Assembly (NCBI GenBank): GCA_947172415.1 | Contig: OX359189.1 | Location: 4,230,501-4,294,500, forward strand | Origin: Chondrosia reniformis | Taxonomy: Eukaryota > Porifera > Demospongiae > Chondrillida > Chondrillidae | Direction of reading: 5' to 3' | Length of the DNA stretch: 64,000 nt | In this document: positions 1 to 64,000 of the stretch, piece by piece | Layout: every line of letters begins with the position of its first letter | Numbering within the stretch: position 1 is the stretch's first letter | Made by a program: the position numbers and the translations under genes | The notes under the pieces: model-generated | Told to the model about the DNA's origin: nothing | The model's input: the letters and a program-made list of their open reading frames with translations, nothing else | Database searches by the model: none

Positions 1-427
1 GTTGTATGTACTAGTTGTACGTACTAGCACTGGTTATATTTACTATTTGTAGGTATCAGTTGTATGTTCTAATTGCATGAACTAATTTTATGTACTAGTT
101 GTATGTACTGGTTATATACTAGTTGTATGTATTAGTTGTATAAACTAGTGGTATGTACTAGTTGTGTGTATTAACTGTATGTATTAGTTATGTACTAGTT
201 GCATGTGCTAGTTCTAATATGTACCAGTAGTAGTAATATTTACTAGTTGTAGGTACTAGTTTTATGAACTACTTGTATGTACTAGTACTAATACTAGATA
301 TATTCAGTAGTTGTAATAGTTGGAGGTCTAGTTTGATGTACTTGTTATATATACTATTTATATGTACCAGTTATATGTGAATGTTCTAGTCATAGGTACT
401 AATTGTAAGTACAAATTGAATGAACCA
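1..427 (+). repeat. 13-bp minisatellite, left arm, outer block
   Basis: Degenerate tandem copies of GTATGTACTAGTT, an AT-rich 13-mer whose ACTAGT core is a palindrome. Copies vary by substitutions and by small length changes. No gene is visible here. The block ends where a fragment of the 123-bp satellite begins. Confidence 0.92.
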
Positions 428-576
428 GCGTACCAAAGACCGTTCCTAGGATAAAAATGGCGGCCGAACTCGATAAAAGTGTCCCCGAAGCCCTACGACT
501 TATCTCCGAGTTAAAATGGCTGGCGATTTCAAACATATAGGCTATGAATATGTAATGAAGACTGTTCCTAGGATAA
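428..576 (+). repeat. Isolated 123-bp satellite fragment, left outer island
   Basis: About 1.2 monomers of the same 123-bp satellite that fills the central region, recognisable by the blocks AAAAATGGCGGCC, CCCCGAAG, TACGAC and GACCGTTCCTAGGATAA. It stands alone inside the minisatellite and is interrupted at 577 by a mobile element. A matching island lies in inverted orientation at 57,873-58,065. Confidence 0.85.
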
Positions 577-968
577 CAAGTAGTTCGAGTTTAAAAACTC
601 GTGGGGCTACTGCCCCACAAATTTACTGAAACTACTTGGCCGCATCGTTGGGCTTTGACATATTACTCTTAATCCTAACGATTGAGGATGCTTAAGTGTC
701 CTAAAAATTATAAATAGCGACAGAAAAGCTTCGTTAACTAAAGCTTCCTGAACGCCACCATTTGCAAAAACGATGTATTGACGTATAAATTAAGTGTTAC
801 AATAGTTGCATATGAACTCATATTATACATCTATCGACGTATAAAATGTGTTATAATAGTTGCGTATGAACTCGTATTATATATATATATGTATATATAT
901 CCGTAACATGAAGCCATACATAAATCGCGTTTTGAAAACAATAGAGGGGGCTTCCTGTGGCAGCCCCT
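577..968 (+). mobile_element. Hairpin-headed non-autonomous element, copy 1 (left arm)
   Basis: This is a 392-bp insertion in the 123-bp satellite. The 'head' at 577-638 folds into a branched hairpin: outer stem CAAGTAGTT (577-585) with AACTACTTG (630-638), an inner hairpin CGAGTTT/AAACTCG (586-601), and a second inner hairpin around GTGGGGC/GCCCCAC (601-618). The body holds a roughly 56-bp tandem duplication (repeats starting at 781 and 837) and a TA microsatellite (about 878-900). The tail ends in a GC-rich inverted repeat (GGGGGCT...AGCCCC, about 946-967). The satellite resumes with AAAAATGG at 969; a total of 7 A against 5 expected fits a 2-bp AA duplication but does not prove one. No coding capacity is seen. 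The class is uncertain; a Helentron/DINE-like element is one possibility because of the terminal hairpin, internal microsatellite and lack of ORF. Confidence 0.7.
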
Positions 969-1010
969 AAAAATGGCTGCCGAACTTTATTAAAGGGTCC
1001 CCTCTTTGTA
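969..1010 (+). repeat. Remainder of the left outer satellite island
   Basis: The 123-bp satellite resumes after the element with AAAAATGGCTGCCGAAC and TTAAAGGGTCCCC, then passes into minisatellite. The same junction, including a shared TTGTATTATTTATA run, is found reverse-complemented near 57,430-57,469, which confirms that the arms are homologous here. Confidence 0.85.
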
Positions 1011-4000
1011 TTATTTATATGTACTAGTTATATTTTTATGTATCAGTTATATGTAGTAGGTGTTTGTACTATTTATATGTACTAGTTACATTTTTATGTA
1101 TTAGTTATATGTAGTAGGTGTGTGTACTAGTTATATGTACTAGTTGTATGATATACTAGTTCTGTGTTCTAGTTGTATGTACTAGTTGAATGGACTAGTT
1201 GTAGGTTCTTGTACTAGTTATACTTGGTACTAGGAAGGTACTTGTTCTATGTACTAGTTGTATGTACTAGTTTTATGAACTAGATGTATGTACTAGTTGC
1301 ACGTACTATTTATAATAATTGGATATATGTGTATGTACTAGTTATATGTAGTAGGTGAATGTACTAGTTGCTTTTACTTGTATGTAGTAGCTATCTACTA
1401 TTTGTACATACAAGTTGTACGTTCTAATATTCTGTACTCGTTCTATGAGCTAGTTGTATATACTAGTTTCTAGTTGTATATACTAGTTGTATGTACTAGG
1501 TGCATGTACTATGTGTATGTACTATTTATAAGCACCAGTTAAATGTGTATGTACTAGTTATATGCTTGTGTACTAGTTATCTCTACTAGTTGTATGCACT
1601 AGCTGTATGCACTAGTTGTATGAACTATTTATAATTTCTAGGTATATGTGTATGTACTAGTCCTTTGTACTAGTTGTATGTACGGCTTATATGTATTTGT
1701 TATATTTGTATGAACTAGATATATGTACTAGTAGATCGTATTATCTATATGTACTATTTATATGTGTATGTACCAGTTATATGTACTAGCTGTATGTACT
1801 TGCTGTATATACTAATTGCATGTACTAGTTGTATGTACTAGTACTCGTTATATTTACTAGTTGTAGGTACTAGGTTTAGGAACTAGTTGTATGTGGTAGT
1901 TGTATGTACTAGATATGAACCAGTTGTATTTACTAGTTGTATGTACTAGTTGTATGTACTAGATATATGTAGTAGTTGTGTGTACTAGTTACATGCACTA
2001 GTTGTATGTATAAGTTGTATGTAGTAGTTGTATGAAGAAGTTTTATGTACTAGATGTATGTCCTAGTTGTAGGTTCTAATACTAGTTATGCTAATTACCA
2101 GGGAAGTACTAGTTTTATGTGCTATATACTAGTTGTCCGTACTAGTTGTGTGTAGTAATTATATGTATTACATGCAAGTAACAGTTGTGGGTAATTGTAT
2201 GTACTATTGTTATGGACTAGTTATGTGTATAAGTACTATTCATATGTAGTAGTTATATGTACTAGTTGAGTGTAATTGTTGTATGTACTGGTTGTATGAA
2301 CTACTTCTCTGAACTCGTTATATTTGTATGTACTAGATGCATGCACTATTTATATGTACTAGATGTAGGTAATAGTTGTATGTACTAGTTGTATGTATGA
2401 GTTGTATGTTTTAAATATAGGTTCAAATACTAGTTTTACTAGGACCTAGGTAGGCACTAGTTGTTTGTACTAGATACTAGTTGTATGTATTAGTTATATG
2501 TACTAGTTATGTGCGAGTTGTATGTATTAGTTGCACGTATATAAGAGTTGTATGTAGTAGCTATCTACTAGTTGTATATACAAGTTGTACATTCTAGTAT
2601 TATGTACTCATTCTATGAAATACTTGTATGTACTAGTTTCTAGTTATATGTAATATTTTTTTGAACTCTTCGTATGTACTATGGGTATGTACTATTCATA
2701 AGTACCAGTTATATGTGTATGTACTAGTTATATGTTTGTGTATTAGTACTGGTTATATATATGTGTACTAGTTATATGTACTAGTTGTATGTACTAGTTG
2801 CATGTACTAGTTGTATGTACTAATTTTATGAACTAGTTGTATACACTAGTTCTATGCACTAGCACTAGTTATATTTACTAATTGTATGTACTAGTTGTGT
2901 GTACTAGATATGAACCAGTTGTATGTACAAGTTTTATCCACTAGGTGTTTGTACTAGCTATATATTAGTTGTATTTATTATTTATATGTACCAGTTGTAT
3001 GCACTAGTTGTATGTACTATGTGTGTACTATTTATGTGTACTAATTCTATGCACTTGATGTATGTACCAGTTGTATATACTAGTTGTAGGTTCCAGTACT
3101 AGTTATACTAGTTACTAGGTAGGTACTAGTTGTTTGTACTATTTATATGTACCAATTGTATGTAGTAGTTATATGTACTAGTTGAATGTAATTGTTGTAT
3201 GTACTAGTTGTATATACTTTTTATAAGCACTAGTTGTATGTACTGGTTGTATGAACTACTTATATGAACTCGTTATATTTGTATGTACTAGATATATGTA
3301 CTAGTTTTATGTACTAGATATATGTAGTAGTTGTATGTACTAGTTATACGTACTAGTTGTACTTACTATTTATATTCACTAAATATATGTGTATGAACTA
3401 GCTGTATGTATATACTGGTTGTATATGCTAATTGCACGTACTAGATGTAAGTACTATTACTATATAGTTATATTTACTAGTTTTAGGTGCTAGTTGTATG
3501 TATTAGTTGTATTTATTAGAAGTATGTACTAGTTATATGTTCAAATTATTAGTTGTATGAACTAGTTATATGTACTAGGTTGTAGTTGTAGGCACTAGTT
3601 TTATGTACTACTTATATGTAATATGCGTATGTACTATTTATATGTACTAGTTAAATTTTTATGTATGAGTTATATGTAGTAGGTGTGTGTACTAGTTATA
3701 CGCACTAGTTGCAAGTACTGGTTGTATTCACTAGTTGTATGGACTAGTACTAGCCATATTTACTAGTTGTAGGTACTAGTTGTATGTGGTAGTTGTATGT
3801 AGTAGTTCTATGTACAAATTGTATGAACTAGTTTTGTGTTCTATTTGTATGTATATACTAGTTGTTTGTACCAGCTTTGTACTAGTTGTATGTTCTAGTT
3901 GTATGTACTAGTTTTATGTACTTGTTGTAGATTCTTGTACATGTTATAATAGGTACTAGGAAGGTACTAGTTGTATGTACTAGAAACTAGTTTTATGTAC

Positions 4001-7000
4001 TAGTTGTATGTACTAGTTTATGAACTAGTTGTATATAGTAGTTGAGTTGTATTTACAATTTGCATGTACTAGTTATATGTTTGTGAACTAGTTATAAGTA
4101 CTAGTTGTATGCACTAGCTGTATGTACTAGGTGTATGCACTAGATATGAATCAGTTGTATGTACAAGTTGTATGTACTAGTTGTATGCACTAGATATGAA
4201 TCAGTTGTATGCACAAGTTGTATATACTAGTTTTATGCTCTAGATGTATGTATTATTTACATGTATTAGTTATATGTAGTAGTTGTGTGGACCAGTTATA
4301 TGTGCTAGTTGTACCTATTGGTTGTATATTCTATTTGTATGCACTATTTGTATGTTCTAGTTTTAGGTTCTAAGACTAGTTATACTATGTACTAGGGAAG
4401 TACTAGTTGTATGTGCTTAATACTAGTTGTACCCACTGGTTGTATGATCTAATTATATGTATTAGATGTATGGACAAGTTGTGGGTAATTGTTGTATGTA
4501 CTAGTTATATGTATTAGTTGTATGTACTAATTGTATGTACTTTACCAGTTGTTTGTACTAGAACTAGTTATATTTACTAGTTTTAGGTACTAATTATATG
4601 TACTTTTTGTATGTGCAAGTAGTATATACAAGTTATGTTTGCTAGTTGTAAGTACTAGTTGAACGTCCTATGTTCTAGTTATAGGCACTATTTTTATGTA
4701 CTAATTATTATGTACTAGTTGCATGTACTAGTTGTATGTATCAGTTTTATGTAGTCCTTCTATGCACTAGTTCTATGTACTTGGTTATTGTACTACTTGT
4801 ATGTTCTAATTGTATGAACTAGTTTTATGTACTAATTGGAAGTACTTTCTAGTACTAGTGATATGAACTAGTGTTAGGACTAGTTGAATGTACTGGTTGT
4901 ATACACTAATTGTGTATACTAGTTGTGTGCACTAGTTGTATGAACTAGTTATATGTACTAGTTGTATGTACTAGTTGTGTTTACTAGTTGTATGTACAAG
5001 TCGTGTGTACTAGTTTTATGTACTAGTAGTGTGTACTCATTGCCACCTGTGTGTACTAGTTTTATGTACTAGTTTATATACTAGTACTAGTCATATTTAC
5101 TAGATGTATGAACTAGTTGAATGTACTAGTTTTATGTGCATGTTCTGGTTATATGTTCTAGTTGTATGTACAAGTTGTATGTACTAGTTGTATGTACTCG
5201 GTGTTTGTACTAGCTATATTTTCTATACATTTTATTAACTAGTTGTATGTACTAGTACTAGTTATATTTACTAGTTGTAGGTACAAATTATATGTACTAA
5301 TATAGGCTGTGTGTACAAGTTATATATATGTGTATGGACTATTTGTATGTACTTGTACTAGTAAGCTTGAATACTAGTTAATCTATTTACTAAGTAGGCA
5401 CTAGTAAAATATAATACTAGTTGGAGTTCTAGTTTAATGTCCTAGTTGTATGTACTATTTACATGTACTAATTTAATGTGTATGTTTCAATCCTAGGTAC
5501 TAGTTGTAAATACAAGTTGTATGAAGTAGTTGTTAGCCAAGTTGTATGTGCTAGTTGTATGTACTAGTTGTTTGTACTAGTTATATGTATTACTTGTTTG
5601 TACTTGTTATACGTACTAGTAGAATGTACTAGTAGTGTGTACTAGTTGTAGGTACTAGTTTTATGTTATAGTTGTATGTACTAGTTGTATGCTCTAGTGG
5701 TATGTACCAGATGCATGTACTATTTATATGGACCAGTTATATGTGAATATACTAGTTATATGTAGTAGTTGGTGTCTACTAGTTTTATGTTATGGTTGTA
5801 TGTACTAGTTGTGTGTACTAGTTGTGTGTACCACTTAAATGTACTAGTTGTATGAACTAGGTATATGTACTTGTTATTAGTTCCATGTACTAGTTGTGGG
5901 CACTAATTTGATGTACTAGTTGTATTTACTAGTTGTATGTACTAATTATATGTACTAGTTGTAGGTTCTGGTATTAGCAAAACTTGTTACTAAGTAGGTA
6001 CTATTTGTATGTACAAATACTAGTTATATGTACTAGTTGTAGGTTCTGGTATTAGCAAAACTAGTTACTAAGTAGGTACTATTTGTATGTACAAGTACTA
6101 GTTATATTAACTAGTTATAGGTACTGGATATATGTACTAGTTGAATGTAATAGTTATATGTACTAATTGCTTATTATAATTCTATATAATAGTTGTATGT
6201 ACTAGTTATGTACTAGTTGTATGAACTAGTTGTATGTAGTAGTTGTTTTAACTAGTGGCGTGTACTTGTACTGGTAATATTTACTAACTGTAGGCACTAG
6301 TTGTTTGTACTAGTTGTACATACTAGGACTAGTTATATTTACCAGTTGTAGGTTATAGTTGGATGTACTAGTTGAATGCAATAGTTGTATGTACTAATTA
6401 TATGTACTAGTTGAATGTACTAGTTGTATGAACTAGTTATGCACTAGTTGTGTGTACAAGTTGCATGTAATAACTGTATGTATTAGTTATGTACTAGTTG
6501 TATGTACTAGTTCTAATAACTAGTTGTAAGTACTAGGTGTATATACTAATTGTATGTAGTAGTTGTATGTAGCAGTTGTACGTCTAGTTGTATGAACAAG
6601 TTGTATGTACTAGTACTAATTATATTCAGTAGTTGAATTAGTTGGAGGTCTAGTTTGATGTACTAGTTGTATGTACTGTTTATATGTACCAGTTATATGT
6701 GAATGTTCTAGTCATAAGTACTAATTGTAAGTACAAATTGTAAGAACTAGTTTTTACTACTAATTGTATGTGCAAGTAGTATGAACTAGTTGTATATACT
6801 AGTTGTTTGTACTAGTTGTACGTACTGGTTGTATGTACTAGTTGTATGTACTAGGTGTATGTAGTAGTTGTATGTACTAGTTATGTACTAGTTATATGAA
6901 CTAGTTTTGTGCCCTAATTGAATGTACTACTTGTATGTACTAGTTGTATGTACTATTTGTATGTCCTAGTTGTATGTACTAGGTCTATGTACTAGTTGCA

Positions 7001-10000
7001 AGTACTAATTATATATAATAATTGTATGTACCATTTTTATGTACTAGTTATGTACTAGCTGTATGTACTGGCTGTATGTACTAGTAGTATTAACTAGTGG
7101 TATGTACTAGTACTGGTAATATTTACTAACTGTAGGCACTAGTTGTATGTACTAGTTGTACGTACTAGGTGTATGAACTATTTATGTGTACTAGTTGTAA
7201 GTTCTAGTAGTAGTAACACTAGATACTAAGTAGGTATTAGTTGTATGTACAAGTTCTAGTTATATTAACTATTTGTAGGTACTAGTTATATGTACTGGTT
7301 GAATGTTATAGTTGCATGTACTAATTCTATATTATAATTGTATGTACCAGTTGTATGTACTAGTTATGTCATAGCTGTATGTACTAGTTGTATGTACTAG
7401 TAGTATTAACTTGTGGTATGTACTAGTACTGGTAATATTTACTAACTGTAGGCACTAGTTGCACTGGTTTTATTTACTAGTTGTAGGTACTAGTTGCATG
7501 GACTTGTTGAATGTTATAGTTGTATGTACTAATTGTATGTACTAGTTGTATGTACTAGTTGTAAGAACTAGTTATGTACTAGTTGTAGGTAGTAGTTGTA
7601 TTAACTACTTGTATGTAATAATACTGGTGATATTTACTAGTTGGATATACTAGTTGTAAGTACCAGTTGTATGTACTAGTAGAAGTTATGTTTACTAGTT
7701 GTAGGTATTAGTAGCATTTACTAGTTGTATGGAGTAGTTGTATGTTCTAATTGTATGAACTAGTTGTATGTACCACTTGTATGGACTAGTTATATACTAG
7801 GTGTATGTACTTGTTGTGTGTACTAGTAGTATGTACTAGTTGTATGTACTAGGTGTATGTACTAGTTATGTGTACTAGTTGTAGGCAATAGTACTAGTAA
7901 TACTAGATAATAAGTAGGTATTAGTTTAATGTACAAGTACTAGTTATATTAAATATTTGTAGGTACTACTTATATGTACTAGTCGAATGTAATAGTTGCA
8001 TGTACTAATTGTATATAATAGTTGTATGTACCATTTGTATGTACTAGTTATGTACTAGGTGTATGTAATAGTAGTATGTTCTAGTAGGATTAACTAGTGG
8101 AATGTACTAGTACTTGTAATATATACTAACTGTAGGCACTAGTTGTGTGTACTAGTTGAATGTAATAGTTGTATGAACTAGTTGTATGTAGTAGTACAAG
8201 TAATATTTACTACTTGTAGGTATTAGTTGTATGTCCTAGTGTATGTAGTAGTTGTATGTTTAATTGTATGAACTAGTTTTATGTACTAGTTGTATGTTCT
8301 AGTTATATACTAATGTATGTACTAGTTGTATATATGTACTAGTTGTACGTACTAGCACTGGTTATATTTACTATTTTGTAGGTATTAGTTGTATGTACTA
8401 GTTGTATGTAGTAGTTGTATGGTCTAATTGTATGAACTAGTTTTATGTACTAGTTGTATATACTAGTTATATACTAGTTGTATGTACTAGTTGTGTGTAC
8501 TAGTTGTATGTACTAATAGTTTGTACTAGTTAATTACTAGTTATATGTATAGTTTTATGTACTATTTCTGTGTACTAGTTGTAGGTACTACTTGTATATA
8601 CTACTCGTATGTATTAGTTGTATATACTAGTATATGTACTACTTGTAGATTTTACTACTAGTTATACTAGGTACTAGGTAGGTGCTAGTTGTATCTACTA
8701 GCACTAGTTATGTTTACAAGTTGTACGTACTAGGTGCATGTACTTGTTGAATGTTATAGTTGCATGCACTAATTGTATGTACTAGTTGTATGTACTAGTT
8801 GTGTGTAATTGTTGTATGTACTAGTTCAATGTAGAAGTACTAGCTATATTAACTTGTTGTAGGTACTAGTTTTATGTACCAGTTGTAATACTAGTTGTAT
8901 GTTCTAGTTTTATGCACTATATAGTTGTATCTACTAGTTGTATTTACTAATTGTATGTAGTAGTTTTATGTACTACTTGTAAGAAATAGTTGTATGTATA
9001 TATTAGTTGTAGGTACTAATTGTATATCCTAGTTGTATGTACTAGTTTTATGTACTAGTACTAGTTATATTTACTAGTTGTAAGTATATACTAGTTGTAC
9101 GTACTCAATTGTTTGTAGTAGTTGTATGCACTAATTGCATGGACTAGTTTTATGTACTAGTTGTGTGTAATTGTTGTATGTACTAGTCCTATGCACTGGT
9201 TGTATGTAAAAGTACTAGTTATATTAACTAGTTGTAGGTACTAGTTATATGTACTAGTTGAATGTAATAGTTTCCTGTACTAATTGTATATAATAGTTGT
9301 ATGTACCAGTTGTATGCACTAGTTATGCAGTAGTTGTGTGTACTAGTTGTATGTACTAGTAGGAATAACTAGAGGTATGTACTAGTACCAGTAATATTTA
9401 CAAACTGTAGGCACTAGTTGTATGAACTAGTTGTATGTAGTAGTTGTATGTTCTAACTTAATGAACTAGTTTTATGTACTAGTTGTATGTACTAGTTATA
9501 TACTAGTTGCAGGTATTACTTGTATGTACTAATGGTATGTACTAGTTGTGTGTACTAGTGGTATGTAATAACTGTATGTATTAGTTATGTACTAGTTGCA
9601 GGTACTTGTTCTAATAACTTGTTGTTTGTACTAGTACTGGTAATATTTACTAGTTGTAGGTACTAGTTTTATGCACTAGTTGTATGTACTAGTACATGGT
9701 ATATTTACTAATTATAGGTATTAGTTTTATGTAGTATTTCTGTGTACTAGTTGTATATACTAGTTTCATGTACTACTTGTATGTACTAGTTTTATGGACT
9801 AATTGTATGTACTAATTGTATGTACTATTTATAGGTGCCAGTTTTATGTGTATGTACTAGTTATATGTAGTAGTTGGGTACTAGTTATAGGTACTAGTTG
9901 TAAGTTCTAGTACTAGTAAAACTAGGTACTAAGTAGGTACTAGTTATATGTACTAATTGCTTATACTAGTTGTATGTGCTAGTTGCGTACCAGTTGTATG

Positions 10001-10354
10001 TACAAGTTGTATGTGCTAGTTGGATGAACTAATTGTATGTACTAGTACAAGTTATATTTAATAGTTATATATACTAGTTGTATGCACTAGTACCAGTTAT
10101 ATATATTAGTTATATTTACTAGTTATATTTACTAGTTGTTTGTATTGGTTGTTTGTACTAGTTGTATGCACTAGTTGTATGTATTAGATGTATGTACTTT
10201 TTATGTATTAGGTATAGTAGTTATTTGTACTAGTTATATGTACTAGTTGTATGTAACAGTTATATGTGCTAGAAACTAGTTGTATGTATTAGTTGTATTT
10301 ACTAGTTGTATGTACTAGTTTTATGTGCTATACTAGTTATATTTACTAGTTGTT
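1011..10354 (+). repeat. 13-bp minisatellite, left arm, main block
   Basis: About 9.3 kb of degenerate GTATGTACTAGTT repeats, frequently carrying ACTAGT. A recurrent larger pattern has a TTATATTTACTAGTTGTAGG segment and a GTAGGTTCTAGTACTAG segment followed by TACTAGGTAGG. A local 78-bp (6 x 13) duplication is visible at about 5,961-6,116. Nothing gene-like was found in this stretch; stop codons are dense in all frames because TAG and TAA are built into the repeat. Confidence 0.93.
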
Positions 10355-10720
10355 GGGGCGCCACAGGCGCCCCTATATTGTTTTCAGAAATTATGTTAAC
10401 GTATGGCTTCCTGTTCGTAGTCTTGTATATATATATATATATATATCTGTCAAAAAATGGTGGACGTTCGGCTAGCTTTCGTTTTCTAGCTTAAAATTAG
10501 CTTTCTCTTCCTCAGCGTAGAACAGTGAACGAACGAAATGGACTTAAAAACCACCCTTACTAATACTATGTAACGTAAAGCTTGCGTAAAAACGTTTTCT
10601 ATGAGATATGGCCTTGAAAAATTGACGGCCAACAAGAGTCGATCGGAAATTGGTTAACCGGATATCTATGAGAAGCAGCCAAGTAGTTCGAGTTTACTTA
10701 GGGGCGCCTCGAACTCCTTG
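10355..10720 (-). mobile_element. Hairpin-headed non-autonomous element, copy 3, divergent subfamily
   Basis: This 366-bp insertion in minisatellite has its head at the right end. The tail (10,355-10,373) is a perfect inverted repeat, GGGGCGCC-ACA-GGCGCCCC, followed by TATTGTTTTC as in the other copies. A TA microsatellite lies at about 10,425-10,446, and a segment reading AATGGTGG...GTTCGGCTAGCTTT aligns with the body of copies 1 and 2. The head (10,680-10,720) starts CAAGTAGTTCGAG and closes with CTCGAACTCCTTG. Much of the remaining interior does not match the other copies, so this is a distinct subfamily. It has no counterpart in the opposite arm. Confidence 0.65.
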
Positions 10721-11017
10721 TTTTTACTAGTTGTATGTACTAGTACTAGTTATATTTACCTGTTGCAAGTATATACTAGTTGTGTGTACTCAATTGTATG
10801 TAGTGGTTGTGTGTACAATTGTATGTACTGGTTTTATGTACTAGTTGTGTGTAATTGTTGTATGTACTAGTTATATTTACTAGTTGTATTTACTAAACAT
10901 ATTTAGTAGTTGTATATATGTTCCAGTTGTATGTACCACTTGTGTGTACTATATAGTTATATGTAGTAGTTGTATGCACTAGTTGTATGTACTAGTTGTA
11001 TGTAATAGTTGTATGTA
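10721..11017 (+). repeat. 13-bp minisatellite, left arm, inner block
   Basis: About 300 bp of GTATGTACTAGTT-type repeats between the hairpin-headed element and the gene-like fragment. No gene is seen. Confidence 0.9.
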
Positions 11018-11320
11018 CAAACCATTAGAAATGATTAGCACACATGATTTCAGAAAAGAAGAGGCAACCATACGCAACTACAATTTACTGGATTAGATAT
11101 ATGCTCAATTTCTTACTATTGTGATCTGCCGTGACATGCCTAAGAGGATCCAGACACTAATCCAAAAAGCTAAGTGTACCAGATTTTATCGAGCTAACAA
11201 ATTTTGAGGCTAGAATCTGACATTGTTTTTATATTTACATAAACTTATCCAACTATAAATCTATTATCTATATATAGTCATATTATTGTACAATTATCTT
11301 ATTATAATAAAATGGTTAAC
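11018..11320 (+). pseudogene. Decayed gene-like fragment, left copy
   Basis: A non-repetitive segment that is the inverted counterpart of 44,815-45,084. Read in the frame that is open in the right copy, it keeps recognisable peptide blocks (HDFRKEEATIRNYN, TLIQKAKCTR), but has a stop in place of a glutamate (GATTAGATA against GATGAGATG) and a second stop at AATTTTGAG. It also carries about 30 extra bases (around 11,210-11,240) absent from the right copy. I do not recognise the protein family. It may be a captured exon, a transposon remnant or non-coding sequence with a chance frame. Confidence 0.55.
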
Positions 11321-11322
11321 TA

Positions 11323-12091
11323 CAGTGGAACCTCCTATAACGGACTGCCTGAATAGCGGAAACCTCTCTACTACAGACATTTTTCTGTGGCCCGAATAGT
11401 TGTCATAGGATTCCATACTTACGTAACCTCCGAATAACGAAATCTCTATATCCCGTATAACGAACGCTAAAGAAATGATATAGCCCCAATAAAACCTCTA
11501 TGAAACGGAAAAGATGTAAAATCGTATTAAAATGAATTATATAAAGATAGATCGCACGACTCCGCGCTAACTCGGCGTCAAAGTGCCCACTGTTAACATC
11601 CTTCCTGTGACGATCTAGACTCATTTAGTGCCGCGGCCGTCTAGCCTTGTGGACCACACCCCTGAAAGGTTCGAAGAACTGCCAGGGGTCTGGTTCACGT
11701 TCACAAGACTAGACGCCGTCATGCCTCCTTTTTCAATTTGGCATTACTGGGACGCGAACGAAACTAGGTATTGGATGTAGTTACCACTTTTTGTATTAAC
11801 AGTAGTAAAAGTCAAACAAGTTTGGACACTATTTTTTGGCAGGATCTAACCTTCTTTGGTATCTTGTTTTCTTTAGCATAACACTATATACTATATTATT
11901 GTAGTAACTGTTACAATAGTTTTGGTTTATCATTATAGCCTTTATAAACTGTCATTTTGGTTTAGTGTTAATCATATATATTCATATTTATATATTCATT
12001 GACTTCAATGAAAACCTCTGAATAGTGGAAACCTCTGTATAACATCCATTCTTTCAGTTCCCAAAGTGTCCGTTGTAGAGAGGTTCCACTG
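11323..12091 (+). mobile_element. Pogo/Tigger-like non-autonomous DNA transposon, 769 bp, TA target site
   Basis: Terminal inverted repeats start CAGTGGAACCTC at 11,323 and end GAGGTTCCACTG at 12,091, with AACGGAC matched further in (about 24 bp in all). TA dinucleotides flank it at 11,321-11,322 and 12,092-12,093. Sub-terminal copies of an AACCTCT...AACGGA-like motif recur inside both ends (e.g. near 11,355, 11,445 and 12,015), as is common in pogo-related elements. The opposite arm at about 44,811-44,820 has the unoccupied sequence GGTTAACTAGTTGT (as complement), giving a direct empty site with one TA. A 73-codon minus-strand frame at 11,403-11,624 has no visible transposase motif, so the element looks non-autonomous. 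An imperfect 76-bp hairpin lies at 11,639-11,714. The family assignment rests on TIR sequence and TA duplication only; strand is arbitrary. Confidence 0.85.
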
Positions 12092-12093
12092 TA

Positions 12094-12227
12094 GTTGTAT
12101 GTACTAGTTGTATGTACTAGTTGTAGTACTAGTTGTAGTACTAGTTGTATGTATATACTAGTTGTATGTACTACTTGTATATACTACTTGTATGTACTAG
12201 TTGTATGTAGTAGTTGTGTGTTGTATA
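12094..12227 (+). repeat. 13-bp minisatellite, left arm, block next to the 123-bp satellite
   Basis: A short stretch of TACTAGTTGTATG repeats between the transposon and the satellite array. The transition near 12,228 (TATAGCCGAACC) matches the reverse complement of the transition near 44,677 (TGTAGCCAAACC). Confidence 0.88.
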
Positions 12228-15200
12228 TAGCCGAACCTGCATTTAAGGGTCCCCGAAGCTTTACAACCTATTTCCAAGTAAAATGTCCGCCAATCTCGAA
12301 ACTTTGGGCTATGAAGCGTACAGAAGACCTTGCCAATGGTAAAAATGGCCACGGAACCCGATTAAAGGGTCCCCGAAGCTCTACGACCTATCTCCTAATT
12401 AAAAATGGCCGCTGATTTCGAAAATATGGGCTATAAAGCCGTACCGAAAACCGTTCCTAGGATAAAAATGGCCGCGGAACCCGATTAAAGGGTCCCCGAA
12501 GCTGTACGACCCCTCTCCGAGTTAAAAATGGCCGCCGATTTTGAAAATATGGACTATGGAGCCATACTGAAGACCGTTCCTTGGATAAAAATGGCTACCG
12601 AAGCCGATTGAAGGGTCCAAGAAGCTTTACGACCTATCTCCTAATTAAAAATGGCCACCAATTTTGAAAATATGGTATATGAAGCCGTACCGACGACCGT
12701 TCCTAGGATAAAAATGGCCGCTGAACCCGATTTTAAAGGGTCCCCGAAGGTCTACGACCTATCCCGAGTTAAAAATGGCCGCTGATTTCGAAAATATGGG
12801 CTATGGAGCCGTACCAAAAACCATTCCTAGGATAAAAATGGCCGCCAAACTCGATTTAAGGGTCGCCAAAGCTCTACGACCTAGCTCCGTGTTAAAAATT
12901 GCTACCGATTTCGAAAATATGAGTTATGAAGCCGTACCGAAGACCTTTTGTAGGATAAAAATGGGCGCCGAACTCGATTAAAGGGACCCCGAATGTCTAC
13001 GACCTATGAAGCCCTACTGAAGACAGTTTCTAGGATAAAAATGGCCTCCGAATCCGAATAAAGGGTCCCCGAAGCTGTACGACCTATTCCCTAGTTAAAA
13101 ATAGCCGCCGATTTTGAAAATATGGGCTATGGAGACGTACCAAAGACCATTCCTAGGAAAAAAATGGCCTCCGAACCTGATTAAATGGTCCCTGAAGCTC
13201 TACGACTTATATCTGAGTTAAAAATGGCTGCCGATTTCGAAAATATGGTCTATGAAGCCGTATAGAAGACCGTTGCTAGGGTAAAATGGCCGCCAAACTC
13301 GATTTAACGGTCACCAAAGCTCTACGACCTAGCTCCGTGTTAAAAAGATTTCGAAAATATGAGTTATGAAGCCGTACCGAAGACATTTTGTAGGATAAAA
13401 ATGGCCACTGAACCCGATTTTAAAGGGTCCCCGAAGGGCTACGACCTATCCCGAGTTAAAAATGGCCGCTGATTTCGAAAATATAGGCTATGAAGTCGTA
13501 CCGAAGACCGTTTCTGGAATAAAAATGGCCGCCGATTCCGATTAAATGGTCCCTGAAATTCTACAACCTATCCCGAGTCAAAAATGGCCGCAGATTTCGA
13601 AAATATGGGCTATGAAGTCGTACCGAAGACCATTTCTAGGATAAAATGGCCGCTGAATCGGATTATTGGGTCCCCGAATCTTTACGACCTAAACCCGAGT
13701 TAAGAATGGCCGGCGATTTTGAAAATATGGGCTATGAAGCCGTACTGAAGACCGTTTCTAGGATAAAAATGGCTGCCGAATCCGATTAAATGGTCCCAGA
13801 AGCTCTACGATTTATCTCGGTGTTAAAAATGGCTGCCGATTTCGAAAATATGGGGTATTAAGCCGTACTGAAGACCGTTTCCAGGATTAAAATGGCCATC
13901 GAATCCAATTAACGGGTTCCCGAAGCTCTATGATCTATCTCAGAGTCGAAAAAGGCCGTCGATTTCGAAAATATGGGCTATGAAGCCGTAACGAAGACAG
14001 TTTCTAGGATAAAAATGGCCGCCGAATCCCATTAAAGGGTCCACGAAGCTCTACGACCTATCACCGAGTTAAAAATGGCCATGAAGCCGTAACGAAGACC
14101 GTTCCTAGGATAAAAATGGCCGCTGAATCCGAATAAATGGTCCCCGAAGCTCTACAATCTATCCCCGAGTAAAAAATGGCCGCCGATTTTGAAAATATGG
14201 GCTATTCAGCCTGACCGAAGACAGTTTCTAGGATAAAAATGGCTGCCAAATCCGATTAAAGGGACCCCGAAGCTCTACGACCTATCCTCGAGTCGAAAAT
14301 TGCCGCCAATTTCGAAAATATGGGCTATGAAGTCGTAACGAAGACCTTTTCATGGATTAAAATGGCCGCCTAATCCGAATAAAGGGTCCCCGCAGCTCTA
14401 AAACCTATCACCGAGTTAAAAATAGCCGCCGATTTCGAAAATATGGGCTATGAAACTGTACCGAAGACCGTTTCCAGGATAAAAATGGCCGCCGAATCGA
14501 AATGAAGGGTCCCCGAAGCTCTACGAACTATCACCGAGTTAAAAATGGCTGCCGATTTCGAAAATATGGGCTATGAAGCCGTCCCAAAGATAGTTTCCAG
14601 GATAAAAATGACTGCCAAATCCGATTAAAGGGTCCCCGAAGCTCTACGACCTATCCCCAAGTTTAAAATGGCCCCCGAATTTGAAAATATGGGCTATGAA
14701 GCCGTAACAAAGACAGTTTCTAGGATAAAAATGGCCGCTGAATCCGATTAAAGGGTCCCCGAAGCTCTACGACCTATCCCCGAGTTAAAAATGGCCGCAA
14801 ATTTCGAAAATATGGGCTATGAAGCCGTAACGAAGACCGTTTTTAGGATAAAAACGGTCGCCGAATCTGAATAAATGGTCCCCGAAGCTCTACGACCTAT
14901 CCCCGAGTTAAAAATGGCCGCCAATTTGGAAAATATGGGTTTTTGAAGCCGTACCGAAGACCGTTTCTAGGATAAAAATGGCCGCCGAATTCAATTAAAG
15001 GATCCCCCGAAGCTCTACGACCTATCCTCGAGTTAAAAATGGCCGCCGAATTTTAAAATATGGGTATTAAGGCTTACTGAAAACAGTTTCTTGGATAGAA
15101 ATGGCCGCCGAATCCGATTTACGGGTTCCCGAAGCTCTACGACCTCCTTCCGAGTTAAAAATGGTCGCCGATTTTGAATATATGGGCTATGAAGCCGTAC

Positions 15201-18200
15201 CGAAGACCTTTTCCAGGATAAAAATGGCCGCCGAATCCGAATAAAGTGTGCCCGAAGCTATACGACTAATACCCGTGTTAAAAATGACCGCCTATTTTGA
15301 AAATATGGGCTATGAAGCCGTACCGAAGACCGTTTCTAGGTTAAAAATGGGAGCAGAATCTGAATAATGGGTCCCCAAAGCTCTACGAACTATCACCGAG
15401 TCACAAATGGCCACCGATTTTGAAAATATGGGCTCTGAAGTCGTACCGAAGACCGTTTCAGGATAAAAATGGCCGCCGAATACGAATAAAGGATCCATGA
15501 AGCTCTACGACCTATCACTGAGTTAAAATGGCTGCCGGTTTTGAAAATATGGGCTATGAAGCTGTAACAAAGACCGTTTCAAGGATAAAAATGGCCACAG
15601 AATCCGAATAAAGGGTCCCCGAAGCTCTACGATCTATCGCCGAGTTAAAAATGGTCGCCGATTTCGAAAATATGGGCTATGAAGCCATACCGAAGACCTT
15701 TTCTAGGATAAAAATGGCTGCCGAATCCGAATGAATGGTCCCCGAAGCTCTACGACCTATCACCGAGTTAAAATTGCCGCCTATTTTGAAAATATGGGCT
15801 ATGAAGCAGTACCGAAGACGTTTCCAGGATAAAAATGGCCGCCGAATTCGAATAAAGGGTCTCCGAAGATCTACGACCTATAACCGAGTTAAAAATTGCC
15901 GCCAATTTTGAAAATGTGGGCTATGAAGCCGTACTGAAGACGTTTCCAGGATAAAAATGGCCGCTGAATCCGAATAAAGGGTCCCTGAAGCTCTACGACC
16001 TATCACCGAGTTATAAATGGCCACCAATTTCGAAAAAATGGGCTATGACGCCGAACCGTAGACCTTTTCTAGGATAAAAATTGACGCCAAATCTGAATAA
16101 AGGGTCCCCGAAGCTCTACGACCTATGACTGAGTTAAAAATTGCCGCTAATTTTGAAAATATGGGCTATGAAGCCGTACCGAAGACGTTTCTAGGATAAA
16201 AATGGCCGCCGAAACCTAATAAAGGGTCCCCGGAGCTCTACGACCTATCACCAAGGTAAAAATGGCCACTGATTTTGAAAATATGGGCTATGAAGCCGTA
16301 CCGAAGACTGTTTCCAGGATAAAAATTACCGCCAATTTTGAAAATATGGGCTATGAAGCCGTACCGAAGACCGTATCTAGGTTAAAATTGGCCGCAGAAT
16401 CAGAATAATGGGTCCCCGAAGCTCTACAACCTATCACCGAGTCAAAAATGGCCACCGATTTTGAAAATATGGGCTATGAAGCCGTACCGAAGACAGTTTC
16501 TAGGATAAAAATGGCCGACGAATCCGAAGAACTGATCCCCGAAGGTCTTCGACCTATTGCCGAGTTAAAAATGGCCGCCAATTTCAAAAATATGGGCTAT
16601 GAAACCGTAATGAAGGTCGTTTCTAGGATAAAAATGGCCGCCGAATTTGATTAAAGGGTCCCCGAAGCTCTACGACCTATCCCTGAGTTAAAAGTGGCCC
16701 TCGATTTCAAAAATATGGGCTATGAAGTTGTAACAAACACCGTTTCTAGGATAAAAATGGCCGCCTAATCCGATTAAAGGGTTCCCCGAAGCTCTACGAC
16801 CTATCCCGAGTTAAAAATGGCCACCGATTTTCAAAATATGGGCTATGAAGCCGTACCGAAGATAGTTTCTAGGAGATAAATTGCCGCCGAATCCGATTAA
16901 AGGGTCCCCGAAGCTCCACGACCTATCACCGAGATAAAAATGTCCACCGATTTCGAAAATTTTGGCTATGAAGCCGTACCGAAGACAGTTTCTAGGATAA
17001 AATGGCCGCCGAAACTGAATAAACGGTCCCCGAAGGTCTACGACCTATCCTTGAGATAAAGATGGTCGCCGATTTCGAAAATATGGGCTGTGAAGGCTTA
17101 CCGAAGACCTTTCTGGGATAAGAATGGCCGCGAATCCGATTAAAGGGTCCCCGAAACTCTACGACCTATCTCCGAGTTAAAAATGGCCGCCGATTTCGAA
17201 AATATGGTCTACGAAGTTGTAACAAAGACCGTTTCTAAGATAAAAATGGCCGCCGAATCCGATTAAAGGGTCCCCGAAGCTCTACGACCTATCCCCGAGT
17301 TAAAAATGGCCGTCGATTTCGAAAATATGGGCTATGAAACGGTTACGAAGAACATTTCTAAGATGAAATGGCCGCCGAATCAGAATTGAGGATCCCCGAC
17401 GCTCTACGACCTATCACCGAGATAAAAATGGCTGCCAATTTGGAAAATATGGGCTATGAAGCCGTTCCGAAGACAGTTTCTAGGATAACAATGGCCGCCG
17501 AATCCGATTAAAGTGTCCCCGAAGCTCCACGACCTATCACCGAGAGAAAAATGTCCACCGATTTCGAAAATATGGGATATGAAGCCGTCCCGAAGACAGT
17601 CTCTAGGATAAAAATGGCCGCCGAATCTGAATAAAGTGTCCCCGAAGGTCTACAACGTATCACCGAGTTAAAAATGGCCGCTGATTTCGAAAATATGGGC
17701 TATGAAACCGTAACGAAGATTATTTCTAGGAAAAAACTTGCCCCCGAATCCGATTAAAGGGTCCCCGAACCTTTACGACCTATCCGTGAGTTAAAAATGG
17801 CCGTTGATTTCGAAAATATGGTCTATGAAGCCGTACCGAAGACAGTTTCTAGGATAAAAATGGCCGACGAATCCGAAGAACGGATCCCCGAAGGTCTTCG
17901 ACCTATCACCGAGTTAAAAACGGCCGCCGATTTCCAAAATATGGGCTATGATGTCGTCCCGAAGTTCGTTTCTAGGATGAAAATGGCCTCTGAATCCGAT
18001 TAAAGGGTCACCGTAGCTGTATGACCTATCCCGAGTTAAAAATGGCCGTCGATTTCGAAAATATGGGCTATTAGGCCGCACCGAAGATAGTTTCTAGGAT
18101 AAAAATGGCCGCCGAATCCGATTAAAGAGTCCCCGAAGTTCTACGACCTATCCCCGAGTTAAAAATTGCCGCCGATTTCGAAAATATGGGCTATGAAGCC

Positions 18201-20399
18201 GTAACGAAGACCATTTCTAGGATAAAAATGGCCGTCGAATCCGATTAAAGGGTCCCCGAAGTTCCACGACCTATCACCGAGATAAAAATGTCCACCGATT
18301 TCGAAAATTTTGGCTATGAAGCCGTACCGAAGACAGTTTCTAGGATAAAAATGGCTGCTGAAACTGAATAAAGGGTCCCCGAAGGTCTACGACCTATCCT
18401 TGAGATAAAAATGGTTGCCGATTTCGAAAATATGGGCTATGAAGGCTTACCGAAGACCTTTCTGGGATAAGAATGGCCGCCGAATCCGATTAAAGGGTCC
18501 CCGAAACTCTACGACCTATCTCCGAGTTAGAAATGGCCGCCGATTTCGAAAATATGGTCTACGAAGTTGTAACAAAGACCGTTTCTAGGATAAAAATGGC
18601 CACCGAATCCGATTAAAGGGTCCCTGAAGCTCTACGACCTATCCCCGAGTTAAAAATGGCCGTCGATTTCGAAAATATTGGCTATGAAACGGTTACGAAG
18701 AACATTTCTAAGATGAAATGGCCGCCGAATCAGAATTAAGGATCCCCGAAGGTCTACGACGTATCACCGAGTTAAAAATGGCCGCTGATTTCGAAAATAT
18801 GGGCTATGAAACCGTAACGAAGATCATTTCTAGGAAAAAACTTGCCCCCGAATCCGATTAAAGGGTCCCCGAACCTTTACGACCTATCACCGAGTTAAAA
18901 ACGGCTGCCGATTTCCAAAATATGGGCTATGATGTCGTCCCCGAAGTCCGTTTCTAGGATGAAAATGGCCTCTGAATCCGATTAAAGGGTCCCCGTAGCT
19001 GTACGACCTATCCCTAGTTAAAAATGGCCGTCGATTTCGAAAATATGGGCTATGAGGCCGCACCGAAGATAGTTTCTAGGATAAAAATGGCCGCCGAATC
19101 CGATTAAAGAGTCCCCGAAGTTCTACGACCTATCCCCGAGTTAAAAATGGCCGTCGATTTCGAAAATATGGGCTTTGATGTTGTCCCGAAGTCCGTTTCT
19201 AGGATGAAAATGTCCGCCTAATCCGATTAAAGGGTCCCAGAAGCTCTACGACCTATCCCGAGTTAAGAATGGCCGACGATTTCGAAAATATGGGCTATGA
19301 AGCCGTACCGACGACTGTTTCCAGGATAAAAATTGCCGCCAATTTTGAAAATATGGGCTATGAAGCCGTACCGAAGACCGTATCTAGGTTAAAATTGGCC
19401 GCAGAATCCGAATAATGGGTCCCCGAAGCTCTACGACCTATCACCGAGTCAAAAATGGCCACCGATTTTGAAAATATGGGCTATGAAGCCGTACCGAAGA
19501 CAGTTTCTAGGATAAAAAGGGCCGACGAATCCGAAGAACGGATCCCGGAAGGTCTTCAACCTATTGCGAGTTAAAAATGGCCGCAAATTTCGAAAATATG
19601 GGCTATGAAACCGCAATGAAGGTCGTTTCTAGGATAAAAATGGCCGCCGAATTTGATTAAAGGGTCCCCGAAGCTCTACGACCTATCCCTGAGTTAAAAA
19701 TGGCCCTCGATTTCAAAAATATGGGCTATGAAGTTGTAACAAAGACTGTTTCTAGGATAAAAATGGCAGCCTAATCCGATTAAACGGTTCCCCGAAGCGC
19801 TACGATCTATCCCGAGTTAAAAATGGCCGCCGATTTTGAAAATATGGGCTATGAAGCCGTACCGAAGATAGTTTCTAGGATAAAAATTGCCGCCGAATCC
19901 GATTAAAGGGTCCCCGAAGCTCTACGACCTGTCCCCGAGTTAAAAATGGCCGCCGATTTCGAAAATATGGGCTATAAAGCCGTAACGAAGACCATTTCTA
20001 GGATAAAAATGGCCGCCGAATCCGATTAAAGGGTCCCCGAAGCTCCACGACCTATCACCGAGATAAAAATGTCCAACGATCTCGAAAATATGGGCTATGA
20101 AGCCGTACCGAAGACAGTTTCTAGGATAAAAATGGCCGCCGAAACTGAATAAAGGGTCCCCGAAGGTCTACGACCTATCCTTGAGATAAAAATGGTTGCC
20201 GATTTCGAAAATATGGGCTGTGAAGGCTTACCGAAGACCTTTCTGGGATAAGAATGGCCGCCGAATCCGATTAAAGGGTCCCCGAAACTCTACGACCTAT
20301 CTCCGAGTTAAAAATGCCGCCGATTTCGAAAATATGGTCTACGAAGTTGTAAAAAAGACCATTTCTAGGATAAAAATGGCCGCCGAATCCGATTAAAGT

Positions 20400-23300
20400 G
20401 TCTCCGAAGCTCTACGACCTATCCCCGAGTTAAAAATGGCCGTCGATTTCGAAAATATGGGCTATGGAACGGTTACGAAGAACATTTCTAAGATAAAATG
20501 GCCGCCGAATCAGAATTAAGGATCCCCGAGGCTCTACGACCTATCACCGAGATAAAAATGGCCGCCGATTTCGAAAATATGGCCTATGAAGCCGTTCCGA
20601 AGATAGTTTCTAGCATAAAAATTGCCGCCGAATACGATTAAAGGGTCCTCGAAGCTCTACGAACTATCCCCGAGTTAAAAATGGCCGCCGATTTCGAAAA
20701 TATGGGCTATGAAGCCGTAACGCAGACCATTTCTAGGATAAAAATGGCCGCCGAATCGGATTAAAGGGTCCCCGAAGCTCCACGACCTATCACCGAAATA
20801 AAAATGTCCAACGATTTCGAAAATATGGGCTATGAAGCCGTACCGAAGACAGTTTCTAGGATAAAAATGGCCGCCGAAACTGAATAAAGGGTCCCCGAAG
20901 GTCTACGACCTATCCTTGAGATAAAAATGGTTGCCGATTTCGAAAATATGGGCTGTGAAGGCTTACCGAAGACCTTTCTGGGATAAGAATGGCCGCCGAA
21001 TCCGATTAAAGGGTCCCCAAAACTCTACGACCTATCTCCGAGTTAAAAATGGCCGTCGATTTCGAAAATATGGTCTACGAAGTTGTAACAAAGACCATTT
21101 CTAGGATAAAAATGGCCGCCGAATCCGATTAAAGTGTCCACGAAGCTCTATGACCTATCCCCGAGTTAAAAATGGCCGTCGATTTCGAAAATATGGGCTA
21201 TGGAACGGTTACGAAGAACATTTCTAAGATAAAATGGCCGCCGAATCAGAATTAAGGATCCCCGACGCTCTACGACCTATCACCGAGATAAAAATGGCCG
21301 CCGATTTCGAAAATATGGGCTATGAAGCCGTACCGAAGACAGTTTCTAGGATAAAAATGGCCGCCGAATCCGATTAAAGTGTCCCCGAAGCTCCACGACC
21401 TATCACCGAGTTAAAAACGGCCGCCGATTTCCAAAATATGGGCTATGATGTCGTCCCGAAGTCCGTTTCTAGGATGAAAATGGCCTCTGAATCCGATTAA
21501 AGGGTCCCCGTAGCTGTACGACCTATCCCGAGTTAAAAATGGTCGTCGATTTCGAAAATATGGGCTATGAAGCCGCACCGAAGATAGTTTCTAGGATAAA
21601 AATGGCCGCCGAATCCGATTAAAGAGTCCCCGAAGCTCTACGACCTATCCCTGAGTTAAAAATGGCCGTCGATTTCGAAAATATGGGCTATGATGTCGTC
21701 CCGAAGTCCGTTTCTAGGATGAAAATGTCCGCCTAATCCGATTAAAGGGTCCCAGAAGCTCTACGACCTATCCAGAGTTAAGAATGGCCGACGCTTTCGA
21801 AAATATGGGCTATAAAGTTGTAACGAAGACCATTTGTAGGATAAAAATGGCCCCCTAATCAAATTAAAGGGTCCCTGAAGCTCTACGACCTATCCCCGAG
21901 TTGAAAATGGCCGCCGATTTCGAAAATATGGGCTATGAAGCCCTAACGAAGACAATTTCTAGGATAAAAATGGCCGCTGAATCCGATGAAAGGGTCCCCG
22001 AAGCTCCACGACCTATCACCGAAATAAAATGTCCACCTATTTCGAAAATATTGGCTATGAAGCCGTACCGAAGACAGTTTCTAGGATAAAAATGGCCGCC
22101 GAATCTGAATAAAGTGTCCCCGAAGGTCTACGACGTATCACCGAGTTAAAAATGGCCGCTGATTTCGAAAATATGGGCTATGAAAACAAAAAAACTTGCC
22201 CCCGAATCCGATTAAAGGGTCCCCTAAGCTCCACGACCTATCACCGAGATAAAAATGTCCAACCATTTCGAAAATATGGGCTATGAAGCCGTACCGAAGA
22301 CAGTTTCTAGGATAAAAATGGCCGCCGAAACTGAATAAAGGGTCCCCGAAGGTCTACGACCTATCCTTGAGATAAAAATGGTTGCCGATTTCGAAAATAT
22401 GGGCTATGAAGGCTTACCGAAGACCTTTCTGGGATAAGAATGGCCGCCGAATCCGATTAAAGGGTCCCCGAAACTCTACGACCTATCTCCGAGTTAAAAA
22501 TGGCCGCCGATTTCGAAAATAAGGTCTACGAAGTTGTAACAAAGACCATTTCTAGGATAAAAATGGCCGCCGAATCCATTAAAGTGTCCCCGAAGCTCTA
22601 CGACCTATCCCCGAGTTAAAAATGGCCGTCGATTTCGAAAATATGGGCTATGGAACGGTTACGAAGAACATTTCTAAGATAAAATGGCCGCCGAATCAGA
22701 ATTAAGGATCCCCGACGCTCTACGACCTATCACCGAGATAAAAATGGCCGCCGATTTCGAAAATATGGGCTATGAAGCCGTACCGAAGACAGTTTCTAGG
22801 ATAAAAATGGCCGCCGAATCCGATTAAAGTGTCCCCGAAGCTCCACGACCTATCACCGAGATAAAAATGTCCACCGATTTCGAAAATATGGGATATGAAG
22901 CCGTCCTGAAGACAGTCTCTAGGATAAAAATGGCCGCCGAATCTGAATAAAATGTCCACGAAGGTCTACGACGTATCACCGAGTTAAAAATGGCCGCTGA
23001 TTTCGAAAATATGGGCTATGAAACCGTAACCAAGATCATTTCTAGGAAAAAACTTGCCCCCGAATCCGATTAAAGGGTCCCCGAACCTTTACGACCTATC
23101 CCTGAGTTAAAAATGGCCGTTGATTTCGAAAATATGGGCTATGAAGCCGTACCGAAGACAGTTTCTATGATAAAAATGGCCGACGAATCCGAAGAACGGA
23201 TCCCCGAAGGTCTTCGACCTATCGCCGAGTTAAAAACGGCCGCCGATTTCCAAAATATGGGCTATGATGTCGTCCCGAAGTCCGTTTCTAGGATGAAAAT

Positions 23301-24050
23301 GGCCTCTGAATCCGATTAAAGGGTCCCCGTAGCTGTACGACCTATCCCGAGGTAAAAATGGTCGTCAATTTCGAAAATATGGGCTATGAGGCCGAACCGA
23401 AGATAGTTTCTAGGATAAAAATGGCCGCCGAATCAGATTAAAGAGTCCCCGAAGCTCTACGACCTATCCCTGAGTTAAAAATGGCCGTCGATTTCGAAAA
23501 TATGGGCTATGATGTCGTCCCGAAGTCCGTTTCTAGGATGAAAATGTCCGCCTAATCCGATTAAAGGGTCCCAGAAGCTCTACGACCTATCCCGAGTTAA
23601 TAATGGCCGACGATTTCGAAAATATGGGCTATAAAGTTGTAACGAAGACCATTTGTAGGATAAAAATGGCCCCCTAATCAAATTAAAGGGTCGCCGAAGC
23701 TCTACGACCTATCCCCGAGTTGAAAATGGCCGCCGATTTCGAAAATATGGGCTATGAAGCCCTAACGAAGACAATTTCTAGGATAAAAATGGCCGCTGAA
23801 TCCAATGAAAGGGTCCCCGAAGCTCCACGACCTATCACCGAAATAAAATGTCCACCTATTTCGAAAATATGGGCTATGAAGCCGTACCGAAGACAGTTTC
23901 TAGGATAAAAATGGCCGCCGAATCTGAATAAAGTGTCCCCGAAGGTCTACGACGTATCACCGAGTTAAAAATGGCCGCTGATTTCGAAAATATGGGCTAT
24001 GAAAACAAAAAAACTTGCCCCCGAATCCGATTAAAGGGTCCCCGAAGCTT
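20400..24050 (+). repeat. 1,819-bp higher-order duplication in the left satellite array
   Basis: Diagnostic variant monomers recur at a constant 1,819-bp offset: the TTTCCAAAAT variant at 21,428 and 23,247, and the GATGAAAGG (stop-free) variant beginning at 21,901 and 23,720. A further partial copy of the latter lies 716 bp on, at 24,436. Boundaries are approximate because all units are related. Confidence 0.7.
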
Positions 24051-27000
24051 TACGCCCTATCCCTGAGTTAAAAATGGCCGTCGATTTCGAAAATATGGGC
24101 TGTGAAGGCTTACCTAAGACCGTTTCTAGGATAAAAATGGCCGCCAAATCCGATTAAAGGTTCTCCGAAGCTCCACGACCTATCCCTGATTTAAAACGGA
24201 CCCCCGATTTCGAAAATATGGGCTATGTAGTTGTAACGAAGACCGTTTCTAGGATTAAAATGGCCGCCTAATCCGATTAAAGGGTCCCAGAAGCTCTACG
24301 ACCTATCCCGAGTTAAGAATGGCCGACGATTTCGAAAATATGGGCTATAAAGTTGTAACGAAGACCATTTGTAGGATAAAAATGGCCGCCTAATCAAATT
24401 AAAGGGTCCCCGAAGCTCTACGACCTATCCCCGAGTTGAAAATGGCCGCCGATTTCGAAAATATGGGCTATGAAGCCCTAACGAAGACCATTTCTAGGAT
24501 AAAAATGGCCGCTGAATCCGATGAAAGGGTCCCCGAAGCTCCACGACCTATCACCGAAATAAAATGTCCACCTATTTCGAAAATATTGGCTATGAAGCCG
24601 TACCGAAGACAGTCTCTAGGATAAAAATGGCCGCCGAATCTGAATAAAGTGTCCCCGAAGGTCTACGACGTATCACCGAGTTAAAAATGGCTGCTGATTT
24701 CGAAAATATGGGCTATGAAACCGTAACGAAGATCATTTCTAGGAAAAAACTTGCCCCCGAATCCGATTAAAGGGTCCCCGAAGCTTTACGACCTATCCCT
24801 GAGTTAAAAATGGCCGTCGATTTCGAAAATATGGGCTGTGAAGGCTTAACGAAGACCGTTTCTAGGATAAAAATGGCCGCCAAATCTGAATAAAGGTTCT
24901 CCGAAGCTCTACGACCTATCCCTGACTTAAAAATGACCCCCGATTTCGAAAATATGGGCTATGTAGTTGTAACGAAGACCGTTTCTAGGATTAAAATGGC
25001 CGCCTAATCCGATCAAAGGTCCCCGAAACTCAACGAGCTATCCCCAAGTTAAAAATGGCCGCCGATTTGAAAATATGGGCTATGAAACCGTAACGAAGAT
25101 CGTTTCTAGGATAAAAATAGCCGCCGAATTTGATTAAAGGGTCCCCGAAGCTCTACGACCTATCCCCGAGTTAAAAATGGCCGGCGATTTCGAAAATATG
25201 GTCTATGAAGTTGTAACAAAGACCGTTTCTAGGATAAAAATGGCCGCCTAATCAAATTAAAGGGTCCCCGAAGCCCTATGACCTATCCCCGAGTTGAAAA
25301 TGGCCGCCGATTTCGAAAATATGGGCTATGAAGCCCTAAAGAAGACCATTTCTAGGATAAAAATGGCTGCTAAATCCGATGAAAGGGTCCCCGAAGCTCC
25401 ACAACCTATCACCGAAATAAAATGTCCACCTATTTCGAAAATATGGGCTATGAAGCGGTAACGAAGACCATTTCTAGGATAAAATGGCCGCCGAATCAGA
25501 ATTTAGGATCCCCGACGCTCTACGACCTATCACAGAGATAAAAATGGCCGCCGATATCGAAAATATGGGCTATGAAGCCGTACCGAAGACAGTTTTGTAG
25601 GATAAAAATGGCCGACGAATTCGAAGAACTGATCCCCGAAGGTCTTCTACCTATCACCGAGTTAAAAATGGCCGCCGATTTCGAAAATATGGTCTATGAA
25701 ACCGTAATGAAGGTCGTTTCTAGGATAAAAATGGCCGCCGCATTTGATTAAAGGGTCCCCGAAGCTCAACGACCTATCCCTGAATTAAAAATGGCCGCCG
25801 ATTTCAAAAATATGGGCTATAAAGTTGTAACAAAGAACGTTTCTAGGATCAAAATGGCCGCCTAATCCGATTAAAGGGTCCCCGAAGCCCTACGACCTAT
25901 CCCGAGTTAAAAATGGCCGCCGATTTGGAAAATATGGGCTATAAAGCCGAACCGAAGATAGTTTCTAGGATAAAAATGGCCGCCGAATCCGAATAAAGGG
26001 TCCCCGAAGCTCTACGACCTATCCCCGAGTTAAAAATGGCCGCCGATTTCGAAAATATGAGCTATGAAACCGAAACGAAGACCATTTCTAGGATAAAAAT
26101 GGCCGCCGAATACGATTAAAGGGTCCCCGAAACTCCACGACCTATCACCGAGATAAAAATGGCCACCGATTTCGAAAATATGGCTATGAAACCGTAATGG
26201 AGGTCGTTTCTAGGATAAAAATGGCCACCGAATTTGATTAAAGGGTCCCCGAAGCTCTACGACCTATTCCTGAGTTAAAAATGGCCGCCGATTTCGAAAA
26301 TATGTGCTATGAAGTTGTAACAAAGACCGTTTCTAGGATAAAAATGGCCGCCTAATCCGATTAAAGGGTCCCCGAAGCTTAACGACCTATCCCTTGTTAA
26401 AAATGGCCGCCGATTTTGAAAATATGGGCTATGAAGCCGTACTGAAGATAGTTTCTAGGAAAAAAATGGCCGCCGAATCCGATTAAAGGGTCCCCGAAGC
26501 TCTACGACCTATCCCCGAGTTAACAATGGCCGCCGATTACGAAAATATGGTCTATGAAGCCGTAACGAAGACCATTTCTAGGATAAAAAGGGCCGCCGAA
26601 TCCGATTAAAGAGTCCCCGAAGCTCTACGACCTATCACCGAGATAAAAATGGCCACCGATTTCGAAAATTTGGGCTATGAAGCCGTTTCGAAGACAGTTT
26701 CTAGGATAAAAAGGGCCGACGAATCCGATTAAAGGGTCGCCGAAGCTCCACGACCTATCACCGAGATAAAAATGGCCACCGATTTCGAAAATTTGGGCTA
26801 TGAAGCCGTTTCGAAGACAGTTTCTAGGATAAAAATGTCCGTCGAATCCGATTAAAGGGTCCCCGAAGCTCTACGACCTATCCCCGAGTTAAAAATGGCC
26901 GCCGATTTCGAAAATATGGGCTATGAAGCCGTACCGAAGATAGTTTCTAGGATAAAATGGCCGCCGAATCCGAATAAAGGGTCCCCTAAGCTCTACGACC

Positions 27001-30000
27001 TATCCCCGAGTTAAAAATGGCCGCCGATTTCGAAAATATGAGCTATGAAACCGAAACGAAAACCATTTCTAGAATAAAAATGGCCACCGAATCCGATTAA
27101 AGGGTCCCCGAAGCTCCACGACCTATCACCGAGATAAAAATGGCCACCGATTTCGAAAATATGGCTATGAAACCGTAATGGAGGTCGTTTCGAGGATAAA
27201 AATGGCCGCCGAATTTGATTAAAGGGTCCCCGAAGCTCTACAACCTATTCCTGAGTTAAAAATGGCCGCCGATTTTCAAAATATGTGCTATGAAGTTGTA
27301 ACAAAGACCGTTTCTAGGATAAAAATGGCCGCCTAAGCCGATTAAAGGGTCCCCGAAGCTTTACGACCTATCCCTTGTTAAAAATGGCCGCCGATTTTGA
27401 AAATATGGGCTATGAAGCCGTACTGAAGATAGTTTCTTGGAAAAAAATGGCCGCCGAATCCGATTAAAGGGTCCCCGAAGCTCTACGACCTATCCCCGAG
27501 TTAACAATGGCCGCCGATTTCGAAAATATGGTCTATGAAGCCGTAACGAAGACCATTTCTGGGATAAAAATGGCCGCCGAATCCGATTAAAGGGTCCCCG
27601 AAGCTCTACGACCTATCACCGAGATAAAAATGGCCACCGATTTCGAAAATTTGGGCTATGAAGCCGTTTCGAAGACAGTTTCTAGGATAAAAATGGCCGT
27701 CGAATCCGATTAAAGGGTCCCCGAAGCTCTACGACCTATCCCCGAGTTAAAAATGGCCGCCGATTTCGAAAATATGGGCTATGAAGCCGTCCCGAAGATA
27801 GTTTCTAGGATAAAAATGGCCGCCGAATCCGAATAAAGGGTCCCCGAAGCTCTACGACCTATCCCCGAGTTAAAAATGGCCGCCGATTTCGAAAATATGA
27901 GCTATGAAACCGAAACGAAGACCATTTCTAGGATAAAAATGGCCGCCGAATCCGATTAAAGGGTCCCCGAAGCTCCACGACCTATCCCCGAGTTAAAAAT
28001 GGCCGCCGATTTCGAAAATATGGGCTATGAAGCCGTACTGAAGATAGTTTCTTGGAAAAAAATGGCCGCCGAATCCGATTAAAGGGTCCCCGAAGCTCTA
28101 CGACCTATCCCCGAGTTAACAATGGCCGCCGATTTCGAAAATATGGTCTATGAAGCCGTAACGAAGACCATTTCTGGGATAAAAATGGCCGCCGAATCCG
28201 ATTAAAGGGTCCCCGAAGCTCTACGACCTATCACCGAGATAAAAATGGCCACCGATTTCGAAAATTTGGGCTATGAAGCCGTTTCGAAGACAGTTTCTAG
28301 GATAAAAATGGCCGTCGAATCCGATTAAAGGGTCCCCGAAGCTCTACGACCTATCCCCGAGTTAAAAATGGCCGCCGATTTCGAAAATATGGGCTATGAA
28401 GCCGTACCGAAGATAGTTTCTAGGATAAAAATGGCCGCCGAATCCGAATAAAGGGTCCCCGAAGCTCTACGACCTATCCCCGAGTTAAAAATGGCCGCCG
28501 ATTTCGAAAATATGAGCTATGAAACCGAAACGAAGACCATTTCTAGGATAAAAATGGCCGCCGAATCCGATTAAAGGGTCCCCGAAGCTCCACGACCTAT
28601 CACTGAGATAAAAATGGCCACCGATTTCGAAAATATGGCTATGAAACCGTAATGGAGGTCGTTTCGAGGATAAAAATGGCCGCCGAATTTGATTAAAGGG
28701 TCCCCGAAGCTCTACGACCTATTCCTGAGTTAAAAATGGCCGCCGATTTCGAAAATATGTGCTATGAAGTTGTAACAAAGACCGTTTCTAGGATAAAAAT
28801 GGCCGCCTAATCCGATTAAAGGGTCCCCGAAGCTTTACGACCTATCCCTTGTTAAAAATGGCCGCCGATTTTGAAAATATGGGCTATGAAGCCGTACTGA
28901 AGATAGTTTCTTGGAAAAAAATGGCCGCCGAATCCGATTAAATGGTCCCCGAAGCTCTACGACCTATCCCCGAGTTAACAATGGCCGCCGATTTCGAAAA
29001 TATGGTCTATGAAGCCGTTTCGAAGACAGTTTCTAGGATAAAAATGGCCGCCGAATCCGATTAAAGGGTCCCCGAAGCTCCACGACCTATCACCGAGATA
29101 AAAATGGCCACCGATTTCGAAAATTTGGGCTATGAAGCCGTTTCGAAGACAGTTTCTAGGATAAAAATGTCCGTCGAATCCGATTAAAGGGTCCCCGAAG
29201 CTCTACGACCTATCCCCGAGTTAAAAATGGCCGCCGATTTCGAAAATATGGGCTATGAAGCCGTACCGAAGACCGCTTCTAGGATAAAAATGGCCGCCGA
29301 ATCCGAAAAAAGGGTCCCCGAAGCTCTACGACCTATGCCCAAGTTAAAAATGGCCGCCGATTTCGAAAATATAAGCTATGAAGCCGTAACGAAGACCATT
29401 TCTAGGATAAAAATGGCCACCGAATCCGATTAAAGGGTCCCCGAAGCTCAACGACCTATCACCGAGATAAAAATGGCCACCGATTTCGAAAATATGGCTA
29501 TGAAACCGTAATGTAGGTCGTTTCGAGGATAAAAATGGCCGCCGAATTTGATTAAAGGGTCCCCGAAGCTCTACGACCTATTCCTGAGTTAAAAATGGCC
29601 GCCGATTTCGAAAATATGTGCTATGAAATTGTAACAAAGACCGTTTCTAGGATAAAAATGGCCGCCTAATCCGATTAAAGGGTCCCCGAAGCTCTACGAC
29701 CTATCCCCGAGTTAACAATGGCCGCCGATTTTGAAAATATGGGCTATGAAGCCGTTCTGAAGATAGTTTCTTGGATAAAAATGGCCGCCGAATCCGATTA
29801 AACGGTCCCCGAAGCTCTACGACCTATCACCGAAATAAAAATGGCCACCGATTTCGAAAATTTGGGCTATGAAGCCGTTTCGAAGACAGTTTCTAGGATA
29901 AAAATGGCCGTCGAATCCGATTAAAGGGTCCCCGAAGCTCTACGACCTATCCCCGAGTTAAAAATGGCCGCCGATTTCGAAAATATGGGCTATGAAGCCG

Positions 30001-30339
30001 TACCGAAGATAGTTTCTAGGATAAAAATGGCCGCCGAATCCGAATAAAGGGTCCCCGAAGCTCTACGACCTATCCCCGAGTTAAAAATGGCCGCCGATTT
30101 CGAAAATATGAGCTATGAAACCGAAACGAAGACCATTTCTACGATAAAAATGGCCGCCGAATCCGATTAAAGGGTCCCCGAAGCTCTACGACCTATCCCC
30201 GAGCTAAAAATGGCCGCCGATTTCGAAAATATAAGCTATGAAGCTGTTACGAAGACCATTTCTAGGATAAAAATGGCCGCCGAATCCGATTAAAGGGTCC
30301 CCGAAGCTCAACGACCTATCACCGAGATAAAAATGGCCA

Positions 30340-33230
30340 CCGATTTCGAAAATATGGCTATGAAACCGTAATGGAGGTCGTTTCGAGGATAAAAATGGCC
30401 GCCGAATTTGATTAAAGGGTCCCCGAAGCTCTACGACCTATTCCTGAGTTAAAAATGGCCGCCGATTTCGAAAATATGTGCTATGAAGTTGTAACAAAGA
30501 CCGTTTCTAGGATAAAAATGGCCACCTAATCCGATTAAAGGGTCCCCGAAGCTTTACGACCTATCCCTTGTTAAAAATTGCACGCCGATTTTGAAAATAT
30601 GGGCTATGAAGCCGTACTGAAGATAGTTTCTTGGAAAAAAATGGCCGCCGAATCCGATTAAAGGGTCCCCGAAGCTCTACGACCTATCCCCGAGTTAACA
30701 ATGGCCGCCGATTTCGAAAATATGGGCTATGAAGCCGTACCAAAGACCGCTTCTAGGATAAAAATGGCCGCCGAATCTGAATAAAGGGTCTCCGAAGCTC
30801 TACGACCTATCCCCGAGTTAAAAATGGCCGCCGATTTCGAAAATATAAGCTATGAAGCTGTTACGAAGACCATTTCTAGGATAAAAATGGCCGCCGAATC
30901 CGATTAAAGGGTCCCGGAAGCTCCACGACCTATCACCGAGATAAAAATGGCCACCGATTTCGAAAATTTGGGCTATGAAGCCGTATCGAAGACAGTTTTT
31001 AGGATAAAAATGGCCGTCGAATCCGATTAAAGGGTCCCCGAAGCTATACGACCTATCCCCGAGTTAAAAATGGCCGCCGATTTCGAAAATATGGTCTATG
31101 AAGCCGTACCGAAGACCGCTTCTAGGATAAAAATAGCCGCCGAATCCGAATAAAGGGTCCCCGAAGCTCTACGACCTATCCCCGGGTTAAAAATGGCCGC
31201 CGATTTCGAAAATATAAGCTATGAAGCCGAAACGAAGACCATTTCTAGGATAAAAATGGCCGCCGAATCCGATTAAAGGGTCCCCGAAGCTCCACGACCT
31301 ATCACCGAGATAAAAATGGCCACCGATTTCGAAAATATGGCTATGAAACCGTAATGGAGGTCGTTTCGAGGATAAAAATGGCCGCCGAATTTGATTAAAG
31401 GGTCCCCGAAGCTCTACGACCTATTCCTGAGTTAAAAATGGCCGCCGATTTCGAAAATATGTGCTATGAAGTTGTAACAAAGACCGTTTCTAGGATAAAA
31501 ATGGCCGCCTAATCCGATTAAAGGGTCCCCGAAGCTTTACGACCTATCCCTTGTTAAAAATTGCGCGCCGATTTTGAAAATATGGGCTATGAAGCCGTAC
31601 TGAAGATAGTTTCTTGGAAAAAAATGGCCGCCGAATCCGATTAAAGGGTCCCCGAAGCTCTACGACCTATCCCCGAGTTAACAATGGCCGCCGATTTCGA
31701 AAATATGGGCTATGAAGCCGTACCAAAGACCGCTTCTAGGATAAAAATGGCCGCCGAATCTGAATAAAGGGTCTCCGAAGCTCTACGACCTATCCCCGAG
31801 TTAAAAATGGCCGCCGATTTCGAAAATATAAGCTATGAAGCTGTTACGAAGACCATTTCTAGGATAAAAATGGCCGCCGAATCCGATTAAAGGGTCCCGG
31901 AAGCTCCACGACCTATCACCGAGATAAAAATGGCCACCGATTTCGAAAATTTGGGCTATGAAGCCGTATCGAAGACAGTTTCTAGGATAAAAATGGCCGT
32001 CGAATCCGATTAAAGGGTCCCCGAAGCTATACGACCTATCCCCGAGTTAAAAATGGCCGCCGATTTCGAAAATATGGTCTATGAAGCCGTACCGAAGACC
32101 GCTTCTAGGATAAAAATAGCCGCCGAATCCGAATAAAGGGTCCCCGAAGCTCTACGACCTATCCCCGGGTTAAAAATGGCCGCCGATTTCGAAAATATAA
32201 GCTATGAAGCCGAAACGAAGACCATTTCTAGGATAAAAATGGCCGCCGAATCCGATTAAAGGGTCCCCGAAGCTCTACGACCTATCCCCGAGCTAAAAAT
32301 GGCCGCCGATTTCGAAAATATAAGCTATGAAGCTGTTACGAAGACCATTTCTAGGATAAAAATGGCCGCCGAATCCGATTAAAGGGTCCCCGAAGCTCCA
32401 CGACCTATCACCGAGATAAAAATGGCCACCGATTTCGAAAATATGGCTATGAAACCGTAATGGAGGTCGTTTCGAGGATAAAAATGGCCGCCGAATTTGA
32501 TTAAAGGGTCCCCGAAGCTCTACGACCTATTCCTGAGTTAAAAATGGCCGCCGATTTCGAAAATATGTGCTATGAAGTTGTAACAAAGACCGTTTCTAGG
32601 ATAAAAATGGCCGCCTAATCCGATTAAAGGGTCCCCGAAGCTCTACGACCTATCCCCGAGTTAACAATGGCCGCCGATTTCGAAAATATGGGCTATGAAG
32701 CCGTACCAAAGACCGCTTCTAGGATAAAAATGGCCGCCGAATCTGAATAAAGGGTCTCCGAAGCTCTACGACCTATCCCCGAGTTAAAAATGGCCGCCGA
32801 TTTCGAAAATATAAGCTATGAAGCTGTTACGAAGACCATTTCTAGGATAAAAATGGCCGCCGAATCCGATTAAAGGGTCCCGGAAGCTCCACGACCTATC
32901 ACCGAGATAAAAATGGCCACCGATTTCGAAAATTTGGGCTATGAAGCCGTATCGAAGACAGTTTCTAGGATAAAAATGGCCGTCGAATCCGATTAAAGGG
33001 TCCCCGAAGCTATACGACCTATCCCCGAGTTAAAAATGGCCGCCGATTTCGAAAATATGGTCTATGAAGCCGTACCGAAGACCGCTTCTAGGATAAAAAT
33101 AGCCGCCGAATCCGAATAAAGGGTCCCCGAAGCTCTACGACCTATCCCCGGGTTAAAAATGGCCGCCGATTTCGAAAATATAAGCTATGAAGCCGAAACG
33201 AAGACCATTTTTAGGATAAAAATGGCCGCC
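30340..33230 (+). repeat. 983-bp higher-order repeat, three copies, next to the palindrome centre
   Basis: Diagnostic variants recur exactly 983 bp apart: CCAAAGACCGC-type monomers with anchors at 30,721, 31,704 and 32,687, and AATATAAGCT-type monomers with anchors at 31,211, 32,194 and 33,177. The length equals 8 x 123 minus 1; the missing base is in the AATATGGCTATG variant (one G fewer than AATATGGGCTATG). The third copy gains one monomer near 32,300 and lacks another, so local rearrangement went on after amplification. Confidence 0.85.
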
Positions 33231-33840
33231 GAATCCGATTAACGGGTCTTCGAAGCTCTACGACCTATCCCTGAGTTAAAATGGCCGCCGATTTCAAAAA
33301 TATGGGTTATGAGGTTGTAACAAAGACCGTTTCTAGGATAATAGTGGCCGCCGTATCCGATCAAAGGGTCCCCTAAGCTCTCCGACCTATCCCCGAGTTA
33401 AAAATGATCTCCGATTTTCAAAAATACACCTTTTTTGCCCTCACAGGCCAGTAAGGCCATTAAAACCATCATCGCCAAAAGTGCCAATGAGGTCCAAAAC
33501 GGCAATTTTGGAAATGAAGCCCTTAACGGCTTTACTAGCCGGCGGGAGTCAAAAGGGAATTTTTCAAAAAAAACCATTTTTGCCCCCACATGCCAGTCAG
33601 GCCGTTAAGAGCCTTATCGCCAAAAAGGCCGATGGGGTCCAAAACGGCCATTTTTGAAATGAAGCCCTAAACGGCCTCACTGCCCGGCGGGAGTCAGAAT
33701 GGCATTTTTCAAAAAACGCCGTTTTTGCCCTCACAGGCCAGAAAGGCCGTTAAGACCCTCATGGCTTAAAGTGCCGATGGGGTCCAAAACGGCCATTTTT
33801 GAAATGAAGCCCTTAACGGCCTCACTGGCCGGCGGGAGTC

Positions 33841-33870
33841 AAAATGGCATTTTTCAAAAAACGCCATTTT
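33841..33870. other. 30-bp near-perfect hairpin, present in most spacer units (example)
   Basis: AAAATGGC (33,841-33,848) pairs with GCCATTTT (33,863-33,870), and inside it TTTTT pairs with AAAAA around a 2-base loop, with one A-C mismatch. The same palindrome, with small changes, recurs every 145 bp through the spacer. Confidence 0.8.
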
Positions 33871-34710
33871 TGTCCTCACAGGCCAGAAAGGCCGTTAAGA
33901 CCCTCATGGCTAAAAGGGCCGATGAGGTTCAAATCGGACATTTTTGAAATGAAGCCCTTAACGGCCTCACTTGCCGGCGGCAGTCAAAATGGCATTTTTC
34001 AAAAAACTCCGTTTTTGCCCACACAGGCCAGAAAGGCCGTTAAGACCCTTATGGCCTAAAGTGCCGATGGGGTCCAAAACGACCATTTTTGAAATGAAGC
34101 CATTAACGGCCTCACTGACCGGCGGCAGTCAAAATGGCATTTTTCAAAAAACGCCATTTTTGCCCTCACAGTCCAGAAAGGCCGTTAAGACCCTCATGGA
34201 TAAAAGGGCCGATGGGGTCCAAAACGGCCATTTTTGAAATGAAGCCCTTAACGGCCTCACTGGCCGGCGGGAGTCAAAATGGCATTTTTCAAAAAACGCC
34301 ATTTTTGTCCTCACAGGCCAGAAAGGCCGTTAAGACCCTCATGGCTAAAAGGGCCGATGGGGTTCAAATCGGACATTTTTAAAATGAAGCCCTTAACGGC
34401 CTCACTGGCCGGCGGCAGTCAAAATGGCATTTTTCAAAAAACTTCGTTTTTGCCCTCACAGGCCAGAAAGGCCGTTAAGACCCTTATGGCCTAAAGTGCC
34501 GATGGGGTCCAACACGACCATTTTTGAAATGAAGCCCTTAACGGCCTCACTGACCGGCGGCAGTCAAAATGGCATTTTTCAAAAAACGCCATTTTTGCCC
34601 TCACAGTCCAGAAAGGCCGTTAAGACCCTCATGGATAAAAGGGCCGATGGGGTCCAAAACGACAATTTTTGAAATGAAGCTCTTAACGGCCTTACAGGGC
34701 GGCGTGAGTC
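33841..34710 (+). repeat. 435-bp trimeric higher-order repeat in the spacer satellite (two copies)
   Basis: Units at 33,841, 33,986 and 34,131 have distinct variants (TTTGTCCTCAC with TTCAAATCGG; CCTAAAGTGCC; CACAGTCCAG with ATGGATAAAAG). The same three variants recur in the same order at 34,276, 34,421 and 34,566. The higher-order period is therefore 3 x 145 = 435 bp. Confidence 0.88.
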
Positions 34711-36359
34711 AAAATGGCATTTTCAAAGAACGCCGTTTTTGCCCCCACAGGCCAGTCAGGCCTGTAAGAGCCTTATCGCCAAAAGGACCGATGGGGTCAA
34801 AAACGGCCATTTTTGAAATGAAGCCCTAAACGGCCTTTCTGGCCGGCGGGAGTCAAAATGGCATTTTTCAAAAAACACCGTTTTTGCCCACACAGGCCAG
34901 TCAGGCCGTTAAGACCCTCATGTCCAAAAGGCCGATTGGGTCGAAAACGGCCTTTTTGGAATTGAACCCCTTAACGTCCTTACTGGCCTGTGAGGTCAAA
35001 ATCGGCGTTTTTTGAAAAATGCCATTTTGACTCCCACTAGCGAGTAAGGCCTTTAAGGGCCTCATCTCCAAAAAGGCAGTTTTGGCCCTCAACGGCCATA
35101 TTAGGTCGAGGGTCATAACGGCCTTACCGGTCTATGAGGGCAAAAACGGCCTTTTTTCGAATTTGGTGGATATTTTTATCTCGGTGATAGGTCGTTGAAC
35201 TTTGAGGACCTTTTAATCGGATTCGGCGGCCATTTTCATCCTAGAAACGGTCTTCGTTACAGCTTCATAGCCCATATTTTCGAAATCGACGGCTATTTTT
35301 ATATCGATGATAGGTCGTAGAGCTTCGGGGACCCTTTAATCGGTTTAGGCGGCCATTTTTATCCTAGAAACGGTCTTCGTTACGGCTTCATAGCCCATAT
35401 TTTGGAAATCGTCGGCCATTTTTAGCTCGGGGATAGTTCTTAGAGCTTCGGGGACCCTTTAATCGGATTCAGCGGCCATTTTTATCCTAGAAACGGTCTT
35501 CGTTACGGCTTCATAGCCCATATTTTGGAAATCGTCGGCCATTTTTAGCTCGGGGATAGTTCGTAGAGCTTCGGGGACCCTTTAATCGGATTCAGCGGCC
35601 ATTTTTATCGTGGAAACGGTCTTCGTTACGGCTTCATAGCCCATATTTTGGAAATCGGCGGCCATTTTTAGCTAGGGGATAGTTCGTAGAGCTTCGGGGA
35701 CCCTTTAATCGGATTCAGCGGCCATTTTTATCCTAGAAACGGTCTTCGTTACGGCTTCATCGCCCATATTTTGGAAATTGGCGGCCATTTTTAGCTAGGG
35801 GATAGTTCGTAGAGCTTCGGGGACCCTTTAATCGGTTTAGGCGGCCATTTTTATCCTAGAAACGGTCCTCGTTACGGCTTCATAGCCCATATTTTGGAAA
35901 TTGTCGGCCATTTTTAGCTCGGGGATAGTTCGTAGAGCTTCGGGGACCCTTTAATCGGATTCAGTGGCCATTTTTATCCTAGAAACGGTCTTCGTTACGG
36001 CTTCATAGGCCATATTTTGGAAATCGGCGGCCATTTTTAGCTCGGGGATAGTTCGTAGAGCTTTGGGGACCCTTTAATCGGATTAGGCGGCCATTTTTAT
36101 CCTAGAAACGGTCTTCGTTACGGCTTCATAGACCATATTTTGGAAATCGGCGGCCATTTTTAGCTAGGGGATAGTTCGTAGAGCTTCGGGGACCCTTTAA
36201 TCGGATTCAGCGGCCATTTTTATCCTAGAAACGGTCTTCGTTACGGCTTCATAGCCCATATTTTGGAAATCGTCGGCCATTTTTAGCTCGGGGATAGTTC
36301 GTAGAGCTTCGGGGACCCTTTAATCGGATTAGGCGGCCATTTTTATCCTAGAAACGGTC

Positions 36360-37590
36360 TTCGTTACGGCTTCATAGACCATATTTTGGAAATCGGCGGC
36401 CATTTTTAGCTAGGGGATAGTTCGTAGAGCTTCGGGGACCCTTTAATTGGATTAGGCGGCCATTTTTATCCTAGAAACTGTCTTCGTTACGGCTTCATAG
36501 CCCATATTTTCGAAATCAGCGGCCATTTTTATCTCGGTGTTAGGTCGTAGAGCTCCGGGGACCCTTTAATCGGATTCAGCGGCCATTTTTATCCTAGAAA
36601 TGGTGTTCATTACGGCTTCATAGCCCATATTTTGGAAATCGGCAGCCATTTTTCGTTGGGGGATAGGTCGTAGAGCTTCGGGGACCCTTTAATCGGATTA
36701 GGCAGCCATTTTTATCCTAGAAACAGTCTTGGTTACGGCTTCATAGCCCATATTTTCGAAATCGGCGGCCATATTTAAATCGGTGATAGGTCGTAGAGCT
36801 TCGTGGACTCTTTCATCGGATAAGGCGGCCTTTTTTATCCCATAAATGGTCTTCGTTACGGCTTCATAGACCATATTTTTGAAATCGGTGGCCATTTTTA
36901 GCTCGGGGATAGGTCGTAGAGCTTCGGGGACCCTTTAATCGGATTAGGCGGCCATTTTTATCCTAGAAACGGTCTTCGTTACGGCTTCATAGACCATATA
37001 TTGGAAATCGGCGGCCATTTTTAGCTAGGGGATAGTTCGTAGAGCTTCGGGGACCCTTTAATCGGATTAGGCGGCCATTTTTATCCTAGAAACTGTCTTC
37101 GTTACGGCTTCATAGCCCATATTTTCGAAATCAGCGGCCATTTTTATCTCGGTGTTAGGTCGTAGAGCTTCGGGGACCCTTTAATCGGATTCAGCGGCCA
37201 TTTTTATCCTAGAAATGGTCTTCATTACGGCTTCAATAGCCCATATTTTGGAAATCGGCAGCCATTTTTCGTTGGGGGATAGGTCGTAGAGCTTCGGGGA
37301 CCCTTTAATCGGATTAGGCAGCCATTTTTATCCTAGAAACGGTCTTGGTTACGGCTTCATAGCCCATATTTTCGAAATCGGCGGCCATATTTAAATCGGT
37401 GATAGGTCGTAGAGCTTCGTGGACTCTTTCATCGGATAAGGCGGCCATTTTTATCCCATAAATGGTCTTCGTTACGGCTTCATAGACCATATTTTTGAAA
37501 TCGGTGGCCATTTTTAGCTCGGGGATAGGTCGTAGAGCTTCGGGGACCCTTTAATCGGATTAGGCGGCCATTTTTATCCTAGAAATGGCC
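36360..37590 (-). repeat. 616-bp tandem duplication in the right satellite array
   Basis: Two near-identical five-monomer blocks. A 65-codon minus-strand frame built of 41-residue repeats occurs at 36,698-36,895 and again at 37,314-37,511, an offset of 616 (5 x 123 plus 1). The extra base is an A in the CTTCAATAGCCC of the second block. The frames are open because GAT-GAA replaces GAT-TAA, but the stretch is short and otherwise looks like ordinary satellite. Confidence 0.85.
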
Positions 37591-39299
37591 TTCGTTACGG
37601 ATTCATAGCCCATATTTTGGAAATTGGCGGCCATTTTTAGCTTGGGGATAGTTCGTAGAGCTTTGGGGACCCTTTAATCGGATTAGGCGGCCATTTTTAT
37701 CCCAGAAATGGTCTTAGTTACGGCTTCATAGCCCATATTTTGGAAATCGGCGGCCATTTTTAGCTCAGGGATAGGTCGTAGAGCTTCGGGGACCATTTAA
37801 TCGGATTAGGCGGCCAATTTTATCCTAGAAACGGTCTTGGTTAGGGCTTCATAGTCCATATTTTCTAAATCGGCGGCTATTTTTAACTCAGGGATAGGTC
37901 GTAGAGTTTCGGGGACCCTTTAATCGGATTAGGCGGCCAATTTTATCCTAGAAACGGTCTTGGTTACGGCTTCATAGACCATATTTTCTAAATCGGCGGC
38001 CATTTTTAACTCAGGGATAGGTCGTAGAGTTTCTGGGACCCTTTAATCGGATTAGGCGGCCATTTTTATCCTAGAAACTGTCTTCGGTATGGCTTCATAG
38101 CCCATATTTTAAAAATCGGCGGCCATTTTTATCTCGGTGATAGGTTGTGGAACTTCGGGGAACCTTTAATCGGATTCCGCGGCCATTTTTATCCTAGAAA
38201 TGGTCTTTCTTACGGCTTCATAGCCCATAATTAGGAAATCGGCGGCCATTTTTATCTTGTTGATTGGTCGTAGAGCTTCGGGGACCCTTTATTCAGATTC
38301 TGCGGCCATTTTCATCCTAGAAACGGTCTTCGGTACGGCTTCATAGCCCATATTTTCAAAATCGGCGGCCATGTTTAACTCGGGGATAGATCATAGAGCT
38401 TCGGGGACCCTTAATTCGGTTTTGGCAGCCATTTTTCTCCTATAATCGGTCTTCGTTACAACTTCATAGTCCATATTTTCGAAATCATCGGCCATTTTTA
38501 AGTCGGGAAAGGTCGTAGAGCTTAGGGGACCCTTTAATCCGGTTCAGTGGCCATTTTTATCCTAGAAATGTACTTCGGTACAGCTTCATAGCCCATATTT
38601 TCGAAATCGGCGGCCATTTTTATTTCGGCGATAGGTCGTAAACCTTCTGGGACCTTTTAATCGGATTCAGCGGCCATTTTTATCCTAGAAACGGTCTTCG
38701 GTACGCTTCATAGCCCATATTTTCGAGATGGGCGGCCATTTTATCTCGGTGATAGGTCATAGAGCTTCAGGGACCCTATAATAGGATTCGTCGGCCATTT
38801 TTATCCTAGAAATGGTCTTTGTCACGGCTTCATAGTCCATATTTTCTAAATCGGCTGCCATTTTTAACTCGGGGATAGGTCTTCGATCTTTGAGGACCCT
38901 TTATTTGTATTCGGCGGCAATTTTTATCTCGGTGATAGGTATTAGAGTTTTGGGGACCCTTTAATCGGATTCGGCGGCCATTTTATCCTAGAAACGGTTT
39001 TCGGAACGGCTTCATAGCCCATATTTTCGAAATTGGCGGCCATTTTTATCTCGGTGTTAGGTCGTAGAGCTTCAGGGACCCTTTAATCGGATTCAGCGGC
39101 CATTTTTATCCTAGAAATGGTCTTCGTTAGGGCTTCATAGCCCATATTTTCGAAATTGGCGGCCATTTTTAACTCAGGGTTAGGTCGTAGAGCTTCGGGG
39201 ACCCTTTAATCGGATTAGGCGGCCATTTTTATCCTAGAAATGGTCTTCGTTACTGCTTCATAGCCCATATTTTCGAAATCAGCGGCCATATTTAACTCG

Positions 39300-42200
39300 G
39301 GGATAGGTCGTAGAGCTTCGGGGACCCTTTAATCGGATTAGACGGCCATTTTTATCCTAGAAACGGTCTTCGTTACAACTTCATAGCCCATATTTTCGAA
39401 ATCGGCTGCCATTTTTAACTCGGGGATAGGTCTTCGATCTTCGAGGACCCTTTATTTGTATTCAGCGGCAATTTTTATCTCGGTGATAGGTATTTGAGTT
39501 TCGGGGACCCTTTAATCGGATTCGGCGGCCATTTTATCCTAGAAACGGTTTTCGGTACGGCTTCATACCCCATATTTTCAAAATCGGCGGCCATTTTTAT
39601 CTCGGTTTTAGGTCGTAGACCTTCAGGGACCCTTTAATAGGATTCGGCGACCATTTTTATCCTAGAAATGGTCTTCGTTAGGGCTTCATAGCACATATTT
39701 TCGAAATTGGCGGCCATTTTTAACTCAGGGATAGGTCGTAGAGCTTCGGGGACCGTTTAATCGGATTAGGCGGCCATTTTTATCCTAGAAACGGTCTTCG
39801 TTACAACTTCATAGCCCATATTTTCGAAATCAGCGGCCATTTTTAAGTCGGGGATAGGTCGCAGAGCTTTGGGGACCCTTTAATCGGATTGAGCGGCCAT
39901 TTTTATCCTAGAAATGGACTTCGCTATGGCTTCATAGCCCATATTTTCGAAATCGGCGGCCATTTTTATCTCGGTGATAGGTCGTAGGGCTTCGGGTACC
40001 CTTTAATCGGATTCAGCGGCCATTTTTATCCTAGAAACGGTCTTCGGTACGGCTTCATAGCCCATATTTTCGAATTCAGCGGCCATTTTTATCTCGGTGA
40101 GAGGTCGTAGAGCTTCAGAGACCCTTTAATCGGATTCGGCGGCCATTTTTATTCTAGAAATGGTCTTCGTTACGGCTTCATAGCCCATATTTTCGAAATA
40201 GGCGGCCATTTTTATCTCGGTGTTAGGTCGTAGAGCTTCAGGGACCCTTTAATCGGATTCGGCGGCCATTTTTATCCTAGAAATGGTCTTCGTTAGGGCT
40301 TCATAGCCCATATTTTCGAAATTGGCGGCCATTTTTAACTCAGGGATAGGTTGTAGAGCTTTGAGGACACTTTAATCGGATTACGCGGCCATTTTTATCC
40401 TAGAAATGGTCTTCGTTACGGCTTCATAGCCCATATTTTCGAAATCAGCGGCCATATTTAAGTCGGGGATAGGTCGTAGAGCTTCGGGGACCCTTTAATC
40501 GGATTAGACGGCCATTTTTATCCTAGAAACGGTCTTCGTTACAACTTCATAGCCCATATTTTCGAAATTGGCGGCCATTTTTAACTCAGGGATAGGTCGT
40601 AGAGCTTCGGGGACCCTTTAATCGGATTAGGCGGCCATTTTTATCCTAGAAATGGTCTTCGTTACGGCTTCATAGCCCATATTTTCGAAATCAGCGGCCA
40701 TATTAAAGTCGGGGATAGGTCGTAGAGCTTCGGGGACCCTTTAATCGGATTAGACGGCCATTTTTATCCTAGAAACGGTCTTCGTTACAACTTCATAGCC
40801 CATATTTTCGAAATCAGCGGCCATTTTTATCTTGTTGATAGGTCGTAGAGCTTCGGGACCCTTTATTCGGATTCAGTGGCAATTTTTATCCTAGAAACGG
40901 TCTTCGGTACGGCTTCACAGCCCATATTTTCGAAATCGGTGGTCTTTTTTAACTCGGGGATAGATCGTAGAGTTTCGGGGACCCTTTAATCGGTTTCGGC
41001 GGCCATTTTTATCTTAGAAACGGTCTTCGTTACGGCTTCATAGTCCATATTTTCGAAATCGGCTGCCATTTTTAACTCGGGGATAGGTCTTCGATCTTCG
41101 AGGACCCTTTATTTGTATTCGGCGGCAATTTTTATCTCGGTGATAGGTATTAGAGTTTTGGGGACCCTTTAATCGGATTCGGCGGCCATTTTATCCTAGA
41201 AACGGTTTTCGGTACAGCTTCATAGCCCATATTTTCGAAATCGGCGGCCATTTTTATCTCGGTGTTAGGTCGTAGAGCTTCAGGGACCCTTTAATCGGAT
41301 TCGGCGGCCATTTTTATCCTAGAAATGGTCTTCGTTAGGGCTTCATAGCACATATTTTCGAAATTGGCGGCCATTTTTAACTCAGGGATAGGTCGTAGAG
41401 CTTCGGGGACCGTTTAATCGGATTAGGCGGCCATTTTTATCCTAGAAACGGTCTTCGTTACAACTTCATAGCCCATATTTTCGAAATCAGCGGCCATTTT
41501 TAAGTCGGGGATAGGTCGCAAAGCTTTGGGGACCATTTAATCGGATTGAGCGGCCATTTTTATCCTAGAAATGGACTTCTCTATGGCTTCATAGCCCATA
41601 TTTTCGAAATCGGCGACCATTTTTATCTCGGTGATAGGTCGTAGGGCTTCGGGTACCCTTTAATCGGATTCAGCGGCCATTTTTATCCTAGAAACGGTCT
41701 TCGGTACGGCTTGATAGCCCATATTTTCGAAATCAGCGGCCATTTTTATCTCGGTGAGAGGTCGCAGAGCTTCAGGGACCCTTTAATCGGATTCGGCGGC
41801 CATTTTTATCCTAGAAATGGTCTTCGTTACGGCTTCATAGCCCATATTTTCGAAATAGGCGGCCATTTTTATCTCGGTGATAGGTCGTATAGCTTCAGGG
41901 ACCCTTTAATCGGATTCAGCGGCCATTTTTATCCAAGAAACGGTCTTCGGTACGGCTTCATAGCGCATATTTTCGAAATCGGCGGCCATATTTAACTCGG
42001 GGATAGGTCGTAGAGCTTCGGGGACCCATTAATCGGTTAAGGCGGCCATTTTATCCTAGAAACGGTCTTCGGTACGGTTTTATAGCCCATATTTTCGAAA
42101 TCGGCGGACATTTTTAACTCGGTGATAGGTCGTAGAGATTCGCGGACCTTTTATTCGTATTCGGCGGACATTTTTATCCTAGAAACTATCTTCGGTACGG

Positions 42201-42930
42201 CTTCATAGCCCATATTTTAGAAATAGGCCACCATTTTTAACTCCGTGATAGGTCTTTGATCTTCGAGGACCCTTTATTTGTATTCGGCGGCAATTTTTAT
42301 CTCGGTGATAGGTATTAGAGTTTCGGGGACCCTTTAATCGGATTCGGCGGCCATTTTATCCTAGAAACGGTTTTCGGTACGGCTTTATAGCCCATATTTT
42401 CGAAATTGGCGGCCATTTTTATCTCGGTGTTAGGTCGTAGACCTTCAGGGACCCTTTAATCGGATTCGGCGGCCATTTTTATCCTAGAAATGGTCTTCGT
42501 TAGGGCTTCATAGCACATATTTTCGAAATTGGCGGCCATTTTTAACTCAGGGATAGGTCGTAGAGCTTCAGGGAACGTTTAATCGGATTAGGCGGCCATT
42601 TTTATCCTACAAACGGTCTTCGTTACAACTTCATAGCCCATATTTTCGAAATCAGCGGCCATTTTTAAGTCGCGGATAGGTCGCAGAGCTTTGGGGACAC
42701 TTTAATCGGATTGAGCGGCCATTTTTATCCTAGAAATGCACTTCGCTATGGCTTCATAGCCCATATTTTCGAAATCGGCGGCCATTTTTATCTCGGTTAT
42801 AGGTCGTAGGGCTTCGGGTACCCTTTAATCGGATTCAGCAGCCATTTTTATCCTAGAAATGGTCTTCGGTGCGGCTTCATAGCCCACATTTTCGAAATCA
42901 GCGGCCATTTTTATCTCGGTGAGAGGTCGT
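39300..42930 (-). repeat. 1,657-bp and 1,165-bp higher-order repeats in the right satellite array
   Basis: The TTATTTGTAT variant recurs at 39,452, 41,109 and 42,274, and the GGTGAGAGGTCG variant (GAGGTCG anchor) at 40,101, 41,758 and 42,923. Both series give offsets of 1,657 and 1,165, so a block was duplicated in tandem and a shortened third copy followed. Ends are approximate. Confidence 0.75.
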
Positions 42931-44677
42931 AGAGCTTCAGGGACCCTTTAATCGGATTCGGCGGCCATTTTTATCCTAGAAATGGTCTTCGTTACAGCTT
43001 CATAGCCCATATTTTCGAAATAGGCGGCCATTTTTATCTCGGTGATAGGTCGTAGAGCTTCAGGGACCCTTTAATCGGATTCAGCGGCCATTTTTATCCA
43101 AGAAACGGTCTTCGGTACGGCTTCATAGCCCATATTTTCGAAATCGGCGGCCATATTTAACTCGGGGATAGGTCGTAGAGCTTCGGGGACCCTTTAATCG
43201 GTTAAGGCGGCCATTTTATCCTAGAAACGGTCTTCGGTACAGCTTTATAGCCCATATTTTCGAAATCGGCGGACATTTTTAACTCGGTGATAGGTCGTAG
43301 AGATTCGCGGACCTTTTATTCGTATTCGGCGGACATTTTTATCCTAGAAACTATCTTCGGTACGGCTTCATAACCCATATTTTAGAAATAGGCCGCCATT
43401 TTTAACTCGGTGATAGGTCTTAGATCTTCGGGGACCTTTTATTTGTATTCTGCGGCCATTTTTATCCTAGAAACGGTCTTCAGGACGGCTTGATAGCCCA
43501 TATTTTCGAAATAGGCGGCCATTTTTAACTCGGTGATAGGTCTTAGATCTTCGGGGACCTTTTATTTGTATTCGGCGGCCATTTTTATCCTAGAAACTAT
43601 CTTCAGTACGGCTTCATAGCCCATATTTTCGAAATAGGCGGCAATTTTTATTCACGTATAGGTCTTAGATCTTTGGGGACTCTTTATTCGTATTCAGGGG
43701 CCATTTTTATCCTAGAAATGGACTTCGGTACGGCTTCATAGCCCATATTTTAGAAATTGGTGGCCATTTTTAACACGGAGATAGGTAGTAGAGCTTCAGG
43801 GACCCTTTAAACTGATTCAGCGGCCATTTTATCCTATGAACGGTCTTCAATACGGCTTCAGAGCCCATATGTTCGAAATCGGCGGCCATTTTTAACTTGG
43901 GGACAGTTCGTAAAGCTTCGGAGACCCTTTAATCGATTTTGGTGGCCATTTTTATCCTAGGAACTGACTAGTACAGCTTCATAGCCCATACTTTCAATTT
44001 CAGCAGCTATTTTTAACTCCGAGATAGGTCGTAGAGTCTCAGGGACCCTTTAATCTGGTTTGGCGGCCATTTTTATCCTTGAAATGGTCTTCGGTACGGC
44101 TTCATAGCCCATATTTTCAAAATCGGTGGCCATTTTTCACTCATAGATAGGTGGTAGAGCTTCGGAGACCCTTAAATCACGTTTGGTGGCTATTTTTATC
44201 CTAGGAACGGTCTTCGATATGACTTCATGCCCCACATTTTCGAAATTGGCAGCCATTTTTAATATGTGGATAGGTAGTAGAGCATAGGGACCCTTAAATC
44301 GTGTTCGGCGGCCATTTTTATCCTAGGAACGGTCTTTGGTATGGCTTCATACCCATATTTTCGAAATCGACGGCCATTTTTAACTCGGAGATAGGTCGTA
44401 GAGCTCCAGGGACCCTTAAATTGGGTATGTCATTTATTTTTACCCTCGGAAGAGTCTTTGTTAGAGCTGCATAGACCAAACTTTTACAATTGGCGGCCAT
44501 TTTTATTTACACACAGGTCGTAGAGCTTCTGGGACCCTTTAATCGAGTACGGCGGCCATTTTTACCATTGGTAAAGTCTTCTGTACGGCTTCATAGCCCA
44601 AAGTTTGGAAATTGGTGGCCATTTTTACTCGGCAATAAGTTGTAAAACTTCGGGGACCCTTAAATTTAGGTTTGGCT

Positions 44678-44814
44678 ACACAACTACTACATACAACTAG
44701 TACATACAACTAGTACTACAACTAGTACTACAACTAGGACATACAACTAGTACACACAACTATATAGTACTACTACTAGTACACACAACTATTACATACA
44801 ACTAGTTAACCATT
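44678..44814 (-). repeat. 13-bp minisatellite, right arm, block next to the satellite
   Basis: Short ACTAGTACATACA repeats between the right satellite array and the gene-like fragment. It mirrors 12,094-12,227. Positions 44,813-44,814 are the unoccupied TA that corresponds to the pogo-like insertion in the other arm. Confidence 0.88.
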
Positions 44815-45084
44815 TTATTATAATACGATAATTATACAATAATATGACTCTATATATATAATAGATTTATAGTTGGATAAGTTTATGTCCCAGAATTTGT
44901 TACCTCGATGATGTCTGGTACACTTAGCTTTTTGGATTAGTGTCTGGATCCCCTTAGGTATGTCACGGCAGATCGCAGTAGTGACAAATTGAGCATACAT
45001 CTCATCCAGTAGATTGTAGTTGCGTATGGTTGCTTCTTCTTTTCTGAAATCATGTGAGCTAATCGTTTCTAATCGTTTGTACAT
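44815..45084 (-). CDS. Unrecognised 88-codon open frame, right copy of the gene-like fragment
   Basis: An open frame on the minus strand (44,818-45,084). Its ATG lies in flanking minisatellite, so it is probably not a native start. The sequence-specific part begins RLETISSHDFRKEEATIRN and continues with a Cys-containing stretch (TTAICRDIPKG), a basic segment (QKAKCTRHHRGNKFWD) and a hydrophobic Ile/Tyr-rich end. No domain, signal peptide or convincing family match is recognised. The left-arm copy has two stops in this frame but no frameshift over about 60 codons. It could be a captured exon or the remains of a mobile-element protein. I doubt it is a functional gene in this setting. Confidence 0.3.
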
Positions 45085-46329
45085 ACAACTAGTACATACA
45101 ACTACTACATAGAACTAGTAAATACAAATAGTAAATTCAACTAGTACATACAACTAGTACATACAACTAGTATCTAGCACATACAACTAGAACATATATA
45201 CATTATAGTTCATACAACTATAGTACATATAACTAGTACAAACAACAACTATATATAACTATTACATAAAAAGTACATACATCTAATACATACAAATAGT
45301 GCATACAACTAGTAAATACAACTAGTACACACAACTAGTACATAAAACTAGTACATACAAGTAGTAGACACAACTAGTATGCACAACTAGTATATACAAC
45401 TAGTACATACAACTAGTACATACAACTAGTACATACAACTACTACATACAACTAGTACATACAACTACTACATACAAGTAGTAGACACAACTAGTACACA
45501 CAACTAGTACATACAACTAGTACATATAACTAGTACATACAACTAGTACATACAACTATTACATATACCTAGTACATACACATATAATCAGTACATATAA
45601 ATAGTACGCACATTAAACTACAACTAGTACATACAACAAGTACATAACTATTCCATACAAGTAGTACATACAACTAGTGCTAGTACATTCAACTAGCACC
45701 TACCTAGTACCTAGTATAACCAGTACTAGCACCTACAAGTAGTAAAAATACTAGTATATACAAATAGTACATACAACTAGAACATATAACTAGTTCAAAC
45801 AACTACTACATATAACTAGTATATACACATATAGCTAGTACATATAAATAGTACCACAACTAATACATACAACTAGTAGATGAAACCAGTACCAACAACT
45901 AGTAAATATAACTAGTAAATATAACTAATAAATATAACTTGTACTGGTACATACAACTAGTAAATATAACTATTAAATATATCTTGTACTAGAACATACT
46001 ACTAGTCATACACCTAGAACATACAACTAGTACATACAAATGGTACACAACTAGTACCTATAACTAGTACCCAACTACTACATATAACTAGTACATACAT
46101 ATATAACTAGTATATAAATAGTACATACACCTAATACATACAACTAGTAAATATAAATTGTACAACTAGTTCATACAAATATTACATTCAACTATTACCT
46201 ACAACTAGTACCTACAACAAGTAACTATAACCAGTGTAAGTACATACAACTAGTTCATACAACTAGTGGCTACAGTTAGTAAATATTACCAGTTCTAGTA
46301 CATACCACTAGTTAATACTACTAGTACAT
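45085..46329 (-). repeat. 13-bp minisatellite, right arm
   Basis: ACTAGTACATACA-type repeats, the reverse complement of the left-arm minisatellite. Includes ACCTAGTACCTAGTATAAC variants that are the complements of variants in the left arm. No gene is seen. Confidence 0.92.
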
Positions 46330-46623
46330 GGGGGTGCTTATGGTCTAGAGCAAAGACACAAGATTCAAGATCCAGTGATTATGGGATGTCCATAGTTCTA
46401 GCCCAGGCCATGGCAGCAGATTTTCAGTGATTTTTATTGACAAGCACCCCTTGACAACAAACACTGCCCACTGATCGAACAGATTACTGACCAATTTAAT
46501 GACTGATTTACTGTATGGGGGTTTATATATATGTTGTATGTACTGGTACTGGCCTCCCTGAAAAGTAGTCCACTGGACTACGTGGAGTTCCAGTCTAATA
46601 ATTCAATTCAATTCAAAATTCAG
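46330..46623 (+). mobile_element. tRNA-Leu-type SINE with short-repeat 3' tail
   Basis: This is an island of about 294 bp of unique sequence inside minisatellite. The first 75 or so bases resemble a tRNA-Leu: an A-box-like TGGTCTAGAGC at about 46,341, an anticodon-arm-like GATTCAAGATC in its normal place, and a B-box-like AGTTCTAGCCC at about 46,394-46,404. A body of about 150 bp follows, then a 7-bp-stem hairpin, GTAGTCC-ACT-GGACTAC (46,565-46,581), and a tail of repeated ATTCA units. The B box differs from consensus and the 3' part is not tRNA-like, so this is a SINE, not a tRNA gene. Target-site duplication cannot be seen in the repetitive flanks. It is absent from the left arm. Confidence 0.7.
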
Positions 46624-48057
46624 ACATACAACTAGTGCATACAACTGGTACATGCAACTATTTTATATAATTAGTACATGCAACTATTACATTCAACTAG
46701 TACATATAACTAGTACCTACAACTAGTTAATATAACTAGTACTTGTACATACAACTAATGCCTACTTAGTATCTAGTATTATTACTACTAGAACTTACAA
46801 CTAGTACACATAACTAGTACATACACCTAGTACATACAACTAGTATATACAAATAGTACATACAACTAGTACATACAAGTAGTATATACATTCATCTAGG
46901 ACATAAAACTAGTTCATATAACAAGTACATAACTAGTTCATACAATTATGACATAGAACTAGTTCAAACAATTAGAATATACCACTACTACATACACCTA
47001 TTACATACAATTATTACATACAAATAGTACATACAACTAGTACACACAACTAGACTATCCAACTATTAACTAGTACATACATCTAGTACATACAAATAGG
47101 ACATAAGAATTGTACTTAAAACTAATAAATATAACTAGAACATACAACTAGTACAACAACTAGTACATACAATTAGTATAAATAACTAGTACATAAACCT
47201 AGTACATACAAGTGGTACATATAAATGGTTCATATACCTGCTATATACAACAAGTACATACAACTAGTACCTACAACCAGTACATATAACTGGAACGCGT
47301 ACAAAACACTAGTACATACAACTACTACTATCAACAAGTAACAAGTACATACAACTAATACATTGAACTAGTACGCACAACATGTACATACTAGTAGTAC
47401 ATTCAACTAGAACATGCAAGTTGTACATACAATTAGTACATAAAACTAATCCATACAATTAGTACACACAACTAGTACTTAAAACTAGTTCATATAACTA
47501 GTTACATAACATTAGTACATAGTTCAAACAATTAGAACATACAACTAATACCTATAATTAGTAAATATAGCTTGTACTAGTACATACACCTAGTGAATAA
47601 AACTGGTACCTACAACTAGTTCATACAACTAGTACATACAACTAGATATTAGCACATACAACTAGTACATACAACTAGTACCTACAACTAGTACATATAA
47701 CTAGTACACACAGCTAGTACATAGAACTAGTACGTATAACTAGTACATACAACAATTACACACAACCAGTACATACAACTAGAACATACAATTAGTACAA
47801 ACATCTAGTTACTAGTACATACAACTAGTTCATAAAACTAGTACCTACAAGTATTAAATTTAACTAGTATACTAAAAATACACACAAGTAGAACAAGGAA
47901 GAAGTATATATAACTACATAAAACTAGTACATACAGCTATTACATACAACCAGTTACTAGTACATACAACTAGTACATACAACTAGTACATATAACTAAT
48001 ACATATAACTAATACATACAACAATTTCACACAATTAGTACATACAAATAGTACATA
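46624..48057 (-). repeat. 13-bp minisatellite, right arm
   Basis: ACTAGTACATACA-type repeats between the SINE and the foldback element. No gene is seen. Confidence 0.92.
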
Positions 48058-48242
48058 TAGAGAACAATAACAAGTTTCTACAAAAATAGTGAAGATGTAG
48101 GGATGGTACAAAAAGCATAGAAACTAGAAAGGGATGTTACACAGTGAAGCATTAGCTATATATGCATGAATCATACAACACCCTTGCTTGTAGGCTTCCC
48201 TACATCTTCACTATTTTTGTAGAAAAGTTTTATTGTTCTCTA
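48058..48242. mobile_element. Foldback element with 46-bp inverted repeats
   Basis: Positions 48,058-48,103 and 48,197-48,242 are inverted copies (43 of 46 bases matching by eye), both containing CTACAAAAATAGTGAAGATG as read from their outer ends. They enclose a loop of about 93 bp. The whole can form a long hairpin and resembles a MITE or foldback transposon. Target-site duplication is not evident. It directly adjoins the unique island to its right, so it may be one end of a larger insertion. Confidence 0.65.
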
Positions 48243-48324
48243 GTTTCTGTTCTTTGTAATGGAGCATAAGCTAGGAATTTGTTGTATTTTAAACCACTTT
48301 GGTTTTGCAATCTTCGACTGATTA

Positions 48325-48332
48325 TGACGTCA
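48325..48332. promoter_or_regulatory. Perfect CRE/ATF-type octamer TGACGTCA
   Basis: The octamer matches the cAMP-response-element consensus exactly. It is a single occurrence in the unique island, with no gene start identified nearby, so function is unproven; one such 8-mer can occur by chance. Confidence 0.3.
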
Positions 48333-48423
48333 TTAAAATGGCAAATTAATTGAGGTCTTGACTCTGGAGGTATGAAAACTATCATACCCAATAATAGTGT
48401 TATCGCTTTCGCGTTACAACGGG

Positions 48424-48486
48424 CGAAGAAGATGAAGATGAAGAATATGAAGAAGATGAAGAAGATGAAGAAGAAAATGAAAATGG
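48424..48486 (+). repeat. GAAGAT-rich microsatellite
   Basis: Imperfect GAA/GAT triplet run of about 63 bp. It gives an acidic Glu/Asp peptide in one + frame and a Phe/Ile/Leu run on the other strand, which explains the open frames here. Confidence 0.85.
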
Positions 48487-48672
48487 GAGATTTCAAAGTT
48501 CGTTCATTTGCCGACGATACACGGTCGCTTGCTTTCAAGGCCAATTTATAGCATGGCTGTTCTATATTTAACTCTACATAGTCTCGTTTCAGCGATGTTC
48601 AGCCTAATTCGGAAATTTGCTCCTATACCAATGTGTGGGGAAAACGAAACAACCCGCACAATCCCTACATAG

Positions 48673-48690
48673 AGAGTACTACAGTACTCT
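48673..48690. other. Palindrome AGAGTACT-AC-AGTACTCT at the edge of the unique island
   Basis: A perfect 8-bp inverted repeat with a 2-base spacer, placed just before minisatellite resumes. It may mark the right end of the inserted segment that starts at 48,058. Confidence 0.5.
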
Positions 48691-48700
48691 TTGATATACA

Positions 48701-51700
48701 ACAAGTATATAAAACTAGTACATAAAACTAGCATTTTAACTAGTAATTACAGCTAATACATAGAAATAGTACATACAACAAGAACATATAACTAGTACAA
48801 ACAGCAAGTACACACAACTAGTACATATAACTAGAACATGCAACAATATCACACAACTAGTACATACAACTAGAACATATAATTACTTACAACTAGTACA
48901 TACAACTAGTACATAAAACTAGTTTATACAACTATTACATATAACTAGTACCTGCAACTACTTACTCGTACATACAATTAATACATACAATAAGTACATA
49001 CAACTAGTACATACAGTTAGTACATACAACTAGAACATACAACTAGTACATACAACTAGTACATACAACTAGTAAATACAATTAGTACATACATCTAGTT
49101 ACTAGTACATACAACTAGTAAATAAAACTAGTAACTACAACTAGTAAATTTAACTAGTAAACAAAAATACACACAACTAGTACTTACAAGTAGTATATAT
49201 AACTATGTACAACTAGTACAAACAGCTATTACAAACAACATGTTACTAGGACATACTACTAGTACATACAACTGGTACATACAACTAGTACATATAATTA
49301 GTACATACAACTAATAGATACAACTAGTACATATAACTGGTACATATAACTAGTCCATGCAACTACTTACATCCAGCTAGTACATACAACTAGTACATAT
49401 AACTAGTACATACAGCAATTTCACACAGTTAGTAAATAAAACTAGTATATATAACTAGTTACTAGTATATAGAACTAGTACATACAACTAGTACATACAA
49501 CTAGTACTAACAACCAGTACATATAACTAGTACATATAGCAAGTTCATACAACTTCTTCATATAAGTTCATACAACTTCTTCATATAACTAGAACATACA
49601 ACAATTTCACACAACTAGTACCTACAACTAGTACATAAACTTACTTCCAACTAGTACATACACCTAGTACATTCAACTAGTTCATACAACAATAACATCT
49701 AACTAGTACCTGCAACTACTTACTAGTATATACAACTAGTGCATACAGTTAGTATATATAACTATTACACATATACAACTAGTACATACAACTAGGACAC
49801 ACAAATAGTACATACATCTAGTTACTAGTACATACAACTAGTACATAAAACTAGTAACTACAACTAGTAAATTTAACTAGTAAACAAAAAATATAGTACA
49901 TACAAGTAGTATATATAACTATGTACAACTAGTACAAACAGCTATTACAAACAACATGTTACTAGGACATACTACTAGGACATACAACTGGTACATACAA
50001 CTAATACATATAATTAGTACACACAATTAATAGATACAACTAGTACATATAAGTAGTACACAGCTAGTACATAAAACTAGTATATATAACTAGTAAATAG
50101 TATATCCAACTAGTACATACGACTTATACATACAACTAGTAACCACAACTAGTAAATTCAACTGGTATACAAAAAATACACAACAACTAGGACCTACATG
50201 TAGTATATGTAACTACATACAACTATTACATACAGCTATTACAAACAACTTGTTACTAGTACATACTACTAGTACACACGGCTAGTGCATACAACTAGTA
50301 CATATAACTAGTACATATAACTAGTACAAGCAACAATTTCACACACCTACTACATACAACTAGTACATATAACTACTGCCTAGTATATAGAACTAGGACA
50401 TACAACTAGTGCATTCAACTAGGACATATAATTAGTACATACAGCTAGTTACTAGTACATACAACTAGTACATTAAACTAGTAACTACAACTAATAAATT
50501 TAACTAGTAAACAAAAAATACACACAACTAGTACTTACAAATAGTATATATAACTACATACAACTAATACATACAGGTATTACAAACAACATGTAACTAG
50601 TACATACAACTAGTACATATAACTAGTACATACAGCTAGTACTTACAACTAGTACTTGCGACTAGTACATATAACTAGTACATATAACTAGTACATACAA
50701 CAATTTCACACAACTAGTACATACAACTAGTATATATAACTAGTTACTAGTATATAGAACTAGTACACACAACTAGTACATACAACTAGTACTAACAACC
50801 AGTAAATATAACTAGTACATATAGCAAGTTCATACAACTTCTTCATATAACTAGAACATACAACAATTTCACACAACTAGTATATACAACTAGTACATTC
50901 AACTAGTTCATACAACAATAACATCTAAAAAGTACCTGCAACTACTTACTAGTACATATAACTAATACATACAATTAGTACATACAACTAGTACATACAG
51001 TTAGTATACATAACTATTACATACAACTAGTACATACAACTAGGACATACAAATAGTACACATATCTAGTTACTAGTACATACAACTAGCACATAAAACT
51101 AGTAACTACAACTAGTATATTTAACTAGTAAACAAAAAATACACAAAACTAGTACATACAAGTAGTATATATAACTATGTACAACTAGTACAAACAGCTA
51201 TTACAAACAACATGTTACTAGTACATACAACTAGTACATACAACTGGTACATACAACCAGTACATATAATTAGTACATACAATTAATAGATACAACTAGT
51301 ACATATAACTAGTACATACAATAATTTCACAAACTAGTACATTAAAGTAGTACACATAATAATTACTGGTACATACTACTAGGACATACAACTGGTACAT
51401 ACAACTAGTACATATAATTACTTCCAACTTGTACATACACCTAGTACATACAACTAGTTCATACAACTATAATCATTTAACTAGTACCTGCAACTACTTA
51501 CTAGTACATACAACTAATACCTACAATTAGTACACACAACTAGTACATACAGTTAGTATATATAACTACATACAACTAGTAGATACAGCTATTACAAACA
51601 ACTTGTTACTAGTACAGACTATTAGTACATACAGCCAGTACTTACAACTAGTACATACAACTAGTACATATAACTAGTTATTAGTATATAGAACTAGGAC

Positions 51701-54700
51701 ATAAAACTATATAGTGCATTAAACTAGTACATACAACTAGTACTAACAACCAGTACATATAACTAGTACATACAGCAAGTTCATACAAATTGTTCATATA
51801 ACTAGAACATACAACAATTTCACACAACTAGTACATACAACTAGGACATACAATTAGTACATACATCTAGTTACTAGTACATACAACTAGTACATAAAAC
51901 TAGTAACTACCACTAGTATATTTAACTAGTAAACAAAAAATACATACAACTATAACACACAAGTAGTATATATAACTATGTACAACTAGTACATACAGCT
52001 ATTACAAACAACATGTTACTAGTACATAATACTAGTACATACAACTGGTACATACAACTAGTACATATAATTAGTACATACAATTAATAGATACAACTAG
52101 TACATATAACTGGTGCATATAACTAGTACATACAATAATTTCACAAAACTAGTACATAACACTAGTACATATAATGATTACTAGTATATAGAACTAGGAC
52201 ATACTACTAGTGCATAAAACTAGTAACTACAACTAGTAAATTTAATTAGTATACAAACAACTTGTTACTGGTTCATCCTACTAGTACATACAACTGGTAC
52301 ATACAACTAGTACATATAATTACTTCCAACTTGTACATACACTTAGTACATACAACTAGTTCATACAACTATAATCATCTAACCAGTACCTGCAACTACT
52401 TACTAGTACATACAACTAATACCTACAATTAGTACATACAACTAGTACATACAGTTAGTATATATAGCCAGTACATACAACTAGTACATACAGCTAGTAT
52501 ATACAACTAGTACATAAAACTAGTAACTACCGCTAGTATATTTAACTAGTAACCAAAAAATACATACAACTATAACACACGAGTAGTATATATAACTATG
52601 TACAACTAGTACATACAGCTATTACAAACAACATGTAACTAGTACATACAACTACTACATATAACTAGTACATACAGCTAGTACTTACAACTAGTACCTG
52701 CGACTAGTACATATAACTAGTACATATAACTAGTACATACAACAATTTCACACAACTAGTACATACAACTAGTATATATAACTAGTTACTAGTATATAGA
52801 ACTAGTACACACAACTAGTACATACAACTAGTACTAACAACCAGTAAATATAACTAGTACATATAGCAAGTTCATACAACTTCTTCATATAACTAGAACA
52901 TACAACAATTTCACACAACTAGTATATACAACTAGTACATTCAACTAGTTCATACAACAATAACATCTAAAAAGTACCTGCAACTACTTACTAGTACATC
53001 CAACTAATACATACAATTAGTACATACAACTAGTGCATACAGTTAGTATACATAACTATTACATACAACTAGTACATACAACTAGGACATACAAATAGTA
53101 CACATATCTAGTTACTAGTACATACAACTAGCACATAAAACTAGTAACTACAACTAGTAAATTTAACTAGTAAACAAAAAATACACAAAACTAGTGCATA
53201 CAAGTAGTATATATAACTATGTACAACTAGTACAAACAGCTATTACAAACAACATGTTACTAGTACATACAACTAGTACATACAACTGGTACATACAACT
53301 AGTACATATAATTAGTACATACAATTAATAGATACAACTAGTACATATAACTAGTACATACAATAATTTCACAAACTAGTACATTAAAGTAGTACACATA
53401 ATAATTACTGGTACATACTACTAGGACATACAACTGGTACATACAACTAGTACATATAATAACTTCCAACTTGTACATACACCTAGTACATACAACTAGT
53501 TCATACAACTATAATCATTTAACTAGTACCTGCAACTACTTACTAGTACATACAACTAATACCTACAATTAGTACACACAACTAGTACATACAGTTAGTA
53601 TATATAACTACATACAACTAGTAGATACAGCTATTACAAACAACTTGTTACTAGTACAGACTACTAGTACATACAGCCAGTACTTACAACTAGTACATAC
53701 AACTAGTACATAAAGCTTGTACATACAACAATTTCACACCACTAGTACATACAACTAGTACATATAACTAGTTACTAATATATAGAATTAGGACATACAA
53801 CTAGTACATATAACTAGTTACTAATATATAGAATTAGGACATAAAACTATATAGTGCATTCAACTAGTACATACAACTAGTACTAACAACCAGTACATAT
53901 AACTAGTACATACAGCGAGTTCATACAAATTGTTTATATAACTAGAACATACAACAATTTCACACAACTAGTACATACAACTAGGACATACAATTAGTAC
54001 ATACATCTAGTTACTAGTACATACAACTAGTACATAAAACTAGTAACTACCACTAGTATATTTAACTAGTAAACAAAAAATACATACAACTATAACACAC
54101 AAGTAGTATATATAACTATGTACAACTAGTACATACAGCTATTACAAACAACATGTTACTAGTACATAATACTAGTACATACAACTGGTACATACAACTA
54201 GTACATATAATTAGTACATACAATTAATAGATACAACTAGTACATATAACTGGTGCATATAACTAGTACATACAATAATTTCACAAAACTAGTACATAAA
54301 ACTAGTACATATAATGATTACTAGTATATAGAACTAGGACATACTACTAGTGCATAAAACTAGTAACTACAACTAGTAAATTTAACTAGTATACAAACAA
54401 CTTGTTACTGGTTCATCCTACTAGTACATACAACTGGTACATACAACTAGTACATATAATTACTTCCAACTTGTACATACACCTAGTACATACAACTAGT
54501 TCATACAACTATAATCATCTAACCAGTACCTGCAACTACTTACTAGTACATACAACTAATACCTACAATTAGTACATACAACTAGTACATACAGTTAGTA
54601 TATATAGCCAGTACATACAACTAGTACATACAGCTAGTATATACAACTAGTACATATAACTAGTACATAAACTACTACATACAACAATTTCACACAACTA

Positions 54701-56614
54701 GTACATACAACTAGTAACTATAACTAGTTACTAGTATATAGAACTAGGACATAAAACTAGTGCATTCAACTAGGACATACAATTAATACATACATCTAGT
54801 AACCAGGACATACAACTAGGACATAAAACTAGTAACTACAAGTAAATTTAACTGGTATACAAAAAATACACACAAATAGAACATACAAGTAGTATATATA
54901 ACTACATACAACTAGTATATACAGCTATTACAAACAACTTGTTACTAGTACACACTACTAGTACATACAGCTAGTACTTACAACTAGAACATATAATTAG
55001 TACATAAAACTAGTACATACAACAATTTCACACAACTAGTACATATAACTAGTTACTAGTATATAGAACTAGGACATAAAACTAGTGCATTCAACTAGTA
55101 CATACAGCTATTACAAACAACATGTTACTAGTACATAATACTAGTACATACAACTGGTACATACAACTAGTACATATAATTAGTACATACAATTAATAGA
55201 TACAACTAGTACATATAACTGGTGCATATAACTAGTACATACAATAATTTCACAAAACTAGTACATAAAACTAGTACATATAATGATAACTAGTATATAG
55301 AACTAGGACATACTACTAGTGCATAAAACTAGTAACTACAACTAGTAAATTTAACTAGTATACAAACAACTTGTTACTGGTTCATCCTACTAGTACATAC
55401 AACTGGTACATACAACTAGTACATATAATTATTTCCAACTTGTACATACACCTAGTACATACAAATAGTTCATACAACTATAATCATCTAACCAGTACCT
55501 GCAACTACTTACTAGTACATACAATAAATACCTACAATTAGTACATACAACTAGTACATACAGTTAGTATATATAGCCAGTACATACAACTAGTACATAC
55601 AGCTAGTATATACAACTAGTACATATAACTAGTACATAAACTACTACATACAACAATTTCACACAACTAGTACATACAACTAGTAACTATAACTAGTTAC
55701 TAGTATATAGAACTAGGACATAAAACTAGTGCATTCAACTAGTACATACAATTAATACATACATCTAGTAACCAGGACATACAACTAGGACATAAAACTA
55801 GTAACTACAAGTAAATTTAACTGGTATACAAAAAATACACACAACTAGAACATACAAGTAGTATATATAACTACATACAACTAGTACATACAGCTATTAC
55901 AAACAACTTGTTACTAGTACACACTACTAGTACATACAGCTAGTACTTACAACTAGAACATATAACTAGTACATAAAACTAGTACATAAAACAATTTCAC
56001 ACAACTAGTACATATAACTAGTTACTAGTATACAGAACTAGGACATAAAACTAGTACATATAATGATTACTAGTATATAGAACGAGGACATACTACTAGT
56101 GCATAAAACTAGTAACTACAACTAGTAAATTTAACTAGTATACAAACAACTTGTTACTGGTTCATCCTACTAGTACATACAACTGGTACATACAACTAGT
56201 ACATATAATTACTTCCAACTTGTACATACACCTAGTACATACAACTAGTTCATACAACTATAATCATCTAACCAGTACCTGCAACTACTTACTAGTACAT
56301 ACAATAAATACCTACAATTAGTACATACAACTAGTACATACAGTTAGTATATATAGCCAGTACATACAACTAGTACATACAGCTAGTATATACAACTAGT
56401 ACATATAACTAGTACATAAACTACAACATACAACAATTTCACACAACTAGTACATACAACTAGTAACTATAACTAGTTACTAGTATATAGAACTAGGACA
56501 TAAAACTAGTGCATTCAACTAGTACATACAATTTGTACATACAACTAGTAACTAGGACATACAACTAGTACATAGAACTAGTAACTACAACTAGTAAATT
56601 AACTTGTATACAAA
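48701..56614 (-). repeat. 13-bp minisatellite, right arm, main block with large duplications
   Basis: About 7.9 kb of ACTAGTACATACA-type repeats. Variant markers such as ACAATTTCACACAACTAG, CAACTTGTTACTGG and ACCTGCAACTACTTACTAG recur in fixed order, showing that blocks of many units were duplicated together. No gene is seen. Confidence 0.93.
50591..54780 (-). repeat. About 2,042-bp higher-order tandem duplication in the minisatellite, with shorter follow-on copies
   Basis: Three separate markers repeat at an offset of 2,042 bp: ATGTAACTAG at 50,591 and 52,633, CTTCATATAA at 50,841 and 52,883, and AACTAGTACC at 51,479 and 53,521. A later marker (AACCAGTACC) recurs at 52,381, 54,521, 55,490 and 56,270, with steps of 2,140, 969 and 780, so shorter copies follow to about 56,570. 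Confidence 0.82.
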
Positions 56615-56704
56615 CAAGTATTTCGAGTTTAAAAACTCGTGGGGCTCCCGCCCCCCGAATTAACTCGAACTACTTGGCCGTATCGTTGAGATTTAATATA
56701 TATA
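56615..56704 (+). mobile_element. Hairpin-headed element, copy 4, head only (truncated)
   Basis: Begins CAAGTATTTCGAG and keeps the full branched head: CGAGTTTAAAAACTCG, then GGGGCTCCCGCCCC, then AACTCGAACTACTTGG. The body stops after a TTTAATATATA run and minisatellite resumes. The outer stem is longer than in copy 1. Confidence 0.7.
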
Positions 56705-57445
56705 GTAAATATAACTAGTACTAGTAAATAAAACTAGTTCATGCAACTAGTACATCAAAATACTACACACCACTAATACATACAACTAGTACATACTACT
56801 AGTACAAACAACTAGGACATAAAACTAGTACATCCACCTACTACATATGACTAGTACATACACATATACCTAGAAATTATAAATAGTGCATACAACTAGT
56901 AGAGATAACTAGTACACAAGCATATAACTAGTACATACACATATAACTGATGCTTATAAATAGTACATACACATAGTACATGCACCTAGTACATACAATT
57001 AGTACATACAACTAGAAACTAGGATAAACAAGTAGCTCATAGAACGAGTACATAATACTAGAACGTACAACTTGTAAATACAAGTAGTACATAGCTACTA
57101 CATACAAGTAAAAGCAACTAGGGCATATAACTAGTACATTCACCTACTACATATAACTAGTACATACACATATATCCAATTAATATAAATAGTACGTGCA
57201 ACTAGTACATACACCTAGTTCATAAAACTAGTACATACAATTAGTACATACAACAAGTACCTTCCTAGTACCAAGTATAACTAGTACAAGAACCTACAAC
57301 TAGTACATTCAACTAGTACATTCAACTAGAATATACAACTAGTTTATACATACAACTAGGACATATAACTAGTATATACACACACCTACTACATATAACT
57401 AATACATAAAAATATAACTAGTACATATAAATAATACAAACAGGG
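56705..57445 (-). repeat. 13-bp minisatellite, right arm
   Basis: ACTAGTACATACA-type repeats between two hairpin-headed elements. The last bases (TATAAATAATACAAACAGGG) complement the left-arm junction near 1,010. No gene is seen. Confidence 0.9.
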
Positions 57446-57469
57446 GGACCCTTTAATAAAGTTCGGCAG
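57446..57469 (-). repeat. Short satellite piece, right outer island
   Basis: GACCCTTTAATAAAGTTCGG, the complement of the satellite piece at 979-1,010 in the left arm, directly joined to the hairpin-headed element. Confidence 0.8.
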
Positions 57470-57519
57470 CCCCCTCTATTGTTTTCATAACACGATTTAT
57501 GTATTTCTTCATGATACGG

Positions 57520-57562
<43 letters not shown>

Positions 57563-57872
57563 AGTATATATATAATACGAGTTCATAGGCAACTATTATA
57601 ACACATTTTATACGTCGATAGATGTATAATATGAGTTCATACGCAACTATTGTAACACTTAATTTATACGTCAATACATCGATTTTGCAAATGGTGGCGT
57701 TCAGGTAGCTTTAGTTAACGAAGCTTTTCTGTCGCTATTCATTATTTTTAGGACACTTAAGCGTCCTCAATCGTTAGGATTAAGAGTAATATGTCAAAGC
57801 CCAATGATGCGGCCAAGTAGTTCGAGTAAATTCGGGGGGCAGCAGCCCGAGTTTTTAAACTCGAATTACTTG
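57470..57872 (-). mobile_element. Hairpin-headed element, copy 2 (right-arm counterpart of copy 1)
   Basis: A 403-bp inverted counterpart of 577-968, in the same satellite position (head joined to TTATCCTAGGAAC at 57,873). The head at 57,814-57,872 has a stronger outer stem than copy 1 (CAAGTAGTTCGAGT with ACTCGAATTACTTG, one mismatch). The roughly 56-bp internal duplication is retained and the TA microsatellite is longer (about 57,519-57,578). About 26 bp that form the GC-rich tail hairpin and first satellite bases of copy 1 are missing, apparently deleted between short GGCT repeats. A 73-codon minus-strand frame here is low-complexity Tyr/Ile from the TA run and is not a gene. Confidence 0.75.
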
Positions 57873-58065
57873 TTATCCTAGGAACAGTCTTCGGTACAGA
57901 TTCATAGCCTATATGTTTGAAATCGGCAGCCATTTTAACTCGGAGATAAGTCGTAGATCTTTGGGGACACTTTTATCGAGTTCGGCGGCCTATTTTATCC
58001 TAGGAACGGTCTTTGGTACCCTTTCAGAGCCCATATTTTCGAAATTTGTAGATTTTAACTCAGAG
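57873..58065 (-). repeat. Isolated 123-bp satellite fragment, right outer island
   Basis: About 1.6 diverged satellite monomers (TTATCCTAGGAACAGTCTTC, CATAGCC, GGCAGCCATTTTAACTCGG), the inverted counterpart of 428-576. It passes into minisatellite at about 58,066. Confidence 0.85.
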
Positions 58066-61000
58066 ATATATACAACTAATACATACAACTAGGTTATAAC
58101 CAGTACATACAACTAGTACATAAAATTAGTTCATACAATTAGAACATACAACTATTACATACAACTAGTACATACAACTATAACATTCAACTAGTACAGA
58201 CAACTTGTACGTACAACTAGTAAATATAACCAGTGCTAGTATGTACAACTAGTACATACAACTAGTGCCTACAGTTAGTATATATTACCTTTACTTGTAC
58301 ATTCCACTAGTTAATCCTACTAGTACACACAACTATTATATACAACTAGTACATAACTAGTACATACAACTGATACATACAACTATTATATACAATTAGT
58401 ACATGCAACTCTTACATTTGACTAGTACATATAAGTAGTACCTACAAATATTTAATATAACTAGTACTTGTACATTCACTAATACCTACTTAATATCTGG
58501 TATTACTAGTACTAGAAACCTACAACTAGTACATACAACAAGTATATACACCTAGTATATAACTAGTCCATACAGGTGTTACATACAACTAGTCTATACA
58601 ATTAGAACATACAACTACTACATACAACTAGTACATACAACTAGTACATACAATTAGTACCTACAACTATAACATTCAATAAGTCCATGAAACTAGTACC
58701 TACAACTAGTAAATATAACTAGTGCTAGTACATACAACTAGCACCTACCTAGTACCTAGTATAACTAGTACTATAACCTACAAGTAGTACATATACTAGT
58801 ATATACAAATAGTACACACAACTAGACCATATAAATAGTACATACCATATTATATATAACTAGTACATACCACTAGTTCATACAACTAGCACATACAACT
58901 GGTACCTATGACTATAACATACACATTTACCTAGTACATATATATAGTCTATACAACTAGTACATTAAACTAGAACTCCCACTATGACGATTAATTATTT
59001 CACACAATTAGTACATACATCTAGTACATACAACTAGTCCATACAATTAGTGCTACAACCAGTTCAAACAACTAGTAAATATAACTTTTAAATATAACTA
59101 ATATATATAACTTGTACTAGAACATACAACTAGTACACACAACTAGTTACTAGTACGTAAAACTAGTACATACAACTAGAACATATAACTAGTACATGCG
59201 GCTTGTACATACAACTAGTACATGCAACTAGTCTATATAACTACTTACAAATAGTCCATACAGCTAGTACTTCCAACTAGTAAATACAGATTATTACTAA
59301 ATCATACACCTGGTACATACAACTTGTATATACATCTAGTTCCTATAACTAGTGCATGCAATTAATTACTACTTCACAAAACTACTACATACAATTATTA
59401 CATATACCTAGTACATACATCTAGTACATACAACTAGTGCATACAAGTAGTACATTCAACTAGTACATACATCTACTTACTAATACATACAACTAGTACA
59501 TGCCACGAGTACATAAAACTATTAAGTACAACTAGTAAATATGAAAAGTACACACAACTAGTACATTCAAGTACTTAATATAACTACATGCAACTAGTTC
59601 AAACAACTAGAACATACAACTAGTATATACTGATAGTTACTAGAACACAAAACTAGTACATACAACTTCTACATACAACTAGGGAATAAAACTAGTACAT
59701 ACAACTAGTACATACAATAAGTACATACAACTAGTACATATAACTAGTACATACACCTATTACATACAACTAGTATATATAACTTGTACCTAAAACACTT
59801 ACACACAACTAGTTCATACAACTAGTAAAAACAGATTGTTAATAGTACATACAATTAGTACATACAACTAGTACATAAAGCTAGTAGATACAACTAGTAC
59901 ATATAACTAGTACATACAACTACTAACTAGAACATATATACAACTAATGCATGTAACTAGTACATACAACAAGTATATACATAAAACTAGTACATACAAC
60001 TAATCCATACAACTAGTACATTCAACTAGCTGCTAGTACATACAACTACTACATAAAACTAATGCATATAACTAGTAGATACAGCTACTTGCTAGTTCAA
60101 ACAACTAGGGCATACAACTAGTACATTCAAGTAGCTACTGGTGCATACAACTAGTTCATAAAACTAGTACATATAACTAGTAGTTACAACTACTTACTAG
60201 TACATACAACTTCAACATTCAACTAGTACATATAACTAGTAAATTCAACTATTGCAAACAACTAGTATTTACAACTAGTATATTCAACAAGTACATACAA
60301 TTGGAACCTACAATTAGTACATACAACCCGTTTATACAACTTTATAGTTCTTACAACTAGTATTACTACTAGGACATAGAACTAGTACATATAACCAGTA
60401 CATATAACTTGTTCGTACAAGTAGTACATACAACTAGTTACTTCTACATACAACTAGTACATACAACTAGAAAATACAACTAGTACCTAAAACTAGTACA
60501 TACAGCTAGTACATACAACTAGTACATATAACTAGTACATACAACTAGTACATATAACGAGTAACTAGAACATGCAACTAGTACATTCAACTAGGACATA
60601 CAACTAGTAGCTAGGACATACAGCTAGTACATATAACTAGTGCACACACCTATTTCACACAAGGAGTACATAAAAGTTATACATAGAACTAGTACATACA
60701 ATTAGTACATACAACTAGTTACTAGGACATCCAACTAGGACATACAACTAGTACAAACAACCAGTACTTATAACTAGTACAAACAGCTAGTACATACAAC
60801 GAGTACAAATAACTAGTGCATAAAACAATTTCACACAACTAGTACATAGAACTAGTAAATATAAGTACATACAATTAGTATTTACAACTAGTACATAAAC
60901 ACAGATTGTTACAAGTACATACACCTTGTACATACAACTAGTTCATAAAACTATAACATACAAATAGTACATACACCTAGTACATATAAGTACATTCAAC

Positions 61001-61328
61001 TAGTATATATAACTAGTACATACAATTAGTAAACACAGATTGTTACTAGTACATACAACTAGTACATATAATTAGTACATGCAACTACCAACTAGAACAT
61101 CTATACAACTAGTATATACGACTAGTACATTTTACAAGTAACTAAAGCTAGTAAATATAACTGGTACATCCAACTACTTACTAGTACATACAACTAATAC
61201 ATACAATTAGAACAAAAACTACTATATATACCTATTAGTTACAACAATTACACAGAACCAGGACTTACAACTAGTACATATAACTACATACAACTAGTTC
61301 TAACAACTAATACATAAACTAGTAAAAA
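58066..61328 (-). repeat. 13-bp minisatellite, right arm, outer block
   Basis: ACTAGTACATACA-type repeats, somewhat more irregular than the main block. No gene is seen. Confidence 0.92.
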
Positions 61329-61533
61329 CAAGTATTTCGAGTTTAAAAACTCGTGGGGCTGCCGCCCCCCGAATTAACTCAAACTACTTGGCCGCATCAT
61401 TGGGATTTAATATATATATTTGTAATACTAACGATTGAGGACGCTTAAGTGTCCTGAACTTTTTAAATAATGATGGAAAAGCTTCGTTAACTAAAGTTTC
61501 CTGAATGCCGCCATTTGCAATATCGATGTATTG
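61329..61533 (+). mobile_element. Hairpin-headed element, copy 5 (truncated body)
   Basis: Begins CAAGTATTTCGAG with the complete branched head, then a body that follows copy 1 (AACGATTGAGGA, CTTAAGTGTCCT, AAGCTTCGTTAACTAAAG, CCATTTGCAA, CGATGTATTG) and stops where copy 1 would enter its internal duplication. The tail hairpin is absent. The left flank CTAGTAAAAA is the same as the flank next to the head of copy 3. Confidence 0.72.
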
Positions 61534-64000
61534 CCAACAACTAGTACATTCAGATAGTACATAAAACTAGTACATACAACTATTTACTAGTAGACACAAC
61601 AATTACACACAACTAGTACACAACTAGTCCATATACTTACAAACAAATATTCCATACAGCTAGTATTTACAACTAGTAAATACAGAAAGTTACTAATTCA
61701 TACACCTAGTACACACAAGTAGTACATACAACTGGTACATATAACTAGTGCATGCAACTAATTACTAGTACATACAAACACCACAAACAATCAGCTCTTA
61801 CAACTAGTACATACAACTAGTACCTCCAACTAGTTCTTATAACTAGTGCATACAACTACTTACTAGAACACATATACAACAAGTACATACAACTAGTACA
61901 TAAAAGTAGTACATACAACTAGTAATTGCAACTAATAAATATAACTAGTACGTACAACAATTACACGCAACTAGAACATGGAACTAGTAAATAGAACTAG
62001 AACATACAACTTGTACATGCAACTAGTACATACAACTATTTACTAGTACGTACAACTAGTACATACAACTAGTACATATAACTACTACATACAGCTAGTA
62101 CATAAAACTAATACATGTTACTAATAGATACAAAAATTACACACAACTAGTACAACTATTCCATATACCAACAAACAAATATTCCATACAGCTAGAACTT
62201 AAAACTAGTAAATACAGATTGTTACTAATTCATACACCTAGTACATACAACTAGTACATACAACTAGTACATACAATTAGTTCTTACAACTATTACATAT
62301 TACTAGTAAATACATCTAGTTCATAAAACTTTATACCACTAGTACATAAAATTAGTACATACAATTAGTAAATACAAGTAGTACATTCAACTAGTTACTT
62401 CTACAACAACTAGTACCAACAACAATTGCACACAATTAGTAAATACAATTAATACATATAACTAGTGCATACAACAAGTATATACAACTAGTATCTAGTA
62501 CATAAAACTAGTATATAAAGCTAGTACATAAAACTAGTACATACAGCTAGAACTTACATCTAGTTACTAGTAAATACAACTAGTTCTAGTTACTAGTACA
62601 TAAAACTATTAAACAACAATAGTACATATAACTAGTACATGCAACAACTTACTAGTACATACAACGAGTACATACAATTAGTACATACATATAGTACACA
62701 CAGCTAGTACTTACATCTAGTTACTAGTACATACAACTAGTATATACAACTAGTACATATAAATAGTACATACAACAATTACACATAACTAGTACCTATA
62801 TAAAATTAGTCCATATAACTATAAACAAACAACTTGTATATACAACCAGTACATTCACCTAGTACATACAACTGGGACATATAACTAGTGCGTGCAACAA
62901 CTCATTAGTAGATACAACTAGTAAATACAATTAGTACATACAAATAGTTTATATAACAAGTGCATACAACAATTACACAAACCTACTACATACAACTAGA
63001 ACATATCTCAACTTACAACTAGTACATACAACTAGTACATACAACTATTACACAAAAATAGTACACACAACTAGTACATATAACTAGTACATGCAACTAC
63101 TTATATACTAGTAAATACAATTAAAACTTACAACTAGTAACTACAACTACTAAATATAACTAGTACATACAACAATTACACACAACTAGTACATACAACT
63201 AGTACATACAACTAGTGCATACAATTAGTACATATAACTGGTGCAGGCAACTACTTATTAGTAAAAACAACTAGTAGAGACAATTAGTACATACAACTAC
63301 TACATACAGTTAGTACATACAATGAGCACATATAACTAGTACATACAGCTAGTACATACATCTAGTTACTAGTACATACAACTAGTACACACAGCTAGTA
63401 CATACATCTAGTTACTGGTACATACAACTAGTACATACAACTAATACATACAACTGGTACATATAACTAGTACATGCAACTACTTACTAGTACATAACAA
63501 CTAGTACATGCAACTAGTACATACAACTAGTACATATAACTACTACATACAACTACTTACTAGTACATACAACTATTATATACAATGAGCACATCTAACT
63601 AGTACAAACAGCTAGTACATACATCTAGTTACTAGTACATACAACTAGTACATACAATTAGTACATTCAACTAGTTACTACTACAACAACTAGTACCAAC
63701 AACAATTGCACACAATTAGTAAATACAATTAATACATATAACTAGTGCATACAACAAGTATATACAACTAGTATCTAGTACATAAAACTAGTATATAAAG
63801 CCAGTACATAAAACTAGTACATACAGCTAGAACTTACATCTAGTTACTAGTAAATACAACTAGTATATACAACTAGTACATATAAATAGTACATACAACA
63901 ATTACACATAACTAGTACCTATATAAAATTAGTCCATATAACTATAAACAAACAACTTGTATATACAACCAGTACATTCACCTAGTACATACCACTGGGA
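61534..64000 (-). repeat. 13-bp minisatellite, right arm, to the window edge
   Basis: ACTAGTACATACA-type repeats. A block of about 1.1-1.3 kb is duplicated: GTACATTCAA with its following sequence recurs at 62,381 and 63,661 (offset 1,280), and a later marker TATATACAAC at 62,741 and 63,864 (offset 1,123). The second copy runs off the window. No gene is seen. Confidence 0.9.

Follow-up and report, generated by a model that had tools for sequence, protein, structure and literature searches.

In animals, centromeric satellites are generally portrayed as running head to tail, and centromere identity is commonly regarded as epigenetic. The centromere of S. pombe has a central core with inner and outer inverted repeats, and its central cores are heterogeneous and free of satellite. 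The locus of the sponge Chondrosia reniformis described here resembles it in having a core with inner and outer inverted repeats, and differs in that the yeast system is fungal and its core is not a satellite. The paper on Candida tropicalis names the regional centromeres of S. pombe and reports that turning one flank of pCEN801 plasmids abolishes CENP-A binding (PMC4741521). Every C. tropicalis chromosome has a non-repetitive core between inverted repeats that are kept alike from one chromosome to the next (PMC4741521). The sponge locus is similar in its inverted flanks and their homogenisation, but both its core and its arms are satellites. The left and right repeats of one C. tropicalis centromere are given 97% homology, versus 92% between centromeres (PMC4741521); this within-centromere likeness is reversed on chromosomes 1 and 12 of C. 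reniformis, while chromosome 4 follows the Candida pattern.

Among insects, Tribolium carries (peri)centromeric macro-dyad symmetries, which the report on them states to be documented only in that genus (PMC13081366). Tribolium satellite arrays lie in inverted halves of kb to tens of kb, with conserved inversion sites, at the presumed centromeres of all chromosomes (PMC13081366), and in these respects the sponge is similar. However, T. madens has inversion sites in the thousands, spread over multi-megabase regions (PMC13081366). On the C. reniformis chromosomes read there is one switch each, set in a core satellite of its own, and the locus also has outer elements in a fixed order and A/B polarity. 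The layering of primate alpha-satellite, with uniform repeats central and older ones pushed outward on both sides, is also alike, but animal and plant arrays are treated in that review as head-to-tail, while the orientation in C. reniformis turns over at the core (PMC8997354).

Architecture of the mirrored locus

The window is the whole 64-kb stretch of chromosome 1 that was analysed (chromosomes are written C1 to C14 below), in a genome of 117.4 Mb and 14 chromosomes. Its elements (Table 1) run minisatellite, 123-bp satellite, 145-bp core, 123-bp satellite and minisatellite in mirrored order. The cassette is polar: the A side adjoins the long run of the core and the B side the short run. No ORF of at least 110 aa lies within the 64-kb window, introns left out of account. 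A tunicate source, which would share the 14 chromosomes and a similar genome size, was rejected because cox1 on C15, set against known cox1, has Arg and Ile where table 13 would read Gly and Met.

Table 1. Features of the mirrored locus, in window coordinates unless noted
Feature	Position	Strand	Remarks
Whole window	4,230,501-4,294,500 of OX359189.1 (C1)		C. reniformis, GCA_947172415.1
Left minisatellite	1..10330	+	TRF; 13-bp unit ACTAGTTGTATGT; extends left past window end
Dispersed 392-bp repeat, left copy	577..968	+	embedded in minisatellite
A-type boundary element	11018..11320	+	between minisatellite and 123-bp array
760-bp dispersed repeat	11321..12080	+	adjoins A boundary element
Left (A) arm, 123-bp satellite	12230..33400	+	246-bp dimer period; TRF, monomer scan
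Long-side core edge	33375..33475	+	123-bp/145-bp satellite junction; edge matches on 10 chromosomes
Core, forward run, 145-bp satellite	33415..34976	+	10 full copies in scan; dyad symmetry
Core, inverted run	34976..35176	-	one full 145-bp copy and short-side edge; beyond inversion switch
Right (B) arm, 123-bp satellite	35154..44665	-	TRF, monomer scan
B-type boundary element	44805..45079	-	99% and 97% identity to C12 and C4 B elements
Right minisatellite, 13-bp	45079..64000	-	extends right past window end
Dispersed 392-bp repeat, right copy	57470..57872	-	86.5% identity to left copy, inverted

The original prediction was of a palindrome in this window, and it is real. In a self dot-plot by 16-mers, the left and right 123-bp arms have 0 direct 16-mers in common, while inverted pairs reach up to 5,278 for two 2-kb bins compared. 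The order of the repeats is mirrored as described. The centre had been placed at about 34,985, and the core scan puts the single inversion switch at 34,976, inside the 1.8-kb core of 145-bp satellite. Both pairs of landmarks named as partners align inverted, 11,018-11,320 with 44,815-45,084 at 243/293 (82.9%) and 577-968 with 57,470-57,872 at 351/406 (86.5%), and the arm lengths (TRF) are unequal. Other details have to be revised. The landmarks had been called single-copy, but 11,018-11,320 has 43 genome matches, of which 22 lie no more than 50 kb from a core, and 577-968 has 1,363 genome candidates (40 scored). The arms had been given about 10% divergence, but the landmarks differ by 13-17% and the left and right arm monomers by 15% on average. 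Finally, the palindrome does not end at 428 and 58,065. The C1 minisatellite stays mirrored over all 124 kb read (4,200,501-4,324,500), with 768 forward and 0 reverse copies left of the core and 1,056 reverse and 0 forward copies right of it at one mismatch or fewer.

The core and its flanks on the other chromosomes

The 145-bp core satellite occupies one locus on each of C1-C14 and none elsewhere (14 candidates, 14 scored, 47 rows), so that by this count there is one per chromosome on all 14, as for a regional centromere. The cores lie at 0.375-0.551 of chromosome length, with arm ratios of 1.03-1.66; positions are approximate for C3, C5, C6, C7 and C13, and the lengths of C3, C6 and C13 are values given in rounded form in the genome report (PMC12181767). 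The nine cores that were read are 1.6-2.3 kb long. One switch per chromosome was found on 9/9 of these and inferred on four more, C3 excepted, and the switch site is alignable across the nine. The long-side edge gave 13 rows with at least 97/101 bases on 10 chromosomes, 13/13 of which point into the core, and the short-side edge is present on 8 chromosomes (at least 87% identity, at least 165/171 bases).

The 145-bp unit reads almost the same on both strands, and core monomers were thus called with a strand-aware model, by which 12 partial monomers of 119 were dropped. Its dyad score is 86, compared with 45 for the best of 1,000 shuffles (0/1,000 reach 86), and its DNA fold has a z of -5.6; the same dyad test on the 123-bp unit gave no symmetry beyond chance. 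The positions of the putative core hairpin pair in 88.6% of cells, versus 32-57% when slid. Maintenance of such a hairpin by compensatory change is not supported, as neither RNAalifold (0 pairs) nor the pair counts (7 pairs with double changes, below the 11.7 of shuffles) gave covariation. A relationship between the core and the 123-bp unit was rejected, with short local matches only and 8/500 shuffles equally good. The long core run lies to the left on some chromosomes and to the right on others, which raised the idea that the core flips by recombination between arms; this idea was dropped since assembly strand is arbitrary and the edge types go with the A and B sides.

Orientation in the arms is equally regular. 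All 691/691 of the 123-bp monomers on nine chromosomes (728 satellite matches minus 37 shorter than 100 model positions) fit one strand change per chromosome, at the core, and the monomer scan of C1 gives 172 forward and then 75 reverse. An exact 28-mer, chosen for its presence on both strands in C1, C12 and C4, has 86 genome matches; 4 lie more than 50 kb from any core, and the remaining 82 (82/82) point inward; on the ten other chromosomes with matches 62/62 point inward. Inverted satellite flanks the core on the nine chromosomes read directly and, by exact 28-mer matches, on both sides of C5, C6 and C7 and on one side only of C13, which gives both sides on 12/14, C3 excepted. On nine chromosomes the satellite array falls into two opposed subarrays that meet at a conserved inversion site, and so forms a macro-dyad. 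The satellite is homogeneous beside the core and diverged outward (rank correlation 0.46-0.81 in 6/6 arms of C1, C12 and C4), and young copies thus lie in the middle in 6/6 of these arms, as in satellite centromeres.

The outer elements repeat the pattern. Boundary elements are found at arm ends on 13 chromosomes, and 21/22 of those within 50 kb of a core are oriented as the mirror predicts. The 392-bp repeat gave 42 rows from the 40 candidates scored, and within 100 kb of a core 19/19 listed rows (C1, C5, C10, C12 and C13) are mirror-oriented by hand count. The 760-bp repeat has 45 genome rows, with full-length 99% copies at the matching place on C5, C7 and C12 and interrupted copies on C10, C13 and C14. 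Some chromosomes deviate. In the C3 core the better-scoring monomers, among the matches listed, are of mixed orientation (> > < > > > <), with no exact 28-mer within 50 kb of the core and no boundary element row near it. Each side of the C4 core has minisatellite blocks in either orientation, and the C4 core edges are unlike those of other chromosomes; C5, C8 and C13 have the long-side edge at both core ends, and for C13 two core scans disagree on the switch position.

These data bear on the possibility that pericentric repeats have gathered in a recombination-poor zone with the kinetochore elsewhere nearby, for example in the minisatellite zone. That zone is far wider, as exact minisatellite 37-mers extend over 0.86 Mb of C1 (20/20 rows in 3.82-4.68 Mb of 10.4 Mb), and there are islands of arm satellite without a core (C3 2.57 Mb, C8 2.58 and 2.74 Mb, C10 3.33 Mb, C12 3.09 Mb). 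However, passive accumulation gives no reason to expect a single core on each chromosome, a single switch at a conserved sequence, edges that are conserved or the youngest copies beside the core, and we consider this explanation unlikely, although it is the strongest of the alternatives.

Kinship of the A and B sides

The original prediction attributed the mirrored compound locus to an inverted duplication of a whole composite domain. The mirrored locus stands; the duplication, as stated, is not supported. The nearest monomer within the same chromosome sits in the same arm for 234/247 monomers of C1, 196/217 of C12 and 74/102 of C4. On C1 and C12 the mirrored best matches are not collinear (rank correlation -0.20 to 0.08), and on C4 they show a weak trend (0.22 and 0.40). 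Of the 31-mers, C1 and C12 have 74% of the outer zone and 40% of the satellite arm in common between their A sides and 63% and 27% between their B sides, compared with 4% and 6-8% between A and B within either chromosome; the own-partner share of the satellite arms is 8% on C1 and 6% on C12. Among the boundary elements, the C1 A element has 98-99% identity to its A counterparts on C7, C10, C12 and C14 and 83-85% to the B counterparts on C1, C12 and C4; those of C5 (89%) and C9 (87%) are intermediate between the classes. By the 31-mer comparison the A and B sides are shared separately between C1 and C12. The left side of C1 has far more in common with C12 than with its own right side, so the mirrored design extends genome-wide and predates this locus.

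C4 is different. Its arms have 15% of 31-mers in common with each other versus 6-11% with other chromosomes, and its inner monomers stand at 0.074 between own arms versus 0.119 against other chromosomes, as might be expected of a process acting more locally. In favour of a local inverted duplication on C1 are the mirrored order, the inverted landmarks at 83-87% and the fact that the arms of C4 are most alike to each other. Yet the same one-switch design is present on the other chromosomes read, the C1 sides resemble their C12 namesakes rather than each other, and mirror collinearity is absent on C1 and C12, making such a duplication very improbable.

Some other once-per-chromosome site, such as a meiotic pairing centre, would agree with one core per chromosome and with sides common to C1 and C12, but the central position, the satellite-rich and ORF-poor setting and the age gradient are typical of centromeres, and we give it a still slimmer chance; we know of no sponge pairing centre. 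Least probable of all is an assembly fold-back or mis-join, which the original prediction also denied: repeats are hard to assemble and the assembly is given as 42 contigs in 14 scaffolds (PMC12181767), but a fold-back predicts near-identical arms, not the divergence and unequal lengths seen here, the window has 0 N, the same switch sequence recurs on nine chromosomes within mirrored loci that have their own arms, and HiFi reads, at an average of about 12.9 kb by the reported totals (10.31 Gb / 0.80 million reads), are long enough for core plus flanks.

The centromere reading and its meaning

From the sequence we conclude, with a probability of roughly 85%, that the window holds the regional centromere of C. 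reniformis chromosome 1, one case of a cassette that almost all of the 14 chromosomes have. Its core, with dyad symmetry, probably carries the kinetochore. In our proposal the core would bear CENP-A chromatin and the kinetochore, with the 123-bp arms as inner and the minisatellite as outer pericentric chromatin. Fresh satellite copies would arise beside the core and displace older copies outward. The mirror geometry may be maintained because both flanks must offer the kinetochore the same polarity, by analogy with the C. tropicalis plasmids, and in-register exchange or copying between like sides, A to A and B to B, may keep the cassette uniform across chromosomes. The fuller reading, a sequence-specified polar cassette with its inverted geometry under selection and A and B halves as separate lineages moving between non-homologous chromosomes, is tentative, and we put it at somewhat under even odds; on C4 each arm is closer to its partner than to arms elsewhere, which lowers the support for it.

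The CENP-B box had 0 exact matches in four regions; with one mismatch the counts against the mean of 5 shuffles were 1 v 14.8, 1 v 0.4, 5 v 3.6 and 0 v 0, and with two mismatches in the two arms 136 v 115 and 68 v 41. The Pfam CENP-C_C profile gave no match, a result that carries no weight, as the search had no eukaryotic control and would miss split exons.

Our literature search found no described sponge centromere, and if the centromere reading is true this would be, as far as that search shows, the first described in Porifera. It would also be a fission-yeast-like geometry built from satellites in an early-branching animal group, and would allow a test of whether dyad symmetry and the orientation of repeats contribute to centromere specification in animals. 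Since the core, at 1.6-2.3 kb, fits within single HiFi reads, the system would be unusually tractable. The A and B halves would then be a record of exchange between non-homologous centromeres.

Mirrored layout in the window and across the genome

The window covers positions 4,230,501-4,294,500 of chromosome C1. A 16-mer dot-plot, TRF and a k-mer map place the repeat classes along the window in the order 13-bp minisatellite (+), 123-bp satellite (+), 145-bp satellite, 123-bp satellite (-) and 13-bp minisatellite (-), which confirms the mirrored order of the original prediction. We refer to the 145-bp satellite as the core, to the 123-bp satellite on either side as the arms, and to the sequence between arm and minisatellite as the boundary element. 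The two pairs of landmarks proposed as single-copy do align in inverted orientation, at 82.9% and 86.5% identity, but they are not single-copy. The ends assigned to the palindrome inside the window do not hold, since the minisatellite of chromosome C1 stays mirrored across 124 kb (4,200,501-4,324,500), where the 768 copies to the left of the core are without exception + and the 1,056 to the right without exception -. The minisatellite of C12 obeys the mirror with zero exceptions (417 + and 426 -), and that of C4 is mixed, with + and - blocks alike to the left and to the right of the core. For an exact minisatellite 37-mer, tallied by hand from 100 of its 881 matches (C1 and C2 in full), the mirror is obeyed within 250 kb of the core in 9/9 rows on C1 and 14/16 on C2; beyond that distance its orientations are mixed. 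The minisatellite also holds a tRNA-Ile call, probably spurious because the stretch is partly minisatellite sequence, and a 46-nt inverted repeat that is possibly a small foldback element.

The genome totals 117,379,552 bases in 15 contigs, these being chromosomes C1 to C14 and a further contig, C15, on which cox1 is open (no stops) under table 4. Matches to the core form 14 loci, one on each chromosome (14/14 candidates scored, 47 rows), at 0.375-0.551 of chromosome length, some positions and lengths being approximate; the same genome-wide search found no core match on C15. For nine of the 14 cores (C1, C2, C4, C8, C9, C10, C11, C12 and C14) the surrounding sequence was read directly, and in all nine the 123-bp satellite is directed towards the core on both sides. 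The 691 of 728 monomer matches that span at least 100 model positions were used here, and they give exactly one strand change per chromosome with 0 exceptions. An exact arm 28-mer, chosen for its presence on both strands of C1, C12 and C4, has 86 matches in a complete genome-wide listing, where its reversed control pattern has 0. Four lie farther off, and the 82 within 50 kb of a core are all inward-pointing, as are 62/62 on ten chromosomes when C1, C12 and C4 are excluded. Coreless islands of the 123-bp satellite occur on C8, C3, C10 and C12 and could be remnants of former arms or centromeres.

Coordinates of features in the window and elsewhere in the genome
Feature	Location	Description
Left boundary element and its inverted partner	window 11,018-11,320; 44,815-45,084	
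Outer paired landmarks	window 577-968; 57,470-57,872	
760-bp dispersed repeat	window 11321-12080	99% identical beside A boundary on several chromosomes, mostly more diverged elsewhere
46-nt inverted repeat	window 48058-48242	93% complementary, 93-nt spacer
tRNA-Ile (anticodon TAT)	window 48855-48949, - strand	ARAGORN call, inside right minisatellite
C3 core	C3:3,688,291-3,689,586	monomer orientation mixed
Partial boundary-element matches, off cores	C2:5,393,269-5,414,547	inverted pair, ~21 kb apart
Partial boundary-element matches, off cores	C13:3,384,694-3,408,441	inverted pair, ~24 kb apart
Coreless 123-bp satellite (exact matches)	C8:2,580,363-2,585,357; C8:2,736,270-2,740,093; C3:2,569,753-2,570,270; C10:3,328,386-3,332,112; C12:3,087,526-3,089,313	some with boundary element

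Structure of the core and its arms

In 9/9 chromosomes read, the core monomers flip orientation once, from > to <, every informative scan window in these cores carries the expected sign, and the switch site can be aligned across all nine when C2, C10 and C11 are reverse-complemented to put the long run first. Judged by hand from the strands of the better matches among those listed, C5, C6, C7 and C13 have one switch and C3 has three; the switch of C13 is placed in conflicting ways, near 3,157,310 by the core search, whereas a second search has forward matches up to 3,157,640. The core has two types of edge. On 8 chromosomes the short-side edge is near full length with an identity of at least 87%, and 4 additional full-length rows have 74-77%. 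Near full-length rows of the long-side edge number 13, spread over 10 chromosomes, and 13/13 are directed into the core. C5, C8 and C13 carry the long-side edge at both core ends, and the core edges of C4 differ from both types.

The 145-bp unit is itself dyad symmetric, with 103/143 aligned positions identical to its own reverse complement, and its dyad score is reached by 0/1,000 shuffles; the same test found no dyad symmetry in the 123-bp unit. DNA fold z is -5.6 for the 145-bp unit, -7.1 for the switch region and +1.6 for the 123-bp unit, and the consensus of 107 core monomers contains a perfect 19-bp inverted repeat, GGCCAGTAAGGCCGTTAAG plus its complement. For a core hairpin 88.6% of cells pair, versus 32-57% in slid versions. 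Covariation was not seen, with 0 pairs predicted by RNAalifold and 7 pairs with double changes versus 11.7 in shuffles, thus the symmetry may provide protein sites in pairs instead of forming a hairpin.

In 6/6 arms of C1, C12 and C4, the farther a monomer lies from the switch, the more it diverges from its five nearest same-chromosome monomers (rank correlation 0.46-0.81), a trend to which array-end monomers, having fewer like-aged neighbours, may add. Mirror collinearity of the arms is absent on C1 and C12, and C4 has a weak trend to it.

Polarity of the two sides

The A side adjoins the long core run (left in the window) and the B side the short one. Within 50 kb of a core, A-class boundary elements (97-100% identical to the window's left element) lie on C1, C7, C10, C12, C13 and C14, and B-class elements (83-84%) one each on 13 chromosomes, all but C3. 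The elements of C9 (87%) and C5 (89%) are intermediate; we counted them as A because the former is full length and the latter is adjoined by the 760-bp repeat. Elements flank the core left and right on eight chromosomes (C1, C5, C7, C9, C10, C12, C13 and C14), one side A and the other B in 8/8 under this assignment and in 6/8 otherwise. Where there is a single element (C2, C4, C6, C8 and C11) it is always B. A lies beside the long core run, or B opposite, in 9/9 chromosomes (C1, C2, C7, C8, C9, C10, C11, C12 and C14), the assignment of C8 and C12 resting on run length. One of three nearby elements on C7 is oppositely oriented. Off the cores, partial boundary-element matches form inverted pairs on C2 and C13.

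Nine boundary elements compared directly gave 98-100% identity for A-A, 97-99% for B-B and 83-85% for A-B. Over the outer 14 kb, 74% of 31-mers are common to C1-A and C12-A and 63% to C1-B and C12-B, versus 4% for A and B of one chromosome; in the satellite arms these values are 40%, 27% and 6-8%. This A-A and B-B likeness on C1 and C12 may reflect in-register exchange or copying between centromeres. On C4 the left outer zone is closer to B (11% of 31-mers) than to A (1%), and the arms have 15% of 31-mers in common with each other and 6-11% with other chromosomes. The inner monomers of C4 lie clearly nearer to their counterparts across the core (0.074) than to those of other chromosomes (0.119), and among the other eight chromosomes only those of C8 lean the same way (0.113 versus 0.120).

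Interpretation as a probable centromere

The mirrored locus is probably a regional centromere, which is the best reading. Around the mixed core of C3, the complete genome-wide listing places no copy of the exact arm 28-mer at less than 50 kb, and none of the boundary-element matches listed lies nearby. On the evidence of its core and of genome-wide matches, C3 may have a centromere that has diverged, decayed or been displaced.

By word search, neither 'centromer' nor 'satellite' occurs in the main text of the Chondrosia reniformis genome paper (PMC12181767; 0 matches each), and two further sponge genome papers use the stem 'centromer' once each, in passing. In searches of open-licence PubMed Central literature, no listed paper describes a sponge centromere in its title or abstract start, an absence that is weak evidence. 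The nearest relatives are the macro-dyad arrays of Tribolium, documented only there according to PMC13081366.

In the centromere reading, the kinetochore would be seated on core repeats of nucleosome length, approximately 11-16 in number (core length / 145), and the satellite arms on either side would grow outward. Candida tropicalis offers a precedent for flank orientation mattering, as placing one flank in direct orientation on a plasmid abolished CENP-A binding (PMC4741521). By analogy, the orientation of the flanks may be important in the sponge too.
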